Assembly (NCBI RefSeq): GCF_000380985.1
Contig: NZ_KB905705.1
Coordinates: forward strand, 1 to 64,000
Reading direction: 5' to 3'
Source of the DNA: Proteiniphilum acetatigenes DSM 18083
Lineage (GTDB): Bacteria > Bacteroidota > Bacteroidia > Bacteroidales > Dysgonomonadaceae
Length of the DNA: 64,000 bases
The notes under the pieces were generated by a model that had not been told where the DNA came from, did no database searches, and saw only the letters and a program-made list of their open reading frames with translations. The translations under genes were made by a program, and so were the position numbers. Numbering within the stretch: the stretch's first letter is position 1; each line of letters begins with the position of its first letter. Of this stretch, positions 1-64,000 are shown piece after piece.

Positions 1-153
1 CTTGCATTCGTAGGCTTGTTTGTTTTGAAGCCAGTAATGTTCTTTACAATTACAATGACGACAAGTTATACCCATTTGGTCTCTTAGTTCTTTGAATTTT
101 TTCCGACAGGACTCCTCATCGGGGTAATTTATGGCAAAATCCAGGATATTCAT
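1..153 (-). CDS. IS1595-type transposase, N-terminal part only (runs off the window edge)
   Basis: The reverse strand opens with ATG at 153 and stays open to base 1, giving 51 residues that start MNILDFAINYPDEESC. This is the usual beginning of IS1595 (ISXO2-like) transposases: a short helix, then a zinc ribbon. Here the ribbon is C31-x2-C34 with a further Cys at 50. The DDE catalytic domain would lie to the left, outside the window, so whether the gene is intact cannot be seen. The right end of the element should lie between 154 and about 305, where it meets a beta-propeller gene lacking its start. Family assignment is by recognition of the N-terminus only. Confidence 0.6.
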   Translation of the reverse strand, partial: MNILDFAINYPDEESCRKKFKELRDQMGITCRHCNCKEHYWLQNKQAYECK

Positions 154-275
154 AGCTCGAATTATTTTATTGTTATTGATGTAAATATAATGAATATCAA
201 TGAATTGTGCAAACATTTTTTGAAACTTATTTATAACTTTTTCCCGCTAAATTCTTTAGGAAGAACTGCGGATAA

Positions 276-1031
276 TCATTTTTTCTTTTTATAAATGAAA
301 AAAAAATTCCATTTAATACAAATCAATTTCATTATATAAATGATAATAAAATCATTTGGAGTAATACAGCTTATGATAAGGTTTCGGAATTATCAAATTT
401 CAAAATTATTCTTACAGATAGCAATTTTATTGTAAATGCAAAGTACTTCAAGAAAGATTTATATAATGGACATTCTTTTGACCCTTATAAAAGAAAGTTC
501 TATAATTATGACAATCAGACCTATTTCTATTTTCCTTTTGTCCCAATTTTATACACATTTAATGAGAATTCAATAAACGAAAAATATCAATTTATTATAG
601 AAGGTTTTGATTTTCCTTCTGTTAGTTTTTTAAAAAGAATTAGCAAGAATAATCGAAATTATATTCCCCAATTACTTGAGTCTCCTTATATTTTCACGTT
701 TGATATTTTTGAGAATAAGACCCATATATTGATTCCATTTTTTACGCAAAATAGTTTTTACTATGCGGTATATAACAAGAATAGTAACGAGTCAAATATT
801 TATACCTCAAAAGAATTTGAGAAAATAATCAATATACCTTTCTTGTCCCCACCTATATCAGTAATAGATGATAATTTCGTTTCAGTAATTTATAATATCG
901 ATGAAATGAAAAAAACTTTAGAAATAAATAATAAAAAAAGAGGTTTGGCTGAATTGAAAAGAATCATAGAAAATTCTAGTGTAGATGATAATCCTATATT
1001 GATTTATTATACATTTGAACAAAGAGATTGA
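276..1031 (+). pseudogene. 6-bladed beta-propeller protein, 5'-truncated remnant
   Basis: A frame is open from 276 to the stop at 1031 (about 250 codons), but the first in-frame ATG is at 729, far inside. The reading is coherent well upstream of 729: Asn/Tyr/Phe-rich strands, then an ending with DDNPILIYYTF. That acidic 'DDNPxL' tail is typical of Bacteroidetes 6-bladed beta-propeller (BF3164/NigD-neighbour type) lipoproteins. No lipobox or signal peptide remains. An ATG at 295 lies in another frame, separated by a run of nine A; one extra A would join it to the long frame. Most likely an insertion of the IS1595-type element removed the 5' half. Very AT-rich compared with neighbours. Confidence 0.5.
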
Positions 1032-1140
1032 TGTTACCAATGGTGAAGATGACATTTTTCGCTTTTCAAGAAGTTTTCTAACTTCCAATTCTTCCAGATT
1101 CATATCCGCAGACGCCGGGTACCCCCACCCGAATACCTAA

Positions 1141-1190
1141 ATATTCACCAGCTCGAAGTATTCCAGCCCATGACGCGTCTGCGCTCTTTG
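1141..1190 (-). pseudogene. Scrap of a second group II intron maturase (domain X region)
   Basis: Read on the minus strand this stretch contains TCATGGGCTGG followed by AATACTTCGAGCTGG. It closely matches the part of the neighbouring maturase that encodes MGWLEYFKLADM (around 1465-1500), apart from a 4-base gap that breaks the frame and a few substitutions. The flanks do not continue the match. It therefore looks like a decayed piece of another copy of the same kind of intron, left when the locus was rearranged. The call rests on about 30 aligned bases and is tentative. Confidence 0.4.
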
Positions 1191-1214
1191 CAAAAAATCA
1201 GGCAATTGTCCGCA

Positions 1215-2219
1215 CTTTATTTTCCGACCTCTCACACCACCCCGTCCGGTACCAAGGCGGTTCCTTACTTACGATACAACTTTGTAGTAACAGTCCATCA
1301 GTAAAGGATAATCTGCCTTTTTCAGATTCCCATCACTCAATGCTCTGGAGAGTATCCAGCTTTTGGATATGCGCCAATAGCCCTTGCGGGTATTTGCCCA
1401 TTGCCATGCCTGATACCTGTCTATTCCACATTTCATATCGTGGAGCTTGCTTTTCATATCCGCCAGCTTGAAGTATTCAAGCCAGCCCATGATAAAGTGG
1501 CGCAGCGATTCTTTGCGCTGTGCATACCCCATCCCGTTGCTCCGTCCCGTCAACTTTTTCAGTCTGGCTTTAAACTTGTCGAGACTTTTGGGGTGGACAG
1601 ACAAACGGCATTCGCCACTGTGGACATAGAAACTATATCCCAGGAACTTCATTCCCCTTATATAGCCGGCTTTCGTCTTCTCACGGTTGACCCGCAGATG
1701 GAGCACATCCCCTATGAAGCGGATGATGCTCTCCCGTGTCCTTTCAGTCGCACGTTTGCTCCCGCAGAAGATCATGCAATCATCAGCATAGCGCACGAAC
1801 GGGTGCCCACGACTTTCCAGTTCCTTGTCCAGACCGTCGAGCATGATGTTGCCCAACAGCGGGCTTAACGGACCTCCCTGCGGCACGCCCGCATGGCTCT
1901 CCTCGAAACGCTCTCCTATACGTATGCCTGCAACAAGATACTTGTGGATAAGGGAAATGACCCTTCCGTCCCGTATCTTGTGCGACAGCACCTCTATCAG
2001 GCGACTGTGGCTGACCGTGTCGAAGAATTTCTCCAGATCCAGGTCGACGGCATATTTGTAGCCCGTGTTGATGTGGGATTGCGCTTCACGCAGGGCATCA
2101 TGACAACTGCGTCCGGGGCGGAAGCCGTGGTTGCTTTCGCTGAACTCCGCCTCGTAGAGAGGGGAAAGGATTTGGGATGTGGACTTGCACCACCAAGTTT
2201 GTAATCATGCACAGCGCAC
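1215..2219 (-). mobile_element. Group II intron with large internal deletion
   Basis: The minus strand at 2219 begins GTGCGC, the standard 5' end of bacterial group II introns, followed by GGTGGTGCAAGTCC, a usual early domain I sequence. Only about 50 bases later the sequence jumps into the middle of the reverse transcriptase frame (at 2171), so most of domains I-IV and the start of the ORF are missing. At the other end a domain V-like segment (ACCGCC...GGTGGT stem, then GTGAGAGGTCGG) lies at about 1222-1266. The 5' end abuts a rho-independent terminator at 2223-2251, a site preference known for group IIC introns. The 3' boundary is approximate. It should not be able to splice or move. Confidence 0.65.
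1269..2171 (-). pseudogene. ltrA: Group II intron reverse transcriptase/maturase, truncated and internally deleted
   Basis: About 300 codons of a group II intron maturase remain. Visible RT blocks are FRPGRS (RT2), DLDLEKFFDTV (RT3, first catalytic Asp), GVPQGGPLSPLLGN (RT4) and FVRYADD (RT5 catalytic pair), then the maturase thumb (HFIMGWLEYFKLADM) and the C-terminal ANTRKGYWRISKSWIL. The first 100 or so residues (RT0-RT1) are absent: upstream in frame there is only a stop at 2205-2207, with no good start. A second gap lies after LHDM, where related proteins carry a Trp/Arg-rich linker (RRRIR..WK.W) before CGID; that linker is missing in frame. The GC content is higher than that of the flanks, as expected for a foreign element. 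Not functional. Confidence 0.75.
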
Positions 2220-2222
2220 AAT

Positions 2223-2251
2223 GAAAAGAGCCCGGTGCAATACCGAGCTCT
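2223..2251 (-). terminator. Rho-independent terminator of the TPR gene
   Basis: On the minus strand a 10-bp stem (AGAGCTCGGT / ACCGGGCTCT, one G-U pair) with loop ATTGC is followed by TTTTC. It lies 48 bases past the stop of the TPR gene. The group II intron begins three to four bases after the T run. Confidence 0.8.
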
Positions 2252-2298
2252 AACACAGAAAACTTAATTTGTAATCTGTCCAATTTGTTGGTTATTAT

Positions 2299-3576
2299 TT
2301 AATTTTCCAAATTGAGTTGATCTTCTATAACTTTCAGTTCTGCAGACTTATCGACTCCCAATACACTTAAATTATAATATACATTTCTAAGCAACATAAG
2401 CACTCCATTCACTTCTTGCTGAGAAGCATTTCTTGCTTTTGTAACTTGGTCTAATTTTTCCAATAAAGGAAGTGATTGCTGATATAACTCCACTGTTTTT
2501 TTATCGTTTTCTACCTGCTGTTGTCTGCTGGACAAAGTAGCGGTTTCTTCTTTTATTTCCTGTGCCTGAATAATATAATTCCTTGCAAGGTTTTCCAGCG
2601 CTCTCTCGCAATTGGGATCTTGTGCCAGGGCTTTCTTATACTCGGCTTCAGCAGCTGCATAGTCTCCCTTTTCAGCAAGGAGGGCTCCCTTCACACTGTT
2701 CAGGTCGCACGAGTTGGATGGATCGTTAACAATAGCCTGATCGAGATATCCCATTGCTTTATCACCTTCCCCATTTCGAATAAGCACATTGATCAAGGTG
2801 GGCAAAAAATACTTACTTTTGGGAAATTTTTCTGCACCGAGATAAAGTGTTTCTACAAATTTGACAGAGTCACCTAATTTTTCGTATTCGCTTGCCATCA
2901 ACTCGTAAATATCACTTTCCGGATATACGCTATTCTCAATGAACGGTTCTTTAGCAACGCGTTCCAGCATAGCCAAAGCTCTTTCGTGCTGCTCGGCAGA
3001 GATGGCGGAAATGATGGCGTAATACTTGATAGTCTGATAGGTACTGTCCAATACGAATGCATCTTTCTGACCTTCAAACATGGGCAGTGCAGGTATATTC
3101 CAGTAAACCTCGAAGAAATCTGCCGCTTTCTTATAGTCTTTCTGTTCGTTGTAATAGACTCCTCCGTTGATATAAAACGGATGATTGGCACGCAGGATGT
3201 TACTGATATCTTTACGTACCCGGTTTCTTACTCTACCTTTGTCATCAGGGAGTTCAGCCAATGAATCGGCCTTCAGATAAGGTTGATAAGACTCCATGAG
3301 CCCATCGTACATCACCTTGTCGTTGGCATCCTGGTTCAACATCGTTTTGGTTCTCTCATTGTCGAAAGCTTTATTGCCAATATCCCCCATCACTTTCCAT
3401 GTTTCGGGATCAGTGGCAGTCTCCGGATTCGTGGAGGCCTGCTGGATCAATGTGCGTGCTTCTTTCAGATCGTCTCGTCCTAATGCCCTTTTAGCATCTC
3501 TAAGAGCCGATTTCTGCGCGAGAATACTTCCCGTGGAGAAAATGGCAATCATAGTTAAGAATAGAATTCTTTTCAT
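2299..3576 (-). CDS. Exported tetratricopeptide repeat (TPR) protein
   Basis: A 425-residue protein with a clear Sec signal peptide (MKRILFLTMIAIFSTGSILA, cleavage near residue 20). The mature part is helical with TPR-like pairs; the clearest units are at about 255-335 (AMGYLDQAIVNDPSN..., AAAEAEYKKALAQDPNC). A likely coiled coil follows at about 340-370 (QEIKEETATLSSRQQQ). It is expected in the periplasm or attached to the envelope, as a scaffold or protein-binding factor; no enzymatic motif is visible. It lies downstream of gyrA on the same strand with a gap of about 160 bases, and proteins of this kind are often found beside gyrA in Bacteroidales. A strong terminator follows. The function is unknown. 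Confidence 0.85.
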   Translation of the reverse strand: MKRILFLTMIAIFSTGSILAQKSALRDAKRALGRDDLKEARTLIQQASTNPETATDPETWKVMGDIGNKAFDNERTKTMLNQDANDKVMYDGLMESYQPYLKADSLAELPDDKGRVRNRVRKDISNILRANHPFYINGGVYYNEQKDYKKAADFFEVYWNIPALPMFEGQKDAFVLDSTYQTIKYYAIISAISAEQHERALAMLERVAKEPFIENSVYPESDIYELMASEYEKLGDSVKFVETLYLGAEKFPKSKYFLPTLINVLIRNGEGDKAMGYLDQAIVNDPSNSCDLNSVKGALLAEKGDYAAAEAEYKKALAQDPNCERALENLARNYIIQAQEIKEETATLSSRQQQVENDKKTVELYQQSLPLLEKLDQVTKARNASQQEVNGVLMLLRNVYYNLSVLGVDKSAELKVIEDQLNLEN

Positions 3577-3735
3577 TTTGTCATATTTTTTGTGATTAAA
3601 CTATTTATACGATATGGACCCTTTCGGTTTCGTAATTATCTTCATCTGATAACTGTTTCTTGCTATGTATTGACTAAAATATATCAAAAAGTTTAATTAA
3701 ATAATGAATTTTATTGGTCTATACATGTGCACCGA

Positions 3736-6279
3736 TTACAACAATCCATCGATATCTGTGCTTGTTTCTTCGGTCTCCTCAGAGAGATTTTCCATATCTT
3801 CTATCTCTTCTTCCTTGGAATTTACTTTACAAACGGAGGCGATCTGATCGTTCCTCTTTTCCAAATTGATGAGACGAACGCCTTGTGTGGCACGCCCCAT
3901 AATACGAAGGTCGGAAATTTTCACACGTATTGTAACGCCAGATTTGTTAATTATCATTAAATCATTATCATCGGTTACACTTTTGATGGCGACCAACTTA
4001 CCGGTTTTCTCTGTCACATTGAGTGTTTTCACACCTTTTCCGCCTCTGCGGGTAATCCGGTATACCGGTTCGCCGTCCTCGTCGTTCAGTTTTGTCCTTT
4101 TACCGAATCCCTGTTCCGATACCACCAGGATAGTATCTTCCGAATCGGGCTTCATACAGATCATTCCTATTACGCAATCCTGACCGTCGTCATCCAATGT
4201 CATACCTCTTACTCCGGTAGCAGTGCGTCCCATCGGACGGACATCCTTTTCGGGAAATCGTATGGCACGTCCGTTGCGGTTTGCCATGATTACATGCTGG
4301 TTACCGTCGGTTAAGCGTACAGATATTACCCTGTCGTCTTCACGGATAGTAATCGCATTTACCCCATTTTGTCTTGGCCTTGAATAGGCTTCGAGCGGCG
4401 TTTTCTTTACCACCCCCTGCTGGGTACAGAAGAGCAGGTTGTGAGAATTGATATACTCCTTATCCTGCAATGTCTCCACCCGGACAAATGCATTGACTGC
4501 ATCATCCGAATCGATATTCAGCAGGTTCTGGATAGCCCTTCCTTTCGAATTTTTGGTTCCTTCCGGGATTTCATATACACGTAGCCAGTAGCATTTTCCT
4601 TTCTGGGTGAAGAAAAGCATATAATTGTGTGTGGTAGCAGGATAGATATATTCCACGAAGTCCTCTTCGCGGGTATCGGTTCCCCTGACTCCTACTCCAC
4701 CTCTGTTCTGTGTATGGAAATCGGCCAGAGGAGTACGTTTGATATACCCCATATGAGAGATGGTGATAACCATATCTTCATTGGCATAGAAATCCTCGGG
4801 ATTCATTTCTTCCGAAGCAAAGATGATTTCCGAACGGCGCTCATCGCCATATTTCTCACGGATCTCTGTCAACTCATCCTTGATCACTTTCATACGAAGT
4901 TCTTCATTGACCAGAATTTCATTGAGATAAGCGATCAACTTCTGTATCTCTTCGTATTCGGCGCGCAACTTATCCTGTTCCAGGCCGGTCAGTTGCCTTA
5001 ATCGCATCTCGACGATGGCACGCGACTGTATATCAGAAAGTTCAAACCGTTCCATCAGTCGCTGGATGGCTTCCTGCGGTGTGGAAGAACTGCGGATAAT
5101 GGCGATCACTTCATCGATATTATCGGAAGCGATAATCAGTCCTTCCAGGATATGGGCACGCTCTTCGGCTTTACGTAACTCATATTTGGTCCGGCGGATC
5201 ACCACATCAATACGGTGTTCTACGAACAGTTCGATCATCCGTTTTAGCGATAATAATTCCGGACGTCCTTTCACCAGCGCGATACTGTTCACGCTGAAAG
5301 ATGATTGCAGCGCAGTAAGCTTATACAGTTTATTTAACACGACATTGGCGTTGCCATCGCGTTTAATATCCACCACGATACGCATACCGTCCCTGTCTGA
5401 CTCGTCGTTGACATTCGAGATACCATCAATTCTCTTCTCCGAAACCAGATCGGCAATATGCTTGATAAGGTCGGCTTTATTGACCAGATAGGGAATTTCG
5501 GAGATAATGATCTTATCGTGAGTCTTACCCGTCTCAATCTCCGCTTTTCCACGCATTACAATACGTCCCCTACCCGTCTCGAACGCCTCTTCCACACCCT
5601 TATAACCATAGATATAACCTCCGGTGGGGAAGTCGGGCGCTTTGATATGTTGCATCAACCCCTGGGTATCTATCTCCCTGTCATCGATATAGGCGATAAT
5701 ACCGTTGATACATTCTGTGAGGTTATGTGGTGCGATATTGGTAGCCATCCCTACGGCAATCCCCGATGAACCGTTGATAAGCAGGTTGGGGATACGGGTA
5801 GGAAGTACCGACGGTTCCTCGAGGGTATCATCGAAGTTCAATTGAAAATCGACCGTCTCTTTATCGATATCCCTGAGCATTTCCTCCGCCAGTTTGTTCA
5901 ACCGTGCTTCGGTATACCTCATGGCCGCCGGACTGTCGCCATCCACACTGCCCATGTTACCCTGCCCGTCTACCAGCGTATAACGCATACTCCAATGCTG
6001 CGCGAGACGCACCATGGCGTTGTACACTGAAGAGTCGCCGTGAGGATGGTATTTACCTAATACCTCACCGACGATTCTTGCGGATTTCTTGTGGGGTTTA
6101 TCGGAGGTATTACCCAATTCCGACATACCGTAAAGGATACGGCGATGCACCGGCTTAAAGCCGTCACGCACGTCGGGCAGGGCCCGAGAAACAATAACTG
6201 ACATCGAATAATCGATGTACGATGACTTCATTTCATCTTCGATATTAATCTTGATGATTCTGTCTTCCTGATCAATCAT
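3736..6279 (-). CDS. gyrA: DNA gyrase subunit A
   Basis: A full-length 847-residue GyrA. It breaks and rejoins DNA within the A2B2 gyrase to introduce negative supercoils. The N-terminal winged-helix/tower region shows [13 protein letters not shown] (residues 76-87) and the catalytic tyrosine Y122 in RYTEARL. The C-terminal six-bladed pinwheel keeps the GyrA box as RRGGKG (744-749), and an acidic tail follows (about 820-847). In the quinolone-determining region position 83 is Ser, as in susceptible E. coli, and position 87 is Asn where E. coli has Asp. That site varies naturally in Bacteroidetes, so this alone does not show resistance. The start ATG at 6279 gives the family's usual N-terminus ([20 protein letters not shown]). 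gyrB is not in the window. Confidence 0.97.
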
Positions 6280-6402
6280 ATTACAAAGTGATTTTTCTCT
6301 TCAACTAATATTTCTATGTAGTTTATTAACAGATTAGTAACTGTTTTAAAATTTTGAAAATTTGGACAGACTAAGGTACAACTTTTTTCCCGATTTAACA
6401 AA

Positions 6403-6433
6403 AAAAACAGGAAGTTTATTACTTCCTGTTTTT
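6403..6433 (-). terminator. Terminator downstream of secA
   Basis: A perfect 13-bp inverted repeat (AAAAACAGGAAGT / ACTTCCTGTTTTT) with a 5-base loop, flanked by A and T runs on both sides. It sits between the end of secA and the gyrA start and could stop transcription in either direction. Confidence 0.85.
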
Positions 6434-6459
6434 AATTTTTTATGAACTATAATGAACGC

Positions 6460-9400
6460 TTATGCGCCGTGACAGTTTTTGTACTTTTTCCCGCTTCCAC
6501 AGGGGCATGGGTCGTTCCTCCCGACCTTTTTCTCCACACGGATCGGCTCCAGCTTCTGAGGCTGTCTCTGTTGGGGGTCGCCATTCCTGCCAGCTCCTGC
6601 CGGCATACCGTCCGACTCCTCTTTTTGAGTACGGTACTTGCTATAATCGGTTTTTTGCTCAGGGGCGGCACGCCTTACGCTTCCGGGATCCTGTACCGGT
6701 ATCTGTCCGCGCATCAGAATGGATACCGCCTTGGAGTTGATATCGTTAACCATTGTCTTAAAGAGGTTGAACGACTCCAGCTTATAGATCAGCAGCGGGT
6801 CTTTCTGCTCGTAACTCGCGTTCTGCACTGATTGGCGCAGTTCATCCATTTCCCGGAGATGCTCTTTCCAGTCCTCGTCGATGGTATGCAGCAGGATCGA
6901 TTTCTCAAAGGCTTTTACCAATGCTTTCGATCCGGTCTCGTATGCCTCCTTCAGGTTGCATGAGATGTTATATACCCTTTTCCCATCGGTAATCGGGATC
7001 AGGATATTCTCATACATCGCTCCCTGATTTTCATAGACCTGCTTGATGACCGGTTGGGCGACTTCGGCGAGCCGCTCCGTTTTACGCTTAAAGGTCTCAA
7101 AAGCCTGGGCAGTCACTGCCTGCAACTGGTCGTCCAGTTTCATCTTCTTCATATCCTCTTCTTTGAAGGGAATATCCAGCGCCATCACACGAAGCAGATC
7201 GAGTTTCATCCCTTCGTAGTTATCTTCGTTCATCTCCACAATATTCCTTGCGGTCTCCGAAATCATGTTGGCTACATCGTTATCGATACGTTCACCCATC
7301 AGGGCGTGACGGCGACGGCGATAGATCACTTCACGCTGGGAGTTCATCACATCGTCGTATTCCAGCAAACGCTTACGGATACCGAAGTTGTTCTCTTCCA
7401 CCTTCTTTTGGGCACGTTCCACCGATTTACTCAACATATTGTGTTCAAGTACGTCGCCTTCTTTGAATCCCATCCGGTCCATCAGGCCGGCAATCCTTTC
7501 CGTAGCAAAGAGGCGCATCAGGTCATCCTCCAGTGAAACAAAGAAAACACTCGATCCCGGGTCTCCCTGACGTCCGGCACGTCCTCTTAACTGCCGGTCT
7601 ACACGGCGAGACTCATGCCTTTCCGTACCGATAATGGCGAGACCGCCGGCTTCCTTCACTTCGGGGGTAAGTTTGATGTCGGTTCCACGACCGGCCATAT
7701 TAGTGGCGATAGTTACCATTCCCTTTTGCCCGGCATTGGCCACGATCTCGGCTTCACGCTGGTGCAATTTGGCATTCAGGACGTTATGTTTGATCTTGCG
7801 AAGTGTAAGCATACGGCTCAATAACTCCGAGATTTCCACGGAAGTAGTACCCACAAGTACAGGTCGTCCCTTGGCAATAAGGGCTTCCGTCTCTTCGATC
7901 ACTGCCGTATATTTTTCCCTTTTGGTCTTGTAAATACGGTCATTCTGGTCGTCGCGGATGATCGGCCTATTGGTCGGGATCACCACCACATCCAGTTTAT
8001 AGATATCCCAGAACTCACCGGCTTCCGTTTCAGCCGTACCGGTCATACCGGCCAGCTTGCTGTACATCCTGAAGAAATTCTGCAGTGTGATGGTGGCAAA
8101 CGTCTGGGTAGCTGCTTCCACCTTTACCCGCTCTTTTGCTTCGATCGCCTGGTGCAGACCGTCGGAGTAGCGGCGTCCCTCCATCACACGGCCGGTCTGT
8201 TCATCTACGATCTTCACCTTGTTGTCGATCACCACATATTCATCATCTTTTTCGAACAGGGTATAAGCTTTCAGCAACTGGTTGACGGTATGTACACGTT
8301 CCGACTTCACAGCGTAGTTCTGTAGTAACTCGTCTTTCTTAACTGCTTTCTCTTCATCCGAAAGCGGAGACTGTTCCAGTTCCGCCAGTTCGGAAGCAAT
8401 ATCAGGCAGGATAAAGAAATCCGGGTCGTCCGACTTACCGGTCAGGAGGTCGATACCCTTATCCGTCAGTTCAATACTGTGCTGCTTTTCATCAATTACG
8501 AAGTAAAGCGGATCGGTTACAACATGCATATTGCGCATCTGCTCCTGCATATAGAATGCTTCGGTTTTAAGCATGGCTGCCCTCACCCCCTGTTCACTGA
8601 GGAACTTGATGAGAGGTTTATATTTCGGCATTCCCTTATAGGAACGGAAAAGCAACAGTGCGCCTTCTTCCTGTTCCTTGGGATCGGACGAAGCCATTTT
8701 TACTTTTGCTTCTGCCAGCAGATGTGTGGTCAGTTCACGCTGTGCTTTCACAATCATTTCTACCCTCGGACGGAACTGGTCATATAACTGGTCGTCGCCT
8801 TTGGGTACCGGACCGGAGATAATCAACGGGGTACGGGCATCGTCGATCAATACCGAGTCTACCTCATCCACAATCGCATAATTATGTTTGCGCTGCACCA
8901 GGTCTTTCGGCGAGACCGCCATATTATCGCGCAGGTAATCGAACCCGAATTCGTTATTGGTACCGAAAGTGATATCCGATTCATAAGCCTTGCGACGGGC
9001 GTCGGAATTGGGTTCATGTTTGTCGATACAATCTACCGATAAACCGTGGAACATATACATGGGGCCCATCCATTCCGAGTCACGTTTTGCCAGATAATCA
9101 TTCACAGTCACCACATGCACCCCCTCGTGGGTAAGTGCGTTCAGGAAAACCGGAAGTGTCGCCACCAGCGTTTTACCTTCTCCCGTAGCCATCTCGGCAA
9201 TTTTTCCACGGTGTAGTACCACGCCACCGAAGAGCTGCACATCATAATGGATCATGTCCCAGGTAATCTCGTTCCCCCCGGCGATCCAGTGGTTTTGATA
9301 GATGGCCTTATCGCCTTCAATACGGACAAAGTCGTGATTCGCAGCCAAATTCCTGTCGAAATCAGTAGCTGTAACCACAATCTCCTCATTCTGTGTGAAA

Positions 9401-9759
9401 CGGCGGGCTGTATCTTTCATTATAGAGAACGCTTCCGGCAGCACTTCATCGAGCGCCTTCTCATACTTCTCAATCACATCTTTCTCCAGCTTGTCCACCT
9501 GGTTCCAGACCGTTTCACGCTTATCCAGATCGATGGCATCAATACCGGCCTTGAGTTCCGCTATCTGCGCTTTCTCTGCCACGACATATTCCTGAATGCG
9601 TTTTTCAAGCTCTTTCGTCCTGTTACGCAATTCATCATTAGAGAGTTTCTCTATTTCGGCATAGGCCTCTTTCACCCTTTTCACGACCGGATTAATTTCG
9701 TTCAGGTCGCGTTGTGCCTTGTTACCGATTATTTTTGATATAAAATCATTCCATCCCAT
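6460..9759 (-). CDS. secA: Protein translocase ATPase SecA
   Basis: A 1,099-residue SecA, the ATPase motor that drives unfolded preproteins through SecYEG. It is longer than the roughly 900-residue E. coli form, as usual in Bacteroidetes; extra sequence lies in the N-terminal helical region (residues 60-130) and in nucleotide-binding domain 1. Visible motifs are the Walker A MATGEGKT (190-197), Walker B/DEAD-like DEVDS (298-302) followed by [19 protein letters not shown], and the GRGTDIKL and [10 protein letters not shown] helicase motifs of NBD2. The C-terminus carries the SecB/lipid-binding zinc motif CPC-x8-CH (C1085, C1087, C1096, H1097). The start [19 protein letters not shown] is the family start. 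It is transcribed alone or from an upstream envelope unit about 155 bases away. Confidence 0.98.
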
Positions 9760-9914
9760 AAGTATCTCTATTCATTGTGAGGTTTAAATTGGTTACAGGT
9801 TACAGATATGGTTTCCTAATCACCTTACTACCCTTCCACCTCCTATTGGTATATATTCTTAAATAAATATTGTATTGATTGTGGTTGCCAAACAAGTTTG
9901 GCCTATGTTCTCAC

Positions 9915-11501
9915 TTACCGAAATAATTCCCCTAAAATCTTACCTTCAGCGGCATTGGGAGCCCGGATACGCAACCGATAGGCTACACTCGGAGCAATTT
10001 CGGTAGCTTCAATTGTCCGCTCAATTCTCTGGGGTTTGATATCACTCCCAAAGAAAATTACCGGGGCTACAACAGCATTGTTCCGCACTCTTACGTTTTG
10101 ATCGGACTGAGGGTCTACTATCCGCCAACCGGGTTGTAACCGGAGGAAAAGATCACCTGAAAAACCTTTATAAAATCCGTTTCTGTAATACTGTACATCC
10201 TGGTTATAGGCGCCATGCAGCATCTGATACGAAGTGATCACATCCTGAATACCGGCCGATTGCACTAAAAACTCAGCCGCTTTCTGTTGAAACTCCCTTA
10301 AATCGATCTTTTTGTCTTCCAGCAATTTCCTGTCGAAGAAGAATTGCCTGTCGTAATATTTCCTGATCCACTGCTCTCTGCCGTAAAGTGCCATCAGATA
10401 CATATTGAGCAGCGCCTGGCTCCGTTCGGGATAGAAATCACCACCGGAAGTAACCATCCCGTCGGGAATGATCTCCTGTTCCTCGAAATATCCGGTAGAA
10501 ACTACAAAGATGAGTGTATTCTTAAGTCCCACAGAAGTGTCGATGGCGTCAAGCAGCCTCTCCAACTCCTGATCAAGACGATAATAGGTATCCTGTATCT
10601 CTACGGAATAATTTTTATCAAGTGCTTTTTCATAATTCCCGGCATAGAAAGTAAGCGCCAGAAAATCGGGATTCATTCGTTTCCCCAGCGATCCCGACTC
10701 AAGCAACCTGACCGCCATATCATTCACTTCCTTATTTACATAGGGTGATTGCTTGAACAACCTGATATTATTTTTCTTGTCAGTTCCGAAATAATGTTGA
10801 AAACTATATCTGTTCCGGGTATAGGGAAAAGCATCATACCGGTTCACATCGATGGCCGGACGCCACGTAAGACTATTAATGGTATAGGTGAGTGACTGCC
10901 CGCTACGGTTATGCTGATCGACTATCGGCTGTTTTGTTTTGTAAAAGGTAGAGGTTGCCCATTTCCCATTTTCCTCCTCGATCCAGAAGGCACCACTGGC
11001 AGCATGACCGCCGGAGGCGAAAGCCTGGGACGCATCGGGAGCAAAAGCGAAGATATCCGACTGTCCTCCTGAAGCTACTTTCAGCTCATCAGCAATAGTG
11101 GATACTTTGATGGGAAGAGGAGAAAGTTTTTCAGTAGTAAAATTCCCCAGATAATTATCGTCGAAGAAAGAAGATATCTCACGATTCGACTCCACAAGAT
11201 ACCGGTGCTCTGCCATAATTCCATGATAGGAAGGATTGGCACCGGTAAAGATGGTCGTGATGGCAGAGGCTTTATTCAGATTGGGAAAGTCGTAATAGAC
11301 ATTACTGTATACAAGTCCGCTATTCAACAATCTGTTGAATCCCCTGCTTCCGAATTTATGCCTGAACATCTCCAGATAATCCCCCCTGAACTGGTCGATG
11401 GTAATACCTACCACCAATTTCGGTATTTCGCCCGAAGGCGCTTGCGCAAAAAGCGTAGTGATTGAAAAAAAAGCAACCAGTGAAGATAATATTCTAACCA
11501 T
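9915..11501 (-). CDS. Alkaline phosphatase superfamily protein, probable pseudoenzyme
   Basis: A 528-residue exported protein (signal peptide to about residue 20) with the type I phosphodiesterase/PafA-like phosphatase fold: LVVGITIDQFRGDYL near the start, FTGANPSYHG, GGHAASGAFW and DTYYRLDQELERLLD. The catalytic set appears to be missing. The first metal Asp (D36) is there, but the segment that normally carries the nucleophile reads NLNKASAITTIFTG. The usual D..GH metal pair is AGNYEKA (N289, A293), the usual DHG is STG (335-337), and the late His is not seen. It is probably a binding or structural periplasmic protein rather than a phosphatase. It follows the DUF4105 gene by 24 bases, suggesting one transcript. 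Confidence 0.8.
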   Translation of the reverse strand: MVRILSSLVAFFSITTLFAQAPSGEIPKLVVGITIDQFRGDYLEMFRHKFGSRGFNRLLNSGLVYSNVYYDFPNLNKASAITTIFTGANPSYHGIMAEHRYLVESNREISSFFDDNYLGNFTTEKLSPLPIKVSTIADELKVASGGQSDIFAFAPDASQAFASGGHAASGAFWIEEENGKWATSTFYKTKQPIVDQHNRSGQSLTYTINSLTWRPAIDVNRYDAFPYTRNRYSFQHYFGTDKKNNIRLFKQSPYVNKEVNDMAVRLLESGSLGKRMNPDFLALTFYAGNYEKALDKNYSVEIQDTYYRLDQELERLLDAIDTSVGLKNTLIFVVSTGYFEEQEIIPDGMVTSGGDFYPERSQALLNMYLMALYGREQWIRKYYDRQFFFDRKLLEDKKIDLREFQQKAAEFLVQSAGIQDVITSYQMLHGAYNQDVQYYRNGFYKGFSGDLFLRLQPGWRIVDPQSDQNVRVRNNAVVAPVIFFGSDIKPQRIERTIEATEIAPSVAYRLRIRAPNAAEGKILGELFR

Positions 11502-11525
11502 CGTATATTTCTGTCATTTACCGAT

Positions 11526-12833
11526 CTAGAGTCCACCCCACCCTGCTTTCAGGTGTTTGCTTGTTGTGAACTGTTTATTTTTTAACCGCCTTTTTCTCAA
11601 CATATAAATGTTTGTTCCCGACCTGAGCCACAAACTCATTGAAAATGGGATTGTTGCCACCGGTAATTGCTGTGGTATCCACCACCATAACAAAAGGAAA
11701 AGCGTTAAGAGTGCAAAGTTAATAAAATGATAGAAATAAACTGCTTTATTTGCTGATTTCATCCAGAAGAAAGAAGCAGCAATCAGCGCGAACGGATTCA
11801 GCCAGACAAAATTCCAGTTGGGATTGGTGGCAGGGTGCTCCGAGAAATACATCAGCACCAGAAGGATTATTCCGGCCAATCCGGCAACCGCAAACAATAC
11901 TGTGTCATAAATCCTGGCAAGTTTGGTCTTATTCAGTTTGATAAGCTGGATCAGGGAGACGATTATGGTAAGCAACAATAATGCGAATGCCGTCAAGATT
12001 GGCGTAAAAACAACCCCTTCGCTCCTCTTGTTTATCTCTTTGTCAACCGGTAAGAGCATTTCGGTGTTTTTCACCAATGGCACGTTCAATGTATCGCCTC
12101 TTTGTATGGTTGCCCCCTCGAAAGAGTCCATCAGATAGTCCGGAATAAACATTTTTGCCCTCACATCGATAGTACTGTCAGCCGGGCTTCCTATCAGCAG
12201 GTCGATACCGAACTTCACCCACGGATAACCATCCACACATTCATGCACCAGGTCGCGATAGGATTGGTCTGAGCCGGTCGGAGGGTATTGGATGATTCCT
12301 TCCGTATATTCTTCGACCATATCACGGGGTCGGGTGGAACAATTATCATAGAAATAGTTGTATCTATACTCCCTGTTTTCAGGCAATGCGTTGACGAGAA
12401 GTGCATGGTACAACTGTTGTTTTTCAGCCGGCGAGAGGTTCAACTCCTGCTCCACCACCTGCTGTCCCCGGTATCCGTATTCGTCGAGAAATGCCTCAAA
12501 GGGAAGGTCACCCAGGATATAATCCGTTTTTCCACGTACAAAATTATAGATAAAATAGGGCTGCGAGGAATCAAAATAGCCGTAATTGAAAACCAGATCC
12601 ACGCCGGTAGAATCATCCTGCACACGGATGGCAGTATGGCCGAAAAAAGCATATACGGCTCCATACCACGGCGATGCGGTCAGCAGGCTTATTTTCGCAT
12701 TATCATTCAGTTGCACCTGACCCGGCGCAGGAAGTGATAACAGTATGATAAGAAGAAGCATCAAAGTCTTCTTTTGCCGAATAAAAGTCTGAAACTCCGT
12801 ACTTACTAAAAATGATTCGATTATTCGTTTCAT
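11526..12833 (-). CDS. DUF4105 domain membrane protein (Lnb N-terminal periplasmic domain-like)
   Basis: A 435-residue envelope protein. A hydrophobic N-terminal segment (residues 24-38, ending LPAPGQ) is followed by a DUF4105 domain at about 48-230, with FGHTAIRV (H66) and YFYDNCSTRPRD (C165). This His/Cys pairing recalls NlpC/P60-like or acyl-transfer folds, and in related proteins the domain accompanies lipoprotein N-acyl chemistry; catalytic activity is inferred, not shown. Four membrane helices follow at about 275-410. Translation could instead begin at Met25, which would give a compact signal sequence; the longer start is kept because it gives a positively charged n-region. It heads a likely two-gene unit with the phosphatase-fold protein downstream. 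Confidence 0.75.
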   Translation of the reverse strand: MKRIIESFLVSTEFQTFIRQKKTLMLLLIILLSLPAPGQVQLNDNAKISLLTASPWYGAVYAFFGHTAIRVQDDSTGVDLVFNYGYFDSSQPYFIYNFVRGKTDYILGDLPFEAFLDEYGYRGQQVVEQELNLSPAEKQQLYHALLVNALPENREYRYNYFYDNCSTRPRDMVEEYTEGIIQYPPTGSDQSYRDLVHECVDGYPWVKFGIDLLIGSPADSTIDVRAKMFIPDYLMDSFEGATIQRGDTLNVPLVKNTEMLLPVDKEINKRSEGVVFTPILTAFALLLLTIIVSLIQLIKLNKTKLARIYDTVLFAVAGLAGIILLVLMYFSEHPATNPNWNFVWLNPFALIAASFFWMKSANKAVYFYHFINFALLTLFLLLWWWIPQQLPVATIPFSMSLWLRSGTNIYMLRKRRLKNKQFTTSKHLKAGWGGL

Positions 12834-12924
12834 TGGCTTTTTACTTGTTTATCTGTAAGCCCGTGTATTTTCCCCGACATAAAACTGCAGGCGTAAACGG
12901 GTGCAAGAATGCCTCTGTTATGGT

Positions 12925-12950
12925 TTTTACATATACGTTTTACATATACG
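12925..12950. repeat. Perfect 13-bp tandem duplication
   Basis: TTTTACATATACG occurs twice head to tail with no mismatch, in the leader region of the DUF4105 gene just downstream of its predicted -7 box. Confidence 0.8.
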
Positions 12951-12965
12951 TCCTGTCAGATAAGA

Positions 12966-12973
12966 CAAAAGTA
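12966..12973 (-). promoter_or_regulatory. Bacteroidetes -7 box for the DUF4105 gene
   Basis: Reads TACTTTTG on the minus strand, matching the TAnnTTTG box used by the Bacteroidetes primary sigma factor. It lies about 130 bases before the start codon. Confidence 0.45.
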
Positions 12974-13009
12974 CACATTTTTGCGTAAAATCAATACATA
13001 ACTCAAATA

Positions 13010-13048
13010 ACAAATAGCGGCGATCCCTGTCAGACCGCCGCTATTTGT
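13010..13048 (-). terminator. Terminator of rpmE2
   Basis: A perfect 13-bp inverted repeat (ACAAATAGCGGCG / CGCCGCTATTTGT) with a 13-base loop, 29 bases past the rpmE2 stop and followed by a T-rich stretch on the minus strand. Confidence 0.8.
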
Positions 13049-13076
13049 TACATCATTAATCCTGTGGATACCGGAT

Positions 13077-13334
13077 TTATTTATTCTTGTTACGGTTTCC
13101 GTAACGGCTCATAAACTTGTCAACCCGTCCTGCCGTATCTACCAGTTTTTGTTTTCCGGTATAGAACGGATGTGAAGAACTGGTAATCTCAAGTTTTACC
13201 AACGGATAGGTAACACCGTCGATTTCGATAGTTTCTTTTGCATTAATAGTAGATCGCGAAATGAAAATCTCTTCATTCGACATATCTTTGAAAACTACCG
13301 GACGGTAATTGTTGGGATGGATCTCTTTCTTCAT
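13077..13334 (-). CDS. rpmE2: 50S ribosomal protein L31, type B
   Basis: An 85-residue L31 of the type B (zinc-independent) class. The start [19 protein letters not shown] and the segment [28 protein letters not shown] are diagnostic, and no CxxC zinc motif is present. L31 sits on the 50S central protuberance and contacts the small subunit. The ATG at 13334 is preferred over one eight codons upstream because it gives the conserved N-terminus. In many bacteria type B L31 replaces the zinc form under zinc limitation; no Zur-like site was recognised here. It is monocistronic, between a -7 box upstream and a strong terminator downstream, and divergent from cinA. Confidence 0.95.
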
Positions 13335-13452
13335 ACTGATTTTTATTTTTCCGGTCATTGAAGCTGCCCGATCATCAACTTGTAACCCAGTCTCTGATAC
13401 CTAAGCAAACTCCATTGATCCTGCTGTTTGAATATTCTCAATTTTCGGTGTG

Positions 13453-13460
13453 CAAAGATA
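13453..13460 (-). promoter_or_regulatory. -7 box for rpmE2
   Basis: Minus-strand TATCTTTG, an exact match to TAnnTTTG, about 120 bases before the rpmE2 start. Confidence 0.55.
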
Positions 13461-13555
13461 TGACAATCATTTAAAATAAAAAAATAAATAACACTCTTTT
13501 TTCTCTATCTGAAAGATTATCCTTTATTTTGCAGAAGATTAAGAAATACAATAAT

Positions 13556-14788
13556 ATGAAGGTAGAGGTAATTACTATTGGCGATGAAATCCTGATCGGA
13601 CAAATTGTCGATACCAACGCTGCCTGGCTGGGGCGTGAACTTACACGGTGCGGTTTCGAAATAGCGGCTATCACCTCTGTGGGTGATTGTCAGGATGATA
13701 TTATCAGGGCTATCGATCACGCGTTTGAGAGGGCGGACATTCTGCTACTGACGGGAGGTGTGGGGCCTACCAACGACGATATCACAAAGCATACCCTTTG
13801 CCGTTATTTCCATACCGCTTTGGAGTTCAACGATGAGGTATTGCAAAACATTGAATTATTATTTCTCAACCGGAACATACCTTTGAATCAACTCACCCGG
13901 CAACAGGCTTACATACCCGAAAACTGCAGGGTAATACAGAACAGGGTCGGCACTGCTCCCATTCTCTGGTTCGACAAGGATGGGAAAGTACTGGTCTCCA
14001 TGCCGGGAGTTCCTTTCGAAATGAGGACCGCTATGGGCAAAGATATCATTCCACTGCTACAGGAACGGTTCCAGGCAAATGAGTACCTGCAGCGTTCCTA
14101 CCTGGCAACGGGAATTACGGAATCGGCACTGGCTACCCGCCTTGCAGAGTTTGAAAATAAACTGCCACCCGGTTTTTCACTGGCATACCTACCCTCTTTC
14201 GGATATATCCGTCTCCGCTTATCGGCATGGGGAGAAGACCGCAAGCCGGAGATGAAACAGTTGGGTCGAAAGCTGAAACAACTCCTGGGAGATCATTTTG
14301 CGGGTAAAGGCGAGAAAATGCCGGAGGAACTGCTTGGCGAAAAACTGCGTAAGAAGCAACTCACTGTTGCTACAGCCGAAAGTTGCACCGGAGGATATAT
14401 TGCCCACAGGATCACCGTTGTCCCCGGCGCGTCTGATTATTACGAAGGGAGTATTGTGTCGTACGATAACCGGATAAAGGAAGAACTGCTGGATGTGGAC
14501 CCGGGTACGATAGATGTCCACGGCGTGGTCAGTCGTGAAGTGGTGGAACAGATGGCTATCAATATTACCGGAAAACTGAAGACAGAATGCGGTATTGCCG
14601 TGTCGGGAATTATGGGTCCTGACGGGGGGACAAAATCGAAGCCGGTAGGGACTGTTTGGATTGCCACCTATTGTGATGGCCGGATTCTCAGTCGGGAGTA
14701 TAATGTTGGACGCAGCCGCGAAGAGAACATCGAACGTACGGCTAACCTGGCCATCCTTCAGTTGCTGAAGATGTTAAGCCGGAAATAG
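13556..14788 (+). CDS. cinA: CinA family nicotinamide-nucleotide amidohydrolase
   Basis: A 410-residue two-domain CinA. The N-terminal MoaB/MogA-like (COG1058) domain starts KVEVITIGDEILIGQIVDTN, with the GGVGPTNDDIT loop. The C-terminal domain (about 255-410) has the NMN amidase signature TVATAESCTGGYIAHRIT and the GIAVSGIMGPDGGTKSKPVGTV loop. It deamidates nicotinamide mononucleotide to the acid form in NAD salvage, and some members also hydrolyse ADP-ribose; it is cytosolic. The ATG at 13556 gives the conserved start, and an in-frame ATG nine codons upstream is unlikely. It is convergent with serS, with a 60-base gap and no obvious terminator. Confidence 0.95.
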   Translation: MKVEVITIGDEILIGQIVDTNAAWLGRELTRCGFEIAAITSVGDCQDDIIRAIDHAFERADILLLTGGVGPTNDDITKHTLCRYFHTALEFNDEVLQNIELLFLNRNIPLNQLTRQQAYIPENCRVIQNRVGTAPILWFDKDGKVLVSMPGVPFEMRTAMGKDIIPLLQERFQANEYLQRSYLATGITESALATRLAEFENKLPPGFSLAYLPSFGYIRLRLSAWGEDRKPEMKQLGRKLKQLLGDHFAGKGEKMPEELLGEKLRKKQLTVATAESCTGGYIAHRITVVPGASDYYEGSIVSYDNRIKEELLDVDPGTIDVHGVVSREVVEQMAINITGKLKTECGIAVSGIMGPDGGTKSKPVGTVWIATYCDGRILSREYNVGRSREENIERTANLAILQLLKMLSRK

Positions 14789-14848
14789 CAGGCCGGCCCC
14801 AACACAAAATCCCGGCTTTTGTGAGCAGGAGAAAATCAGGGTAACCTG

Positions 14849-16120
14849 TCAATCGATCAGGTCAAAACCGCAATACGATACCAGCGGTTCAGGGATCCGT
14901 ATGCCGTCCGGCGTTTGATTGTTTTCCAGCAATGCAGCCATGATACGCGGCAAAGCAAGAGCGCTGCCGTTGAGGGTATGACAAAGTTCTGTCTTGCGGT
15001 CGGCATTGCGGTAACGGCATTTCAGCCGGTTGGCCTGATAACTTTCGAAATTGGACACGGAACTCACTTCCAACCAACGCTTTTGGGCAGTGGAATAGAC
15101 CTCAAAATCGAACGTCAAGGCCGAAGTAAAACTCATATCTCCTCCACAAAGTCGCAGGATACGCCACGGGAGTTCCAGCCTTTCGACGAGGTTCTGTACG
15201 TACCGAACCATCTCATCAAGCCGCTCATAAGAATTCTCAGGCTTATCAATACATACGATCTCCACCTTATCGAATTGATGCAGGCGGTTCAGTCCGCGCA
15301 CATCCTTCCCGTAGGAACCTGCTTCACGACGGAAACAAGCCGAGTAGGCGGTATTCTTTACCGGGAGTTCCTTTTCATCGAGGATCACATCGCGGTAAAT
15401 ATTGGTTACCGGCACCTCTGCAGTAGGGATAAGATAAAGATCATCCAATCCCACATGATACATCTGTCCTTCTTTATCGGGCAATTGTCCCGTTCCGAAG
15501 CCTGAATCGCTGTTGACCAGATAAGGAGGTTGCACTTCCGTGAATCCGGCATCGCGCGCGCTATCCAGGAAAAAATTGATCAGGGCACGTTGGAGCCGCG
15601 CTCCTCTCCCCTTGTATAACGGAAAACCGGCACCAGTGATCTTCACTCCCAATTCAAAGTCGATCAGGTCATATTTTTTAGCCAGTTCCCAATGCGGGAG
15701 GGCATCATCGTCGAGCGACGGAATCTCTCCCCCACTCCGTTCAACCAGGTTGTCCTCGGCTGTCCGTCCCGCTGGTACGGAATCGTGCGGTAGATTGGGT
15801 ATAGTAACCAACAGAGCCTCTATTTTTTGTTCTGCTTCTTTCAATGTGTCACCAAGCTCTCCGGAGGTCTCTTTCAGCAATCGCACTTTCTCCCGCGCAG
15901 CATCCGCCTCCCCCTTGTTTCCCTCTTTCATAAGCTGGCCGATCGACTTGGAAATAGTATTGATCTCGCCAAGGGCAGCGTCGAGATGAGTCTGCGTCTT
16001 GCGCCGTGTGTTATCCAGATCGATGATCTGACTGATGATCTCCCTGCCATCGAAATGTTTTTTCGACAGCTGCCGTATAACCTCTTCCGGATTTTCGTTG
16101 ATTGTTCTGAGTGTAAGCAT
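14849..16120 (-). CDS. serS: Seryl-tRNA synthetase
   Basis: A 423-residue class II aminoacyl-tRNA synthetase that charges tRNA-Ser. The N-terminal long-arm coiled coil (about residues 30-100, KTQTHLDAALGEINTI...) binds the tRNA variable arm. The catalytic core shows TAEVPVTN, motif 2 (FRREAGSYGKDVRGLNRLHQ) and motif 3 (NGSALALPRIMAALLENNQ). Length matches the family. The start at 16120 (MLTLRTINENPEEVIRQL) is chosen because the 14 residues upstream look non-coding and overlap the promoter; a -7 box lies 20 bases before it. It is monocistronic as far as can be seen. Confidence 0.97.
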   Translation of the reverse strand: MLTLRTINENPEEVIRQLSKKHFDGREIISQIIDLDNTRRKTQTHLDAALGEINTISKSIGQLMKEGNKGEADAAREKVRLLKETSGELGDTLKEAEQKIEALLVTIPNLPHDSVPAGRTAEDNLVERSGGEIPSLDDDALPHWELAKKYDLIDFELGVKITGAGFPLYKGRGARLQRALINFFLDSARDAGFTEVQPPYLVNSDSGFGTGQLPDKEGQMYHVGLDDLYLIPTAEVPVTNIYRDVILDEKELPVKNTAYSACFRREAGSYGKDVRGLNRLHQFDKVEIVCIDKPENSYERLDEMVRYVQNLVERLELPWRILRLCGGDMSFTSALTFDFEVYSTAQKRWLEVSSVSNFESYQANRLKCRYRNADRKTELCHTLNGSALALPRIMAALLENNQTPDGIRIPEPLVSYCGFDLID

Positions 16121-16139
16121 AAAACTGTTAATTGACCCG

Positions 16140-16147
16140 CAAAGGTA
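16140..16147 (-). promoter_or_regulatory. -7 box for serS
   Basis: Minus-strand TACCTTTG, matching TAnnTTTG, 20 bases before the chosen serS start. It implies a very short 5' leader and argues against the upstream ATG. Confidence 0.6.
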
Positions 16148-16222
16148 CAAAAATTCCGGCATGGAAAACTGCCGGAATAAAATTTAATTCAGCGTTCAAT
16201 CGAGAACGTCAAAAAGAGAACC

Positions 16223-16360
16223 TTAAAATAACTGAAAATGGAGACTTTCGCGTAATTCCCTCTCCTTTTGTTTTTTCTGTTGATAGTAACGGGATACATA
16301 ATAGGCAAAACCAACAAAAATCCCTACTATCAGCAAATCTTTAATTGTATTATCCTTCAT
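16223..16360 (-). CDS. Small single-span membrane protein (45 aa), hypothetical
   Basis: An ATG at 16360 opens a 45-codon frame: MKDNTIKDLLIVGIFVGFAY, then YVSRYYQQKK and a charged tail. The pattern is a short N-terminus, one hydrophobic helix (residues 9-23) with positive residues on its C-terminal side, and a Lys/Glu/Arg-rich cytoplasmic tail. This is the architecture of genuine bacterial micro-membrane proteins and is hard to get by chance in an AT-rich gap. It lies between serS and tilS on the same strand. I do not recognise the family. A lack of homologues would make it spurious. Confidence 0.45.
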   Translation of the reverse strand: MKDNTIKDLLIVGIFVGFAYYVSRYYQQKKQKERELRESLHFQLF

Positions 16361-16375
16361 AATTTTATTATAGTT

Positions 16376-16432
16376 GAGAAATTAGAACTCAGAAATTGGA
16401 ATTCAGAAATTAGAACTTAGAAGTAAAGAAGA
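16376..16432. repeat. Short degenerate direct repeats (AGAAATTAGAACT units)
   Basis: Three to four imperfect copies of GAAATTAGAACT/GAAATTGGAATT lie in a row, ending in TTAGAAGTAAAGAAG. The AGAAGTRAAGAA tail recurs in other gaps (24752-24776, 34633-34644, and inverted near 41694-41720). The rest of 16433-16593 is AT-rich with no visible gene. Confidence 0.5.
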
Positions 16433-16593
16433 CCCGTAATCAATTACTAATTACTAATTACCAATGAATCAATAAATTTGAATCCCTTGTCTTGATTCCT
16501 AGCTCTTTTGTCTTTACTTTTTGTTCTTTATTCTTTGTTCTTATATTATAGATGCAAAAAAGAGAAAAAGGTTGCATCAATTCTGAAAAATTT

Positions 16594-17931
16594 TCACTTT
16601 TTCTTAATTGTATAGTCATTATTTATCATTTCCGCTATAAAAACATCCCTGCTTTCTTCTGTCACCTTATAGCGTTCATCGGGACGTTCCCCTACGATCC
16701 ATACGATCTCATCCCCCGAAAGCAGTATCCATGCATTTTCTTTCTCCTTCAGATTGTATTTACGATCGGTGAAATAATCACTCACTTTCTTCCTGCCTTT
16801 CATTCCGAAAGGGATAAACCAGTCTCCCTCTTTCCATCTCCTCAATGTTAACGGAAACAACAACTTACCGGCATCGGCATACAAAAAACGCCTGTTCTTC
16901 TCTATGGAGAGAGGCATCTTTTCTTTCCGGATTTTCAGATGAAGGGGTTCGATGATCTCTTCCGTCTCCGAATCGATATAAACAGCCTTTTCGCCAGTCC
17001 CAGCATCAGCTATCTGATCGAGGATAAAAAAATCACGATCCTTTATCAAACGATAATTCTTTGAATAGAAAACTTTTCCGGAAGCGCTCTCCATGCCAAG
17101 GTGAATATCATCGATAACCGGCGCCCCAAAACCCAGGGGAGAGAGAATTTCAAACAGTACCGACCGGGGCGAGGGCGTTTTCCGAAGCATTGCGATATCT
17201 ATTTTATGGTCACGGAACAATTCCCTTACTGTGTCCCGCATAGAAGCACTGTAAATCTTTTCCGCTTCGGAAAGGTTCCGGGAAGTACGCCAAACAGCAT
17301 CTTTCACCGACGGATTTAGTTTCTCGAGTTGAGGAATGATATTCAACCTGAGCGAATTCCGCAGATAAATATCGTCATCGTTAGTGCTGTCGAATACGTA
17401 AGGCATATCCCTCCCAATGATATATCCTTCAATTTCGGCACGTGTCACACACAGGAGAGGGCGCACCACATACCTGTTTCTAGGCATGATGCCTGTCAAC
17501 CCTTTGATACCGGTACCCCGGATCAGGTTCAGTAAAACAGTTTCCACCGAATCGTCCTTGTGATGCGCTACGGCTACAGCCTCAGCATCATACTGGCAGC
17601 GGATAATCTCAAACCAGTCGTAACGCAGTTCCCGAGCCGCCATCTCAATAGATATCTTTTTGTCGGTCGCATATTGGGTAGTATCGAAATCGATGGAGGT
17701 AAAGGGAATATCGATGCCTTTGCACCACCTTTTCACAAATTCTGCATCACGGTTTGATTCCTCACCGCGCAAATGAAAATTACAATGAGCGGCCACACAC
17801 TGATATCCCAGTAGGGTAAGCAGATCGAGCAGCACCATCGAATCCATCCCGCCGCTCAACCCCACTACGACTGTGGCGTCGGACGTCAGTAGTTTCTCTT
17901 TTTCGATGAACCGGCGTACCCTGTCGATCAT
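16594..17931 (-). CDS. tilS: tRNA(Ile)-lysidine synthase
   Basis: A 445-residue TilS. It attaches lysine to C34 of the CAU-anticodon tRNA-Ile, changing its decoding from AUG to AUA, and is essential in most bacteria. The PP-loop ATP-binding motif SGGMDS is at 26-31, followed by the N-type ATPase core (HCNFHLRGEESNRDAEFV and HHKDDSVETVLLNLIRGTGIKGL). A substrate-binding middle region and a C-terminal TilS domain (RRWKEGDWFIPFGMKGRKKVSDYF) follow. Length is as in other Bacteroidetes. It is single, with a -7 box 24 bases upstream of the start. Confidence 0.95.
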   Translation of the reverse strand: MIDRVRRFIEKEKLLTSDATVVVGLSGGMDSMVLLDLLTLLGYQCVAAHCNFHLRGEESNRDAEFVKRWCKGIDIPFTSIDFDTTQYATDKKISIEMAARELRYDWFEIIRCQYDAEAVAVAHHKDDSVETVLLNLIRGTGIKGLTGIMPRNRYVVRPLLCVTRAEIEGYIIGRDMPYVFDSTNDDDIYLRNSLRLNIIPQLEKLNPSVKDAVWRTSRNLSEAEKIYSASMRDTVRELFRDHKIDIAMLRKTPSPRSVLFEILSPLGFGAPVIDDIHLGMESASGKVFYSKNYRLIKDRDFFILDQIADAGTGEKAVYIDSETEEIIEPLHLKIRKEKMPLSIEKNRRFLYADAGKLLFPLTLRRWKEGDWFIPFGMKGRKKVSDYFTDRKYNLKEKENAWILLSGDEIVWIVGERPDERYKVTEESRDVFIAEMINNDYTIKKK

Positions 17932-17954
17932 TTTTCTGAAAATGGTTTATCAAG

Positions 17955-17962
17955 CAAAAGTA
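17955..17962 (-). promoter_or_regulatory. -7 box for tilS
   Basis: Minus-strand TACTTTTG fits TAnnTTTG and lies 24 bases before the start codon. The remaining gap to pheS (17963-18252) holds an intergenic repeat and the pheS promoter and no other gene. Confidence 0.5.
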
Positions 17963-18010
17963 CTAATTTAACCTTTATCCTACTGCCATTTCAAACAAAT
18001 CTTTCACTAA

Positions 18011-18180
18011 AGTTAGACATTTTGAATCACCTTCGCTCCTCAATTTTCAATTCTGCGCCCGGCAAAACAAATAAATTTGACTTTGTCTTCTTCCTTCGCA
18101 TCTCATCAAAATCCAAACAAGTTTATCCTTTGATTTCGGTTTGTTGTCAGTTGTTCTGCTCTTGCTTAACGAAAATGTTC
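18011..18180 (+). repeat. Dispersed intergenic hairpin element, copy a
   Basis: Long-form copy. The outer arms GACATTTTG and CGAAAATGTTC mirror each other; the middle has AAAC-AA-GTTT, and GCTTAACGAAA closes it. The GAATCACCTTCGCTCCTCAA block is shared with copies b, c, d and f. It lies upstream of pheS. Confidence 0.6.
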
Positions 18181-18213
18181 GCTGAAAACTGGCATAAATA
18201 GTAATAAAATATC

Positions 18214-18221
18214 TATTTTTG
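18214..18221 (+). promoter_or_regulatory. -7 box for pheS
   Basis: TATTTTTG, matching TAnnTTTG, 32 bases before the pheS start. Confidence 0.55.
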
Positions 18222-18252
18222 TAGTGTATACAGGTTTATAAGATTCAACAGA

Positions 18253-19272
18253 ATGATAGAAAAGATAGAGGCTCTGCTCTCTGAAATAAAGCAATTGACG
18301 GTCTCTGCCCCGGAAGAGATAGAGACGGCACGTATAAAATACCTGAGTAAAAAAGGGAGTATATCTTCCCTGATGGATGATTTTCGCACTGTTCCTGCCG
18401 AACAGAAGCGTGAAGTGGGTATGCGGCTGAATGAACTGAAACAGAAAGCGACCGAAAAAATAGAACTATTGAAGAAGCAATTCGAAAACAGCGGTGCAGC
18501 GAACAGCGATATCGACCTGTCGCGCACGGCTTATCCCATACCTTTGGGCACACGTCATCCTCTTTCAATCGTTAAAGAGGAGATTTGTGATATCTTCAAA
18601 CGGCTCGGTTTTTCCATTGCCGAAGGTCCGGAGGTAGAGGATGACTGGCATGTGTTTTCATCTTTGAATTTCGCAGACGATCATCCCGCACGCGACATGC
18701 AGGATACCTTCTTCATTCAGAGCGATCCACAGATCGTGCTGCGTACACATACCTCTTCTGTACAGACCCGTGTGATGGAAAAGTCAGATCCCCCGATCCG
18801 GATCATCTGCCCGGGACGTGTGTACAGGAATGAGGCGATTTCCTACCGTGCCCACTGCTTCTTCCATCAGGTGGAAGCGCTTTATATCGATAAGGATGTG
18901 TCGTTTGCCGATCTGAAGCAAGCGCTGCTCTTTTTTGCCAGGGAGATGTTTGGAGAGCAAACAAAAATACGGCTGCGTCCCTCCTATTTTCCCTTTACCG
19001 AACCCAGTGCAGAGATGGATATCTCCTGTAATATTTGCGGCGGAAAGGGCTGTCCGTTCTGTAAACACACCGGATGGGTGGAGATACTGGGATGTGGCAT
19101 GGTAGATCCCAACGTACTCGAAAACTGCGGTATCGATAGTAAAATCTATTCCGGCTACGCATTGGGAATGGGGATTGAACGTATCACCAACCTCAAATAT
19201 CAGGTGAAAGACCTGAGGATGTTTTCTGAGAATGACGTCCGCTTTTTAGAACAATTTCAATCAGCTCACTAA
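18253..19272 (+). CDS. pheS: Phenylalanyl-tRNA synthetase alpha subunit
   Basis: A 339-residue PheS, the catalytic alpha subunit of the (alpha-beta)2 enzyme that charges tRNA-Phe. The N-terminal coiled coil (residues 1-85) is followed by GTRHPLSIVKEEICDIFKRLGF and the class II core: RTHTSSVQTR, motif 2 (RVYRNEAISYRAHCFFHQVE), RPSYFPFTEPSAEMDI, and motif 3 (SGYALGMGIERITNLKYQV). A CNICGGKGCPFCKHTGW Cys cluster sits before motif 3, as in many PheS proteins. Length is normal. pheT is not adjacent, so the two subunits are encoded apart here. Confidence 0.96.
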   Translation: MIEKIEALLSEIKQLTVSAPEEIETARIKYLSKKGSISSLMDDFRTVPAEQKREVGMRLNELKQKATEKIELLKKQFENSGAANSDIDLSRTAYPIPLGTRHPLSIVKEEICDIFKRLGFSIAEGPEVEDDWHVFSSLNFADDHPARDMQDTFFIQSDPQIVLRTHTSSVQTRVMEKSDPPIRIICPGRVYRNEAISYRAHCFFHQVEALYIDKDVSFADLKQALLFFAREMFGEQTKIRLRPSYFPFTEPSAEMDISCNICGGKGCPFCKHTGWVEILGCGMVDPNVLENCGIDSKIYSGYALGMGIERITNLKYQVKDLRMFSENDVRFLEQFQSAH

Positions 19273-19338
19273 TCTGTGCTGCGCACGTTATTCGGCTACT
19301 GAATAACAATCGAACAACAATTGAATAACTACTGAACA

Positions 19339-20418
19339 ATGATGAGAGTAAAATATTTGATCCTGGCGTTTTTTCTTACGGTCGCCTTCGGTATATCGGC
19401 GCAGAAGACAACACGGGTAAACGCTATCAAGGCCAATAACTACGGTGTCATTTATTCATTGCCAAAGACCTCGTTTGAGGTAACGTTATTAGTGAAGAAA
19501 ACGACTTACCGGAAAGGGGAGTTCTACCCCTACGCACAACGTTACCTGGGAATAGAAAACCCTGTCACTGAAGACAAAATTGTGCACACATTGGAAGATA
19601 TCTCCATAATAAATAAGGGGATACCCGACAAGAATAACTCTTTTATGGTAGCATTCCGTGCCAAATCCTTAGAACCTTTCGTCCATCTCCGGGAAGACGG
19701 AGTGATCGTCACCATCAACGCTGATCCCGAACCTGAGGCGACTCAGATTTTAGAGATTCCCGAAGGGAAGATCCCATCGGGTAATCCGCGCAACTATCTT
19801 TCTCAGGAAGCCCTGATGGCCGGCTCTACGGCGAAGCAGGCCGAGTTGGTAGCCAGGCAGATATTCGGGTTACGCACCAGCAGAACAGACATATTGACCG
19901 GAGAAGCAGAAAATATGCCTCCTGACGGAAATGCATATAAGGTAGTGATGGATGAGATCAATCTGCAGGAGAAAACACTGACAGAGTTATTTGCGGGCAG
20001 CGAAAAGGTCGAATACTTTACTCACAGCTATACTGTTATTCCCGATGAGAGAGGTATTGATCGCAGGGTGATTGGCCGTTTTTCTGAGAAACTGGGACCT
20101 GTGGATGCCGATAACCTTGCCGGAGAACCCATTTACCTGTCTCTGGTGAATAAAACCCCAAAGGTAGAGATGCAATTATCCGAACGCGATTTGAAACGAT
20201 TAGAAAATAAACTCAGTGACGGGATTGTCTACAATGTTCCGGGAAAAGCCGCCTTGACCGTTGAATTCAAAAACACAACGTTGGCAAACAAAGAGGTAGA
20301 CGTGGTACAATACGGTACCCAGGATGTTCTTGTAAGGAGGATGTTCGATAACACCAAACAGCCGATCAAAGTATATTTCTACCCGGAGTTAGGTGCTATC
20401 AAGCAGATTATTCAATAG
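19339..20418 (+). CDS. DUF4831 family exported protein
   Basis: A 359-residue protein with a signal peptide (hydrophobic segment about 5-20, ending GISAQ). The whole mature region matches the DUF4831 pattern known from Bacteroidales: YGVIYSLPKTSFEVTL, YPYAQRYLG, TVIPDERGIDRRVIGRFSEKLGPVD, and a C-terminal beta-rich domain ending PIKVYFYPELGAIKQI. The family is taken to be periplasmic or outer-membrane facing; no biochemical role is known to me. It starts 66 bases after pheS on the same strand and may be co-transcribed. The start uses tandem ATGs (MMR). Confidence 0.8.
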   Translation: MMRVKYLILAFFLTVAFGISAQKTTRVNAIKANNYGVIYSLPKTSFEVTLLVKKTTYRKGEFYPYAQRYLGIENPVTEDKIVHTLEDISIINKGIPDKNNSFMVAFRAKSLEPFVHLREDGVIVTINADPEPEATQILEIPEGKIPSGNPRNYLSQEALMAGSTAKQAELVARQIFGLRTSRTDILTGEAENMPPDGNAYKVVMDEINLQEKTLTELFAGSEKVEYFTHSYTVIPDERGIDRRVIGRFSEKLGPVDADNLAGEPIYLSLVNKTPKVEMQLSERDLKRLENKLSDGIVYNVPGKAALTVEFKNTTLANKEVDVVQYGTQDVLVRRMFDNTKQPIKVYFYPELGAIKQIIQ

Positions 20419-20420
20419 AC

Positions 20421-20524
20421 ATTAGTCGTTTTGAGTCGCCTTCGCTCCTCGATTTTCAATTCTCGCTATGGCATAGCTCAAGCTTGCTTGATCTCTGCTC
20501 ATTTAGCTTAACGAAAACGTTCAA
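20421..20524 (+). repeat. Dispersed intergenic hairpin element, copy b
   Basis: One of the clearest long-form copies: outer arms CGTTTTGAG and CGAAAACG, core TCAAGC-TT-GCTTGA, and ATTTAGCTTAACGAAAACGT at the end. It begins right after the DUF4831 stop. Confidence 0.65.
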
Positions 20525-20561
20525 TAAATCTATATATAATTAGAGATTAAAACAGAATTTT

Positions 20562-21431
20562 ATGAGAACCAAGACTAAATTTGCCTTATCTGTAACTATT
20601 ATTTTTCTTTCCCTCGGATTGGGATTATTGACCAACTGTACCGGAAGAGGAGGTAAAAAATCATCCAGGATAGATTTTGACAGTATTGTGGTGGCACGGC
20701 ATATCCCACTTTTGCAGGAGAACGATACTACCCTGCCCTATGCCGATGTAAATATTTCTTTTACTTATCCTGTGAAATTCAGGGATAGTGAAAGCCTGGC
20801 GCGCTTACAGCAAATATTTCAGGGGACATTCTTCGGCGACAGCAATTATGACTCTCTTCCTCCACAGGAAGCAGTAGATCAATACCTTAAGGAATATACA
20901 GATCGGTATCAATCATTGTCGAATTACTATTACGAAGACAAAGCACGCATAGAAGGAAAGATGCCCTCATGGTACTGGTACATCATGAATAACAGCAATA
21001 AGATATTGTTTCAAAACGATTCGCTGTTGAGTTATGCCGTTGAGTACAGTGACTATGAGGGTGGTGCGCATGGCTCCTACCGGATCACCTATACCAATAT
21101 CGACCTGAATGAGCTGGTCACCCTCACGGAAGAAGATCTGTTCGTACCGGGCTATTTCAAGCCGCTTACGGAAAAAATTGTGGCCCAGTTGATGAAGAAT
21201 TACGATGCGAATGTTCCTGATTCTCTTCTTATGAGGGGATTCTTTACTCTTGAGGATATTGTGCCTAATAACAACTTCTGGCTCGATGCAGAAAATATTC
21301 ATTACTCTTACAACCAGTATGAGATCGCCCCTTATGCTATGGGAGTTATTGATGTATCGGTACCCTATACCGAACTGTCGGATATATTATTGCCGGATGG
21401 TGCTATTTCAAAGTATTTTCTGAAAAAATAA
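20562..21431 (+). CDS. DUF3298 domain lipoprotein (RsiV-like), paralog 1
   Basis: A 289-residue lipoprotein: signal sequence with lipobox LLTNC (Cys26), then a DUF4163/PdaC-like N-terminal half (about 45-150) and a DUF3298 half (about 160-285). The latter shows EGGAHGSYRITYTNIDLNEL and NNFWLDAENIHYSYNQYEIAPYAMG, ending VPYTELSDIL. This fold is shared with the anti-sigma factor RsiV and deacetylase-associated proteins and can bind lysozyme or glycans in some members; the role here is unknown. A paralog with the same layout lies at 47075-47980. It probably sits at the periplasmic face of a membrane. Confidence 0.8.
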   Translation: MRTKTKFALSVTIIFLSLGLGLLTNCTGRGGKKSSRIDFDSIVVARHIPLLQENDTTLPYADVNISFTYPVKFRDSESLARLQQIFQGTFFGDSNYDSLPPQEAVDQYLKEYTDRYQSLSNYYYEDKARIEGKMPSWYWYIMNNSNKILFQNDSLLSYAVEYSDYEGGAHGSYRITYTNIDLNELVTLTEEDLFVPGYFKPLTEKIVAQLMKNYDANVPDSLLMRGFFTLEDIVPNNNFWLDAENIHYSYNQYEIAPYAMGVIDVSVPYTELSDILLPDGAISKYFLKK

Positions 21432-21490
21432 ATCAGGGATTTTTCTCTGATTCTACTTATACTTCTAATTGAACAGGGTAATATTGATAA

Positions 21491-21515
21491 GGGTGCATCA
21501 TAATATGGTGCACCC
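21491..21515 (+). terminator. Possible terminator after DUF3298 paralog 1
   Basis: GGGTGCA and TGCACCC form a 7-bp stem with an 11-base loop, followed by a CT-rich run rather than pure T. It is weak as an intrinsic terminator, but well placed 60 bases past the stop. Confidence 0.4.
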
Positions 21516-21613
21516 CCTCTTCATCTACTTCCCTATTCTGAAATAATCTCAAATCTTCAATTCTGTAACTTAATTTTCCATTTTGAGATATTCAGTTCCA
21601 CTTTATTCAGGGA

Positions 21614-22183
21614 TTAATTGTTCTTGAATTCAAGGAAAAGGGTAATAAATACATCTTTCCCAATACCTGCCCCATCAGGATCAAAAGCAATGTTGTAATC
21701 CAGACGGTTGATCTTGTTCTTGGCAGTAAAACCGACTACCTCCGTTCCGTCTTCTCCTTTTACCACACCACCGTAGACCACATCAAAGGTGACATCTTTG
21801 GTAACATCCTTGATCTGGAGCTTACCATGTAACTTGTACTTGTTATCTTCCACCTTTTCGATACCCGTACTTTCAAATGACATGGTAGGGAATCGTTTCA
21901 CTTCAAAAAAATCAGCACTCCGTAAATGGTCGTCACGCATAGGTATACCGGTATTGATACTTTCCACCTCTACATTAAAAAAGACCCTTGCCGATTCCAA
22001 CTGATCCGGGCTACCAATAATGGCACCGTCGAATTTGTCGAATCGACCCTGTACAAACGTGATACCGTTATGTTTCACCTTGAAATTCACTGAAGCGTGC
22101 GCCGGATCCACTTTATAATTGGATTGCGCCATTAAGCCAAAACAGGCGGTAAAGATGATCGAAAAAAATATTCCTCTCTTCAT
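21614..22183 (-). CDS. YceI family exported protein
   Basis: A 189-residue YceI-like protein. Signal peptide to about residue 19 (ending CFGLMAQ), then the lipocalin-like beta barrel: YKVDPAHASVNFKVKHNGITFVQGRFDKFDG, SARVFFNVEVESINTGIPMRDDHLRSADFFEVKRFPTMSF and KLHGKLQIKDVTKDVTFDV. Family members bind long isoprenoid chains in the periplasm, and some respond to base or osmotic stress; the ligand here is inferred only. Length is typical. It is monocistronic and divergent from sufB. Confidence 0.92.
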   Translation of the reverse strand: MKRGIFFSIIFTACFGLMAQSNYKVDPAHASVNFKVKHNGITFVQGRFDKFDGAIIGSPDQLESARVFFNVEVESINTGIPMRDDHLRSADFFEVKRFPTMSFESTGIEKVEDNKYKLHGKLQIKDVTKDVTFDVVYGGVVKGEDGTEVVGFTAKNKINRLDYNIAFDPDGAGIGKDVFITLFLEFKNN

Positions 22184-22370
22184 ATGTTATTTTTTAAATT
22201 AAAAATAAGGACGATTTATCGATTTGTTGATTTACTGTTTAGCAGATAATAAATCATCGCATCGTTAAATCATCAATTTAATCAATTGATATACTAATTA
22301 ACATTCAGAAAGCAATGATTGTTCAATCTTTACCCATGTAACTCATTCAAAAGAATTAGTGAAAAATCAC

Positions 22371-22378
22371 TATCTTTG
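22371..22378 (+). promoter_or_regulatory. -7 box for sufB leader
   Basis: TATCTTTG, an exact TAnnTTTG match. Transcription would start near 22384, giving a leader of about 140 bases. Confidence 0.55.
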
Positions 22379-22383
22379 TACAA

Positions 22384-22500
22384 CAAAAGCACCAGCTTGG
22401 TTGTTAGTAAAAGCCGGAGGCTTTGTCTCCCGTAATAAATCGGCCATAACGGCCGGAAATGGGCTTTTTCATTACCCTGTTCTTTTATCGCGGGAAAAGT
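22384..22500 (+). ncRNA. Structured leader (possible attenuator or sRNA) before sufB
   Basis: The segment between the -7 box and sufB is unusually GC-rich for this genome's gaps. It contains nested complementary stretches: an outer AAAAGCC with GGGCTTTTT, an inner GGAG/CTCC pair, and a perfect CGGCC-ATAA-CGGCCG type hairpin. The outer helix ends in TTTTTC, so it could act as an intrinsic terminator or attenuator. A second short helix (CCC...GGG) lies just before the start. No known riboswitch class is recognised. Confidence 0.45.
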
Positions 22501-22525
22501 CCAATACAAATAAATATAATGAGTT

Positions 22526-23977
22526 ATGCAAGAATTAGATCAAGATCAAATATTAAGCGAGTTAACTACTCAGGATTATAAATTCGGTTTCACTACCGAT
22601 GTGGAAACTGAAGTCATTGAGAAAGGGTTGAATGAGGATGTCATCCGGCTGATTTCGGCAAAAAAGGGGGAACCTGACTGGTTGCTCGAATTCCGGTTGA
22701 AATCCTATCGCCACTGGTTGACGATGGAAATGCCGGATTGGGCGCATCTGAAGATCCCTGAGATTGATTATCAGGATATCATCTATTATGCCGATCCTAC
22801 AAAGAAGAAAAGTCCGAAAAGTCTGGACGAGGTAGATCCGGAATTGTTGAAGACTTTTGAACGTCTGGGAATTCCCCTCGAAGAACAGAAGCAGCTTACA
22901 GGTGTTGCGGTAGATGCCGTGATGGATAGTGTTTCCATCAAAACCACCTTCAAAGAGGTACTTGCCGAGAAAGGGATTATTTTCTGCTCGTTCAGTGAAG
23001 CGGTAAGGCATCATCCTGATCTGGTAAGGAAATATTTAGGAACGGTTGTCCCCTATAAGGATAACTATTATGCAGCGCTGAACTCGGCAGTATTCAGCGA
23101 CGGTTCATTCGTATATATTCCGGAAGGTGTACGCTGCCCGATGGAACTTTCTACCTACTTCCGTATCAACACGGCCAATACCGGCCAGTTTGAACGTACA
23201 CTTATCGTGGCCGACAACAATGCTTATGTGAGTTACCTCGAAGGGTGTACCGCTCCTATGCGTGACGAGAACCAGCTCCACGCAGCTATCGTGGAAATCA
23301 TCGCTCTCGATCATGCCGAAGTGAAGTATTCTACGGTACAGAACTGGTACCCGGGTGATAAAGAAGGAAAAGGCGGTGTCTATAATTTCGTCACCAAGCG
23401 TGGTATTTGTAAAGGGGTCCACTCCAAAATCTCCTGGACACAGGTAGAGACCGGATCGGCCATCACCTGGAAATATCCCTCCTGTATTCTGGCGGGAGAC
23501 TACTCGGTAGGTGAGTTTTACTCGGTTGCGGTTACCAATAACTATCAACAGGCCGACACCGGCACCAAAATGATCCATATAGGGAAAAATACCCGCAGCC
23601 GCATCGTCTCCAAAGGGATCTCCGCAGGCAGTAGCCAGAACAGCTACCGGGGATTGGTGAAGGTGACCCAAAAAGCGGAAAATGCACGTAACCACTCGCA
23701 ATGTGACAGTCTGCTGCTGACCGACCATTGTGGGGCTCACACTTTCCCTTATACCGATATCCACAATCCTACGGCTGTACTTGAACATGAAGCGACCACC
23801 TCCAAGATCAGTGAAGATCAGATTTTCTACTGTAACCAACGCGGTTTAGGTGAAGAAGAAGCCATCGGACTGATCGTAAACGGATATGTGAAGGAAGTGG
23901 TGAATAAACTGCCGATGGAATTTGCCGTAGAGGCGCAAAAATTACTTCAGATCAGTCTGGAAGGAAGCGTCGGATAA
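22526..23977 (+). CDS. sufB: Fe-S cluster assembly scaffold SufB
   Basis: A 483-residue SufB, the scaffold of the SufBCD complex on which Fe-S clusters are built in the cytosol. Length and motifs match the family: [40 protein letters not shown], the beta-helix core ([39 protein letters not shown]), and the conserved [13 protein letters not shown] and [20 protein letters not shown] segments. In most Bacteroidetes sufB is followed by sufC, sufD and sufS; here it is alone, followed by convergent ung. It may be controlled by the structured leader upstream. Confidence 0.96.
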
Positions 23978-23999
23978 GGCCTTGATGGATTTATCCGAC
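23969..23999. terminator. Inverted repeat between sufB and ung
   Basis: GTCGGATAA and TTATCCGAC form a 9-bp stem with a 13-base loop. The sufB stop codon lies inside the first arm. There is no T run, so a bidirectional terminator is only likely because the genes converge. Confidence 0.45.
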
Positions 24000-24011
24000 A
24001 CTCTCCCGACC

Positions 24012-24674
24012 CTACCAATTGATCGGCTCCATGTTATGAGCCGACAGGTATTCATTGGCCTTGCTAAAGTGCTTATTACCAAAGAATCCCCTATGAGCAG
24101 ACAATGGCGAAGGGTGTGGTGAATTAAGAATAAGATGCCTGTTCGCATCGATATTAGCCCCTTTTCGCTGGGCATAAGACCCCCAAAGGATAAAAACCAG
24201 ATGGTCACGCTCTTCAGCTAAACATCTGATGGCGGCATCGGTAAACTCTTCCCATCCTCTTCCCTGGTGTGATCCGGCACGATGCGCCTGCACCGTCAGG
24301 GTAGCATTCAGTAGAAGCACTCCCTGTTTCGCCCATCTCGTCAGATTTCCCGAGCGGGGCACAGGTATTCCCAGATCATCCTCTATCTCCTTATAGATAT
24401 TAACCAATGAAGGGGGGATCTGTACTCCATCATTCACAGAGAAGCATAATCCATGTGCCTGTCCCGGTTCATGATAGGGATCCTGCCCCACTATCACCAC
24501 TTTCACCTTGTCGAAAGGACAACTGTCGAATGCATTGAAAATCAGCTTTGCCGGCGGATATACGGTTTTAGTAATATATTCTTTCCGCACGAAATCGGTC
24601 AATGTCCTGAAATAAGGTTTTTCAAACTCCTGCTGAAGATGCACCTTCCAGCTTTCCTCTATTTTTACATCCAT
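24012..24674 (-). CDS. ung: Uracil-DNA glycosylase
   Basis: A 220-residue family 1 UDG that removes uracil from DNA. The water-activating loop is GQDPYH (63-68, catalytic D65), followed by GLCFSVNDGVQIPPSL, GVLLLNATLTVQAHRAGSHQ, and the DNA-intercalation loop HPSPLSAHRGFFG (187-199). The size matches E. coli Ung. The ATG at 24674 (MDVKIEESWKVHLQQEF) is preferred; an in-frame ATG 11 codons upstream is possible. It is convergent with sufB and preceded by a gap containing an AGAAGTAAAGAA-type short repeat. Confidence 0.96.
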   Translation of the reverse strand: MDVKIEESWKVHLQQEFEKPYFRTLTDFVRKEYITKTVYPPAKLIFNAFDSCPFDKVKVVIVGQDPYHEPGQAHGLCFSVNDGVQIPPSLVNIYKEIEDDLGIPVPRSGNLTRWAKQGVLLLNATLTVQAHRAGSHQGRGWEEFTDAAIRCLAEERDHLVFILWGSYAQRKGANIDANRHLILNSPHPSPLSAHRGFFGNKHFSKANEYLSAHNMEPINW

Positions 24675-24800
24675 ATGCTGTTTTTTGATTAACTTTAGTG
24701 ACCTCATCCATTCGTTTGTATCAGAATGAGACCTCTAAGGTAATAAGAATTTAGAAGTAAAGAAAAGAGAAGTGAAGAATAAAACCAAGAGGGGAAGCTA

Positions 24801-25838
24801 TCAGATAAGAAAAACGCCTTGTCTTCTGGCTTCGTCTTTCATTTCACGCGGCCAGAGACTGGCCTGGATCTCTCCGATATGTGCTTTGCGAAGATAATAC
24901 ATACAAAGCCTCGATTGTCCTATCCCCCCACCAATGGATAGGGGTAATTCCTCATTCATCAATCGTTGATGGAAATAGAGTGACAGGCGGTCTTCCTTGC
25001 CACGCAACTCCAATTGCCGTTTCAGTGCTACAGGGTCTACCCGGATACCCATGGAGGATAGCTCTACCGACTTCTCCAACACCGGGTTCCAGACCAGCAG
25101 ATCACCGTTTAACCCTAAATAGCCGTCACTGTTTGGGGTACTCCAGTCATCATAATCGGGTGCACGTCCGTCATGCGGTTCCCCATTGGACAATGGCGCA
25201 CCAATACCTAACACAAAGACAGCGCCATACTCCCGTGTGACAGCATCTTCCTTCTGTTTGGCATCCAGGTCCGGGTATTTCTGCAATAACTCTTCGGAAT
25301 GAATGAATGATATCTGGGAGGGAAGTTGTGGTTTTATAGCGGGAAATAACTCATAAACAAGATATTCGGTACGGAGCATGGCGGCATAGATCCGTCTGAC
25401 TACCTGCTTTAGGAACTCTATTGTCCTGTCTTTCTCTCCGATAACTAATTCCCAGTCCCATTGATCTACATACAGCGAGTGAAGATTGTCCAACTCTTCG
25501 TCGGCACGAATGGCATTCATATCGGTATATATGCCGAAACCTTCCTCTATCTCGTAATCGGCCAGCGTCAGCCGTTTCCATTTTGCCAGCGAATGCACTA
25601 TTTCCGCACTCCGGTCACCCATATCTTTGATCGGAAACCGTACCGGCCGCTCTACACCATTCAGGTCGTCATTAATACCCGTTCCACTCTCCACGAACAG
25701 AGGTGCGGTAACACGACGAAGCCGCAATTCGGATGAGAGGTTGGCCTGAAAAAAATCTTTGATACTCTTAATTCCCAGTTCCGTCTGCTTCAGGTTCAGA
25801 AGCGGTGCGTAACCGGCAGGAATTTGCAGTTTTGACAT
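24801..25838 (-). CDS. asnA: Aspartate-ammonia ligase (asparagine synthetase A)
   Basis: A 345-residue AsnA, which makes asparagine from aspartate, ammonia and ATP; its fold is related to class II aspartyl-tRNA synthetase. Visible signatures are LRLRRVTAPLFVESGTGINDDLNGVERPVRF, HSLAKWKRLTLADYEI, DMNAIRADEELDNLHSLYVDQWDWE, and near the C-terminus LPLSIGGGIGQSRLCMYYLRKAHIGEIQASLWP. Length fits (E. coli 330). It is monocistronic, with a well-formed promoter 33 bases upstream. Confidence 0.96.
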   Translation of the reverse strand: MSKLQIPAGYAPLLNLKQTELGIKSIKDFFQANLSSELRLRRVTAPLFVESGTGINDDLNGVERPVRFPIKDMGDRSAEIVHSLAKWKRLTLADYEIEEGFGIYTDMNAIRADEELDNLHSLYVDQWDWELVIGEKDRTIEFLKQVVRRIYAAMLRTEYLVYELFPAIKPQLPSQISFIHSEELLQKYPDLDAKQKEDAVTREYGAVFVLGIGAPLSNGEPHDGRAPDYDDWSTPNSDGYLGLNGDLLVWNPVLEKSVELSSMGIRVDPVALKRQLELRGKEDRLSLYFHQRLMNEELPLSIGGGIGQSRLCMYYLRKAHIGEIQASLWPREMKDEARRQGVFLI

Positions 25839-25870
25839 ATTACTTTAATGTGATTTCGATTTTGAATCTA

Positions 25871-25878
25871 CAAAGGTA
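25871..25878 (-). promoter_or_regulatory. asnA promoter (-7 box with matching -33)
   Basis: Minus-strand TACCTTTG, with TTTG 19 bases further upstream. Both halves of the Bacteroidetes consensus are present at the right spacing. Confidence 0.65.
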
Positions 25879-25974
25879 TGATTTTTATTCATTTTGTCAA
25901 ATAAAAACCGGCTAAAAACATCATTATGACAGATTTCTGGTTAAAAAAGGAACAATTATCATAAAAATCATCTA

Positions 25975-26886
25975 TTAAACAATCATTTTCCCCACAATAT
26001 CATTTACCGAAGCGATATGATACCGTTCGAGATAGTCGTTAATACCATCTACAATCTTCACCGATGCCGTCGGGTCGATAAAATTATAAGTACCTACCTG
26101 TACTGCCGTAGCACCGGCCAGAATGAATTCTATGGCATCCTGCCAGTTACATATCCCTCCCATTCCGATGATAGGGATCTTCACGGCATGGAATACTTCC
26201 CATACCATACGTATGGCAATCGGCTTGATACAGGGGCCTGAAAGTCCTCCCGTAATAGTGGAAAGTTTCGGTCTTCTGCTCTCCACATCAATAGCCATCC
26301 CCAGGAAGGTGTTGACAAGCGATACAGCATCAGCTCCCTCATTCTCCACGCCACGGGCAATTTCAGTAACATCGGTCACGTTGGGTGATAACTTTACGAT
26401 CAACGTCTTGGGAAATACTTTACGCACTTCTCTTGTAACCTGAGCTGCCGATTGACAGGAAGTACCGAACGCCATGCCGCCTTCCTTCACATTAGGACAG
26501 GAGATATTCAGCTCAATAGCCGGCATCTTGTCAAGATCCGCCAGTTTTTCCGCACAAGCGACATAATCCTCCACAGTAGATCCCGAGACATTCACGATCA
26601 TATGGGTATCATAGTCCTTTATGACGGGGTAGAGATGCTCCACAAAATAATCTACCCCTTTGTTCTGAAGGCCGACCGCATTGAGCATCCCGGACGGTGT
26701 TTCAGCCATTCTGGGATAATCGTTCCCCTGTCGGGGGGCAAGAGTAGTACCCTTCACGAAAACACCTCCCAGGCGTCCCAAATCAATAAAATCGGCATAT
26801 TCCGTTCCGTATCCGAATGTGCCGGAAGCGGTCATCACCGGGTTTTTCAGTCTTAAATCTCCTATATATACTTCTAATCCAGCCAT
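25975..26886 (-). CDS. pyrD: Dihydroorotate dehydrogenase B, catalytic subunit
   Basis: A 303-residue class 1B dihydroorotate dehydrogenase (PyrDB) holding FMN; it oxidises dihydroorotate to orotate in pyrimidine synthesis. Visible: [13 protein letters not shown] near the start, the catalytic cysteine C130 in [26 protein letters not shown], and the C-terminal FMN phosphate site ([27 protein letters not shown]). Class 1B enzymes pass electrons to NAD+ through PyrK, whose gene lies directly upstream on the same strand. The gap between them is occupied by a dispersed hairpin element. The start is the family start ([17 protein letters not shown]). Confidence 0.96.
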
Positions 26887-26904
26887 GTAAGTTTAATTTT
26901 ATTA

Positions 26905-27080
26905 CACTATTTGAGTCGCCTTCGCTCCTCGATTTTCAATTTTCGGCTATGGTATATTCGAGTAAACTTAGTTGTTTTCTACGCTCAACAAACGGAAAAC
27001 TTGTTTTCCCTTTGTGTTCGCTTATCGAAAACATTCTAAGCAAGTTTAGTCTTTGCTCATTTAACTTACCAAAATAATTC
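26905..27080 (+). repeat. Dispersed intergenic hairpin element, copy c (composite)
   Basis: Starts like other long copies (CTATTTGAGTCGCCTTCGCT) but contains two 3' halves in a row, CGCTTATCGAAAACATTC and CATTTAACTTACCAAAATAAT. It looks like a nested or tandem copy. It fills the pyrK-pyrD gap, and its end overlaps the pyrK stop codon. Confidence 0.55.
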
Positions 27081-27833
27081 TTTAATGTTAAAAACAGGCC
27101 CTTCTGTACAGGTGCAGATATTTCCTCTGACTGTTTTCTCCACACAGCAGAGGCAGGCACCAAAACCACATGCCATCAGATTCTCGAGTGAAGCCTCGCA
27201 TTCGATGCCATGCTCATGGGCATACTTTGCTACGGCTACCATCATTGGTTTCGGACCGCAGGTATAAATAAAATCATATTTTTTTTCTTTCAGCACGGAA
27301 TGATGGGTTACAAACCCTTTCTCACCGAACGAACCGTCTTCGGTAGTACAATAGAGCGTACCGTACCGTTCGAAATCTGTCCGTTGCAGGATATCTTTTG
27401 CCGAACGTCCGCCTAACAGAAATTCGGGTTCGATACCGCTCTCTTTCATTTTCTTACCGAGAAAAAGCATCGGGGCAGTCCCCACTCCTCCGCCTATCAA
27501 CAGGTATTTGCCGTTCCTTTCAGGCAGGGTAAACGAGTTGCCAAGCGGATAGATCAGGTTCATGATCTCTCCTTCATTAATGCTACAGATCTTCTCCGTC
27601 CCTTCACCTATTTTTTGGATCAAAAGCCATATCTCGTTTTTTTCCTTATCGACAAAATTGATAGATATGGGCCTTCTTAAAAAGACATGGGGTGAATTAT
27701 CGACCAGTATCTGCACAAACTGTCCGGGTTGCATCTCCGGCAATATTTCGTTGCCAGAAGGTGCTACCTTTATCAGATGATTCTGGTCGTTCAGGGCTTC
27801 GTTGGAGCGAACAGTAAAATCGAGTACTTGCAT
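27066..27833 (-). CDS. pyrK: Dihydroorotate dehydrogenase B, electron transfer subunit
   Basis: A 255-residue PyrK with a ferredoxin-reductase-like layout: N-terminal FAD-binding barrel (HVFLRRPISINFVDKEKNEIWLL), NAD-binding domain (KYLLIGGGVGTAPMLFLGKKM), and a C-terminal [2Fe-2S] site, C222-x4-C227-x2-C230 followed by C240/C242 (ACGFGACLCCVEKTVRGNIC). It shuttles electrons from FMN of PyrD to NAD+. It forms a two-gene pyrimidine unit with pyrD 180 bases downstream. A -7 box (27941-27948) lies about 110 bases upstream. Confidence 0.95.
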   Translation of the reverse strand: MQVLDFTVRSNEALNDQNHLIKVAPSGNEILPEMQPGQFVQILVDNSPHVFLRRPISINFVDKEKNEIWLLIQKIGEGTEKICSINEGEIMNLIYPLGNSFTLPERNGKYLLIGGGVGTAPMLFLGKKMKESGIEPEFLLGGRSAKDILQRTDFERYGTLYCTTEDGSFGEKGFVTHHSVLKEKKYDFIYTCGPKPMMVAVAKYAHEHGIECEASLENLMACGFGACLCCVEKTVRGNICTCTEGPVFNIKELFW

Positions 27834-27940
27834 GTAAATTGTTTAATCCTTTCTCTAAATCTATAACATCAAAAGTGATCCTTCCACTGATATGACGGAT
27901 AAGGACACCCGTTGCTCGGGATAATATCCTTTATTAAGTA

Positions 27941-27948
27941 CAAAAATA
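27941..27948 (-). promoter_or_regulatory. -7 box for pyrK-pyrD
   Basis: Minus-strand TATTTTTG matches TAnnTTTG. The leader would be about 105 bases long. Confidence 0.45.
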
Positions 27949-28013
27949 CATCTTAATTTTCATACGACAATATTTATTTTCAACGCCAAGGTTGTATGAC
28001 AATTGAAAACATT

Positions 28014-28049
28014 GACCCCCAAAAGTCAAACAAAAAACTTTTGGGGGTC
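28014..28049 (-). terminator. Strong hairpin after the methyltransferase gene
   Basis: A perfect 13-bp inverted repeat (GACCCCCAAAAGT / ACTTTTGGGGGTC) with a 10-base A-rich loop, 25 bases past the stop of the exported methyltransferase. There is no long T run after it on either strand. Confidence 0.6.
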
Positions 28050-28073
28050 GTTACAATTACTTTTATAAACCGG

Positions 28074-28607
28074 TTATTCTCTTTCCGGAACTATCCAGAG
28101 GAAAACAGATTTACCATCCACCGAAATTTGTCCATCCGGTTTCCAGTCACCCATATCAAAAGCATGAGAAACTACGCGGCTACCGGGTTTCATCTCAGAC
28201 AGAATCTTCGGCATCAACTTCAGATTTACATCCGGCAGAAGATAAAGCGTCAGCACAGAAGCTTTACTGAAGTCAAAATCAAAAAGATTGCCCTCATGGA
28301 ATGTTACCTTGTCTTCCACGCCTGCCTCCCGGGCATTCTCATTGGCCTCTTTGATCCTTTCCGGATTAAGGTCTACTCCAATCCCGGTCGCACCGTATTT
28401 CTTTGCCGCAGTGATTACAATGCGTCCATCTCCGCATCCCAGATCATAAACAACATCTCCTTTGCCCACATTGGCAAGGTCGAGCATACCATCCACTACA
28501 TTCTGTGGTGTGGGTACGTAAGGTACATCCAACTCAATTTGTTGTGCATTCAGCTGCATTGCTCCGCACAAAAATAGCAATGTAATAAGATAATTCATTG
28601 ATTTCAT
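28074..28607 (-). CDS. Exported class I SAM-dependent methyltransferase-fold protein
   Basis: A 177-residue protein whose first 21 residues are a clear signal peptide (hydrophobic YLITLLFLCGAMQLNA, then QQ). The rest is a Rossmann methyltransferase domain: motif I VYDLGCGDGRIVITAAKKYG, the acidic GIGVDLNPERI strand end, FHEGNLFDFDF (motif II region), and MKPGSRVVSHAFDMGDW. Methyltransferases normally use cytosolic SAM, so an exported version is unusual; either the signal is a misread N-terminus or the protein binds another ligand. Substrate unknown. It lies just downstream of the APC permease on the same strand, with a gap of about 45 bases. Confidence 0.75.
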   Translation of the reverse strand: MKSMNYLITLLFLCGAMQLNAQQIELDVPYVPTPQNVVDGMLDLANVGKGDVVYDLGCGDGRIVITAAKKYGATGIGVDLNPERIKEANENAREAGVEDKVTFHEGNLFDFDFSKASVLTLYLLPDVNLKLMPKILSEMKPGSRVVSHAFDMGDWKPDGQISVDGKSVFLWIVPERE

Positions 28608-28653
28608 AGGTTTTGACTTTTTAAAATTTTACATATCAGGGCGTTTCCGCCTT

Positions 28654-29991
28654 TTATTTTTGAAAGAAAGAGACTCCCCATCCGACCAATAAGACAGCTA
28701 CTCCTACCAGTGCACCTGTTCCGGTGACAGAAAGGCTGGAATAGAGCATATAGGCACAAAGAGCGACGAACAGAAAGGGGATAACCGGATATAACGGTAC
28801 TTTAAAAGGGCGCGGAACATCCGGATGTTTTTTCCTCAGGACGAACAGACTCACACCGGTACATAGAAAGAAGAACCAAAAGACGGGTGCGGTAAAATCG
28901 ACCATAGCTTCAAAACCGTTGCGGGTAAATGCACCAAAAACGATCAGTGCCACAGCGATCACTCCCTGCAATATCAATGAATTGACAGGTGATGATTTTT
29001 CTTTGTTCCATTTTCCCAGAAATGCCAGAGGAGAGAAATCCTTTCCCAATGCATAGTTAGATCTGGCCCCTGTAAAGATAGTCGTATTAAGAGAGGTAAG
29101 AGCAAAAAGCGAGACCAACAGACCGATCAGTATCACTCCCTTTTCACCCAGCGTAGCCCGCATCATATCTACTCCTACAGCCTCTGAAGCTGCCATCCCG
29201 CTTAGCCCCAGCACATTCAGAAAGGCAAGATTCATCAGCAGATAGATCAGTGTGATAATCAAAATACTGACAATCAGCACCAGCGCCATCTTCCGACTGC
29301 CGGTCTTTAATTCGGCAGAAATGTATGCCGCTTCATTCCAACCGCCGAACGTCAACAGCACAAAGATAAGTGCCAAGCCTATCGATGCATTGGATGAGAT
29401 ACCGGTATCTACAGACTGCATTGAGGACTGCACCGTTGTGGTTGGTTCTACTAAAAATCCGGTCAGGACAATGATCAGAATCCCGACAATCTGTAATGCC
29501 ATGAATAGCTTCTGGAAACCTGTACCAAAACGGATACCCAATATATTCACCAATGTGAGGGAAACTACAATGCCCGCAGCGTAAAAGGCGGAAGAATAGG
29601 CTCCCAAAGGGAGAACTTCGGCGAGGTAGTCACCCGCAATATAGGCCAGCAGGGCAATGGATCCTGTTTGTGTGACCGTAACGCGGGACCAGGCAAACAA
29701 AAAAGAGAATCTTTTTCCAAAGGCGGTTTTCAGAAAGTGATAATCGCCGCCGGCATTGGGGAAAGCTGAACTCAGTTCGGAATAACAAAGGGCGCCGGTC
29801 AGAGAAATGACACCTCCCAGTATCCATGCAGCAGCAAACCAGTATTGATCGGGGGAGTTGGCCGCAACGACCGAAGGTGTTCGGAAAATTCCTGCACCAA
29901 TTACAATTCCCACAATAAGGACTATAGCATCAATCAGTCGCAATGCCGGTGCTGGCGCAGCCAGGTCTGTAAGTCGATCTTTTTCTTTCAT
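28654..29991 (-). CDS. APC superfamily amino acid permease
   Basis: A permease of about 445 residues with 12 predicted membrane helices. The first helix carries the APC/LAT-type substrate-binding glycine motif GIVIGAGIFRTPS, and the last loops show the KHPDVPRPFKVPLYPVIPFLF segment typical of the family. It likely imports or exchanges amino acids across the inner membrane; the substrate cannot be read from the sequence. The start is uncertain: ATGs at 29991 (MKEKDRLTD), 30003 and 30060 are in frame; 29991 gives the usual short cytosolic N-terminus. The methyltransferase gene follows. Confidence 0.85.
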   Translation of the reverse strand: MKEKDRLTDLAAPAPALRLIDAIVLIVGIVIGAGIFRTPSVVAANSPDQYWFAAAWILGGVISLTGALCYSELSSAFPNAGGDYHFLKTAFGKRFSFLFAWSRVTVTQTGSIALLAYIAGDYLAEVLPLGAYSSAFYAAGIVVSLTLVNILGIRFGTGFQKLFMALQIVGILIIVLTGFLVEPTTTVQSSMQSVDTGISSNASIGLALIFVLLTFGGWNEAAYISAELKTGSRKMALVLIVSILIITLIYLLMNLAFLNVLGLSGMAASEAVGVDMMRATLGEKGVILIGLLVSLFALTSLNTTIFTGARSNYALGKDFSPLAFLGKWNKEKSSPVNSLILQGVIAVALIVFGAFTRNGFEAMVDFTAPVFWFFFLCTGVSLFVLRKKHPDVPRPFKVPLYPVIPFLFVALCAYMLYSSLSVTGTGALVGVAVLLVGWGVSFFQK

Positions 29992-30126
29992 CGGGCAACA
30001 CATTTTAAAGTATGTCCGGTGGTTACATAAACGAAAGGCTCCCGCCACAGGTCCTGTCAAAAACAGGAAACGGTTCGCCTTTCTTCATCGACAGCAATAT
30101 GCCGAGTATACAAATACCGAAAAATC

Positions 30127-30134
30127 AAAGATAT
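30127..30134 (-). promoter_or_regulatory. -7 box for the APC permease
   Basis: Minus-strand TATCTTTG, an exact match to TAnnTTTG, about 135 bases upstream of the chosen start. Confidence 0.5.
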
Positions 30135-30255
30135 GAATATTCACAGCAAAGAAAAGTATCCTTTTTAAATGTTTAACTTTTTTATGAAGCTATTTCGAAA
30201 AGAAGCAACGAGTGTATTTGTTTTCTTATCATATTACATTAAGGGACACATATCC

Positions 30256-30711
30256 CTATTTCAGATGAGGCCCAAAGACCTCAAAAGTATTGTCATTGTA
30301 ATAGATAATTATCTGTGTAATTTTTCGATCATTGCTTTTCAAAGGCACAACAGGTTTGTTTTCTGATGATTGATTACCATTATCAACCTGTTTAAACCCT
30401 ATTTCTTTCGATTTTTCAATAGTTTCCGACACTTTGGCTGCATTCGGAGCATCCTGATTGAATAAATCAGGCTCTGCCAAAGGAGAGTTGCCATTAAATC
30501 CTTCTTTGTACATGCTACCGGTACCATTGATCAGCCATTCGGTATTGATATAGTTCATTTCACTCAGGATCTTAGTGACAACATCGAGGCTGGGGTTATT
30601 TCTACCATTGAGGATATGAGAAATAATAGCCCGGTTGATCTGTAGCCTGTCTGCAAATTTTGCAGGTGTCAGGTTTTCTTTTTCCATGATCAGTTTGATA
30701 CGATCCTTCAT
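30256..30711 (-). CDS. XRE-family helix-turn-helix regulator
   Basis: A 151-residue DNA-binding protein. Residues 1-55 form a Cro/CI-type HTH (RIKLIMEKENLTPAKFADRLQINRAIISHILNGRNNPSLDVVTKIL), followed by a linker and a C-terminal tail (ITQIIIYYNDNTFEVFGP) of the kind seen in Bacteroidales XRE regulators. The middle (about 75-125) is rich in Asn/Ser and probably disordered. The C-terminal strand motif may mediate dimerisation; no ligand domain is recognised. It faces a long AT-rich gap with operator-like dyads, so it may repress itself. Confidence 0.85.
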   Translation of the reverse strand: MKDRIKLIMEKENLTPAKFADRLQINRAIISHILNGRNNPSLDVVTKILSEMNYINTEWLINGTGSMYKEGFNGNSPLAEPDLFNQDAPNAAKVSETIEKSKEIGFKQVDNGNQSSENKPVVPLKSNDRKITQIIIYYNDNTFEVFGPHLK

Positions 30712-30759
30712 ACAATCATCTTTTAGGTATTATTAGAACGATGGCAGTCTATTTTATTA

Positions 30760-30767
30760 CAAAAGTA
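30760..30767 (-). promoter_or_regulatory. -7 box for the XRE regulator
   Basis: Minus-strand TACTTTTG, 49 bases before the start codon and directly next to the operator-like dyads. Confidence 0.5.
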
Positions 30768-30792
30768 ACGATACAAATGTATAATAAATCAT

Positions 30793-30863
30793 TCACAAAT
30801 GAAAATCATTGTGAAATATAATTGTAAATTACAAATGTTTACCGGATGATTTACAATTATATT
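30793..30863. promoter_or_regulatory. Operator-like dyads upstream of the XRE gene
   Basis: Two dyads lie side by side. The first, at 30793-30814, is a near-perfect palindrome (TCACAAATG...CATTGTGA). The second is a perfect 15-bp inverted repeat, AATATAATTGTAAAT (30815-30829) and ATTTACAATTATATT (30849-30863), with a 19-base spacer. ACAAATG recurs several times here. The position, at -26 to -96 from the predicted -7 box, suits binding by the adjacent regulator or another dimeric factor. Confidence 0.5.
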
Positions 30864-31453
30864 CCGGCATGAGCGCAATTCTTGAAACAATCACTGAACA
30901 GATTAGACTATTAATTTATTTTAGTTTTATAATAAACTCATATTTATGAATATAGTTATCAAACAATCTTTATTTTTTAACATTAAGATGAGTCAAATAC
31001 CTGTTTATAACGATCACATCTATTTTTTAAGTTTATAAATCATCTATAATTATCTTTTTTATAGATATATATCCTAATAATATAATCTAATACTAAATTG
31101 TTAATCCTCAAAATACAGAAATGTAATCACTTTTCAGTTGTAAACAATATATCGATTAAACAAATGTATCAACCTCTATTATTTACTTTTGTAAAAAGCA
31201 CTCACTTACTCATAGTATACATTTGTTTGTTAAAAATTATTATCTACAGAATTTACAAAGCTATTTTCCGTGAGAATCGCATAAATTCGTACGGAATTGT
31301 GGCAAAAGGCAGAAGAGACTACTCCAGGATACTCTAAAATTGTATATCTATTTGATAACTATAGAGTTTAATGCTATTTTTTCTGTATATATTTTACTTC
31401 TGAAAAAAATATTGAAAGGAATGAACTGTTTGTTCTCCATCACTGTTTAATAA
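30864..31453. other. Long AT-rich gap without a recognised gene
   Basis: About 590 bases with very low GC. A 79-codon frame at 31098-31337 has hydrophobic low-complexity content and no recognisable family, and is probably chance. TACTTTTG at 31184-31191 could be a plus-strand -7 box. Nothing else is supported. Confidence 0.4.
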
Positions 31454-31525
31454 TGAGACTATTTCGATAGTGATGAACACCGAGGAAAAACTTGTGTAGA
31501 CTATATCGAACATAGAAAATGTCTA
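31454..31525 (-). repeat. Dispersed intergenic hairpin element, copy j (degenerate)
   Basis: On the minus strand: GACATTTTCTATG at the start, a weak ACAAG-TTTTTC core, and CTATCGAAATAGTC at the end. It resembles copies g and h but is degenerate. It lies just upstream of the glutathione peroxidase gene. Confidence 0.35.
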
Positions 31526-31550
31526 ATGTGATTATTTAAACAGATTAAAT

Positions 31551-32168
31551 ATGCAATTATCTACTATAAAATTTTGGATTGTCTTAATATTAATTTTTAC
31601 CGCTATACAAGGTAACGGTCAGGGAAGACAAAACCAACCCTTGCAAACAGCAGAAAGCGCAGGAAATAATCAGAATATGGAAGCAAGAAAAACGTTACAC
31701 GATTTCACTGTAAAGGATATAGATGGGAACGATTTCAGCCTGGCCTCCCTGAAAGGGAAAAAAGTGCTGGTAGTAAATGTAGCTTCAAAATGCGGACTGA
31801 CTCCCCAATATGAACAACTGCAGGAACTTTATGAGAAATACCGGCATCTGAATTTTGTAGTTATCGGTTTTCCGGCCAACAATTTTATGGGACAGGAACC
31901 GGGTTCCAATCTTGAAATCAAAGAATTTTGTACCGCCAATTACGGCGTAACCTTTCCCATGATGGAAAAGATCAGTGTAAAGGGTAAAGATCAGGCACCT
32001 TTGTACAAGTGGCTTACGAAGAAATCAGAGAATGGAGTAATGGATCAAAAGGTAACCTGGAATTTTCAGAAGTTTATGATCGATGAAGAGGGACATCTGG
32101 TAGATGTTGTGATGCCGAAGGAAAGCCCTATGAGCGACAAGATACTGAATTGGATCACCGGGAGTTAG
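31551..32168 (+). CDS. Exported glutathione peroxidase-family protein (BsaA/BtuE type)
   Basis: A 205-residue thiol peroxidase with an N-terminal signal peptide (hydrophobic 6-20) and a linker, then the peroxidase domain from about residue 47. The peroxidatic cysteine is C81 (VASKCGLTPQY), and the Trp/Asn of the catalytic tetrad are W170 and N171 (VTWNFQKF). The usual GFPCNQF is GFPANNF here, so the canonical resolving Cys and the tetrad Gln are replaced. This variant is common in Bacteroidetes; C127 could serve as another resolving residue. It probably reduces peroxides in the periplasm using a thioredoxin-like donor. It ends two bases from convergent holA. Confidence 0.9.
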   Translation: MQLSTIKFWIVLILIFTAIQGNGQGRQNQPLQTAESAGNNQNMEARKTLHDFTVKDIDGNDFSLASLKGKKVLVVNVASKCGLTPQYEQLQELYEKYRHLNFVVIGFPANNFMGQEPGSNLEIKEFCTANYGVTFPMMEKISVKGKDQAPLYKWLTKKSENGVMDQKVTWNFQKFMIDEEGHLVDVVMPKESPMSDKILNWITGS

Positions 32169-32170
32169 GA

Positions 32171-33193
32171 TTAGTGCATAATCCTGTACACCAGCTCTTT
32201 TAATAGATCTCCTTGCGAAGCTGACACATTATCCACACCTTTCGACCGGGCGTCGAATGTACGCAGGTCTGAAATGATTTCCATTACTTTTTGAGCGTTG
32301 TAATTATGCAGGCCTGTCATATAATCACGTACAAAATAGGCTGATCTCATATTCAGTGCGTTCATAATGCTTTGTTCATCTTTACGCGGCAACCAGAAGC
32401 ATTCCAGCAGATTACTGAAATAATTGAACAACACGGCGATCGTGGCCATCATCGGGTTCTCTTTCGGATTCTTATCAAAGTAATCCACGATCCGGTTGGC
32501 TGCCACTACATTTTTGGAAATAATGGCTTTCTGTAGTTCAAAATTGTTGTAATCCTTACTGATACCCACATTTTTCTCTATCAATGCGGATGTAATACGA
32601 CGTTCCCCTTCGGGAAGAGAAACCTCTAATTTCTGAAGCTGAGGGATCAACTTACTGATATCATTTCCCACAAAATCAGTCAGCATCTGTGCCGACTTTT
32701 CATCAATACCTATTCCTTTCTCTTTCAACCAGGACTGGATAAATGCCGGTATCTGGTTTTCATACAATTTCCTGGATTCAAATACCTCTCCCGTTTTAAG
32801 TATGCTTTTGACTACAGCTTTCCGCTTATCGACCGTGCCGTGCTTGTAATTGATTACCAGGATAGTGGAAGGCATCGGATTCTTGGCATAGAGATCGAGT
32901 AACTCGAATTTGTCGAGATTCTGAGCCTCTTTCACAATAATAAGCTGATATTCTGCCATCATAGGGAAACGGCGTGCTGAGGAGATGATAAGGTTGACAT
33001 CGGTATCCACTCCGTAGAAAGTAAGCATATTGAAATCTTTCTCCGTTTCAGTCAGCACTGTATCGGAAAGCAAATCGGTCAGTACATCTATGAAATAAGA
33101 CTCATCTCCCATAAAGAGATATATTGGTTTGAACCGACGTTGCAGAATATCGTTACGGATAGCATGAAAGGATGATTGTGTGGATGCAGCCAT
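32171..33193 (-). CDS. holA: DNA polymerase III delta subunit
   Basis: A 340-residue HolA, the clamp-loader subunit that opens the beta clamp. N-terminal region PIYLFMGDESYFIDVLTDLL is the usual start of the AAA+-like domain, which lacks a working Walker A as expected for delta. FPMMAEYQLIIVKEAQNLDKFELLDLYAKNP and the C-terminal collar (MMATIAVLFNYFSNLLECFWLP..., ARSKGVDNVSASQGDLLKELVYRIM) match Bacteroidetes HolA. It is cytosolic, part of the replisome. It runs in the same direction as amn, with a 115-base gap. Confidence 0.92.
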   Translation of the reverse strand: MAASTQSSFHAIRNDILQRRFKPIYLFMGDESYFIDVLTDLLSDTVLTETEKDFNMLTFYGVDTDVNLIISSARRFPMMAEYQLIIVKEAQNLDKFELLDLYAKNPMPSTILVINYKHGTVDKRKAVVKSILKTGEVFESRKLYENQIPAFIQSWLKEKGIGIDEKSAQMLTDFVGNDISKLIPQLQKLEVSLPEGERRITSALIEKNVGISKDYNNFELQKAIISKNVVAANRIVDYFDKNPKENPMMATIAVLFNYFSNLLECFWLPRKDEQSIMNALNMRSAYFVRDYMTGLHNYNAQKVMEIISDLRTFDARSKGVDNVSASQGDLLKELVYRIMH

Positions 33194-33308
33194 TGGTTGA
33201 TGTGATAATTCGATGATTTACTGATGTGATAATTAGTTAGTGAGATTATTATGCCAATGGGACTGATGAATGAATGTATTGGCAGGATAATGTATTGACG
33301 ACGCGGGG

Positions 33309-34085
33309 TTACCAGTCGAACCGCAAATGTTTGATGGTAGAGCCTCTGTTCATAATGGATGAAAGCGATTTGATCCCTATTTTCACATGCTCTTCAACAA
33401 AATTTTCGGTAATATGCTGGTCGCTCTTCTCGGTCTTCACACCGGTAGAGATCAGCGGCTGGTCAGACACGAGCAGTAGTGCTCCCGTAGGGATACGATT
33501 AGCAAAGCCACAGGTAAAAAGCGTAGCCGTTTCCATATCTACTGCCATGGCACGTATCTGCCTCAGGTAATTCTTAAAATCATCGTCATATTCCCACACG
33601 CGGCGATTGGTGGTGTAGACAGTACCTGTCCAGTAGTCACGGTTAAAGTCGCGTACATTGGAAGAAACCGCCCTCAGGAGGCTAAACGCCGGTAGAGAGG
33701 GCACTTCGGGCGGGAAATAGTCATTCGACGTACCTTCGCCACGAATAGCGGCAATAGGCAGAATATAATCACCCAGTTCGCTCCTCGATTTCAATGCGCC
33801 ACATTTTCCCAGGAAGAGCACTGCCGAAGGCGATACCGCGCTCAGCAGATCCATGATGGTGGCGGCATTGGCACTACCCATTCCGAAATTGATGATGGTG
33901 ATACCGTTGGCAGAAGCGTTGGGCATATTGGCGTCTAAACCGACTATAGGAGCATTGAAATGATCGGCGAAAATCTCGACATACTTTTGAAAGTTAGTCA
34001 ATAAAACAAATTTGGTGAATTCATCAAGTGACCTTTTCGTATATCTGGGGAGCCAATTCTCCACAATTTCCTGTTTTGTTTTCAT
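33309..34085 (-). CDS. amn: AMP nucleosidase
   Basis: A 258-residue AMP nucleosidase of the short Bacteroidetes type, with only the nucleoside phosphorylase-like catalytic domain. It splits AMP into adenine and ribose 5-phosphate, tuning adenylate pools. Key segments are ITIINFGMGSANAATIMDLL, LFLGKCGALKSRSELGDYILPIAAIRGEGTS and the ribose/base site AMAVDMETATLFTCGF with LLLVSDQPL. E. coli Amn is 484 residues with an extra regulatory N-terminal domain, absent here. The promoter overlaps that of the divergent HsdR_N gene. Confidence 0.93.
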   Translation of the reverse strand: MKTKQEIVENWLPRYTKRSLDEFTKFVLLTNFQKYVEIFADHFNAPIVGLDANMPNASANGITIINFGMGSANAATIMDLLSAVSPSAVLFLGKCGALKSRSELGDYILPIAAIRGEGTSNDYFPPEVPSLPAFSLLRAVSSNVRDFNRDYWTGTVYTTNRRVWEYDDDFKNYLRQIRAMAVDMETATLFTCGFANRIPTGALLLVSDQPLISTGVKTEKSDQHITENFVEEHVKIGIKSLSSIMNRGSTIKHLRFDW

Positions 34086-34105
34086 ACGATCTCACATAAA
34101 AAAGG

Positions 34106-34113
34106 TAATTTTG
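34106..34113 (+). promoter_or_regulatory. -7 box for the HsdR_N-like gene
   Basis: TAATTTTG fits TAnnTTTG and lies 38 bases before the start. It overlaps the divergent amn transcript. Confidence 0.45.
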
Positions 34114-34139
34114 TGCCGGCTATACCGTTATTCTGCAAA

Positions 34140-34147
34140 CAAAGATA
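34140..34147 (-). promoter_or_regulatory. -7 box for amn
   Basis: Minus-strand TATCTTTG, an exact match, 55 bases before the amn start and only 3 bases from the ATG of the divergent gene. Confidence 0.5.
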
Positions 34148-34150
34148 CAA

Positions 34151-34615
34151 ATGTGCGATTTAAATTTGCCATCTTTCGATACAAAAATCCGTAAAAAGGG
34201 CGAGGGGTTGGAGATCTTCGATCCTCTACGGAAAAAATATGTGACGCTGACTCCTGAAGAGTGGGTACGCCAGCATTTTGTCCAGTATCTGATTTCTGAG
34301 AAACAATTTCCCGGCTCGCTGATAGCCAACGAGGCGGGAATTAAACTGAACTCGCTTTCAAAAAGATGTGATACGGTGGTCTACAACCGCAGGCTTGAAC
34401 CGGTAATGATCGTGGAGTACAAAAGACCGGACGTAATCATAACACAAGAGGTATTCGACCAGATCACCCGGTACAACAGCGTATTAAAAGTTCCTTATAT
34501 CGTTGTGTCCAATGGGTTAGTACACCATTGTTGCCACATGGACTATGAACAGCAGTCCTATCGTTACCTTACAGAAATCCCCACTTACCAGGAATTAAAA
34601 GTGAATAGTGAATAG
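34151..34615 (+). CDS. Stand-alone HsdR N-terminal nuclease-like domain protein
   Basis: A 154-residue protein matching the type I restriction enzyme R subunit N-terminal domain (HSDR_N_2). The nuclease signature of the PD-(D/E)xK fold is visible as D74 (KRCDTVVYN) and E89-x-K91 (IVEYKRPD). A later RYNSVLKVPYIVVSNGLVHHCC segment is typical. There is no helicase or motor domain, and no hsdM or hsdS nearby, so it is not a restriction system. Small proteins like this are conserved next to holA in Bacteroidetes and probably have a housekeeping DNA role; the function is unknown. Confidence 0.8.
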   Translation: MCDLNLPSFDTKIRKKGEGLEIFDPLRKKYVTLTPEEWVRQHFVQYLISEKQFPGSLIANEAGIKLNSLSKRCDTVVYNRRLEPVMIVEYKRPDVIITQEVFDQITRYNSVLKVPYIVVSNGLVHHCCHMDYEQQSYRYLTEIPTYQELKVNSE

Positions 34616-34760
34616 TGAATAATGAAGAAGTTGAGAAGTGAAGAAAATCAACTTTCCCAGAAATAGGGACAAGTTCCTGAAGAATCGGGACAAGTTATCC
34701 TGACTTGTCGGGATCGCCACATCAACCTAATCACTTTCCCACCTTCCTACTTTCCCCCAA

Positions 34761-35597
34761 TTAATAGCTTTCTTCTACCGAAGGGAAATCGGTCGATTTG
34801 ACGTCGCTTATGTATTGCTGGACAGCAGTAGTGATCTCATCAAAGAGATTAGCGTAGCGGCGCAGGAAACGGGGTGAAAAGCCTTTGTTCAACCCCAGCA
34901 TATCATGCATCACCAGCACCTGCCCGTCCACCTGAGCACCGGCCCCAATCCCTATCGTCGGAATAGTCAGTTCGGCCGTCACTTCGCCTGCCAGTCCTGC
35001 CGGAATTTTTTCCAACACGATGGAGCAGCATCCTATTTCCTGCAACAAACGGGCATCCTCCATCAGCTTGGCGGCTTCCTCTTCTTCTTTGGCGCGTACG
35101 GCATAGGTTCCGTATTTGTTAATCGATTGCGGCATCAGGCCCAGGTGCCCCATCACCGGAATACCGGCATTCAGGATGGCCTTGATCGATTCGAGGATCT
35201 CTTTCCCTCCCTCCAGCTTCAGGCAATCGGCCTGCGTCTCCTTCATGATCTTCACCGCATTGCCAACCGCCTCGTAAGGATCTCCCTGATAACTGCCGAA
35301 AGGCATATCCACAACCACCATTGCCCGCTTTACTGCGTTCATCACTGACTTTCCATGATAGATCATCTGCTCTACCGTCATCGGTAAGGTGGTAGTGTTT
35401 CCCGCCATCACATTAGAAGCCGAATCCCCTACCAGGATCACATCAATACCGGCCTGATCGATTACAGATGCCATGGAATAGTCATAGGCTGTGAGCATTG
35501 ATATTTTTTCGCCCTGTTGCTTCATCTCGCGCAAACGGTATGTAGTTACTTTCTTCTGGTTGGCGGTGGTAAGATACCCTTTTTTATCTTCTGACAT
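34761..35597 (-). CDS. panB: 3-methyl-2-oxobutanoate hydroxymethyltransferase
   Basis: A 278-residue PanB, the first step of pantothenate (CoA) synthesis: it transfers a hydroxymethyl group from methylene-tetrahydrofolate to alpha-ketoisovalerate. The TIM-barrel signatures are [32 protein letters not shown] (with Mg-binding Asp), [25 protein letters not shown], and [23 protein letters not shown]. Length is normal. It is monocistronic, with a -7 box 50 bases upstream; panC and panD are not in the window. Confidence 0.97.
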
Positions 35598-35647
35598 CTT
35601 TACAGTTTTAATGGTTTACTTGAAAATGAGTCTCACGTTTTCTATTG

Positions 35648-35655
35648 CAAAGGTA
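35648..35655 (-). promoter_or_regulatory. -7 box for panB
   Basis: Minus-strand TACCTTTG, an exact match to TAnnTTTG. Confidence 0.55.
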
Positions 35656-35797
35656 GTGCTTTTACAGATTCTTTTCACATTTTCTACCTGTTTTCAAAAT
35701 GCACGATCCATCCATGCTTTTAATCTGCGGCACAAAAAAGCCGAGACTGAATATTGTCCCGGCCTCTTTTGACAGAAATTCATTATTTATTTCATAA

Positions 35798-35902
35798 GTT
35801 AGTCGTTTTGAATCGCCTTTACTCTTCGATTTCCAATTCTCGCTATGACATAGTACAAGCAAGCTTGTCCTCTGTGCTCATTTAGCTTAACGAAAACGTT
35901 TA
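35798..35902 (+). repeat. Dispersed intergenic hairpin element, copy d
   Basis: Long-form copy with outer arms CGTTTTGAA and CGAAAACG, core ACAAGC-AA-GCTTGT, and TTTAGCTTAACGAAAACGTT. Its last bases contain the TAA stop (minus strand) of the OmpP1/FadL gene. Confidence 0.65.
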
Positions 35903-37477
35903 AAACCTGTACCCTAAAGTAAGCAATCCTCTGATAGAATTGTTTTTCAGGGAGAAGGGAGCTGCATCTACTTCAAGAGCATCATTGATATAATAGTTGG
36001 GGAAAGGATACAGATCATCTTTTTGAGTTTTATAGACAATCGCCATATCAAGATAGAAATTCCTGTTGAAACGGTATCCTAATCCTCCGGTAAAGTAATG
36101 AGTGTCACCCTCTATACGGTGTATAGTATTTGAACCGGCAATGACCGCATCACCGAATTCCACCAGATCAGCATCATAAGGGTTTTGCATCCATGCATAT
36201 CCCAACCGGCCGGAGAATTGAGGAGTAATACGGTATTCCATCCCCGCTTTCACGGTCGATGTCAACTTGTGATCCTGCGAAATGATTTCGTTATCGCCAT
36301 CATACCAGGCAGGATCGTCCGAAGAGTTGGAAGGAAGCCTCAATTTCATCTTACTGTAATCCACCAATTCATAATCCAGGCTGGCAATAAAATTATTACC
36401 CAACACGGTTGCCACGCTGGCTACTATCTTTCCGGGTGTCTTCAGATCGTAATCGTTATAGAACTTGGCTGAATGGATACCCCCTTCTTCATAACCCACA
36501 TCATAAGAGGGAAGGTATGATTCGATATTTTCCAGCATTTCAGCCTGATAAGTCTCCGACAACGCGTACCAGGTAGGTGTATGCCAGGCCAGACCGAACC
36601 GCAAAGCGTTCACCGGCCGGTAGATTGCTCCCAACTTGGCACCCACTCCTGCACCTTTGACAGTCATCCAATTGTTCAACGTGTATCCACCATCGTTAAA
36701 ATCTTCATCAAAACGTGAATCGAGACTATAGAATATATCCTTGATAGAAAGCGACACACCAAGGTTCAGCACATTATTGATAGTAGTCCCCACGGTGAAA
36801 TCATAATTATCTATATAACCTCTTTCACGCGTATCGATTCCAGCAAACGCTATCTCTCCCCTCGTATCCAACGGAATAAGATTTCTCCCGCTCTGATCGG
36901 GATGAAGAAGAAACGCATTACGCCCAAGCACCGGCAACCATGGCTGCGATAAGAACGGGTCATACTCATCTTCAATCCATTCCAGGTCATCCGGACTCCC
37001 GATAATACCATCATTCAATTTACCCTGGTAGTCATTGTAAATATAATCGAGCAGGGTACCACGGGAGTCTCCCATTGCTGAAACCCTCTTATCGAACGAT
37101 TTCAGCTTATTGTAAGAGAATCCGAAGTTGATCAGCGGCATCACGTCGTTTCTCAACGGGAAGTAGCCTACAAATCCAATATTATCTATATTGAAATCGG
37201 TTCTATTGGCTTTCTGGTCTCCCACAACCGAACCCTCTTTCATCAGATTCATCGTACCCGTCACTTCAGAGCTACGATACACTGCTATACCGGCAGGGTT
37301 AACGGAGACACCGGTCATGTCGCCCCCCAAGGCGCCGAAGGCTCCTCCCATCGACATAGCGCGGGCGGTCCCATGGAGATCTTCCCGTGAAAATCGTAAG
37401 GCATCGATCTCACTCTGGGCAAACAGAGGTGCCGTTAATACGAATAATGAAAAAAGAATATAAGTGATCTTCTTCAT
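35900..37477 (-). CDS. OmpP1/FadL family outer membrane protein
   Basis: A 525-residue outer membrane beta-barrel with a signal peptide ending LFAQ. The N-terminal plug/hatch region LHGTARAMSMGGAFGALGGDMTGVSVNPAGIAVYRSSE is diagnostic for the FadL/TodX group, and the barrel ends in an aromatic C-terminal strand (GLLTLGYRF). Such proteins pass hydrophobic compounds across the outer membrane, and in Bacteroidetes they are often annotated as hemin receptors; the substrate here is unknown. The next gene upstream, the aromatic/Ser-Arg-rich protein, is 30 bases away on the same strand, suggesting one transcript. Confidence 0.88.
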   Translation of the reverse strand: MKKITYILFSLFVLTAPLFAQSEIDALRFSREDLHGTARAMSMGGAFGALGGDMTGVSVNPAGIAVYRSSEVTGTMNLMKEGSVVGDQKANRTDFNIDNIGFVGYFPLRNDVMPLINFGFSYNKLKSFDKRVSAMGDSRGTLLDYIYNDYQGKLNDGIIGSPDDLEWIEDEYDPFLSQPWLPVLGRNAFLLHPDQSGRNLIPLDTRGEIAFAGIDTRERGYIDNYDFTVGTTINNVLNLGVSLSIKDIFYSLDSRFDEDFNDGGYTLNNWMTVKGAGVGAKLGAIYRPVNALRFGLAWHTPTWYALSETYQAEMLENIESYLPSYDVGYEEGGIHSAKFYNDYDLKTPGKIVASVATVLGNNFIASLDYELVDYSKMKLRLPSNSSDDPAWYDGDNEIISQDHKLTSTVKAGMEYRITPQFSGRLGYAWMQNPYDADLVEFGDAVIAGSNTIHRIEGDTHYFTGGLGYRFNRNFYLDMAIVYKTQKDDLYPFPNYYINDALEVDAAPFSLKNNSIRGLLTLGYRF

Positions 37478-37507
37478 AATGATTTAGCATTTAATTATTT
37501 CATCTTA

Positions 37508-38851
37508 TTATCTGCGACCTCCGCTACGTCCGCTACTTCCACTACTCCCACTGGAACTACGCCCGCTGCTACCGCCTCCTCCTAAAGAACCGGAAGAAGA
37601 ACTACTTCTGCTGGGTGTGGAATAGGTAGAAGAACTCCTGGTCGTCGAACTGCTTCTCGACGGGGTTGAATAGTTGTCATTGCTCCGGCTGGGAGTGCTT
37701 TGATAAGAGCGCGACGGTGTTGTCGTACTTCTTTGATAAGTAGAACTGCTTCTTGAAGGAGTTACTGCATTTCTTTCGTAAGTCCTCGATGAACTTCTAC
37801 CGCTGTTATATGTATCTGACGAGCGGGTAGATTGTGTAGTCCGGTCGATCGAACTTGACCTCGAGCCAGTAGTAGCCGAACGGTTGATTACCTGTCCATT
37901 TCTGGAATCATATACTCTGCCTGAGCTATCGACGATTCTTGTTCTTGGAGTAGTAGAGCTACTTCTGCTCACGCCGGCACTACTTCTTCCGGAAACTGCA
38001 CTTCTAGAAGATGCAGTCGTAGTATTTCTTCCTGATACAGCGCTACGGGTACCACTTCTTGACGACCTGCCCGAGACATTTGCCATGGAGGCATCTCTAT
38101 TGGTCGCAGCACTCCGTCTGTAAGTACTTCTTCCGGTACGGTTATGGGTCAGACTGCTGTAATATCCGTCATAAAAACCGTGATAGTAACCGCCACCACC
38201 CCAGTATCCGCCATAATACCATGGATCATACCAACCGCCATAATACCATGGGGAGTACCATCTGCTGTAGTACCACGGGCTATGCCAGCCGTAATACCAG
38301 GGGGAGTGCCACCTGCTATAATACCAGGGACTACCCCAGCCGTACCAGCCGCCATAGTACCACGGATCATACCAGGAGTCATACCAGGGATAATAGTAGG
38401 AGCCCCATCCCATACCGTAGTATATATTGGTGTTCCATCCGCGGTTGTTATAATTCTCATAGAGATCATCGCCCACATAGACAATCACCTCATCCGCACC
38501 GGTAATTTTAATGCTCGATTCCGGATCATGGAACCGGACGATCCGGTCGGTATATGCATACTCTTCATAATTATTCTGATCCTGTTCATTGACAGTATCG
38601 GCTACTGATTCGTTACTGTTACCGCGACGATTATATTCATCGACATCCCTGCCGTTGGCCGTCACCTCCATGTTCGAAGCATCACCCTGCACGATCACCA
38701 CTTTTTTCTTTTGTGGCTCTTCGGCTTTCTTCTGAACCTTTACCGGCTCTTTTTGAGTAGGATCAGCATAAATATCATCCCATTCCTGGGCGAAACCGAA
38801 CAACGGTACAGCAACCAGCAAAACCGTTAGTAAGTTTTTTATAGTCTTCAT
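37508..38851 (-). CDS. Exported protein with Trp/Tyr/Pro-rich repeats and Ser/Arg-rich tail
   Basis: A 447-residue secreted protein: signal peptide to about residue 21 (ending LFGFAQ), an acidic/charged region (22-130), then about ten imperfect SPWYYGG/DPWYYGGW units (about 148-225). The tail is almost entirely Ser, Arg, Thr and Gly with short SRSSS and TPSRS repeats (about 230-447). No globular domain is recognisable. The aromatic repeats suggest an adhesive or self-associating surface protein, and the basic Ser-rich tail is predicted disordered and could bind polyanions or be modified. It is probably co-transcribed with the OmpP1/FadL gene. Confidence 0.75.
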   Translation of the reverse strand: MKTIKNLLTVLLVAVPLFGFAQEWDDIYADPTQKEPVKVQKKAEEPQKKKVVIVQGDASNMEVTANGRDVDEYNRRGNSNESVADTVNEQDQNNYEEYAYTDRIVRFHDPESSIKITGADEVIVYVGDDLYENYNNRGWNTNIYYGMGWGSYYYPWYDSWYDPWYYGGWYGWGSPWYYSRWHSPWYYGWHSPWYYSRWYSPWYYGGWYDPWYYGGYWGGGGYYHGFYDGYYSSLTHNRTGRSTYRRSAATNRDASMANVSGRSSRSGTRSAVSGRNTTTASSRSAVSGRSSAGVSRSSSTTPRTRIVDSSGRVYDSRNGQVINRSATTGSRSSSIDRTTQSTRSSDTYNSGRSSSRTYERNAVTPSRSSSTYQRSTTTPSRSYQSTPSRSNDNYSTPSRSSSTTRSSSTYSTPSRSSSSSGSLGGGGSSGRSSSGSSGSSGRSGGRR

Positions 38852-38984
38852 AGTTTCTCCCTCTTTATATTTGTTTGTAAATAATTTTATCTGTCATCAT
38901 CTATGACTCAGAAACTTCGGAAAAGTTTAAAAACAGCTGCACTAAAATGAGTCTATTTCGTCCCTTCCGAAGCACACTGATACA

Positions 38985-38992
38985 CAAATATA
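38985..38992 (-). promoter_or_regulatory. -7 box for the aromatic repeat protein/OmpP1 unit
   Basis: Minus-strand TATATTTG fits TAnnTTTG, about 135 bases before the start codon. Confidence 0.45.
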
Positions 38993-39073
38993 GCAAATGT
39001 CTCACAATAAAGATGTATACAGTAATAAAACGCTGCACCCGTTTAGGTTAAAAAAACAAAACTGCCGGTTTGC

Positions 39074-39832
39074 TCAGACTGACATTTCCAGACCATCATA
39101 TGCCAGAAAAACGTGTGACGGGAGTTCCTCCTCCACTTTGGCATGCGTACCGATTTCATGGCTCATATGTGTCAGATAAGCGGTTTTCGGTTTTATCTTG
39201 TCTATTATTTTCAATGCCTGATCCAAAGTTTGGTGTGAAATATGTTCTGTTTTCCTGAGTGCACTGACGACCAGCGTATCTACATCTTCCAGTTTCTTCA
39301 GTTCAGTTTCCTCCATCGTCTTTATATCAGTCAGGTATGCGAAATTCCGTATCCGGAATCCCAGGATAGGCAAGCTGTAATGCATTACCCGGATAGGGGT
39401 CACAGTAACTGTTCCTATTTGAAAATCCTTGTCGGCACTGATCCGCCTGACGATAAGATTGGGTACTCCACTATATTTATATTCTGCAAAACAGTAGGGT
39501 AATCTCTCTCTGAGAGCCTTTTCCAGACGTTGCTCCATATAGAGGTCTACTGGTCCGAAAACAGAGAACGGTCGTAAATCATCAATTCCTCCCACGTGAT
39601 CATAATGCTCATGTGTAAGGAGGATACCATCTATTTTTTCGAGCGGGAAAGGTAGCATCTGCTGTCTGAAGTCGGGCGAGCAGTCGATCATAAGCATTTT
39701 GTCATCAATCTCGATCCTCACCGATGTGCGGAGTCGCCTGTCCCTCGGGTCAGCCGAATTGCAGACTTCACATCTGCACCCGATTTGCGGGACACCGGTG
39801 GAGGTACCCGTACCCAGAAATCTCACTTTCAT
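39074..39832 (-). CDS. PhnP-like metallo-beta-lactamase-fold phosphodiesterase
   Basis: A 252-residue MBL-fold hydrolase. GTGTSTGVPQIGCRCEVC at the N-terminus carries the extra zinc-binding C-x-C-x2-C loop of PhnP and related phosphodiesterases. The metal motif is THEHYDH (about 95-101), with a later VMHYSLPILGFRI and AYLTDIK. PhnP removes cyclic phosphates in phosphonate breakdown, but phn genes are absent, so a general cyclic phosphodiesterase role is more cautious. It is monocistronic and cytosolic (no signal peptide). Confidence 0.85.
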   Translation of the reverse strand: MKVRFLGTGTSTGVPQIGCRCEVCNSADPRDRRLRTSVRIEIDDKMLMIDCSPDFRQQMLPFPLEKIDGILLTHEHYDHVGGIDDLRPFSVFGPVDLYMEQRLEKALRERLPYCFAEYKYSGVPNLIVRRISADKDFQIGTVTVTPIRVMHYSLPILGFRIRNFAYLTDIKTMEETELKKLEDVDTLVVSALRKTEHISHQTLDQALKIIDKIKPKTAYLTHMSHEIGTHAKVEEELPSHVFLAYDGLEMSV

Positions 39833-39947
39833 ATGACAAGTTTAAGAAAAAAGCCGCCTCATTCTCTGAAATGGGCAGCTTTCGATTTGTATATTATATC
39901 AATTCAATACAAAGCAGGAGTGAATATAAAGTGTAAAAGTTAGAAGA

Positions 39948-40460
39948 TCAATATTCCCTTTCCAAAATCCAAAGATCGTTGAAAGGCACTCCATAGGTTC
40001 TTCTCAGATATTCCGTATCACCTTTGGCCGAATAAGTGCGGTATATCTCATCGCGTCTGGCTGCTGCTTGTGTCTTATCATCATAGCTGGCAACGATCAC
40101 GCGATACATCCCTTGTTCGTTCTGTGCCAGGATTACCGAATGTCCTTCATTCTCCATACGGTTTTTCAATGATTCAGCGTTCAACTTCACACTCAGTGAG
40201 GCGATCACCACACTAAATTTCTTCAATCCCGCGGCATCGGTCGGATAAACCGGTTCCACCTTCTCTTTTCTTACGGAAACCTCTACAGGAGGAAGGGGAC
40301 TGGCATCTTTTACCACTGTAGTGGGCTGAGATGCAGTTTGTTGCATTTCTCTTTCTTTGGCTGCTTCATACACTTGTTTATAAGCGCTTTGTTTGGGTTT
40401 GCAGGATACCCCGATAAGCAGCAGGGTTACTAAAACCAATGCGTAATGGAATTTTTTCAT
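39948..40460 (-). CDS. SPOR domain lipoprotein
   Basis: A 170-residue lipoprotein. The lipobox LIGVSC puts the lipidated Cys at about residue 20, followed by a low-complexity linker (22-80) and a SPOR domain (about 84-155: KFSVVIASLSVKLNAESLKNRMENEGHSVILAQNEQGMYRVIVASYDD). SPOR domains bind denuded glycan strands of septal peptidoglycan, so a cell-division or envelope location is likely. It has a long 5' leader containing a dispersed hairpin element; a -7 box lies at 40621-40628. Confidence 0.88.
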   Translation of the reverse strand: MKKFHYALVLVTLLLIGVSCKPKQSAYKQVYEAAKEREMQQTASQPTTVVKDASPLPPVEVSVRKEKVEPVYPTDAAGLKKFSVVIASLSVKLNAESLKNRMENEGHSVILAQNEQGMYRVIVASYDDKTQAAARRDEIYRTYSAKGDTEYLRRTYGVPFNDLWILEREY

Positions 40461-40492
40461 GCCTGTTCACTTTATTAAATAGTTCAATTACA

Positions 40493-40563
40493 TTTAGACT
40501 ATTTCTGTGCTCGGCATAATCAAAGCAAGCTTTGTTTCTGCTCTTGCTTAACGAAATAGTTCA
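40493..40563 (+). repeat. Dispersed intergenic hairpin element, copy e
   Basis: Short-form copy: outer arms GACTATTTC and GAAATAGTTC, core CAAAGC-AA-GCTTTG, and CTTGCTTAACGAAATAGTTC. The arms differ from copies b and d (CGTTTT) but still match each other. It lies in the predicted leader of the SPOR gene. Confidence 0.65.
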
Positions 40564-40620
40564 TTTTTCAAATCAACTCGCCATTCGTGTATAATTTTGT
40601 ATTATAACGAAATCTTACAG

Positions 40621-40628
40621 CAAAGATA
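40621..40628 (-). promoter_or_regulatory. -7 box for the SPOR lipoprotein gene
   Basis: Minus-strand TATCTTTG, an exact match, 160 bases upstream of the start. The leader would include hairpin copy e. Confidence 0.45.
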
Positions 40629-40676
40629 ATAAAGATGCCTATGATTGCATCTTTGTGTGTGTGAAAATAAATTAAA

Positions 40677-41516
40677 TCACTCCTCTGACAGACGCTTTAA
40701 CCGGATAGGTTTGGTAGGGATGTTGAAGGTCTCTCCCTGTTCAATGGTAACGATGACCACCGTATCCCTGAAGTTCGCCTGCGGATCGGGAACAAAGTGT
40801 ACTTCCCAATCGCCCTCGTTTAACCCTATAAACTGGAACATAAGCATTTGGTCGCCGAGGTTCTCCCTCTCGGGAATGGAGAGAAAAGTATCCTTTTCCT
40901 GTATGACTTTCACGTATGGATTGGCTTCAAGAGGCGCCACATAGCCCCGCAATTTTCCACCAAAGACCTCGGGAAAAGCTCTTGCCACCGGATAGAGATA
41001 ATTGTCACCCTCTTCCGTCTTCACTACAGAAAGGGCGGCATTGAGGTCGATAACCATACTGGAGATAGTGTTGAGCCGCATTTCCATTTTCACAGCATCA
41101 ATAATCACACCTTCTTCCAGTTCAGAGGGAATATACAACGGTATGATCGAGTCGGTATTGGTTTGTAGCATATTATCATCTCCAAATACCAATTTGATTT
41201 GCTGTAATTCCCTGCCTGCAGGTACATATTGATCTACCAATTGCACTGTTTTTCCATTCCTTAGCTTGAGAATGTCATACCTGCTTCCGGAAAAGTCAAG
41301 GGTGAGCCACTCCCCTTCCTCACTGGTAGTATCTACCAGAAAAACTGATACCTCCCTGATATCTACATAAAATTCCTTTATTACTAATGAAGTAGCATCC
41401 GTCAATTTGAGACGCAGACGTGAAGCATTGACGCTGGGATCCTCACTATCACATGCCTGCCATGAAAATAAAAGCACTGTGATGAGCAGAATATATCGAA
41501 AAGGCCTGTAGCGCAT
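40677..41516 (-). CDS. DUF4382 domain lipoprotein
   Basis: A 279-residue lipoprotein (signal ending SWQAC, lipidated Cys about 22). The mature part starts with the DUF4382 pattern: RLRLKLTDATSLVIKEFYVDIREVSVFL, YDILKLRNGKTVQLVDQYVPAGRELQQIKLVFGDDN, and SMVIDLNAALSVVKTEEGDNYLYPVARAF. A second beta-rich half (about 185-275) resembles a carboxypeptidase-regulatory or Ig-like fold. It is probably surface-exposed or periplasmic. The function is unknown. A candidate -7 box is at 41550-41557 on the minus strand. Confidence 0.82.
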   Translation of the reverse strand: MRYRPFRYILLITVLLFSWQACDSEDPSVNASRLRLKLTDATSLVIKEFYVDIREVSVFLVDTTSEEGEWLTLDFSGSRYDILKLRNGKTVQLVDQYVPAGRELQQIKLVFGDDNMLQTNTDSIIPLYIPSELEEGVIIDAVKMEMRLNTISSMVIDLNAALSVVKTEEGDNYLYPVARAFPEVFGGKLRGYVAPLEANPYVKVIQEKDTFLSIPERENLGDQMLMFQFIGLNEGDWEVHFVPDPQANFRDTVVIVTIEQGETFNIPTKPIRLKRLSEE

Positions 41517-41549
41517 ATTGTCAACTCCTCTTTAATGATACATGAACCA

Positions 41550-41557
41550 CAAAATTA
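41550..41557 (-). promoter_or_regulatory. -7 box for the DUF4382 gene
   Basis: Minus-strand TAATTTTG fits TAnnTTTG, 34 bases before the start codon. Confidence 0.45.
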
Positions 41558-41755
41558 CACAAATCCCCATCGCATAGCCACAAAAAACAATTAATTTTCA
41601 TGAATTTCCCAAAAACAAATCGTTTTCATATCTGTTATACTAATGTGGAAAGGTGAAAAGGTGGAAAAGTAAATTTCTTGACGTCTTTACTTCCTGGACT
41701 TCTTCACTTCTAAGTTCTTAATTATAAGTTCTTAATTCTCAATACAAACAATCTT

Positions 41756-42358
41756 ATGAAGAAAACTAACACATTCCTCTTTTTTATTTCTTTTCTGATA
41801 ATCTTTTTTGCGACGGCATGCAATCAACAGCATAAAAAGAATGAAGGGAACAACGTTTCCCAATCTGAAACCGAAAATTCAGATACTCCACAGCAGCAAT
41901 CCCCCGAAGAGTTATTCGACCGTTTGTTGGCTTCCTTCGGCGACGATTGGATGGAAAGGGAAGCCGATCCCACTCTCTATCCCGAATATTACGGCGGGGC
42001 TTTCATCAATAACAACGGCATGTTTGTAGTTGCGGTAACCGGGAACCGGGAGGAACACAAAAAACGTCTGACAGAGATCCTCGGAACAGATAACTTTAAT
42101 GTGGAGACCGTACAATATTCCTACCGCCAGATGATGCGGGTGATGGACAGTATAGACGCTTTTCTGATGAATAACACTATCCCTGAAGATCATCCACTGA
42201 TGAATCGTTTTGCCGGTGCCTATCCCGACGTGATGGAAAATCGGGTAAAAGTGCTCCTGACGAAAGTTGACGATACTACCATCCGGCTCTTCCAGAAAGA
42301 CGTAGTGAACTCTCCCCTGGTGATTTTCGAACAGGGTGACCTGCCGGATTTAATGTAA
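41756..42358 (+). CDS. Hypothetical lipoprotein
   Basis: A 200-residue protein: signal sequence with lipobox FFATAC (lipidated Cys about 22), a low-complexity Gln/Ser/Glu linker (24-50), then a compact globular region (52-195) with LFDRLLASFGDDWMEREADPTLYPEYYGGAFI and a basic/acidic alternating middle. The pattern GNREEHKKRLTEILGTDNF...YSYRQMMRVMDSIDAFL suggests a small alpha/beta domain. The 'YYGGAFINNNGMFVVAVTG' segment recalls degraded protease-associated domains, but I do not recognise a family. It is divergent from the DUF4382 gene across a 239-base gap with simple repeats. Confidence 0.7.
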   Translation: MKKTNTFLFFISFLIIFFATACNQQHKKNEGNNVSQSETENSDTPQQQSPEELFDRLLASFGDDWMEREADPTLYPEYYGGAFINNNGMFVVAVTGNREEHKKRLTEILGTDNFNVETVQYSYRQMMRVMDSIDAFLMNNTIPEDHPLMNRFAGAYPDVMENRVKVLLTKVDDTTIRLFQKDVVNSPLVIFEQGDLPDLM

Positions 42359-42418
42359 AAAAGTATAGCCTGAAAATTTCACCAAAATCAAAATAATCAG
42401 ATGGGATCTCGTATATAA

Positions 42419-42559
42419 CTGTCTGTTTATTTCAAGATATTTATACTTGTTGAGATTTACGAGAAAGGCCAACTGAAAGATGGCAAGTTGAAAGAAATCG
42501 CCTCGAGGTTGGATGAAGACGACAATCCGGTGATTATGCTGGTAAAGCAAAAGAAATAA
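42419..42559 (+). pseudogene. C-terminal scrap of a 6-bladed beta-propeller protein
   Basis: A short open stretch ends LKEIASRLDEDDNPVIMLVK then QKK and stop. This 'DEDDNPVxM.VK' ending is the common C-terminus of Bacteroidetes 6-bladed beta-propeller (BF3164-type) lipoproteins. Nothing resembling the rest of the gene is upstream: the frame is closed at 42416-42418 and the preceding gene ends at 42358. It is a remnant of a deleted gene, and a separate one from the fragment at 276-1031. Only about 46 codons remain. Confidence 0.5.
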
Positions 42560-42657
42560 TAGAGATAACACGTAAAAGAAGTAGCCCTATTAATAAAACA
42601 GTCCAACCACCTTTGCAAAAGGCAGTTGGGCTGATATTTTTTTATTGTAAACAATTA

Positions 42658-45501
42658 TTATTGCTGACAGAGACAGGAGACCAGATTCCGGTCGCCATAA
42701 GCATTATCCACACGGGCTACATTGACCCAGAACTTGTTCTCGGCCACGAACGGCAGCGGGTAAGCAGCTTTAGTACGAGGATAAGCATGCTTCCAGTCGT
42801 CGGCAGTGATCTCATATTGGGGGTGCGGCGCATTCACCAGCACATTATCCTCCGCCGAATATTCACCACGCGAAACCTCTATGATCTCTTCGTGGATCTG
42901 GTTCATCACAGACACGAAACGATCCAACTCGGCCAGGCTCTCACTTTCAGTTGGTTCTATCATCAGTGTACCATGCACGGGGAAAGAGAGCGTAGGGGCA
43001 TGATAACCGTAATCGATCAGACGCTTGGCGATATCGGTCTCGGTAATGCCTGATACCTCTTTCAGGCCGCGGCACTCAAGGATAAGTTCATGCCCTACTC
43101 TTCCTCTGGCACCACGATATACAATACCATAAGAGTCCTTCAGTTTCTCCGCCACATAATTAGCACTAAGGATAGCGGCTTCAGTAGCTTCTTTCAGTCC
43201 TTCAGCTCCCATCATACGGATATAGGCATAGGTGATTTCTGTCACACCCGCACTGCCGTAAGCTGCTCCCGAAACAGTGTTCTTGTCAGTCGACATAGTC
43301 ACCGGATGTCCGGGCAGAAAAGGTACAAGGTGTTCGGCCACGCAGATAGGCCCTACACCGGGTCCTCCTCCTCCATGAGGAATGGCGAACGTTTTATGCA
43401 GGTTGAGATGGCACACATCGGCGCCGATAGTACCGGGATTAGTCAATCCCACCTGTGCATTCATATTGGCGCCGTCCATATAGACCTGTCCGCCCGCTTC
43501 GTGTATCAGACGGCACATCTCCCTGATTTCCGTCTCGAAGATGCCGTGCGTCGACGGATAGGTGATCATATAGGCTGCCAGGTCGTCTTTGTACTGATCT
43601 ACTTTGGCCCGCAGATCATCCATATCCACATTCCCGTTAGCATCACTGGCAACCGTCACCGGCTTAAATCCGGCCTGTACTGCACTGGCGGGATTGGTTC
43701 CATGCGCCGATGCGGGGATCAACACCACCTTGCGATGCCCCTCGCCATTGCTTTCGAGGTAGCTGGCAATGGTGATCAGTCCGGCATATTCACCTGCCGC
43801 TCCCGAATTGGGTTGAAGGCTGGTGGCGGCGAATCCTGTGATCTCAGCCAGCATCTCTTCCAGTTCACTGATCATCTGCGTATATCCTGCCACCTGTTCT
43901 AACGGTGCGAAGGGGTGGATGCGCTGAAAGCCGGCAAGTCCCAACGGCAACAATTCAGAAGCCGCATTCAGCTTCATGGTACATGAGCCGAGAGAGATCA
44001 TGGAATGCGCCAGCGAGATATCTTTCCGTTCGAGCCGCTTGATATAACGCATCAGTTCCGTTTCAGTATGATAGCTGTTGAAAGTGGGATGAGTAAGGAA
44101 ATCGGATTTCCTGAGTTGTGACTCTTTCAAGGTGCTCTTTGCGGGTAACTCTTCGAGCAGGTAAACCTTCGAACTGCCTGCTGTCATGGCGAATGCGGCC
44201 AGCAGTTCATGTACCCGGTAAGGATTGGTAGTTTCATCGATACTGATCCCTACCTCGCCGCTTTCGAAGTAACGCAGGTTGATACTGCGAATTTCGGTAT
44301 TATCACGGATATCCTGTACCGATATACCCTCGGGCAGACGGATCTTGAGCGTATCAAAATAGCTGCTGTTTAATTGCTTATAACCCATCTCCTTCAATTC
44401 CTCACTTACATGGGAGGCGATGGAGTGAATGCGGCGGGCAATATTTTTGAGTCCTTCCGGTCCATGGTAGACGGCGTAGAAGGAAGACATAGTAGCCAGC
44501 AGAGCCTGCGCCGTACAGATATTGGAAGTGGCTTTTTCACGTTTGATATGCTGTTCACGCGTCTGTAACGCCATGCGAAGCGCCTCCCTGCCATAGGCAT
44601 CTTTGGAGATGCCGATGATACGCCCCGGTATGAAGCGTTTGTACTCATCGCGGGTGGCAAAGAATGCGGCGGACGGTCCTCCGTAGAACATAGGGATACC
44701 GAAACGCTGGCTGCTTCCGAAAGCAATGTCGGCACCCCATTCACCCGGAGGAATAAGTAATGTGAGCGCCATCAGATCGGTGGCTACAGCCACTTTGCAC
44801 TCAATCTTGTGTGCCCTTTCAGTGAAGTCAGTATAATCCTCTGCATTTCCGTCGCTATTGGGATATTGAATGATAGCGCCAAAAAAGGGTTTATCGAAAG
44901 TGACAGTTTTATAATCACCAACAACTACTTCTATTCCTGCATAATACATCCTTGTCTTAAGCACCGCTAATGTTTGAGGAAAGATGTTCTCATCCACAAA
45001 CAGCGTTTCCACCCCGTTTTTCACCTGCTCACGGCTGCGCAACCCATACATCATCGTGGCTGCTTCGGCAGCCGCAGTAGCTTCATCCAACAACGAACTA
45101 TTAGCCAGCGGCAATGCGGTAAGTTCGCTTACTACCGTTTGAAAGTTAAGCAATGCCTCCAGCCGTCCCTGTGATATCTCGGCCTGATAGGGTGTATAAG
45201 AGGTATACCATACCGGATTTTCAAAGACATTCCGGTAAATCACTGCAGGAGTAACGGTATCATACCAACCCATACCGATATAAGAAGTGTAGATGTTATT
45301 CAGTGATGCAATATGAGCAATCTCTTCAGCATACTCATGTTCCGACAATGCCCTGGGTAAAGAAAGAGGCTCTGTCAAACGGATATCTGAAGGAATTGTC
45401 TGATCGATCAGTTTATCCATTGAAGAGAGGTCGATTGCTTCGAGCATTTTCTGTTTATCAGCCTCGGTAATACCGATATGTCGGTTTTTAAATTGTTCCA
45501 T
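42658..45501 (-). CDS. gcvP: Glycine dehydrogenase (decarboxylating), single-chain P-protein
   Basis: A 947-residue P-protein of the glycine cleavage system. It decarboxylates glycine on PLP and passes the aminomethyl group to GcvH. The two homologous halves of the fused type are both present: N-terminal MEQFKNRHIGITEADKQKML..., and the C-terminal half with the PLP lysine in HLNLHKTFAIPHGGGGPG (roughly residue 700). Fully sized (E. coli 957). The start at 45501 is chosen six codons inside the longest frame because it gives the conserved N-terminus. gcvT and gcvH are not adjacent, so the system is split in this genome. Confidence 0.97.
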   Translation of the reverse strand: MEQFKNRHIGITEADKQKMLEAIDLSSMDKLIDQTIPSDIRLTEPLSLPRALSEHEYAEEIAHIASLNNIYTSYIGMGWYDTVTPAVIYRNVFENPVWYTSYTPYQAEISQGRLEALLNFQTVVSELTALPLANSSLLDEATAAAEAATMMYGLRSREQVKNGVETLFVDENIFPQTLAVLKTRMYYAGIEVVVGDYKTVTFDKPFFGAIIQYPNSDGNAEDYTDFTERAHKIECKVAVATDLMALTLLIPPGEWGADIAFGSSQRFGIPMFYGGPSAAFFATRDEYKRFIPGRIIGISKDAYGREALRMALQTREQHIKREKATSNICTAQALLATMSSFYAVYHGPEGLKNIARRIHSIASHVSEELKEMGYKQLNSSYFDTLKIRLPEGISVQDIRDNTEIRSINLRYFESGEVGISIDETTNPYRVHELLAAFAMTAGSSKVYLLEELPAKSTLKESQLRKSDFLTHPTFNSYHTETELMRYIKRLERKDISLAHSMISLGSCTMKLNAASELLPLGLAGFQRIHPFAPLEQVAGYTQMISELEEMLAEITGFAATSLQPNSGAAGEYAGLITIASYLESNGEGHRKVVLIPASAHGTNPASAVQAGFKPVTVASDANGNVDMDDLRAKVDQYKDDLAAYMITYPSTHGIFETEIREMCRLIHEAGGQVYMDGANMNAQVGLTNPGTIGADVCHLNLHKTFAIPHGGGGPGVGPICVAEHLVPFLPGHPVTMSTDKNTVSGAAYGSAGVTEITYAYIRMMGAEGLKEATEAAILSANYVAEKLKDSYGIVYRGARGRVGHELILECRGLKEVSGITETDIAKRLIDYGYHAPTLSFPVHGTLMIEPTESESLAELDRFVSVMNQIHEEIIEVSRGEYSAEDNVLVNAPHPQYEITADDWKHAYPRTKAAYPLPFVAENKFWVNVARVDNAYGDRNLVSCLCQQ

Positions 45502-45625
45502 TTTTATCATAACGCGCACTAGGGGTAAATTTCTTATTATTGATCTTTTTTCTCTTCAGGACACGTGGAAAAATTCCACGTAAAAAAATCGGCCGGGGGA
45601 TACATTGCACAAACCGACTATAATC

Positions 45626-46273
45626 TTATTGCCCGACGAAAGGGTTATTCTTTTTTTCAAATCCGATGGTAGTGACAGGACCGTGTCCGGAATAGACCAA
45701 CGTACTGTTGGGTAGGGTAAACATCTTGGTTTCAATACTGTTTACCAGATCCTCATAGCTTCCCCGCGGCAGGTCTGTTCTTCCCACGCCGGCATAAAAG
45801 AGCAGGTCTCCGCCGAATATACAACCCTCCGCTTCGTGATAGAATACTACACTGCCGGGCGAATGGCCCGGAGTATGAAACACTTTCAGCGATTGGTTCC
45901 CGAAAGTGATTGTATCGCCTTCGTTCAGATAATTACCGATCTCCGGCCTAAAATCGGCGTTACCGCCCGGCAATCCGAATACCTGCATCTGGGCGGCTAT
46001 ATCTTCCAACAGGAAGAGATCGTCGGGATGGCATTGCACCTTAAGCCCGTATTGAGAGGCGAGCAGATTGATCCCAAATATATGATCAAAATGCAGGTGA
46101 GTATTCAACAGATGTTTTACCTTAAAGTTATTGTCGATCAAATAACTGAGTAACAACTCTTTTTCATCGGGATAAAAAGGGGCGGGATCAATTACGACAC
46201 ACTCCCTGGTCTCGTCAGACAACACGTATGTGTTTACTCCCAACGGATTGAATTCAAATGTTTTTATATTCAT
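45626..46273 (-). CDS. Glyoxalase II-like metallo-beta-lactamase-fold hydrolase
   Basis: A 215-residue MBL-fold hydrolase starting MNIKTFEFNPLGVNTYVL, with the metal motif THLHFDH (58-64), then HTPGHSPGSVVFYH and GGDLLFYAGVGRTDLPRGS. This is the short hydroxyacylglutathione-hydrolase-like type widespread in bacteria without glutathione; the real substrate may be another thioester or a persulfide. No signal peptide. It is followed 117 bases upstream on the minus strand by gcvP, but separate control is likely. A -7 box lies at 46334-46341. Confidence 0.87.
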   Translation of the reverse strand: MNIKTFEFNPLGVNTYVLSDETRECVVIDPAPFYPDEKELLLSYLIDNNFKVKHLLNTHLHFDHIFGINLLASQYGLKVQCHPDDLFLLEDIAAQMQVFGLPGGNADFRPEIGNYLNEGDTITFGNQSLKVFHTPGHSPGSVVFYHEAEGCIFGGDLLFYAGVGRTDLPRGSYEDLVNSIETKMFTLPNSTLVYSGHGPVTTIGFEKKNNPFVGQ

Positions 46274-46333
46274 TTTGCTACAGTCTTATCGGGAAAGAAT
46301 CAGTACCTTTTCCCGTGGTATTTTCATTTATCA

Positions 46334-46341
46334 CAAAAATA
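46334..46341 (-). promoter_or_regulatory. -7 box for the glyoxalase II-like gene
   Basis: Minus-strand TATTTTTG matches TAnnTTTG, 61 bases before the start codon. Confidence 0.45.
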
Positions 46342-46388
46342 ACGCTTTCTTTTGGATTTACAGAAAATCGCGAGGAATCATTCAATTA

Positions 46389-46462
46389 CATTAGTCGTTT
46401 TGAGTCGCCTTCACTCCCCGATTGTTAATTCCTACAGTGCCAAAGTTCAATTCAACTTAACG
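46389..46462 (+). repeat. Dispersed intergenic hairpin element, copy f (partly decayed)
   Basis: Begins TTAGTCGTTTTGAGTCGCC like copy b, then CAAAGTTCAATTCAACTTAACG; the core and last arm are degenerate. Its CTTAACG carries the TAA stop (minus strand) of rsmG. Confidence 0.55.
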
Positions 46463-47075
46463 GGACATACACCAATTTTTTTGTCTGGAAAAACGGTTCG
46501 GAAAAGTAATCCGACAGAGAAACCAACTCCGCGACCTGTCGGAAAGGATGCAACTCCGCCGTAAGATCTCCCCCTTTCAGACAGATAATTCCATTAGGCA
46601 AGGCGTTCATCTGTTCCGATGAAATATTTTTACGTGTGATCCTGACAAGTTCGGGCAGCGGCATCACCGCCCGGCTCACAATAAAGTGGAATTTCCTTTT
46701 TTCATCCTCCACACGTGCGTGCACTGTTTCTATATTCTTCAACCCCACCGCTTCGGAGATCTCTTTTGCGACCTTCACTTTCTTGCCGATACTGTCAAGC
46801 AGTACGAACTGTACATCGGGAAAGAAAATGGCCAGTGGGATACCCGGAAATCCACCTCCCGTACCCACATCCATAATGGCAGAACCCGGAGTAAAACGGA
46901 TATACCGGGCAATAGCCAGAGAGTGCAGCACGTGATGCGGATAGAGATTATGGATATCCTTGCGGGAGATTACATTGATTTTGGCATTCCAGTCGGTATA
47001 AAGATCGGACAGTGCTTCGAACTGCTGCTTCTGCTGTGCAGTAAGCGACGGAAAATAGGTTTCGATACTCTTCAC
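46452..47075 (-). CDS. rsmG: 16S rRNA (guanine-N7) methyltransferase RsmG
   Basis: A 207-residue RsmG (GidB), which methylates N7 of G527 in 16S rRNA using SAM. Motif I is AIMDVGTGGGFPGIPLAIFFPDVQFVLLDSIGKKVKV, preceded by the NVISRKDIHNLYPHHVLHSL segment typical of the family. Translation starts at GTG (47075), whose G is also the last base of the upstream gene's TAG stop (TAGTG), so the two are coupled. Loss of RsmG gives low-level streptomycin resistance in other bacteria. The stop codon lies within a dispersed hairpin element. Confidence 0.95.
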   Translation of the reverse strand: MKSIETYFPSLTAQQKQQFEALSDLYTDWNAKINVISRKDIHNLYPHHVLHSLAIARYIRFTPGSAIMDVGTGGGFPGIPLAIFFPDVQFVLLDSIGKKVKVAKEISEAVGLKNIETVHARVEDEKRKFHFIVSRAVMPLPELVRITRKNISSEQMNALPNGIICLKGGDLTAELHPFRQVAELVSLSDYFSEPFFQTKKLVYVPLS

Positions 47076-47980
47076 TATAAATCGGCTAATTTAGCGGCAA
47101 TACTGTTCTCCCTCAACAAGGGGAATATCATCTCGTAAGGGATAAACACCTGCGGTGCATCCAATTGGTAAGCCGAATATTCACCCTTGTTGTAGGTATA
47201 AATAATCCCTTTATCGGTCAGTAAAAAGTTTTGGTTAGGCACAATCTCACGCACCCCGAAGAAACCGATATCTTCCAGTTCTTCCACGCTTTCCGCGCCT
47301 GTCTGTTCCAGTAAAGATGCGATAATAAGACGCTGAAGAGCTGTATCGTATCCGGCATTAAAGATATCATTCTCGGTGACTTGTCTGCCTGTATTCAGAT
47401 TCAGTACATAATTGCGGTAGGAGTCGTAAGATGCTGCTCCTCCCTTGTTATTGGATTGTTTCACCTGGAATGCAAGGACTCCGTGATGATTGTATACAAT
47501 GGAATCGGAGAGACTTTCGTAGTAGGAATAGAAAAAATCTTCGGTATAATGTTCGCTGTCGGCGACATCGATACCTGTGATGAGATTGTTAAGCTCCCGG
47601 ATTTCATCCGCACTTTCCCGGTAGGTTTGTGCATCGGCAGTGTAGTTTTCGATGTAATTCCGTACATAAGCCTGTATAGCATCAGGCGGCGCCAAAGTAT
47701 CATACGGTGCACCGAACGTATTCCGGATAAAGAATTGCTGTAATATATCCAGATTCATTTTACCGCTGCTGACGGGATAAATAAAATCCACCTCTATATT
47801 ACAATAAGGATTTGCCGTATCCCCGTCGAGATGGTGCCGGGCAACCAGACTGATAGTATCGAACTCAACGTTATTCTCCGCTCTGAACATGCTCCTGCCC
47901 CCCTGCTGGTTGCAGGAGATGAAAAACAGCAATGCAACCAGGGATAGCAAGACAGCTAATATTCTATGATACACCCCCAT
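47075..47980 (-). CDS. DUF3298 domain lipoprotein (RsiV-like), paralog 2
   Basis: A 301-residue lipoprotein, paralogous to the one at 20562-21431. Lipobox LLFFISC (lipidated Cys about 24), DUF4163-like half with DTISLVARHHLDGDTANPYCNIEVDFIYPV, and DUF3298 half with GGAASYDSYRNYVLNLNTGR, NQNFLLTDKGIIYTYNKGEYSAYQ and a VFIPYEMIFPLL end. Both copies share the order Tyr-rich linker, EVDF(I/T)YPV, NYxxxYx and final 'PYxE(I/L)xxLL'. The start at 47980 fits the lipobox; a longer frame to 48112 would read through the cydB terminator and the -7 box. Overlaps rsmG by one base. Confidence 0.82.
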   Translation of the reverse strand: MGVYHRILAVLLSLVALLFFISCNQQGGRSMFRAENNVEFDTISLVARHHLDGDTANPYCNIEVDFIYPVSSGKMNLDILQQFFIRNTFGAPYDTLAPPDAIQAYVRNYIENYTADAQTYRESADEIRELNNLITGIDVADSEHYTEDFFYSYYESLSDSIVYNHHGVLAFQVKQSNNKGGAASYDSYRNYVLNLNTGRQVTENDIFNAGYDTALQRLIIASLLEQTGAESVEELEDIGFFGVREIVPNQNFLLTDKGIIYTYNKGEYSAYQLDAPQVFIPYEMIFPLLRENSIAAKLADL

Positions 47981-48007
47981 AACGAAAGACTTTAAAAATA
48001 ACAGGTA

Positions 48008-48015
48008 CAAAAATA
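48008..48015 (-). promoter_or_regulatory. -7 box for the DUF3298-rsmG unit
   Basis: Minus-strand TATTTTTG matches TAnnTTTG, 28 bases before the chosen start. It supports that start over the longer frame. Confidence 0.5.
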
Positions 48016-48062
48016 CATATTTTATCGGGAATACCCCTTGCCGGCTTCTACTTTTTACAAAT

Positions 48063-48095
48063 AAATGAGGATACGGGCTATCCGTATCCTCATTT
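48063..48095 (-). terminator. Terminator after cydAB
   Basis: A perfect 14-bp inverted repeat (AAATGAGGATACGG / CCGTATCCTCATTT) with a 5-base loop, 39 bases past the cydB stop. The T run after it is weak. Confidence 0.75.
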
Positions 48096-48133
48096 ATACG
48101 TCGAAAATTCATCTATCCTAAAAATTTCGACTA

Positions 48134-49288
48134 TCAATAAGTGTGTCCGTCGGACTCCAGATCGTCCAGGTTCAGTTTCTTTTTCTCCAGCGCTCTCCAT
48201 GCATAGAATATGTAGGCAATCACGAACGGCACAAGAAGCGAAACTACCGCCATCGCCGAAAGCGTAAAATAGCTCGATGAAGAGTTTTGCAGGGTAAGTG
48301 AACTCTGCGGATCTACCGAAGAAGGATAATAAGCGGTATTGTTATAACCGGCTACGAGCAGGAGCATGGTCACGGTCACAATAGTACCTGCACCGGCGAA
48401 CCAGATTCCTTTTTTAAAGCCCGCATTGAAAACTGTATTGAAAATACCATACAGAACGGCCAATACTCCCAGCACAAAGAGTACCAGTACAATCGGCATA
48501 TCGATGAAATTATGAAGGTATTTCATCTTCTCCATATATATCACTTTTGTTTCAGGATTCACAGCATAGCCTTCAGCGACCAGCGTCCAGATCAAAAAGA
48601 CGAGGAAGAAAACCACAAAAGGTATTCCGTTATATAGGGTAAATTTACGGGATCTGTTTTCGAGTACCTCATGATCGAGCCGGCTCACAAAGAAGAGGCT
48701 TGCCATGGTACGGGCAAGGAAGAGTATTGCCAACCCGAGACTCAGATTTCTCACATTTGCCAATAACTCAAGCCCGTGAAGCGGATTCTGCCACTGGCTG
48801 ATGGTAAAGCCTGAGGTACCCAGCCCGGCAATATTCCCTTTGCCGACTGTAAATTCCGATCCGGTAAAGAAAGAGGCTACCACCACGCCCAGCAGGAAGG
48901 TAGCCAGTACACCATTGAGAAACAGGAACGCGCGATAGGTTTTCGGGCCGAAAATATTCCCCGGCTTGGACTGGTATTCGTAGGATATAGCTTGTAATAC
49001 AAAACAGAACAGCAAAATCATCCATGCCCAGTAAGCACCTCCGAAGCTGGTCGAGTAAAACAGGGGAAACGACGCAAAGAAGGCGCCTCCGAAAACAACC
49101 AGCGTAGTAAAGGTATATTCCCATTTGCGTCCGAGCGCATTGATAAGAAGTTTCTTCTCCTCTTCTTTCCTCGCGAGAGAGTTCAACATGGACTGGCCCC
49201 CCTGTACAAAAAGCAGGAATACCAGTATTCCGCCAAGAAGCGACATTACAAACCACCAGTATTTCTGTAGAAAGTCGTAAGTTATCAT
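48134..49288 (-). CDS. cydB: Cytochrome bd oxidase subunit II
   Basis: A 384-residue CydB. Its many hydrophobic helices fit the CydA partner fold (FLQKYWWFVMSLLGGILVFLLFVQGGQSML at the start, and later GLALYL...-type segments). With CydA it forms the bd-type quinol oxidase, which reduces oxygen to water without proton pumping and protects from low oxygen levels in anaerobes ('nanaerobic' growth in Bacteroidetes). The gap to cydA is 39 bases, and the two are clearly one operon. It ends before a strong terminator. No small CydX-like gene is seen. Confidence 0.92.
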   Translation of the reverse strand: MITYDFLQKYWWFVMSLLGGILVFLLFVQGGQSMLNSLARKEEEKKLLINALGRKWEYTFTTLVVFGGAFFASFPLFYSTSFGGAYWAWMILLFCFVLQAISYEYQSKPGNIFGPKTYRAFLFLNGVLATFLLGVVVASFFTGSEFTVGKGNIAGLGTSGFTISQWQNPLHGLELLANVRNLSLGLAILFLARTMASLFFVSRLDHEVLENRSRKFTLYNGIPFVVFFLVFLIWTLVAEGYAVNPETKVIYMEKMKYLHNFIDMPIVLVLFVLGVLAVLYGIFNTVFNAGFKKGIWFAGAGTIVTVTMLLLVAGYNNTAYYPSSVDPQSSLTLQNSSSSYFTLSAMAVVSLLVPFVIAYIFYAWRALEKKKLNLDDLESDGHTY

Positions 49289-49327
49289 TGTTTTTATCTT
49301 TTAGTCTGTTTAAACCATGTAATAAGA

Positions 49328-50890
49328 TCAGGCTTCTTCTCCGGGAACAGGATCCGGCCCTTTTTTGATCTGTTTTACCATAATAGCCACCTCTGCGATC
49401 AACATTCCCGTAAACAATACCGTGAAAATGATAAATGTAGTAATAATATTGCCGGCAGATATTGCGGATGCAGCCATCTGTACCGGGAGGATATCCTGGA
49501 TAGTCCATGGCTGTCGTCCTACTTCCGCCACTATCCATCCTGCCTGACCGGCGATAAAGGGCAGGGGTATGCTCCACAGCGCTACATATTGCAGCCATTT
49601 CGTGTCACGCAAATCTTTCTTATAGATGAAATAGAGCACAATCGTAAAAAATAAAATAGAATAGAGTCCTATTATCACCATAATGCGGAAACTATAGAAA
49701 GTAAGGGGCACGTCCGGGATCAGGTCTTCCCCGGTTTCAAGATAACCGTACCCGAAATGTGCGTAATTTTCCTTGAGGATGGCTTCGTGATTGGCGGCAT
49801 CGGCGTCACGTCCTTCCGCCTTTGCCGTCTGGTAATCGGCCAGCGCCTGGAGGGCAACCTTCCCGCGGGCTTTCCTCTCTTCAAAGGAGAGGGCAGTAGC
49901 GCCGTCCTGAAGCGTATAACCTCCATCCACAAGGTCTTTGATTCCTGGCACGAACGCGTTCATGTTCCTGTATCCCAGGAACGACAATAGTTTGGGTATC
50001 TCCAGCTTAAAGATAAAGGGATCCACATCATCGTCATGATCCTGTTTAGCCGGGTTCAGCATTCCTATCGCTACCAATCCGGCACCCTCTTTCCCTTCAT
50101 AGAGGCCTTCCATTGCAGCCAGTTTCATTGGTTGTTTCTGTGACACCTCATAAGCCGAGCCATCACCGGTAACTGCCAGCATTACAAAAGCAACCAGCCC
50201 GACTATGGTACCGACCTTTACACTTTTCAGGGCAAAATCTATATGTCTCTTTTTCAGCAGGTACCAGGCAGAGACACCCACCACAAAACCGGCTCCGATA
50301 GCCCAACTGGAATAGATGGCATGCAGGAATTTATTATATGCCACAGGAGAAAGCACCACAGCCCAGAAATCGACCATTTCATTCCGTACCGTCTCGGGGT
50401 TGAACTCCATCCCGACAGGGTATTGCATCCAGGCGTTGGCGACCAGGATCCAGAAAGCAGATAAAGTAGCACCGGTAAACACTAACCAGGTAGAGGCAAG
50501 GTGCACTTTCTTGCTCACCCTGTTCCATCCGAAAAACATGACGGAAATAAATGTGGCTTCCATAAAAAATGCAAGGATCCCTTCAATGGCGAGGGGAGCA
50601 CCGAAAATATCACCCACGAACCAACTGTAGTTCGACCAGTTGGTACCGAACTGAAACTCCAGGATAATACCTGTAGCGACACCGATCGCAAAGTTGATAC
50701 CGAAGATCTTTTGCCAGAACTTGGTGACATTTTTCCATTTTACATCTCCCGTCCTCACGTACATGGTTTCCATGAGGGCCATAATAAGCGCCAGCCCAAT
50801 AGTGAGCGGGACAAATATCCAGTGATAGCCGGCAGTGAGAGCGAATTGTGCTCTCGACCAATTGACTGTAGACACACTTAATAGATCCAT
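49328..50890 (-). CDS. cydA: Cytochrome bd oxidase subunit I
   Basis: A 520-residue CydA carrying the hemes b558, b595 and d. The N-terminal helix has the conserved His (H23, GYHWIFVPLTIGL), and AGWIVAEVGRQPWTIQD is the GRQPW signature close to the heme/quinol site. The Q-loop region (about 240-400) is lengthened compared with short-loop forms, with a KAEGRDADAANHEAILKENY stretch. The start at 50890 (MDLLSVSTVNWSRAQFAL) is the family start; an upstream in-frame codon 18 residues earlier is unlikely. Upstream of it there is no DUF4492 gene, which often precedes cydA in Bacteroidetes. Confidence 0.96.
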   Translation of the reverse strand: MDLLSVSTVNWSRAQFALTAGYHWIFVPLTIGLALIMALMETMYVRTGDVKWKNVTKFWQKIFGINFAIGVATGIILEFQFGTNWSNYSWFVGDIFGAPLAIEGILAFFMEATFISVMFFGWNRVSKKVHLASTWLVFTGATLSAFWILVANAWMQYPVGMEFNPETVRNEMVDFWAVVLSPVAYNKFLHAIYSSWAIGAGFVVGVSAWYLLKKRHIDFALKSVKVGTIVGLVAFVMLAVTGDGSAYEVSQKQPMKLAAMEGLYEGKEGAGLVAIGMLNPAKQDHDDDVDPFIFKLEIPKLLSFLGYRNMNAFVPGIKDLVDGGYTLQDGATALSFEERKARGKVALQALADYQTAKAEGRDADAANHEAILKENYAHFGYGYLETGEDLIPDVPLTFYSFRIMVIIGLYSILFFTIVLYFIYKKDLRDTKWLQYVALWSIPLPFIAGQAGWIVAEVGRQPWTIQDILPVQMAASAISAGNIITTFIIFTVLFTGMLIAEVAIMVKQIKKGPDPVPGEEA

Positions 50891-51056
50891 AAATTTTGAA
50901 TATTTAATCTTGGTTATTCCATTGACAGCGCCTGCTCGTAGCATTCACAACACATCTACGGCGCTTTTTGTGATTTTTAAATGAATAAGCTTTGTCTATT
51001 TCTCTCTTCCATGCATTGGTTGTTGTGTCCGAAGACACCCCAAGCATTATACGAAC

Positions 51057-51365
51057 CTAAGCCTGCCCTATTCCCCCTATGGGTGGCAGAAAACCGGGAT
51101 CGTTCTGGATCCTGATCGCCCCATTCTGCTGTTCAAATTTATCGATATTATCTTTTAACGCCATCAGCAACCTCTTCGCATGTTCAGGCGTGAGTATGAT
51201 TCTCGATTTGACTTTCGCCTTGGGCACACCCGGGACAATACGGACAAAATCAACAACAAATTCCGACGTGGAATGCGATATAATTGCCAGGTTGGAGTAA
51301 ATCCCCTGTGCAATTTCATCACTCAATTCAATCTGTATTTCGTTGTTCTTATTGAAATTTTCCAT
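51057..51365 (-). CDS. DUF3467 family protein
   Basis: A 102-residue small soluble protein. The central part (EIAQGIYSNLAIISHSTSEFVVDFVRIVPGVPKAKVKSRIILTPEHAKRLLMALKDNIDKFE) is the DUF3467 signature, and the C-terminus is Pro/Gly-rich. In many Bacteroidetes its gene sits between rpoC and rpsL; here it stands alone upstream of cydA, 167 bases away. The function is unknown, and its usual company suggests a link to transcription or translation machinery. Confidence 0.85.
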   Translation of the reverse strand: MENFNKNNEIQIELSDEIAQGIYSNLAIISHSTSEFVVDFVRIVPGVPKAKVKSRIILTPEHAKRLLMALKDNIDKFEQQNGAIRIQNDPGFLPPIGGIGQA

Positions 51366-51490
51366 TATTTGACTGTGAATTTAATAACTCTGGCACATAA
51401 TATAACCGTTTGGATACGTAGAAATGCAGTGTATGCCTGATTATCAAACAAACAGCGCTTTTCTTTTTATTAGGGATGGAAAAATCCCGG

Positions 51491-51570
51491 TGAACATTTT
51501 CGTTAAGCAATATGAACAGAAGACAAGCTTGCTTGGATTATGTCGTCATTGCGAGAAAATGTCTGATGAA
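51491..51570 (-). repeat. Dispersed intergenic hairpin element, copy g
   Basis: On the minus strand: arms GACATTTTC and CGAAAATGTTC, core CAAGC-AA-GCTTG, and GCTTAACGAAAATGTTCACC. It is a short-form copy in reverse orientation. The rest of the gap 51366-51748 has only the hairpin below. Confidence 0.65.
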
Positions 51571-51616
51571 ATTGAACTATTAAAATAGTTTAAACAAAGA
51601 AACTTAATTTTCTTCA

Positions 51617-51658
51617 ATCTACAAAAGAAAAGAAGAAAATTCTTTCCTTTTTGTAGAT
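51617..51658 (-). terminator. Possible terminator of ald
   Basis: ATCTACAAAA and TTTTGTAGAT form an inverted repeat about 90 bases past the ald stop, with a second inner pairing (AAGAA/TTCTT). No clear T run follows. Confidence 0.35.
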
Positions 51659-51748
51659 CTATTCATCAACTACAGATTAGCCAAATATCACATTGAAGAA
51701 TCATCGGAATAATTTTCTATTTTCCGGGCAGAAGATATTCTGTATTCC

Positions 51749-52858
51749 TTATAATTCCAATGGTGTGTAAGGCAAATCCAGCGAGTCGGCCACATTTTTA
51801 AACACCACATCCCCTTTTATAATATTCAATCCGTAGCGTAAATCCTGATATTGCCTGCAAGCTCCTTCCCATCCCATCTCAACAAGCTTTATCACATAAG
51901 GCAGCGTGGCATTGGTAAGTGCGCGTGTGGAGGTAACAGGAACGGCTCCGGGCATATTGGCAACACAATAGTGAACAATGCCATCCACATCAAAAATTGG
52001 ATCGGCATGTGTAGTAGGATGTGTAGTTTCAAAACATCCGCCCTGATCTACGGAAACATCTACCATTACCGTGCCTGGCTCCATTTCTTTGAGCATTTCC
52101 CGCTTAACCAGGTGCGGAGCCCTGGCACCTACCAATAAGGTAGCACCGATCACCAGGTCGGCAGTTTTGATCGATTCTGCAATAGACATCTCTGTGGAGT
52201 AAAGGGTATCTACGTTTGGAGGAAGGATTTCCGACAAATACCGAAGACGGTTCAGATTAATATCGAGTAGTTTTATATTTGCTCCCAATCCTGCAGCCAT
52301 CAGAGCGGCATTATGTCCGACCACTCCACCACCGATGATCACTACTTCGGCCGGTTTCACGCCAGGCACGCCCCCCAGCAAAATACCCTTGCCACCCTGC
52401 GGCTTTTCCAGATATTTGGCTCCTTCCTGGACAGATAAACGGCCGGCCACCTCACTCATGGGCGTGAGCAACGGTAGTGACCCGTCTTTGTCATTCATTA
52501 CCGTTTCATAGGCAATGCAGACAGCTCCGCTCGAAATCATGGCTTCAGTGAGTTTTTTGTCGGATGCAAAGTGAAAATAGGTAAATACCACCTGATCTTT
52601 TTTTATCAGATGATATTCGCTTTCTATCGGTTCTTTCACTTTCACGATCACATCCGCAATCTCATACACATCTTCAATACGGTCAAGGATGACAGCTCCG
52701 GCTTTTACATAGCTCTCATCCGACAGGTTACTTTTGATGCCGGCACCTTTCTGCACGTAAACTTTATGTCCTCGACCGGTAAGTTCCAAAACACCATCAG
52801 GCGTCATGGCTATTCTTCCTTCTTTGACTTTAATTTCTTTGGGTATTCCTACGATCAT
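51749..52858 (-). CDS. ald: Alanine dehydrogenase
   Basis: A 369-residue NAD-dependent alanine dehydrogenase that interconverts alanine with pyruvate and ammonia. The N-terminal catalytic part [23 protein letters not shown] carries the pyruvate-binding Arg/Lys, and the Rossmann glycine motif is [14 protein letters not shown] (about 169-182). SDESY...AHTHADPIF and the C-terminal region match the family. Length fits. In amino-acid fermenting Bacteroidales it is used for ammonia balance and NADH regeneration. A -7 box is seen 110 bases upstream (52967-52974). Confidence 0.96.
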
Positions 52859-52966
52859 AATAATAAAATTATAAGTTGTTGTTGTAAAATAATATTAGAA
52901 TCAGGTGATAAATAATTGCAACGGTATTATTCTGAGTGATCTGTTGTAATATGATAGTTTCATATG

Positions 52967-52974
52967 CAAAAATA
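52967..52974 (-). promoter_or_regulatory. -7 box for ald
   Basis: Minus-strand TATTTTTG matches TAnnTTTG, about 110 bases upstream of the start. Confidence 0.4.
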
Positions 52975-53104
52975 AAAAGAAAAAATAAATCTACAATTTA
53001 TTCAAACGGATTTATTAATGGGTCAATTTCTCTTTTTTCACGGTTCAATAATCATTTTTAATGACTCTTTCGCATAAAAATTTCTTTCATTACGGATTAT
53101 ATCG

Positions 53105-53112
53105 TATTTTTG
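53105..53112 (+). promoter_or_regulatory. -7 box for fba
   Basis: TATTTTTG, followed by GTGACAAT; 46 bases before the start codon. Confidence 0.55.
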
Positions 53113-53157
53113 TGACAATATTTCAGATTTTTCAATCTATAATAAATAATTAGAACA

Positions 53158-54150
53158 ATGGTAACTTATAAAGAATTGGGTCTTGTAAACTCAAGAGAGC
53201 TCTTTAAGAAAGCAGTAGATGGCGGTTATGCTATCCCTGCCTTCAATTTCAACAACATGGAACAACTTCAGGCCATTATCTCGGCCTGCGTTGAAACAAA
53301 GTCACCTGTGATCCTGCAGGTATCCAGCGGCGCACGTAAATACGCCAATCAGACATTATTGCGTTATATGGCTCAGGGAGCTGTGCAATATGCAAAAGAA
53401 CTGGGTTACGAAATTCCTATCGTACTCCATCTCGATCATGGCGACAGCTTTGAGCTTTGCAAGGATTGTATAGAGAGCGGTTTCTCTTCTGTGATGATCG
53501 ACGGATCACATCTTCCTTACGAAGAAAACATCGCCCTGACAAAGAAAGTGGTTGAGTATGCTCATCAACACGATGTAACTGTAGAAGGAGAACTCGGCGT
53601 ATTGGCAGGTATTGAAGACGATGTACAGGCAGAACACCACACCTATACCGAACCCGATGAGGTAGTAGATTTTGTGACACGTACCGGCGTTGATTCACTG
53701 GCTATCTCCATAGGTACTTCGCATGGTGCTTTCAAGTTTACTCCTGAACAATGTACCCGCAACGAACATGGCGTATTGGTTCCGCCCCCCTTGCGCTTCG
53801 ATATTCTGGAAGAAATTGAAAAACGAATCCCCGGATTCCCCATCGTTCTTCACGGATCTTCTTCCGTTCCCCAGCAATATGTGGAAACTATCAACAAATA
53901 CGGAGGAAAACTGGATGATTCAATCGGTATCCCCGAAGAACAATTGCGCAAAGCTGCCAAATCGGCTGTTTGCAAGATCAATATCGACTCCGACGGACGT
54001 TTGGCTATGACTGCAGCCATACGTGAAGTATTCGCCACCAAACCGGCTGAATTCGACCCGCGTAAATACCTGGGTCCGGCACGTGAAGAGTTGAAGAAAC
54101 TTTATATGCACAAAACTGAAAATGTATTGGGAAGCGCCGGAAGAGCGTAA
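53158..54150 (+). CDS. fba: Class II fructose-1,6-bisphosphate aldolase
   Basis: A 330-residue zinc-dependent aldolase of glycolysis/gluconeogenesis. Metal and substrate motifs are HLDHGDSFELC (H88-type ligand), VEGELGVLAGIEDDV, SIGTSHGAFKF, and VLHGSSSVP, in order. The start VTYKELGLVNSRELFKKAVDGGYAIPAFNFNN is typical of the type IIB aldolases. Length is normal. It is monocistronic, with a clear promoter and a strong terminator. Confidence 0.97.
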   Translation: MVTYKELGLVNSRELFKKAVDGGYAIPAFNFNNMEQLQAIISACVETKSPVILQVSSGARKYANQTLLRYMAQGAVQYAKELGYEIPIVLHLDHGDSFELCKDCIESGFSSVMIDGSHLPYEENIALTKKVVEYAHQHDVTVEGELGVLAGIEDDVQAEHHTYTEPDEVVDFVTRTGVDSLAISIGTSHGAFKFTPEQCTRNEHGVLVPPPLRFDILEEIEKRIPGFPIVLHGSSSVPQQYVETINKYGGKLDDSIGIPEEQLRKAAKSAVCKINIDSDGRLAMTAAIREVFATKPAEFDPRKYLGPAREELKKLYMHKTENVLGSAGRA

Positions 54151-54173
54151 CCATACAAGGACAACATAATTTG

Positions 54174-54214
54174 AAAAGAGGGTGTATCACAATGTGATTT
54201 TTACCCTCTTTTTT
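54174..54214 (+). terminator. Terminator of fba
   Basis: AAAAGAGGGT and ACCCTCTTTTTT form a 10-bp stem with a 19-base loop and end in a T run, 24 bases past the stop. Confidence 0.9.
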
Positions 54215-54396
54215 CATATTTACTTCTACCCGAAAATTCTTAAAATCTCACTTTTACAATTCGCCCTTTTATCTATAATCCCGATTTTATCTCCCCAGTC
54301 CCCACTATTCCTTCTCAAATCTGCACATCGTTAAATCAATAAATCATCAAATTAACTTTCCTACCTTTCCACCTTATCACTTTTCCACCTTTTATA

Positions 54397-57066
54397 TTAC
54401 CTCCGGGAAAGCGCTTGCATTTTTTTATTGAAACCAGTCTCCCTTAGCAGATCGTCCAAAGAGATATGCATCCTGTAGCGCCAGTAGTGTTCAGGATTTG
54501 CAGGTACATTGATCCGTTCACTGGAAATATCGGGGTTACGAAGTTTTTCATCGAGCGACAGCCAGTCCTGTAACGGCAGGATCACCCACATGGCCGACGA
54601 ACGGAGATGACGTTCAATGATCTGCCGGCAGATAGTAATATTACACTCTGCCGGAGCAACTCCTTCGTGATGTAACACTTCGTTGTAATAGCGTTGTGTG
54701 AGTTCCCGGTTTTCAGTCCACCATAAACGTAGGGGTGACATATCGTGGGTAGAGGTAGTACATACGGACAGATAGGGCAATTGCTGCAGATCGGTGAAAG
54801 TGACGTATGGATCTTTAGGCATCCGTTCGATCTCCAGGCTTAACATCTGCAATTCATGCATCACTGACGGTACACAGTCTGGGACCATACCTAAATCCTC
54901 TCCACAGACCATCATCCTGGTGGATGAGATAAGTACCGGTAATTTCTTCATTGCCACTTCACGCCAGAAATAGTTGTGCCGGTGATAATAAAATTCGTCA
55001 TACAGGCGGTTGAATGCCTCCTTTACGTGAGTGTCAAGATAGCGATACGAATGAGTATATTGCGCCGTAATACGGGGATGATACCGGTGATGATCCTGCG
55101 GATCACGTACGAAGAGCACCTCTGCACATAGCGACATAAGCCCGTCGCATATCCTGCGACTCTTATCATCTTTTTTATTATCAAATAGTTGCTTTATTTT
55201 CCTTTGGGTGTCGCACTGCGATTTCAATTTAAATCGCTGCCATCCTGTTGGCTCAAGATATTCCCTCTTCACCTCTTCGGTATGCTCTGCAAAGATATCC
55301 GGCAAAAAGTGCTCATGAATAAACGGTTGTACCATCCGCTCCTCATCAAAGGGGATTCCCGCACGATTGATCTCTTCTACCCAGAAAGGCAATGCCGGCC
55401 TGAAGTGGCCAAGTGATCCCTGTACGGCGTCAAGTGGTATTTCCCAGATACGGAAAAATCCCAGAATATGGTCTATCCTGTAGGCATCGAAATAATCTGC
55501 CATCTTGCGAAAACGGGTTACCCACCAGACATATCCATCCTTTTCCATCATCTGCCAGTTGTAAGTGGGAAATCCCCAGTTCTGACCGAAGAAGGAAAAA
55601 TCGTCGGGCGGCGCACCACTTTGGGTATCCATATGATAGAGGTCAGGAGCTACCCATGCGTCTATGCTGTTACGGCTGATACCGATGGGGATATCTCCTT
55701 TCAGAGCCACTCCCCTTTCATTGGCATATACTTTCACGCCGGAGAATTGCTGATGAAGCAGGTATTGCAGGAAAGCCCAGAACTGCGTCTCCTCCTTTGC
55801 TTCGGTATCGGTATCAATCATTTTCTTCAATAACACTTCATCATAACCGGCATAGTCGCCCCACTCCCTGAAATCAGCGCAGCCATATTTATCACGCAGG
55901 AAACAGTAACATACATAGGGAAAAAGCCATGATTCGTTTTTCTCCCGGAAAGCAATATAATCTTCCGAAGCAAGTACCTTCTCCCCCTCCTGATGATAGA
56001 GCTCCCGGCTATAGCGGGTTTTTAAAGACAGTACCTTTTCATAGTCCAGTTCCGGCAGGCTGTTCAGTTCTCTCGCTTCTTTCAGGAAAGCACTATGATT
56101 TTTCTTGACTTTCAGCCGATAGTCGCTGCATCCCAGATATATAGGATGGAGGGCATAGGCCGATATAGCACTATAGGGATATGAGTCGCGCCAGGTTTTA
56201 GTGGCTGTGGTATCGTTCACAGGCAACAACTGGATCAACTGCTGATGGGTGACTGCTGCCCAGTCGACCATCTTGCGGAGATCGGCAAAATCACCCACTC
56301 CGAAGCTTTCATCCGTTCTCAGGGAGAAAACCGGAATAGCCGTCCCCGTTCCCCGATAGGCAAAACTCTGGTAGTGAAAGTGCAAAGCCATTTCTACAAG
56401 CACCCGGTTTCCTGTATGCACTGCCTCTGCTGTCAAAACACGATTTCCGCCATCTTCCCAGTGTACCGCCTCACCGCTATTCTTATCTGTAATCACAAAC
56501 TTATACTCACTCTTTGCGGGTAGTTTTTTCGCATCGAGTGTTATCTGCCACTCTCCTTCGTCAAGATAAGAGAGAGGTTTTGCCAACTTCAGATCCCATT
56601 GCCCCAGCTCCTCACATTCACCGCTGATCATCAGCATCTGATCGCCTGCGACATAAGGACAGATCACATTTAACAAAACAGTCTGAGAATAATACTTTGT
56701 AGGGAGAGGAGTTGCTTTATGCCGGAAAACAGTATCGGTAAAGACCGTGGAGTATAGATAGGAATGGTACGACTTGTTCTTCCAAAGATCGTTAATAATA
56801 AACTCTTTCCGGCCTTTTGTAATGTGAAGTTTGCGGTTATTCCCCCATTCACGGCGAACGGTGTGTCCGCCTTTCCTGATGAAATAGTAATAGGCGACAT
56901 CGGTCGTTTCTCCAATACTCACAGTTGCCGACCAATTGTCGCCATCGGCGGCAAGAGGGATCGCCTGATCTTCATTTAAGTTTCCCAGTTCCGGCGTAGT
57001 CCCGCAAAGACAGACCTGCTCTCCCCAGGCAGTATGATAATTGATTGTAAATGTAAGGTGTGCCAT
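54397..57066 (-). CDS. malQ: 4-alpha-glucanotransferase with starch-binding domains
   Basis: An 889-residue GH77 amylomaltase of the Bacteroidetes type. Two N-terminal CBM20 starch-binding modules (about 1-105 and 120-225; NYHTAWGEQVCLCGTTPELGNL at the start) precede the catalytic barrel. Catalytic motifs include DAYRIDHILGFFRIWEIP (nucleophile Asp region), CGEDLGMVPDCVP (acid/base Glu) and STHDMSPLRLWW. It rearranges maltodextrins by transferring glucan segments and is cytosolic, since it has no signal peptide. The start at 57066 (MAHLTFTINYHTAWGEQ) is preferred over one six codons upstream. No other glycogen genes are adjacent. Confidence 0.95.
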   Translation of the reverse strand: MAHLTFTINYHTAWGEQVCLCGTTPELGNLNEDQAIPLAADGDNWSATVSIGETTDVAYYYFIRKGGHTVRREWGNNRKLHITKGRKEFIINDLWKNKSYHSYLYSTVFTDTVFRHKATPLPTKYYSQTVLLNVICPYVAGDQMLMISGECEELGQWDLKLAKPLSYLDEGEWQITLDAKKLPAKSEYKFVITDKNSGEAVHWEDGGNRVLTAEAVHTGNRVLVEMALHFHYQSFAYRGTGTAIPVFSLRTDESFGVGDFADLRKMVDWAAVTHQQLIQLLPVNDTTATKTWRDSYPYSAISAYALHPIYLGCSDYRLKVKKNHSAFLKEARELNSLPELDYEKVLSLKTRYSRELYHQEGEKVLASEDYIAFREKNESWLFPYVCYCFLRDKYGCADFREWGDYAGYDEVLLKKMIDTDTEAKEETQFWAFLQYLLHQQFSGVKVYANERGVALKGDIPIGISRNSIDAWVAPDLYHMDTQSGAPPDDFSFFGQNWGFPTYNWQMMEKDGYVWWVTRFRKMADYFDAYRIDHILGFFRIWEIPLDAVQGSLGHFRPALPFWVEEINRAGIPFDEERMVQPFIHEHFLPDIFAEHTEEVKREYLEPTGWQRFKLKSQCDTQRKIKQLFDNKKDDKSRRICDGLMSLCAEVLFVRDPQDHHRYHPRITAQYTHSYRYLDTHVKEAFNRLYDEFYYHRHNYFWREVAMKKLPVLISSTRMMVCGEDLGMVPDCVPSVMHELQMLSLEIERMPKDPYVTFTDLQQLPYLSVCTTSTHDMSPLRLWWTENRELTQRYYNEVLHHEGVAPAECNITICRQIIERHLRSSAMWVILPLQDWLSLDEKLRNPDISSERINVPANPEHYWRYRMHISLDDLLRETGFNKKMQALSRR

Positions 57067-57189
57067 TAGGTAATATCTATTCACTATTTATGGTTGACAA
57101 ACAAAGCTACAATGTTTCATGAACGGGTCGGATAAAAAACGGGCCTTTTTATCCGGATTCCCGTGCAATCGTTTGCGGGACGGTAAGGG

Positions 57190-58860
57190 TCAGAGGAAGA
57201 GAAGGATCAGCAACTGGGCTGTGATCACCCTGAGAAACATCGTAAGGGGGTAGACAGTAGCATAACTCACCGCGGGCATATCATTCCCTGCCGTTGTGTT
57301 CGCATAGGACAATGCAGGAGGATCAGTCATACTACCCGCAATCAATCCCATCAACGTAAAATAGTTCAGTTTATATACTTTCCGACCAATGACACCTATA
57401 ATCAGAAGGGGTACAACGGTAATAATCACTCCATAGCCCACCCATTTGTATCCGCCATTTATCACGGTTTCGACAAAATTCTCTCCTGCTCCGAGTCCTA
57501 CACAGGCAAGGAACAGGGCAATACCTATTTCCCTCAACATCAGATTGGCGCTCATAGTCGTATAAGTCACAAGCTTATACTTCGGACCGAATTTACTGAT
57601 CAGGATAGCCACAATCAGCGGTCCACCTGCCAGTCCCAGTTTTACCGGTTGGGGAACGCCGGGGATCATAAAGGGAATGCTTCCCACGAGTACCCCCAAT
57701 GCAATACCTATAAAAATAGAGATAAGGTTAGGTTCCCTAAGGCGTTTCAACGAGTTACCAAGGAACTTTTCAACGTTGGCGATAGCTTCTTCAGAGCCTA
57801 CGACTGTCACCCGGTCGCCCAACTGCAACTGAAGCCTGGAGTCAGCAATCAGGTCGACCCCTGCACGATTCACCCGGGTAATATTGATGCCAAACAGATT
57901 CCGCAATTTCAGACTGCCTATGGAGCGTCCGTTAATTGCCGGTTTGGTAATCGATATTCTACGTGAAACCAGTTGTGAATCCAATTTATTCCATTCCCCC
58001 CTGTCCATATCAATACGCTGTCCGATAAAGGCTTCAATCACATCAATATTCTTCAGGTTGGAAACTACCAGTACCCTGTCGTTCTCTTCGAGTACCGTCT
58101 CTGTTTGAGGAACATCCAGCATGCCTGTTCTTGCATGTAATACCCTCGATATGACAAACTCTTTATCGATCAACCGCTTCACTTGTCGGATATTTTTTCC
58201 GAAGATAGAGGGATTAATCACCTGCAAGGAAAACATGTGTGCTTCCGTCATCCTGGAGGCATCATTATTGTCCAGCGTGCTGTTCTCTTTGGCAAAATTG
58301 ATCTTGAATATATATCTGAAAAGAACGATACTCATAATGATTCCCACTACTCCCAGGGGATAGGCAACTGCATAAGCCGTAGCAATAGTAGGATCGGTAG
58401 TTCCCGTTACATCGGTATAGGTTTGTTGCGCAGCCCCTAATCCCGGGGTATTGGTAACTGCCCCCGACAATATGCCTACCATAGTGGCGATGGGCAATCC
58501 GGTTACTAAATGGATAATATAGGTGATAAATACTCCCAGCAGCACTACACCTGATGCGAGCATATTGAGAGTGATCCCTCCCTGTTTAAACGATGAAAAG
58601 AAGCTGGGACCCACCTGCATCCCTATGGAGTAGATAAACAGAATCAGTCCGAATTCCTTCAGGAAATGAAGCACATTTTCATCGATCTGCAGACCGATAT
58701 GCCCGAGAAATATACCGAAAAAGAGTATCCACGTCGTCCCGAGCGAAATACCGAAAATCTTTATCCTGCCCAGTAACAATCCGACCGAAATCACCAATGC
58801 CATCACAAGTATTGAATGCGCAATGCCCGTTCCGGCAATTAACTCTATCAACCACTCCAT
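57190..58860 (-). CDS. AspT/YidE-type transporter with two TrkA-C domains
   Basis: A 556-residue inner-membrane transporter of the aspartate:alanine exchanger family (AAE; E. coli YidE/YbjL). The order is: N-terminal membrane domain of about five helices ([40 protein letters not shown]), two tandem RCK_C/TrkA-C ligand-binding domains (about 205-370: [34 protein letters not shown]), then a second membrane half ([17 protein letters not shown]). The AxxxNTPG / SxTxPPAL pair is diagnostic. The substrate is not known; putative amino acid exchange. A -7 box with a -33 match is upstream. Confidence 0.88.
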
Positions 58861-58912
58861 ATTTTAATAACCTAAAAACCGTTAAATTTATTAGTCCTTT
58901 TGAAAATCAGTG

Positions 58913-58920
58913 CAAAAGTA
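58913..58920 (-). promoter_or_regulatory. -7 box for the AspT/YidE-type transporter
   Basis: Minus-strand TACTTTTG with a TTTG 19 bases upstream, so both promoter halves are present. Confidence 0.55.
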
Positions 58921-58929
58921 GCGCTTATT

Positions 58930-59769
58930 TTATTGAAAACAAAATATAGCCGTAACCCACTGGTCTATTTCGGAAAAGTGTCCGTAAGTTAATCCCTGTG
59001 CTTCAGCAGCAGCACGGATAGCGGGAATATCTTCTTTATAAAAACCACTCATTATCAACACTCCATTTTTATTCAGCACCTGCGTATAAGCCGGTATATC
59101 CTGCAGGAGAATATTCCGGTTGATATTGGCCAGGATCACATCATACGTTTCATCGCCGAGCAATTCCGCTCCGCCCTGTAACAGGTTAATGTTGTCGATA
59201 CCATTCAATCGCGCGTTTTCCATCGCATTATGGTATGCCCATTCATCTATATCGACGGCAGTTACCGGTGAAGCGCCCCTCATGGATGCCAGAATAGCCA
59301 GTACAGCGGTACCACAGCCCATATCGAGAAGAGATTTGCCTTGCAGATCCATTTTCAACAGTTCTCTCATCATCAACTCAGTGGTTTGGTGATGACCTGT
59401 GCCGAATGACATTTTGGGATCTATCAATATACAGTATCTGAACTCACCCCCAATCTTGTGGAATGAACTATGAATGCATAACACATCATCAATAACGACG
59501 GGTTGAAAGTAATTCTTCTCCCACTCCTCGTTCCAGTTTTTGTCTTCCATTTCACTGTATGAATAAGTGATCTCCGCTTCCAGCGGAAAGTCGGATAGAA
59601 GTTGATCTACTTTTTCCAGTGATAGTACTGGTAAAGGGATATAAGCCTCCAGCCCCGTTTCCGTCCGGACAAACGACTCGAACCCGATCTCACCTAACTG
59701 AGCCGAGAGAACATCTGTCAACACCTCTGTATTGGGTTCACAATTGAATTGGACCTGTATATATTGCAT
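58930..59769 (-). CDS. prmA: Ribosomal protein L11 methyltransferase
   Basis: A 279-residue PrmA that trimethylates L11 lysines with SAM. The N-terminal substrate-binding domain (MQYIQVQFNCEPNTEVLTDVLSAQLGEIGFESF) is followed by the methyltransferase core: PKMSFGTGHHQTTELMM, motif I LLDMGCGTAVLAILASMRGA, DIDEWAYHNAMENA, and the NPPF-like loop as LANINRNILL. The latter is the family's variant. It ends 70 bases from the transporter gene. The -7 box lies 24 bases before the start. Confidence 0.95.
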   Translation of the reverse strand: MQYIQVQFNCEPNTEVLTDVLSAQLGEIGFESFVRTETGLEAYIPLPVLSLEKVDQLLSDFPLEAEITYSYSEMEDKNWNEEWEKNYFQPVVIDDVLCIHSSFHKIGGEFRYCILIDPKMSFGTGHHQTTELMMRELLKMDLQGKSLLDMGCGTAVLAILASMRGASPVTAVDIDEWAYHNAMENARLNGIDNINLLQGGAELLGDETYDVILANINRNILLQDIPAYTQVLNKNGVLIMSGFYKEDIPAIRAAAEAQGLTYGHFSEIDQWVTAIFCFQ

Positions 59770-59792
59770 GATGATTATTCAAAAATAAAGGA

Positions 59793-59800
59793 CAAAGGTA
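59793..59800 (-). promoter_or_regulatory. -7 box for prmA
   Basis: Minus-strand TACCTTTG, an exact match to TAnnTTTG, 24 bases before the start. Confidence 0.55.
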
Positions 59801-59872
59801 GTCAACTATTTCGATAAGTAATACGAACAACAGACAAACTTGTTTGAACTTTATGGTGACACCAAAAAATGT
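59801..59872 (-). repeat. Dispersed intergenic hairpin element, copy h
   Basis: On the minus strand: core CAAAC-AA-GTTTG, ending CTTATCGAAATAGTTGAC. It immediately follows the prmA -7 box, so it occupies the -10 to -80 region of that promoter. Confidence 0.5.
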
Positions 59873-59989
59873 AAAAATCATTTTACTTTAGGGAGTCATT
59901 TGTTTATTTGTGTTACAAATGAAGTTGATTTTGCCGATAAGAACCGGAACTTATCTTTTTTTGTCCTATTTTTATTCGCTTAAAAAATT

Positions 59990-60058
59990 AATCGTTCTTT
60001 TGTGATAACATAATCCGGACAAATTCGTCTTCTGTATATCACTTAACGAATAAGTTCA
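59990..60058 (+). repeat. Dispersed intergenic hairpin element, copy i1
   Basis: Short-form, degenerate: CATAATCCGGACAAATTCG, then CACTTAACGAATAAGTTC. It is directly followed by copy i2. Confidence 0.45.
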
Positions 60059-60062
60059 CTGA

Positions 60063-60136
60063 AGTTAGTCGTTTTCTCGCTATGGCAAAGTTCAAACAAG
60101 TTTGACTTTGCTCATTTAGCTTAACGAAAAAGTTCA
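60063..60136 (+). repeat. Dispersed intergenic hairpin element, copy i2
   Basis: Short-form and well preserved: TTAGTCGTTTTCTCGC, core TCAAAC-AA-GTTTGA, and TTTAGCTTAACGAAAAAGTTC. It lies 22 bases before the TPR gene start and would be in its leader. Confidence 0.6.
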
Positions 60137-60157
60137 ATTATATTAGACTACACAATA

Positions 60158-61243
60158 ATGAAAAGGACTATATTATTTATCATTTTATTGATTGCTTCCT
60201 CCTCGCTGTTTCTTTCATACGGGCAGAATGCCAAAGCGGAGGAGTTGATCCAGGAAGGCGTTGAACTGCATGATGAAGGGGAATTCAAGGAAGCCATTGA
60301 GAAATATAATGAGGCACTCACAGTCGATCCCAAATCGGTACATGCAACTTATGAGCTATCATTATCCTACCTGGCATTACAGGATTACCTAAACGCATCA
60401 AAATACAGTACACAGGTAATCAACTCCGGCAACAAACAATTGTCTTCCGGTGCATACGCGGTAAAAAGCGAGGCACTGGCGGGGTTGGACAAAGTGGATG
60501 AAGCCATCGCTCTACTTCAGGAAGGTTTGATAAAAAACGGGGATGAGTTCCTGTTGCATTTCAACTTAGCACTGAATTATTATAAAAGGGGGGATATCGA
60601 CAAAACGCTGGAACATGTAAAAAAAGCCATCGACCTGGATAAATCTCATAGTGGCGCCTTTTTACTGAATGCGTATGCACTTAACGATAGCGGATTATGG
60701 GTACAAAGCATATTATCATTCCAGATGTTTCTCCTGTTAGAACCGGACAGTAAACGGTCGAAGAGCGCCTTCGAGGAAATGTTGAACATCATGCGCATTA
60801 AAACGGCTGAAGAACCTGTACAAAGGTCGTTCATCCAGCAACAGATGATGCGTAATAACCCTGATACAATACCACAGTCCGACAAAATTCCTCCATTGAG
60901 TATTGAAGATGGATTGAATCGCAATTTTGTATACCATGCTATTACGACTACGCTCGATTCACTGAAAAACTCATCTGAAGAAAAAGATGACTTCATCCTT
61001 TTCAAAACAGTCAACAAAGAGATTATGAATGTACTCACCCGGGAGAGCAAAGGTGCTAAAGAGGGCGTTTTCTGGACTTTTTATATTCCCTTCTTCTCTC
61101 ATATTGCAGAATCTGACTATTACGATACCTTCTGCCGCTATATCAGTGTATCCTACTTTCCCGAATCCATGGAATGGTGGCAACAAAATCCGGGGGATGC
61201 TGTAGATTTTGTGATCTGGTTTGAAAAAGGGGATGAGGATTAA
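60158..61243 (+). CDS. Exported TPR protein
   Basis: A 361-residue protein: signal peptide (LFIILLIASSSLFLSYGQ, cut near 22), then TPR units at about 24-175 (AEELIQEGVELHDEGEFKEAIEKYNEALTVDPKSV, and further AxxLxxL helices). The C-terminal half (about 195-361) is a helical region without a known domain. It is likely a periplasmic scaffold. It is preceded by three dispersed hairpin elements and followed 57 bases later by a sigma factor gene with its own promoter. Confidence 0.85.
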   Translation: MKRTILFIILLIASSSLFLSYGQNAKAEELIQEGVELHDEGEFKEAIEKYNEALTVDPKSVHATYELSLSYLALQDYLNASKYSTQVINSGNKQLSSGAYAVKSEALAGLDKVDEAIALLQEGLIKNGDEFLLHFNLALNYYKRGDIDKTLEHVKKAIDLDKSHSGAFLLNAYALNDSGLWVQSILSFQMFLLLEPDSKRSKSAFEEMLNIMRIKTAEEPVQRSFIQQQMMRNNPDTIPQSDKIPPLSIEDGLNRNFVYHAITTTLDSLKNSSEEKDDFILFKTVNKEIMNVLTRESKGAKEGVFWTFYIPFFSHIAESDYYDTFCRYISVSYFPESMEWWQQNPGDAVDFVIWFEKGDED

Positions 61244-61266
61244 TAGAAAAGTTAATAAAAATCGTT

Positions 61267-61274
61267 TACCTTTG
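61267..61274 (+). promoter_or_regulatory. -7 box for the sigma factor cassette
   Basis: TACCTTTG, an exact TAnnTTTG match, 26 bases before the sigma factor start. Confidence 0.55.
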
Positions 61275-61299
61275 CATTGAATTCCACATATATAAGGAA

Positions 61300-61845
61300 A
61301 TGAATAACGAGGAACAGTTACTGGAAGAATTGCGTGATCCGCAAACAAGTCGAAAAGGATTTGCCAGGCTTGTTTCCGAATACAGTGAAAGACTCTATTG
61401 GCAGATACGAAAGATGGTGATTTCACATGATGATGCCAATGACATTTTACAGGATGTATTCGTCAAAGCCTGGATGAATCTTGAGAACTTCAGGGGTGAG
61501 GCCAAACTTACCACCTGGCTCTACCGTATTGCGATTAATGAAAGTATTACCTTCCTCAATAAGAAACGGAGTCAAAACCATATTGCTTTAGATGACGACA
61601 GTTCGTTTCTGCTGAATACATTGGAGAGCGACCCCTATTTCGACGGCGACGAAGCACAAAAACTTCTTCAGAAAGCCATTCTTACCCTTCCGGAAAAGCA
61701 GCGTCTCGTCTTTCATATGAAATACTCCGAAGAGATGAAATATGAAGATATATCCGATATATTGGGTACTTCGGTGGGAGCACTCAAAGCCTCTTACCAT
61801 CATGCGGTAAAAAAAATTGAAAAATTTTTAAGTGAACCGCATTAA
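61300..61845 (+). CDS. ECF-type RNA polymerase sigma factor
   Basis: A 181-residue sigma-70 family factor with regions 2 and 4 only. Region 2 shows DDANDILQDVFVKAWMNLENFRGEAKLTTWLYRIAINE, and region 4 shows LPEKQRLVFHMKYSEEMKYEDISDILGTSVGALKASYHHAVKKIEKFL (the -35-recognising HTH). It directs core polymerase to a regulon of its own. The two following genes on the same strand (a one-span membrane protein and a periplasmic protein) look like its control partners. A start with GGA six bases upstream (AAGGAAATG) is one of the better ribosome binding sites in the window. Confidence 0.93.
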   Translation: MNNEEQLLEELRDPQTSRKGFARLVSEYSERLYWQIRKMVISHDDANDILQDVFVKAWMNLENFRGEAKLTTWLYRIAINESITFLNKKRSQNHIALDDDSSFLLNTLESDPYFDGDEAQKLLQKAILTLPEKQRLVFHMKYSEEMKYEDISDILGTSVGALKASYHHAVKKIEKFLSEPH

Positions 61846-61898
61846 ACTTTTATCGATTCATTAAGTCTATTCAACAGAGCAGCGCAAAAATAAGAGGT

Positions 61899-62315
61899 AT
61901 GGAGACAAAAATTAACAAATTAAAAGAAATAGATAAGACTGAAAATCCTTTTAAAGTTCCCGAAAATTATTTCGCGCAATTCAATGAAGAAATAATGAAT
62001 CGTCTGCCAGAAAAGGAGATAGTAGCCCCGGAACCGGTCTCATTATGGGACAGAGCTAAGCCGTGGGTCTATCTGGCTGCCATGTTCGTCGGGCTTTACA
62101 TCACCATTAATTTTCTGATGAAAGCTCCGGGGAACGATAATCTGGCTGAAAACCAGGTGGCGACTCAACAAACACTCTCGGGTTTACCCGGTAATACTGA
62201 TAATTATTGGTCTACCGTACAGATAACCGAAGAGGAATTCTATCAATATCTCGAAGAGCAGTTGATCGAAGACAGCTATTTCGATTATATGTATCATCAG
62301 TATTATTTGAACTGA
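61899..62315 (+). CDS. Single-span membrane protein, possible anti-sigma factor
   Basis: A 138-residue protein: cytosolic N-terminus of about 60 residues (NPFKVPENYFAQFNEEIMNRLPEKE), one membrane helix (VYLAAMFVGLYITINFLM, about 62-79), and an acidic, Tyr-rich periplasmic tail (EEEFYQYLEEQLIEDSYFDYMYHQYYLN). The layout and the position directly after a sigma factor (53-base gap) suggest an anti-sigma role, but no ZAS zinc motif is seen. The 'NPFKVPENYF' start recurs in Bacteroidetes proteins of this kind. The assignment is by context. Confidence 0.7.
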   Translation: METKINKLKEIDKTENPFKVPENYFAQFNEEIMNRLPEKEIVAPEPVSLWDRAKPWVYLAAMFVGLYITINFLMKAPGNDNLAENQVATQQTLSGLPGNTDNYWSTVQITEEEFYQYLEEQLIEDSYFDYMYHQYYLN

Positions 62316-62352
62316 AGAAAGTATCATACATCATTTAAAAACAAATTTTGTA

Positions 62353-62823
62353 ATGAGAAGAAGTGTTATTTTGCTTTTGTGTGTGCTTACACTACCTGCT
62401 AACTTTTTAATTCTCTCTGCCCAGACTCCCCAGAACAGGAAAATGAATATGGCAGATTATGAAAAAAGGAAGAAGGAGTATGTGACGAAAGAGGCAGGTC
62501 TCACGCAGGATGAGGCCAGTAAATATTTTCCCTTGAGTAATGAATTGACACAAAAAAAGTTTAAACTGCATAGGAGCCATCGCGATAAAGTACAGCGAAT
62601 CAAAGATAACAGTAATATCTCCGACGAAGAGTATAGGAGAATGCTGGAAGACGATGTAGATGTCAAACTCAAAGAGGCGGAACTTGATAAAGAATATTCT
62701 GCCAAATTCGAAAAGGTACTCTCTCCCGAAAAATTGTTCAAAGCCCAGCAAGCCGAGAGAGATTTTATTCAGCGCGAAGTAACGAATTTCAGGAACGAGG
62801 GGAGAAGCAACAGAAGGCAGTGA
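62353..62823 (+). CDS. Periplasmic helical protein (Spy/CpxP-like), hypothetical
   Basis: A 156-residue exported protein (signal peptide, hydrophobic 6-20, ending LSAQ). The mature part is entirely charged and helical: YEKRKKEYVTKEAGLTQDEASKYFPLSNELTQKKFKLH... DDVDVKLKEAELDKEYSAKFEKVLSPEKLFKAQQAERDF. 'LTQDEA...' followed by the late 'LSPEKLFKAQQAERDF' resembles the LTxxQ pattern of Spy/CpxP/ZraP-type periplasmic chaperones and sensors. It is third in the sigma cassette, so a stress-sensing or chaperone role tied to the sigma factor is inferred. A strong terminator follows. Confidence 0.72.
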   Translation: MRRSVILLLCVLTLPANFLILSAQTPQNRKMNMADYEKRKKEYVTKEAGLTQDEASKYFPLSNELTQKKFKLHRSHRDKVQRIKDNSNISDEEYRRMLEDDVDVKLKEAELDKEYSAKFEKVLSPEKLFKAQQAERDFIQREVTNFRNEGRSNRRQ

Positions 62824-62903
62824 AGCGGCTTAGATGTAAACGTCCTCCCTACCCTGTTGATGAAACAATGAAACAGCTACATATTCATATATTATTTGAC
62901 ACT

Positions 62904-62934
62904 AAACCCCGCGAATATCGGGGTTTATTTTTTT
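62904..62934 (+). terminator. Terminator of the sigma factor cassette
   Basis: AAACCCCG and CGGGGTTT form an 8-bp stem with a 7-base loop, followed by ATTTTTTT. Classic rho-independent form, 81 bases past the last stop. Confidence 0.9.
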
Positions 62935-62997
62935 ATCAGCATACCTGTGATAAACTCTTTCTACTTACCCCGTTTTATAAAATCTCAACTTTTTATT

Positions 62998-63005
62998 TAA
63001 ATTTG
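62998..63005 (+). promoter_or_regulatory. -7 box before the short coding remnant
   Basis: TAAATTTG fits TAnnTTTG and points into the coding-like stretch at 63019-63198. Confidence 0.35.
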
Positions 63006-63018
63006 TACGGACACATAA

Positions 63019-63198
63019 GCAAAGACTCTGATAGGGAATTTTAAACTGGCAGACGATAGCCACTCAAAACTATTTATCAAAAAAGGAATTATTCCCTATA
63101 TTATGATTAAATCACAGGATCGTGTACCGATTTATATCAATTTCAAAAATCATCAGAGAACAATGGATTTATACCAGGTACTAAGTAAAGGAGAATAA
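63019..63198 (+). pseudogene. Short coding remnant, perhaps the end of a bacterial PH-like domain protein
   Basis: A 59-codon open stretch without a good start reads KTLIGNFKLADDSHSKLFIK, then GIIPYIMIKSQDRVPIYINF and KNHQRTMDLYQVL, then a stop. Alternating hydrophobic strands and the 'kLFIxxGIxPYI.IK..DRxxIYINFKxxxxTxxLYxxL' pattern resemble the C-terminus of bacterial PH-like (bPH) membrane proteins, but the match is from memory and weak. An internal ATG (63103) could give a 31-residue peptide. Most likely the 3' end of a gene whose 5' part is gone. Confidence 0.35.
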
Positions 63199-63241
63199 AT
63201 TCAGTCAATCATAAAAACCACCACAAATCAAACATACAATT

Positions 63242-63272
63242 ATCAACGATGTATATATCATGGATCAACGAT
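63242..63272. repeat. 9-bp direct repeat, ATCAACGAT
   Basis: ATCAACGAT at 63242-63250 and again at 63264-63272, separated by 13 bases. It is the left neighbour of the long dyad. Confidence 0.6.
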
Positions 63273-63290
63273 TACTTTATATCAATAATC

Positions 63291-63337
63291 CTGATTTTGT
63301 ATCGTTATCATCACGTGTGATAATAATACAAAATCAG
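63291..63337. other. Long perfect-arm hairpin between the remnant gene and tmRNA
   Basis: CTGATTTTGTAT (63291-63302) pairs exactly with ATACAAAATCAG (63326-63337). A symmetric 2-base internal mismatch, then TTATCA/TGATAA, completes an 18-bp stem with the 7-base loop TCACGTG. There is no T run on either side, so it is not a usual terminator. Confidence 0.6.
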
Positions 63338-63391
63338 TGATAACATACAGTTTCTCAGAATAAATATGAAATGGATTGTATAGAAAATAAA

Positions 63392-63429
63392 ACACCCAAC
63401 TTTACATTCTTGGATGTAAAATCGGGCGT
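63392..63429 (-). terminator. Terminator of ssrA
   Basis: On the minus strand ACGCCCGATTTTACAT pairs with ATGTAAAGTTGGGTGT (16 bp including G-U pairs), followed by TTTATTTT. It begins 36 bases past the mature tmRNA 3' end. Confidence 0.8.
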
Positions 63430-63464
63430 AATTTTAATAATAAACTGAATATCAGCAGTATTCG

Positions 63465-63861
63465 TGGAGCTGGAGGGAGTCGAACCCTCGTCCAAACGAG
63501 GAAGCAATCTGCTTTCTACATGCTTAGCTTCATTTTGATTGTCGGGAAGGAGCGCGACTGAAGCCACCATACTCCATCCTTATCTTCTTTATTTCGGAAA
63601 GGCGCCGAAGCATCGCCTATCCTATCTCCGATTTACCTGCACCACCTGATCGGAACGCTTCGAAGCCACAGCTTCCGGGTGATGTCTTGTTCCGTCACAT
63701 GTGACGGAATTAAGCGATTGATCTACTATACTTCGATCACGCAGCAAGAGCGTAATTGTTATTGCCAGTTAATTGTTTGACGTTTGAGATTAAAGTGCAA
63801 ACCGACAACGCACTGCATGCTTACAAACCTCTTCTACCCGCTGTCAAAACCGGTCAACCCC
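63465..63861 (-). ncRNA. ssrA: Transfer-messenger RNA
   Basis: A complete tmRNA of about 397 bases on the minus strand. The 5' end GGGGTTGACCGG (at 63861) and the 3' end CAGCTCC-A (63465) form the 7-bp acceptor stem. The T-arm is GGGTTCGACTCCC. The tag frame ends GGC AAT AAC AAT TAC GCT..., giving GNNNYALAA then TGA, with the resume codon probably GGC (in the GENNYALAA class of Bacteroidales tags). Pseudoknots fill the middle. The CCA end is not encoded: the bases after the discriminator A are CGA. It rescues stalled ribosomes and marks the products for proteolysis with SmpB. Confidence 0.95.
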
Positions 63862-63970
63862 ATATTTTTAAAGAGCGTCTTCTACTCAAAAGAAACGGAA
63901 TATTATTGAGTATATAAATAACACATCAGTAACAAAAATGTTTTTCAACAATACTTTCACTTCTTTGGTA

Positions 63971-63978
63971 CAAAGATA
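63971..63978 (-). promoter_or_regulatory. -7 box for ssrA
   Basis: Minus-strand TATCTTTG, an exact match, implying a precursor with about 100 bases of 5' leader to be trimmed by RNase P. The window ends 22 bases further on, so the -33 region is only partly seen. Confidence 0.45.
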
Positions 63979-64000
63979 GCAATTTTCAATGAAATAAAAA

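What the first reader, a model, noticed from the sequence alone, without database searches (positions are those of the whole stretch)
18011..60136. Family of dispersed intergenic hairpin elements with covarying arms
At least eleven gaps (18011-18180, 20421-20524, 26905-27080, 31454-31525, 35798-35902, 40493-40563, 46389-46462, 51491-51570, 59801-59872, 59990-60058, 60063-60136) share an ordered structure: an outer 5' arm, a central mini-hairpin, the conserved GCTTAACGAAA, and an outer 3' arm. The arms differ between copies yet match within a copy: CGTTTT with AAAACG (b, d), ACATTTT with AAAATGT (a, g), CTATTTC with GAAATAG (e). The core varies the same way: ACAAGC/GCTTGT, CAAAGC/GCTTTG, CAAAC/GTTTG, always around an AA (or TT) loop. 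Such compensatory change points to selection on, or copying through, a folded form: a REP/MITE-like or RNA-level element. No associated transposase is in the window.
Basis: partly seen in the sequence, partly recalled or inferred. Interest (0 to 1): 0.75.

Follow-up and report, generated by a model that had tools for sequence, protein, structure and literature searches.

The report
Mobile DNA hairpins across Bacteroidales
The window carries copies of a small jumping DNA hairpin, found in various bacteria of the order Bacteroidales, that sits between two TT dinucleotides and keeps its two arms matching while its letters change; which enzyme moves it is unknown.

Summary
Nine of eleven gaps match a covariance model at E<=0.0015. 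The own genome has at least 115 copies. 33 of 37 genus genomes have copies, as do 35 of 393 sampled genomes of the order, own included, against one non-own genome in a phylum sample of 395. Covariation is strong: 332 double-change cells, 0/500 shuffles. G·T and A·C mismatches are equally rare (39 and 49 of 2374 cells), which points to DNA rather than RNA. Ten copies are cleanly absent at orthologous sites of relatives; the unit reads TT|C–mini-hairpin–TAG–long hairpin–G|TT. Units nest and form 79-nt tandem arrays. The 5' mini-hairpin covaries too. A Y1/RAYT transposase is missing from the own genome and the other high-copy genomes, bar one weak fragment; IS91 and reverse transcriptases do not fit well. 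Best reading: a Bacteroidales-wide non-autonomous mobile hairpin, moved as folded single-stranded DNA by an unidentified enzyme; it behaves like REPs or yeast mitochondrial GC clusters but is not shown to belong to either.

The parts
18005..18177 (+). composite hairpin element a (with S module); absent in two relatives
   Evidence: empty site in G010 and G015; exact GCTTAACGAAA at 18164; model score weak
18024..18050 (+). 27-nt S module (small hairpin) flanked by TT on both sides
20421..20519 (+). hairpin element b (T1 core, S module at 20433-20459)
   Evidence: CM E=1.6e-9; S module; inner part missing in G010
26901..27075 (+). composite element c: a T3-type unit (26956-27043) nested in another unit, S module at 26913-26939; outer ends approximate
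   Evidence: CM E=1.7e-10; nested part missing in G010, whole absent in G015
31454..31525 (-). hairpin element d, decayed
   Evidence: CM E=2.1e-6
35793..35898 (+). hairpin element e (T1 core, S module at 35810-35836); clean insertion
   Evidence: CM E=2.6e-9; empty site in G010 and G015
40485..40559 (+). hairpin element f (T3 core), simple unit
   Evidence: CM E=1.1e-17 (in training set)
46389..46462 (+). probable decayed element g (S module at 46402-46428)
   Evidence: CM E=0.13 only; S module
51495..51574 (-). hairpin element h (T2 core), simple unit; clean insertion
   Evidence: CM E=3.2e-16 (in training set); empty site in G010
59801..59872 (-). decayed element i
   Evidence: CM E=0.0012
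59990..60052 (+). element j, shared with G010
   Evidence: CM E=0.0015; present in G010
60057..60132 (+). hairpin element k (T1 core), simple unit directly after j
   Evidence: CM E=5e-18 (in training set); extra relative to G010

Best explanation
This is a family of non-autonomous mobile DNA hairpins. A simple unit is about 74-80 nt plus a shared TT. In the genus of the window it reads: C, a variable mini-hairpin of about 3-4 bp, TAG (or CAG), then a long imperfect hairpin (7 bp outer stem; asymmetric internal loop with the constant TTAAC; short stems with bulges; inner stem; two-base loop), ending in G, and it sits between two TTs. SHOWN by comparison: individual copies are cleanly absent from relatives, the unoccupied site has a TT there, copies nest inside other copies and form tandem arrays, and both helices are kept by compensatory change within the genus and in 35 copies taken mostly from other genera. 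INFERRED: absence means insertion in the window's lineage (five of the ten are absent from both relatives). INFERRED: the unit is recognised and moved as folded single-stranded DNA; an enzyme cuts next to TT on both sides of the folded strand and joins the piece to another TT, so the second TT is either the element's own cut site or a 2-nt duplication. INFERRED: the enzyme acts in trans; it was not identified. Selection for foldability, or repair of one arm from the other during transfer, keeps the arms matched while their letters drift.
For: Mobility: clean empty sites for window copies a, e, h (a and e also in G015) and for L018, L027, L029, L035, L051, L052, L053. Net lengths 76-82 nt for the seven simple ones, 107, 110 and 175 for those with S module or composite. 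Target rule: where the own right flank read TTG or TTA (L018, L051; L035), the left junction still reads TTC, so C is the element's first base and TT is shared. All ten have TT at both ends and TT in the unoccupied relative. In own copies TT follows the hairpin in 55 of 61. Nesting and 79-nt tandem arrays. Fold: 332 double-change cells, 21 of 23 pairs changed on both sides, 0/500 shuffles; 35 copies mostly from other genera: 162 double-change against 12 one-sided cells. DNA rather than RNA: G·T 39, A·C 49 (binomial p 0.34); in 27 well-formed copies 92 double-change against 3 one-sided cells. 5' mini-hairpin: 13 of 21 distinct 9-mers have >=3 bp, reshuffled halves mean 6.1, 1 of 5000 reaches 13; order-wide >=4 bp in 11 of 35 against 1 of 35 control stretches.
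Against: No enzyme was found, so the strand form is inferred. There is no replication-strand bias (35 of 76 merged copies co-directional in G015, my sum, with origin and terminus only estimated), whereas IS200/IS605-type single-strand transposition usually shows one (recalled). One insertion, L029, has a 12-nt direct repeat (TTCATCAAAAAC) and no 5' mini-hairpin, and copy e may share TTT. In L027 own and relatives differ right of the junction, so its target letters are uncertain. Of 22 loci queried, 3 gave no orthologue, 5 were too rearranged to call, 5 had the copy in the relative(s) that aligned and 2 aligned only up to the element. A single-stranded DNA hairpin should also tolerate G·T better than A·C on its active strand (recalled), so the near-equality singles out no active strand. 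Precise loss in a relative is not excluded for copies absent from only one (h, L029, L035, L051, L053).
Confidence: 0.55

Rival explanations
1. A REP-type element whose Y1 (RAYT/TnpA_REP) transposase has been lost from, or only visits, these genomes. The TTAG/TCAG next to the hairpin foot would be the counterpart of GTAG.
For: The same kind of junction would result (cut next to a dinucleotide, no real duplication). PMC6006769 (passages) reports a Bacteroidetes Y1 subclass (2.6) flanked by atypical secondary structures with copies elsewhere in the genome. One copy, in G128, lies about 0.2-0.5 kb from Y1 genes. 11 of 18 element-bearing genomes of the order have some Y1 gene.
Against: No Y1 match in the own genome, G007, G013, G015, G020 or G030; G010 has one weak fragment; 6 of 39 genus genomes have any. 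None of the 10 genus Y1 loci has an element within the roughly 1.5 kb held on each side. Of 40 Y1 matches in the 18 order genomes 30 were held as loci and none of these has an element; L228, fetched for its element, has both. E. coli TnpA_REP cuts at CT and needs GTAG (PMC8266576 passages).
Confidence: 0.25
2. A retro-element: a folded RNA copied into DNA by a reverse transcriptase acting in trans and inserted at TT by target priming.
For: The seven higher-copy genomes tested (G000, G007, G010, G013, G015, G020, G030) all have an RVT_1 match, in G020 only one below the family cut-off, and the four zero-copy ones have none. L029 looks like a 5'-truncated copy with a 12-nt duplication. A similar suggestion has been made for yeast mitochondrial GC clusters (PMC4478555 passages).
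Against: G·U is no commoner than A·C. Of ten RT-bearing proteins named, seven score best as group II intron maturases (one of them, L208, just above that cut-off), two as Drt3a/Drt3b, one is Drt4-like below cut-off, and one is a DnaG-like protein with a faint RT match; none is beside an element. G020 (at least 71 copies) lacks a clear RT and G031 (7 copies) has none. Genome size confounds the correlation.
Confidence: 0.12
3. Arms match because palindromes are repaired from their own other arm (template switching), with no selection on a folded substrate.
For: Changes occur on both sides almost without one-sided intermediates (92 against 3 cells). Adjacent tandem units in L138 differ by one compensatory change in the mini-hairpin.
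Against: Full-arm copying would erase the bulges and the asymmetric internal loop, which persist in the genus and in many other genera. The conserved unpaired letters need another reason.
Confidence: 0.1
4. A host-serving structured RNA or terminator, copied around.
For: Mostly outside long open frames: 8 of 60 cores inside one, against 22 of 60 for control positions in the same loci.
Against: By the ORF list the window copies lie between divergent genes (18011, 31454, 59801-60136) or tandem genes, none between convergent ones; copy number in the genus ranges from 0 to at least 115; no Rfam match at E<=0.1 in ten element loci.
Confidence: 0.04

Closest known systems
REP sequences and REPINs with RAYT/TnpA_REP (PMC3116915 listing only; PMC3733652 and PMC8266576 passages)
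   Same: Short intergenic palindromes with bulges, high copy number, patchy occurrence, groups of units, a short motif at the hairpin foot, subfamilies with compensatory stem letters.
   Different: TTAG/TCAG instead of GTAG, TT instead of CT at the junctions, longer (about 77 nt) with a second 5' mini-hairpin, no Y1 gene found in the own genome, head-to-tail arrays, no G·T excess (PMC3733652 says GT pairing was often observed in GTAG repeats).
CGTC-tagged REPs (PMC3733652 passages)
   Same: Palindromic super-family reported from five phyla including Bacteroidetes, apparently without a dedicated transposase.
   Different: 8-9 bp stems with a CGTC tag; no such tag was seen here and the unit is larger with two hairpins.
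Yeast mitochondrial GC clusters (GC42; PMC4478555 passages)
   Same: Mobile palindromes, a dinucleotide (AG) at the target, merging and shuffling of clusters, constraint on the palindrome, mechanism unsettled.
   Different: Mitochondrial and GC-rich; no sequence comparison made and no sign of common descent.
IS200/IS605 ends (single-stranded transposition; recalled, and as summarised in PMC8266576 passages)
   Same: Folded ends, insertion beside a short fixed sequence without target duplication.
   Different: No transposase gene found, no replication-strand bias seen, one short unit carries the whole fold.
MITEs of Porphyromonas gingivalis such as BrickBuilt (PMC4596501 listing; named in PMC10969869 passages)
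   Same: Small intergenic repeats in Bacteroidales.
   Different: Not compared by sequence; the unit here has no constant terminal inverted repeat.

Membership tests
REP/REPIN (RAYT-mobilised) | GTAG tetranucleotide at the hairpin foot | tested here: not met
   TTAG, TCAG, ATAG in the genus; TGA, CTTG and others outside it
REP/REPIN (RAYT-mobilised) | Y1 transposase gene in the genome, flanked by the repeats | tested here: not met
   no match in own genome; 0 of 10 genus Y1 loci and 0 of 30 order Y1 loci hold an element; L228 holds both
REP/REPIN (RAYT-mobilised) | short imperfect palindrome in many extragenic copies | tested here: met
MITE of a DDE transposon | constant terminal inverted repeats | tested here: not met
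   the left 11-12 nt vary as palindromes and the outer arms differ between genera
MITE of a DDE transposon | fixed-length target-site duplication | tested here: inconclusive
   TT at both ends in ten of ten empty-site comparisons can be a 2-nt duplication or a cut site; e may share TTT and L029 shares 12 nt
Structured RNA family | G·U pairs tolerated more than A·C on the transcribed strand | tested here: not met
   39 against 49 of 2374 cells
Structured RNA family | match to a described family | tested here: not met
   only tmRNA matches in the window at gathering thresholds; none at E<=0.1 in ten element loci
IS91-derived element | Y2 transposase in carrier genomes | tested here: not met
   2 of 12 genomes match PF04986: G013 and the zero-copy G005; none in own, G015, G020, G030, G007, G010
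IS200/IS605-type single-strand element | orientation bias with replication (recalled) | tested here: inconclusive
   35 of 76 co-directional in G015, origin and terminus only estimated
Integron attC | RYYYAAC...GTTRRRY boxes and an integron integrase | not tested
   only looked at by eye: the G|TT junction is attC-like but the order of the boxes is reversed (sequences); integrase not searched

The most novel reading that the evidence does not exclude
An order-wide class of mobile DNA that consists of nothing but a two-part hairpin (mini-hairpin plus long bulged hairpin), inserted into TT dinucleotides as folded single-stranded DNA by an enzyme not related to known Y1, Y2 or reverse-transcriptase partners, with the smaller 27-nt S module and the 5' mini-hairpins moved by the same machinery.
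Probability: 0.35. Interest if true: 0.85.

Novelty: new variant of a known kind. Interest (0 to 1): 0.62.

Why it matters
Small mobile palindromes without a known enzyme (CGTC REPs, mitochondrial GC clusters) are an old puzzle. That makes the question of what moves such hairpins directly testable: by gene content against copy number, and by assaying folded oligonucleotides with cell extract.

Tried and rejected
Y1 transposase as resident partner: searched in 39 genus genomes and 18 element-bearing order genomes, nearness of element and Y1 tested; rejected as resident partner, kept as a rival. IS91 and RVT_1: do not match copy number, or are of other known kinds. Genes beside element arrays or clusters in G015 and G013 (L191-L194): ten proteins scanned, ParA/ParB, H+-pyrophosphatase, LpxC, LpxD, LptF/G and others, no recombinase. 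The idea that the 5' palindrome is copied from the target: L018 speaks against it, L029 alone would fit. An attC-like reading (G|TT): noted by eye, not followed. A conserved site in L224, L231, L232, L244: flanks look alike; neighbouring ORFs were only glanced at, not settled. The tRNA control for G·T against A·C (22 against 0 in 12 tRNAs) is weak because ARAGORN draws the structures itself; a first attempt to parse it returned nothing. The pattern hit in Alkalicoccobacillus (L083) was not found by the model and is taken as chance. A first S-module pattern was too narrow (4 copies); the wider one gave 24. Literature: the listings showed no description of this family; only open-access full texts are covered, so this is no proof that it is unpublished.

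Rows dropped before counts: 72 of 79 genome matches of GCTTAACGAAA were read (the seven on contigs C19, C20, C22 and C25 were not fetched). 27 of 28 simple copies were aligned (L049 left out). R1 in the own genome scored 150 of 2806 candidates, and R2 in the order 13 per genome, so counts there are lower bounds. Of 22 loci queried for empty sites, L038, L040, L045 gave no orthologue; L015, L020, L030, L034, L046 were too rearranged to call; L011, L014, L050, L063, L064 had the copy where the alignment ran through; L037 and L057 aligned only up to the element. The 100 sources for alignment A3 were a choice among the loci then held. L243 was left out because its flanks repeat L242. The phylum sample also contains some genomes of the order.
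Full report
CHECK. The eleven gaps were read. Orientation differs between copies; after turning the - strand copies the shared order is 5' outer arm, core stem, two-base loop, core stem, GCTTAACGAAA, 3' outer arm. I aligned 27 simple copies from the own genome, named the structure and counted pairs: 86.9% of 613 cells pair, 15 of 24 pairs change on both sides, 73 cells changed on both sides, 0 of 500 shuffles as high, and slid controls fall to 32-46%. The model R1 built from it finds 9 of 11 window gaps at E<=0.0015 without filters. Three of those nine were in its training set. The 46389 copy (E 0.13) is decayed and scores no better than an unrelated place at 9858 (E 0.12); 18011 is composite (E 0.31) but has a clean empty site.

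COPY NUMBER AND SPREAD. GCTTAACGAAA occurs 79 times in the 4.78-Mb genome against 3 for the reversed pattern. R1 gives 115 matches at E<=0.001, a lower bound because only 150 of 2806 candidates were scored. In the genus 33 of 37 genomes match, own included, and 0 of 24 from other genera in the same run, which used stricter filters. A pattern scan of the genome collection gave 44 stretches, most of them in records named Proteiniphilum, Petrimonas, Fermentimonas, Dysgonomonadaceae or Bacteroidales/Bacteroidia, with single ones in Prevotella, Parabacteroides, Paludibacter and (chance) Alkalicoccobacillus; 0 in viral contigs. The names of genus and order for the window are inferred from these records. 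A second model of the core alone, R2 (27 rows, three of them from outside the genus: L075, L102, L105), matched 35 of 393 genomes of the order in 25 of 207 genera, own included, and 2 of 395 in a phylum sample, one of them the own genome and the other of another order. Equal contig lengths identify G010 as Proteiniphilum sp. X52, G012 as Proteiniphilum sp. UBA5384 and G031 as Fermentimonas sp. NTP30; this is inference from length.

FOLD. On 106 aligned matches (A3, 104 distinct) 21 of 23 pairs change on both sides, 332 such cells, 0/500 shuffles. Thirty-five copies mostly from other genera (A5) keep the same fold with quite different outer arms (TTTTTGC/GCAAAAA, AGATAGC/GCTATCT, AAGTTTT/AAAACTT, ACATAC/GTATGT and others): 162 double-change cells against 12 one-sided. 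A3 and A5 were fitted to the model, which favours the structure; searches used MAFFT alignments and agree. In helix 2 (the 4 bp next to the internal loop) only 55-72% of cells pair, because T3-type copies lack it. The asymmetric internal loop (TC against TTAAC in the genus) and the bulges are kept.

DNA OR RNA. In A3 the cells at named pairs hold 2067 Watson-Crick, 39 G·T, 49 A·C and 219 other letters. A structured RNA should tolerate G·U far more than A·C on its own strand (recalled); here neither strand is favoured (binomial p 0.34). One-sided steps are nearly missing in 27 well-formed copies (3 against 92). Twelve tRNAs from the same loci gave 22 G·T and 0 A·C, a weak control because ARAGORN draws the stems. 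No Rfam family other than the tmRNA matches. PMC3733652 (passages) says GT pairing was often observed in GTAG repeats, so this is a difference from those.

MOBILITY AND TARGET. Relatives G010 (mostly 92-95% identity over the window) and G015 (mostly 80-92%) lack individual copies exactly. Window copies a, e and h have clean empty sites in G010, a and e also in G015. A query of 22 flanks of other own copies found 19 of them in G010 or G015, 33 places. Clean empty sites: L018 and L052 in both, L027 in both but with a diverged right flank, L029, L035, L053 in G015, L051 in G010; L029 and L053 are occupied in G010. Five of the ten are thus absent from both relatives; for the others a precise loss is not excluded. 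In L018, L051 and L035 the own right flank reads TTG, TTG and TTA while the left side reads TTC, so C starts the element and TT is common to both ends. After the hairpin TT stands in 55 of 61 own copies, and the third letter is C in 46 of 61; in the order-wide set TT stands in 22 of 35 by strict count. The exception is L029: 12 nt repeated and no mini-hairpin. In e the shared letters may be TTT.

MODULARITY. A second hairpin of 27 nt (S module, GAGTCGCCTTCGCTCCTCGATTTTCAA) stands in 24 places in the own loci read, each time between TT and TT, and repeats in tandem with period 29. T3-like units sit inside other units in several loci (window 26956-27043, missing in G010). G020 and G030 have arrays of 79-nt units. 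The 5' mini-hairpin varies and pairs: 13 of 21 distinct 9-mers have at least 3 bp against a shuffled mean of 6.1, 1 of 5000; order-wide at least 4 bp in 11 of 35 against 1 of 35 control stretches, shuffles 2 of 2000.

LOOKING FOR THE ENZYME. PF01797 (Y1): 6 of 39 genus genomes, none of own, G007, G013, G015, G020, G030; G010 has one weak fragment; no element in any of the 10 loci held. In 18 element-bearing genomes of the order 11 have Y1 genes, 30 of 40 matches were held as loci, and only L228 (G128) holds both a copy and Y1 genes, one of which has a YIDRQQIHH motif that resembles the subclass 1.2 signature quoted in PMC6006769; with ten Y1 matches in that genome this may be chance. PF04986: 2 of 12. 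RVT_1: 7 of 12, mostly group II intron maturases and Drt-type proteins, no clear partner. Strand against replication in G015: 35 of 76 merged copies co-directional (my sum; origin and terminus estimated from partial GC skew).

PLACE IN WHAT IS KNOWN. It works like a REP or a yeast mitochondrial GC cluster (PMC4478555 passages: AG at the target, merging, mechanism unsettled), but fails two tested REP features. Of PMC6006769, PMC3733652, PMC8266576, PMC4478555 and PMC10969869 I read passages only; other papers named were seen in listings.

Noticed in passing
window 19296 and 27975 (insertions in G010, L113 region): G010 carries insertions of about 330 and 180 nt that share AGAAACTGTTTTGAATTTTACGAG and AAAATTCAAAACAG: another small repeat family with inverted ends.
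   Followed up: no
window 34657-34756: About 100 bp absent in G010 with a palindrome-like ATCGGGACAAGT...ACTTGTCGGGATCG; not matched by the model.
   Followed up: no
window 1269-2204 (-): Fragment of a group II intron-like reverse transcriptase at the start of the contig.
   Followed up: partly
L201 1309-4943 (own genome C17): Adjacent Drt3b and Drt3a antiviral reverse transcriptases.
   Followed up: no
G013: 21 of 24 merged copies lie in the first 2.44 of 3.9 Mb of this single-contig genome; no explanation.
   Followed up: no
L224, L231, L232, L244: Copies in different genera share similar flanks on both sides (such as TTACTTTCAGTGA before and TTCGACC after), as if an older, larger unit or a conserved site.
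   Followed up: partly
L029 around 336-424: The only clean insertion with a long (12-nt) direct repeat and no 5' mini-hairpin.
   Followed up: partly
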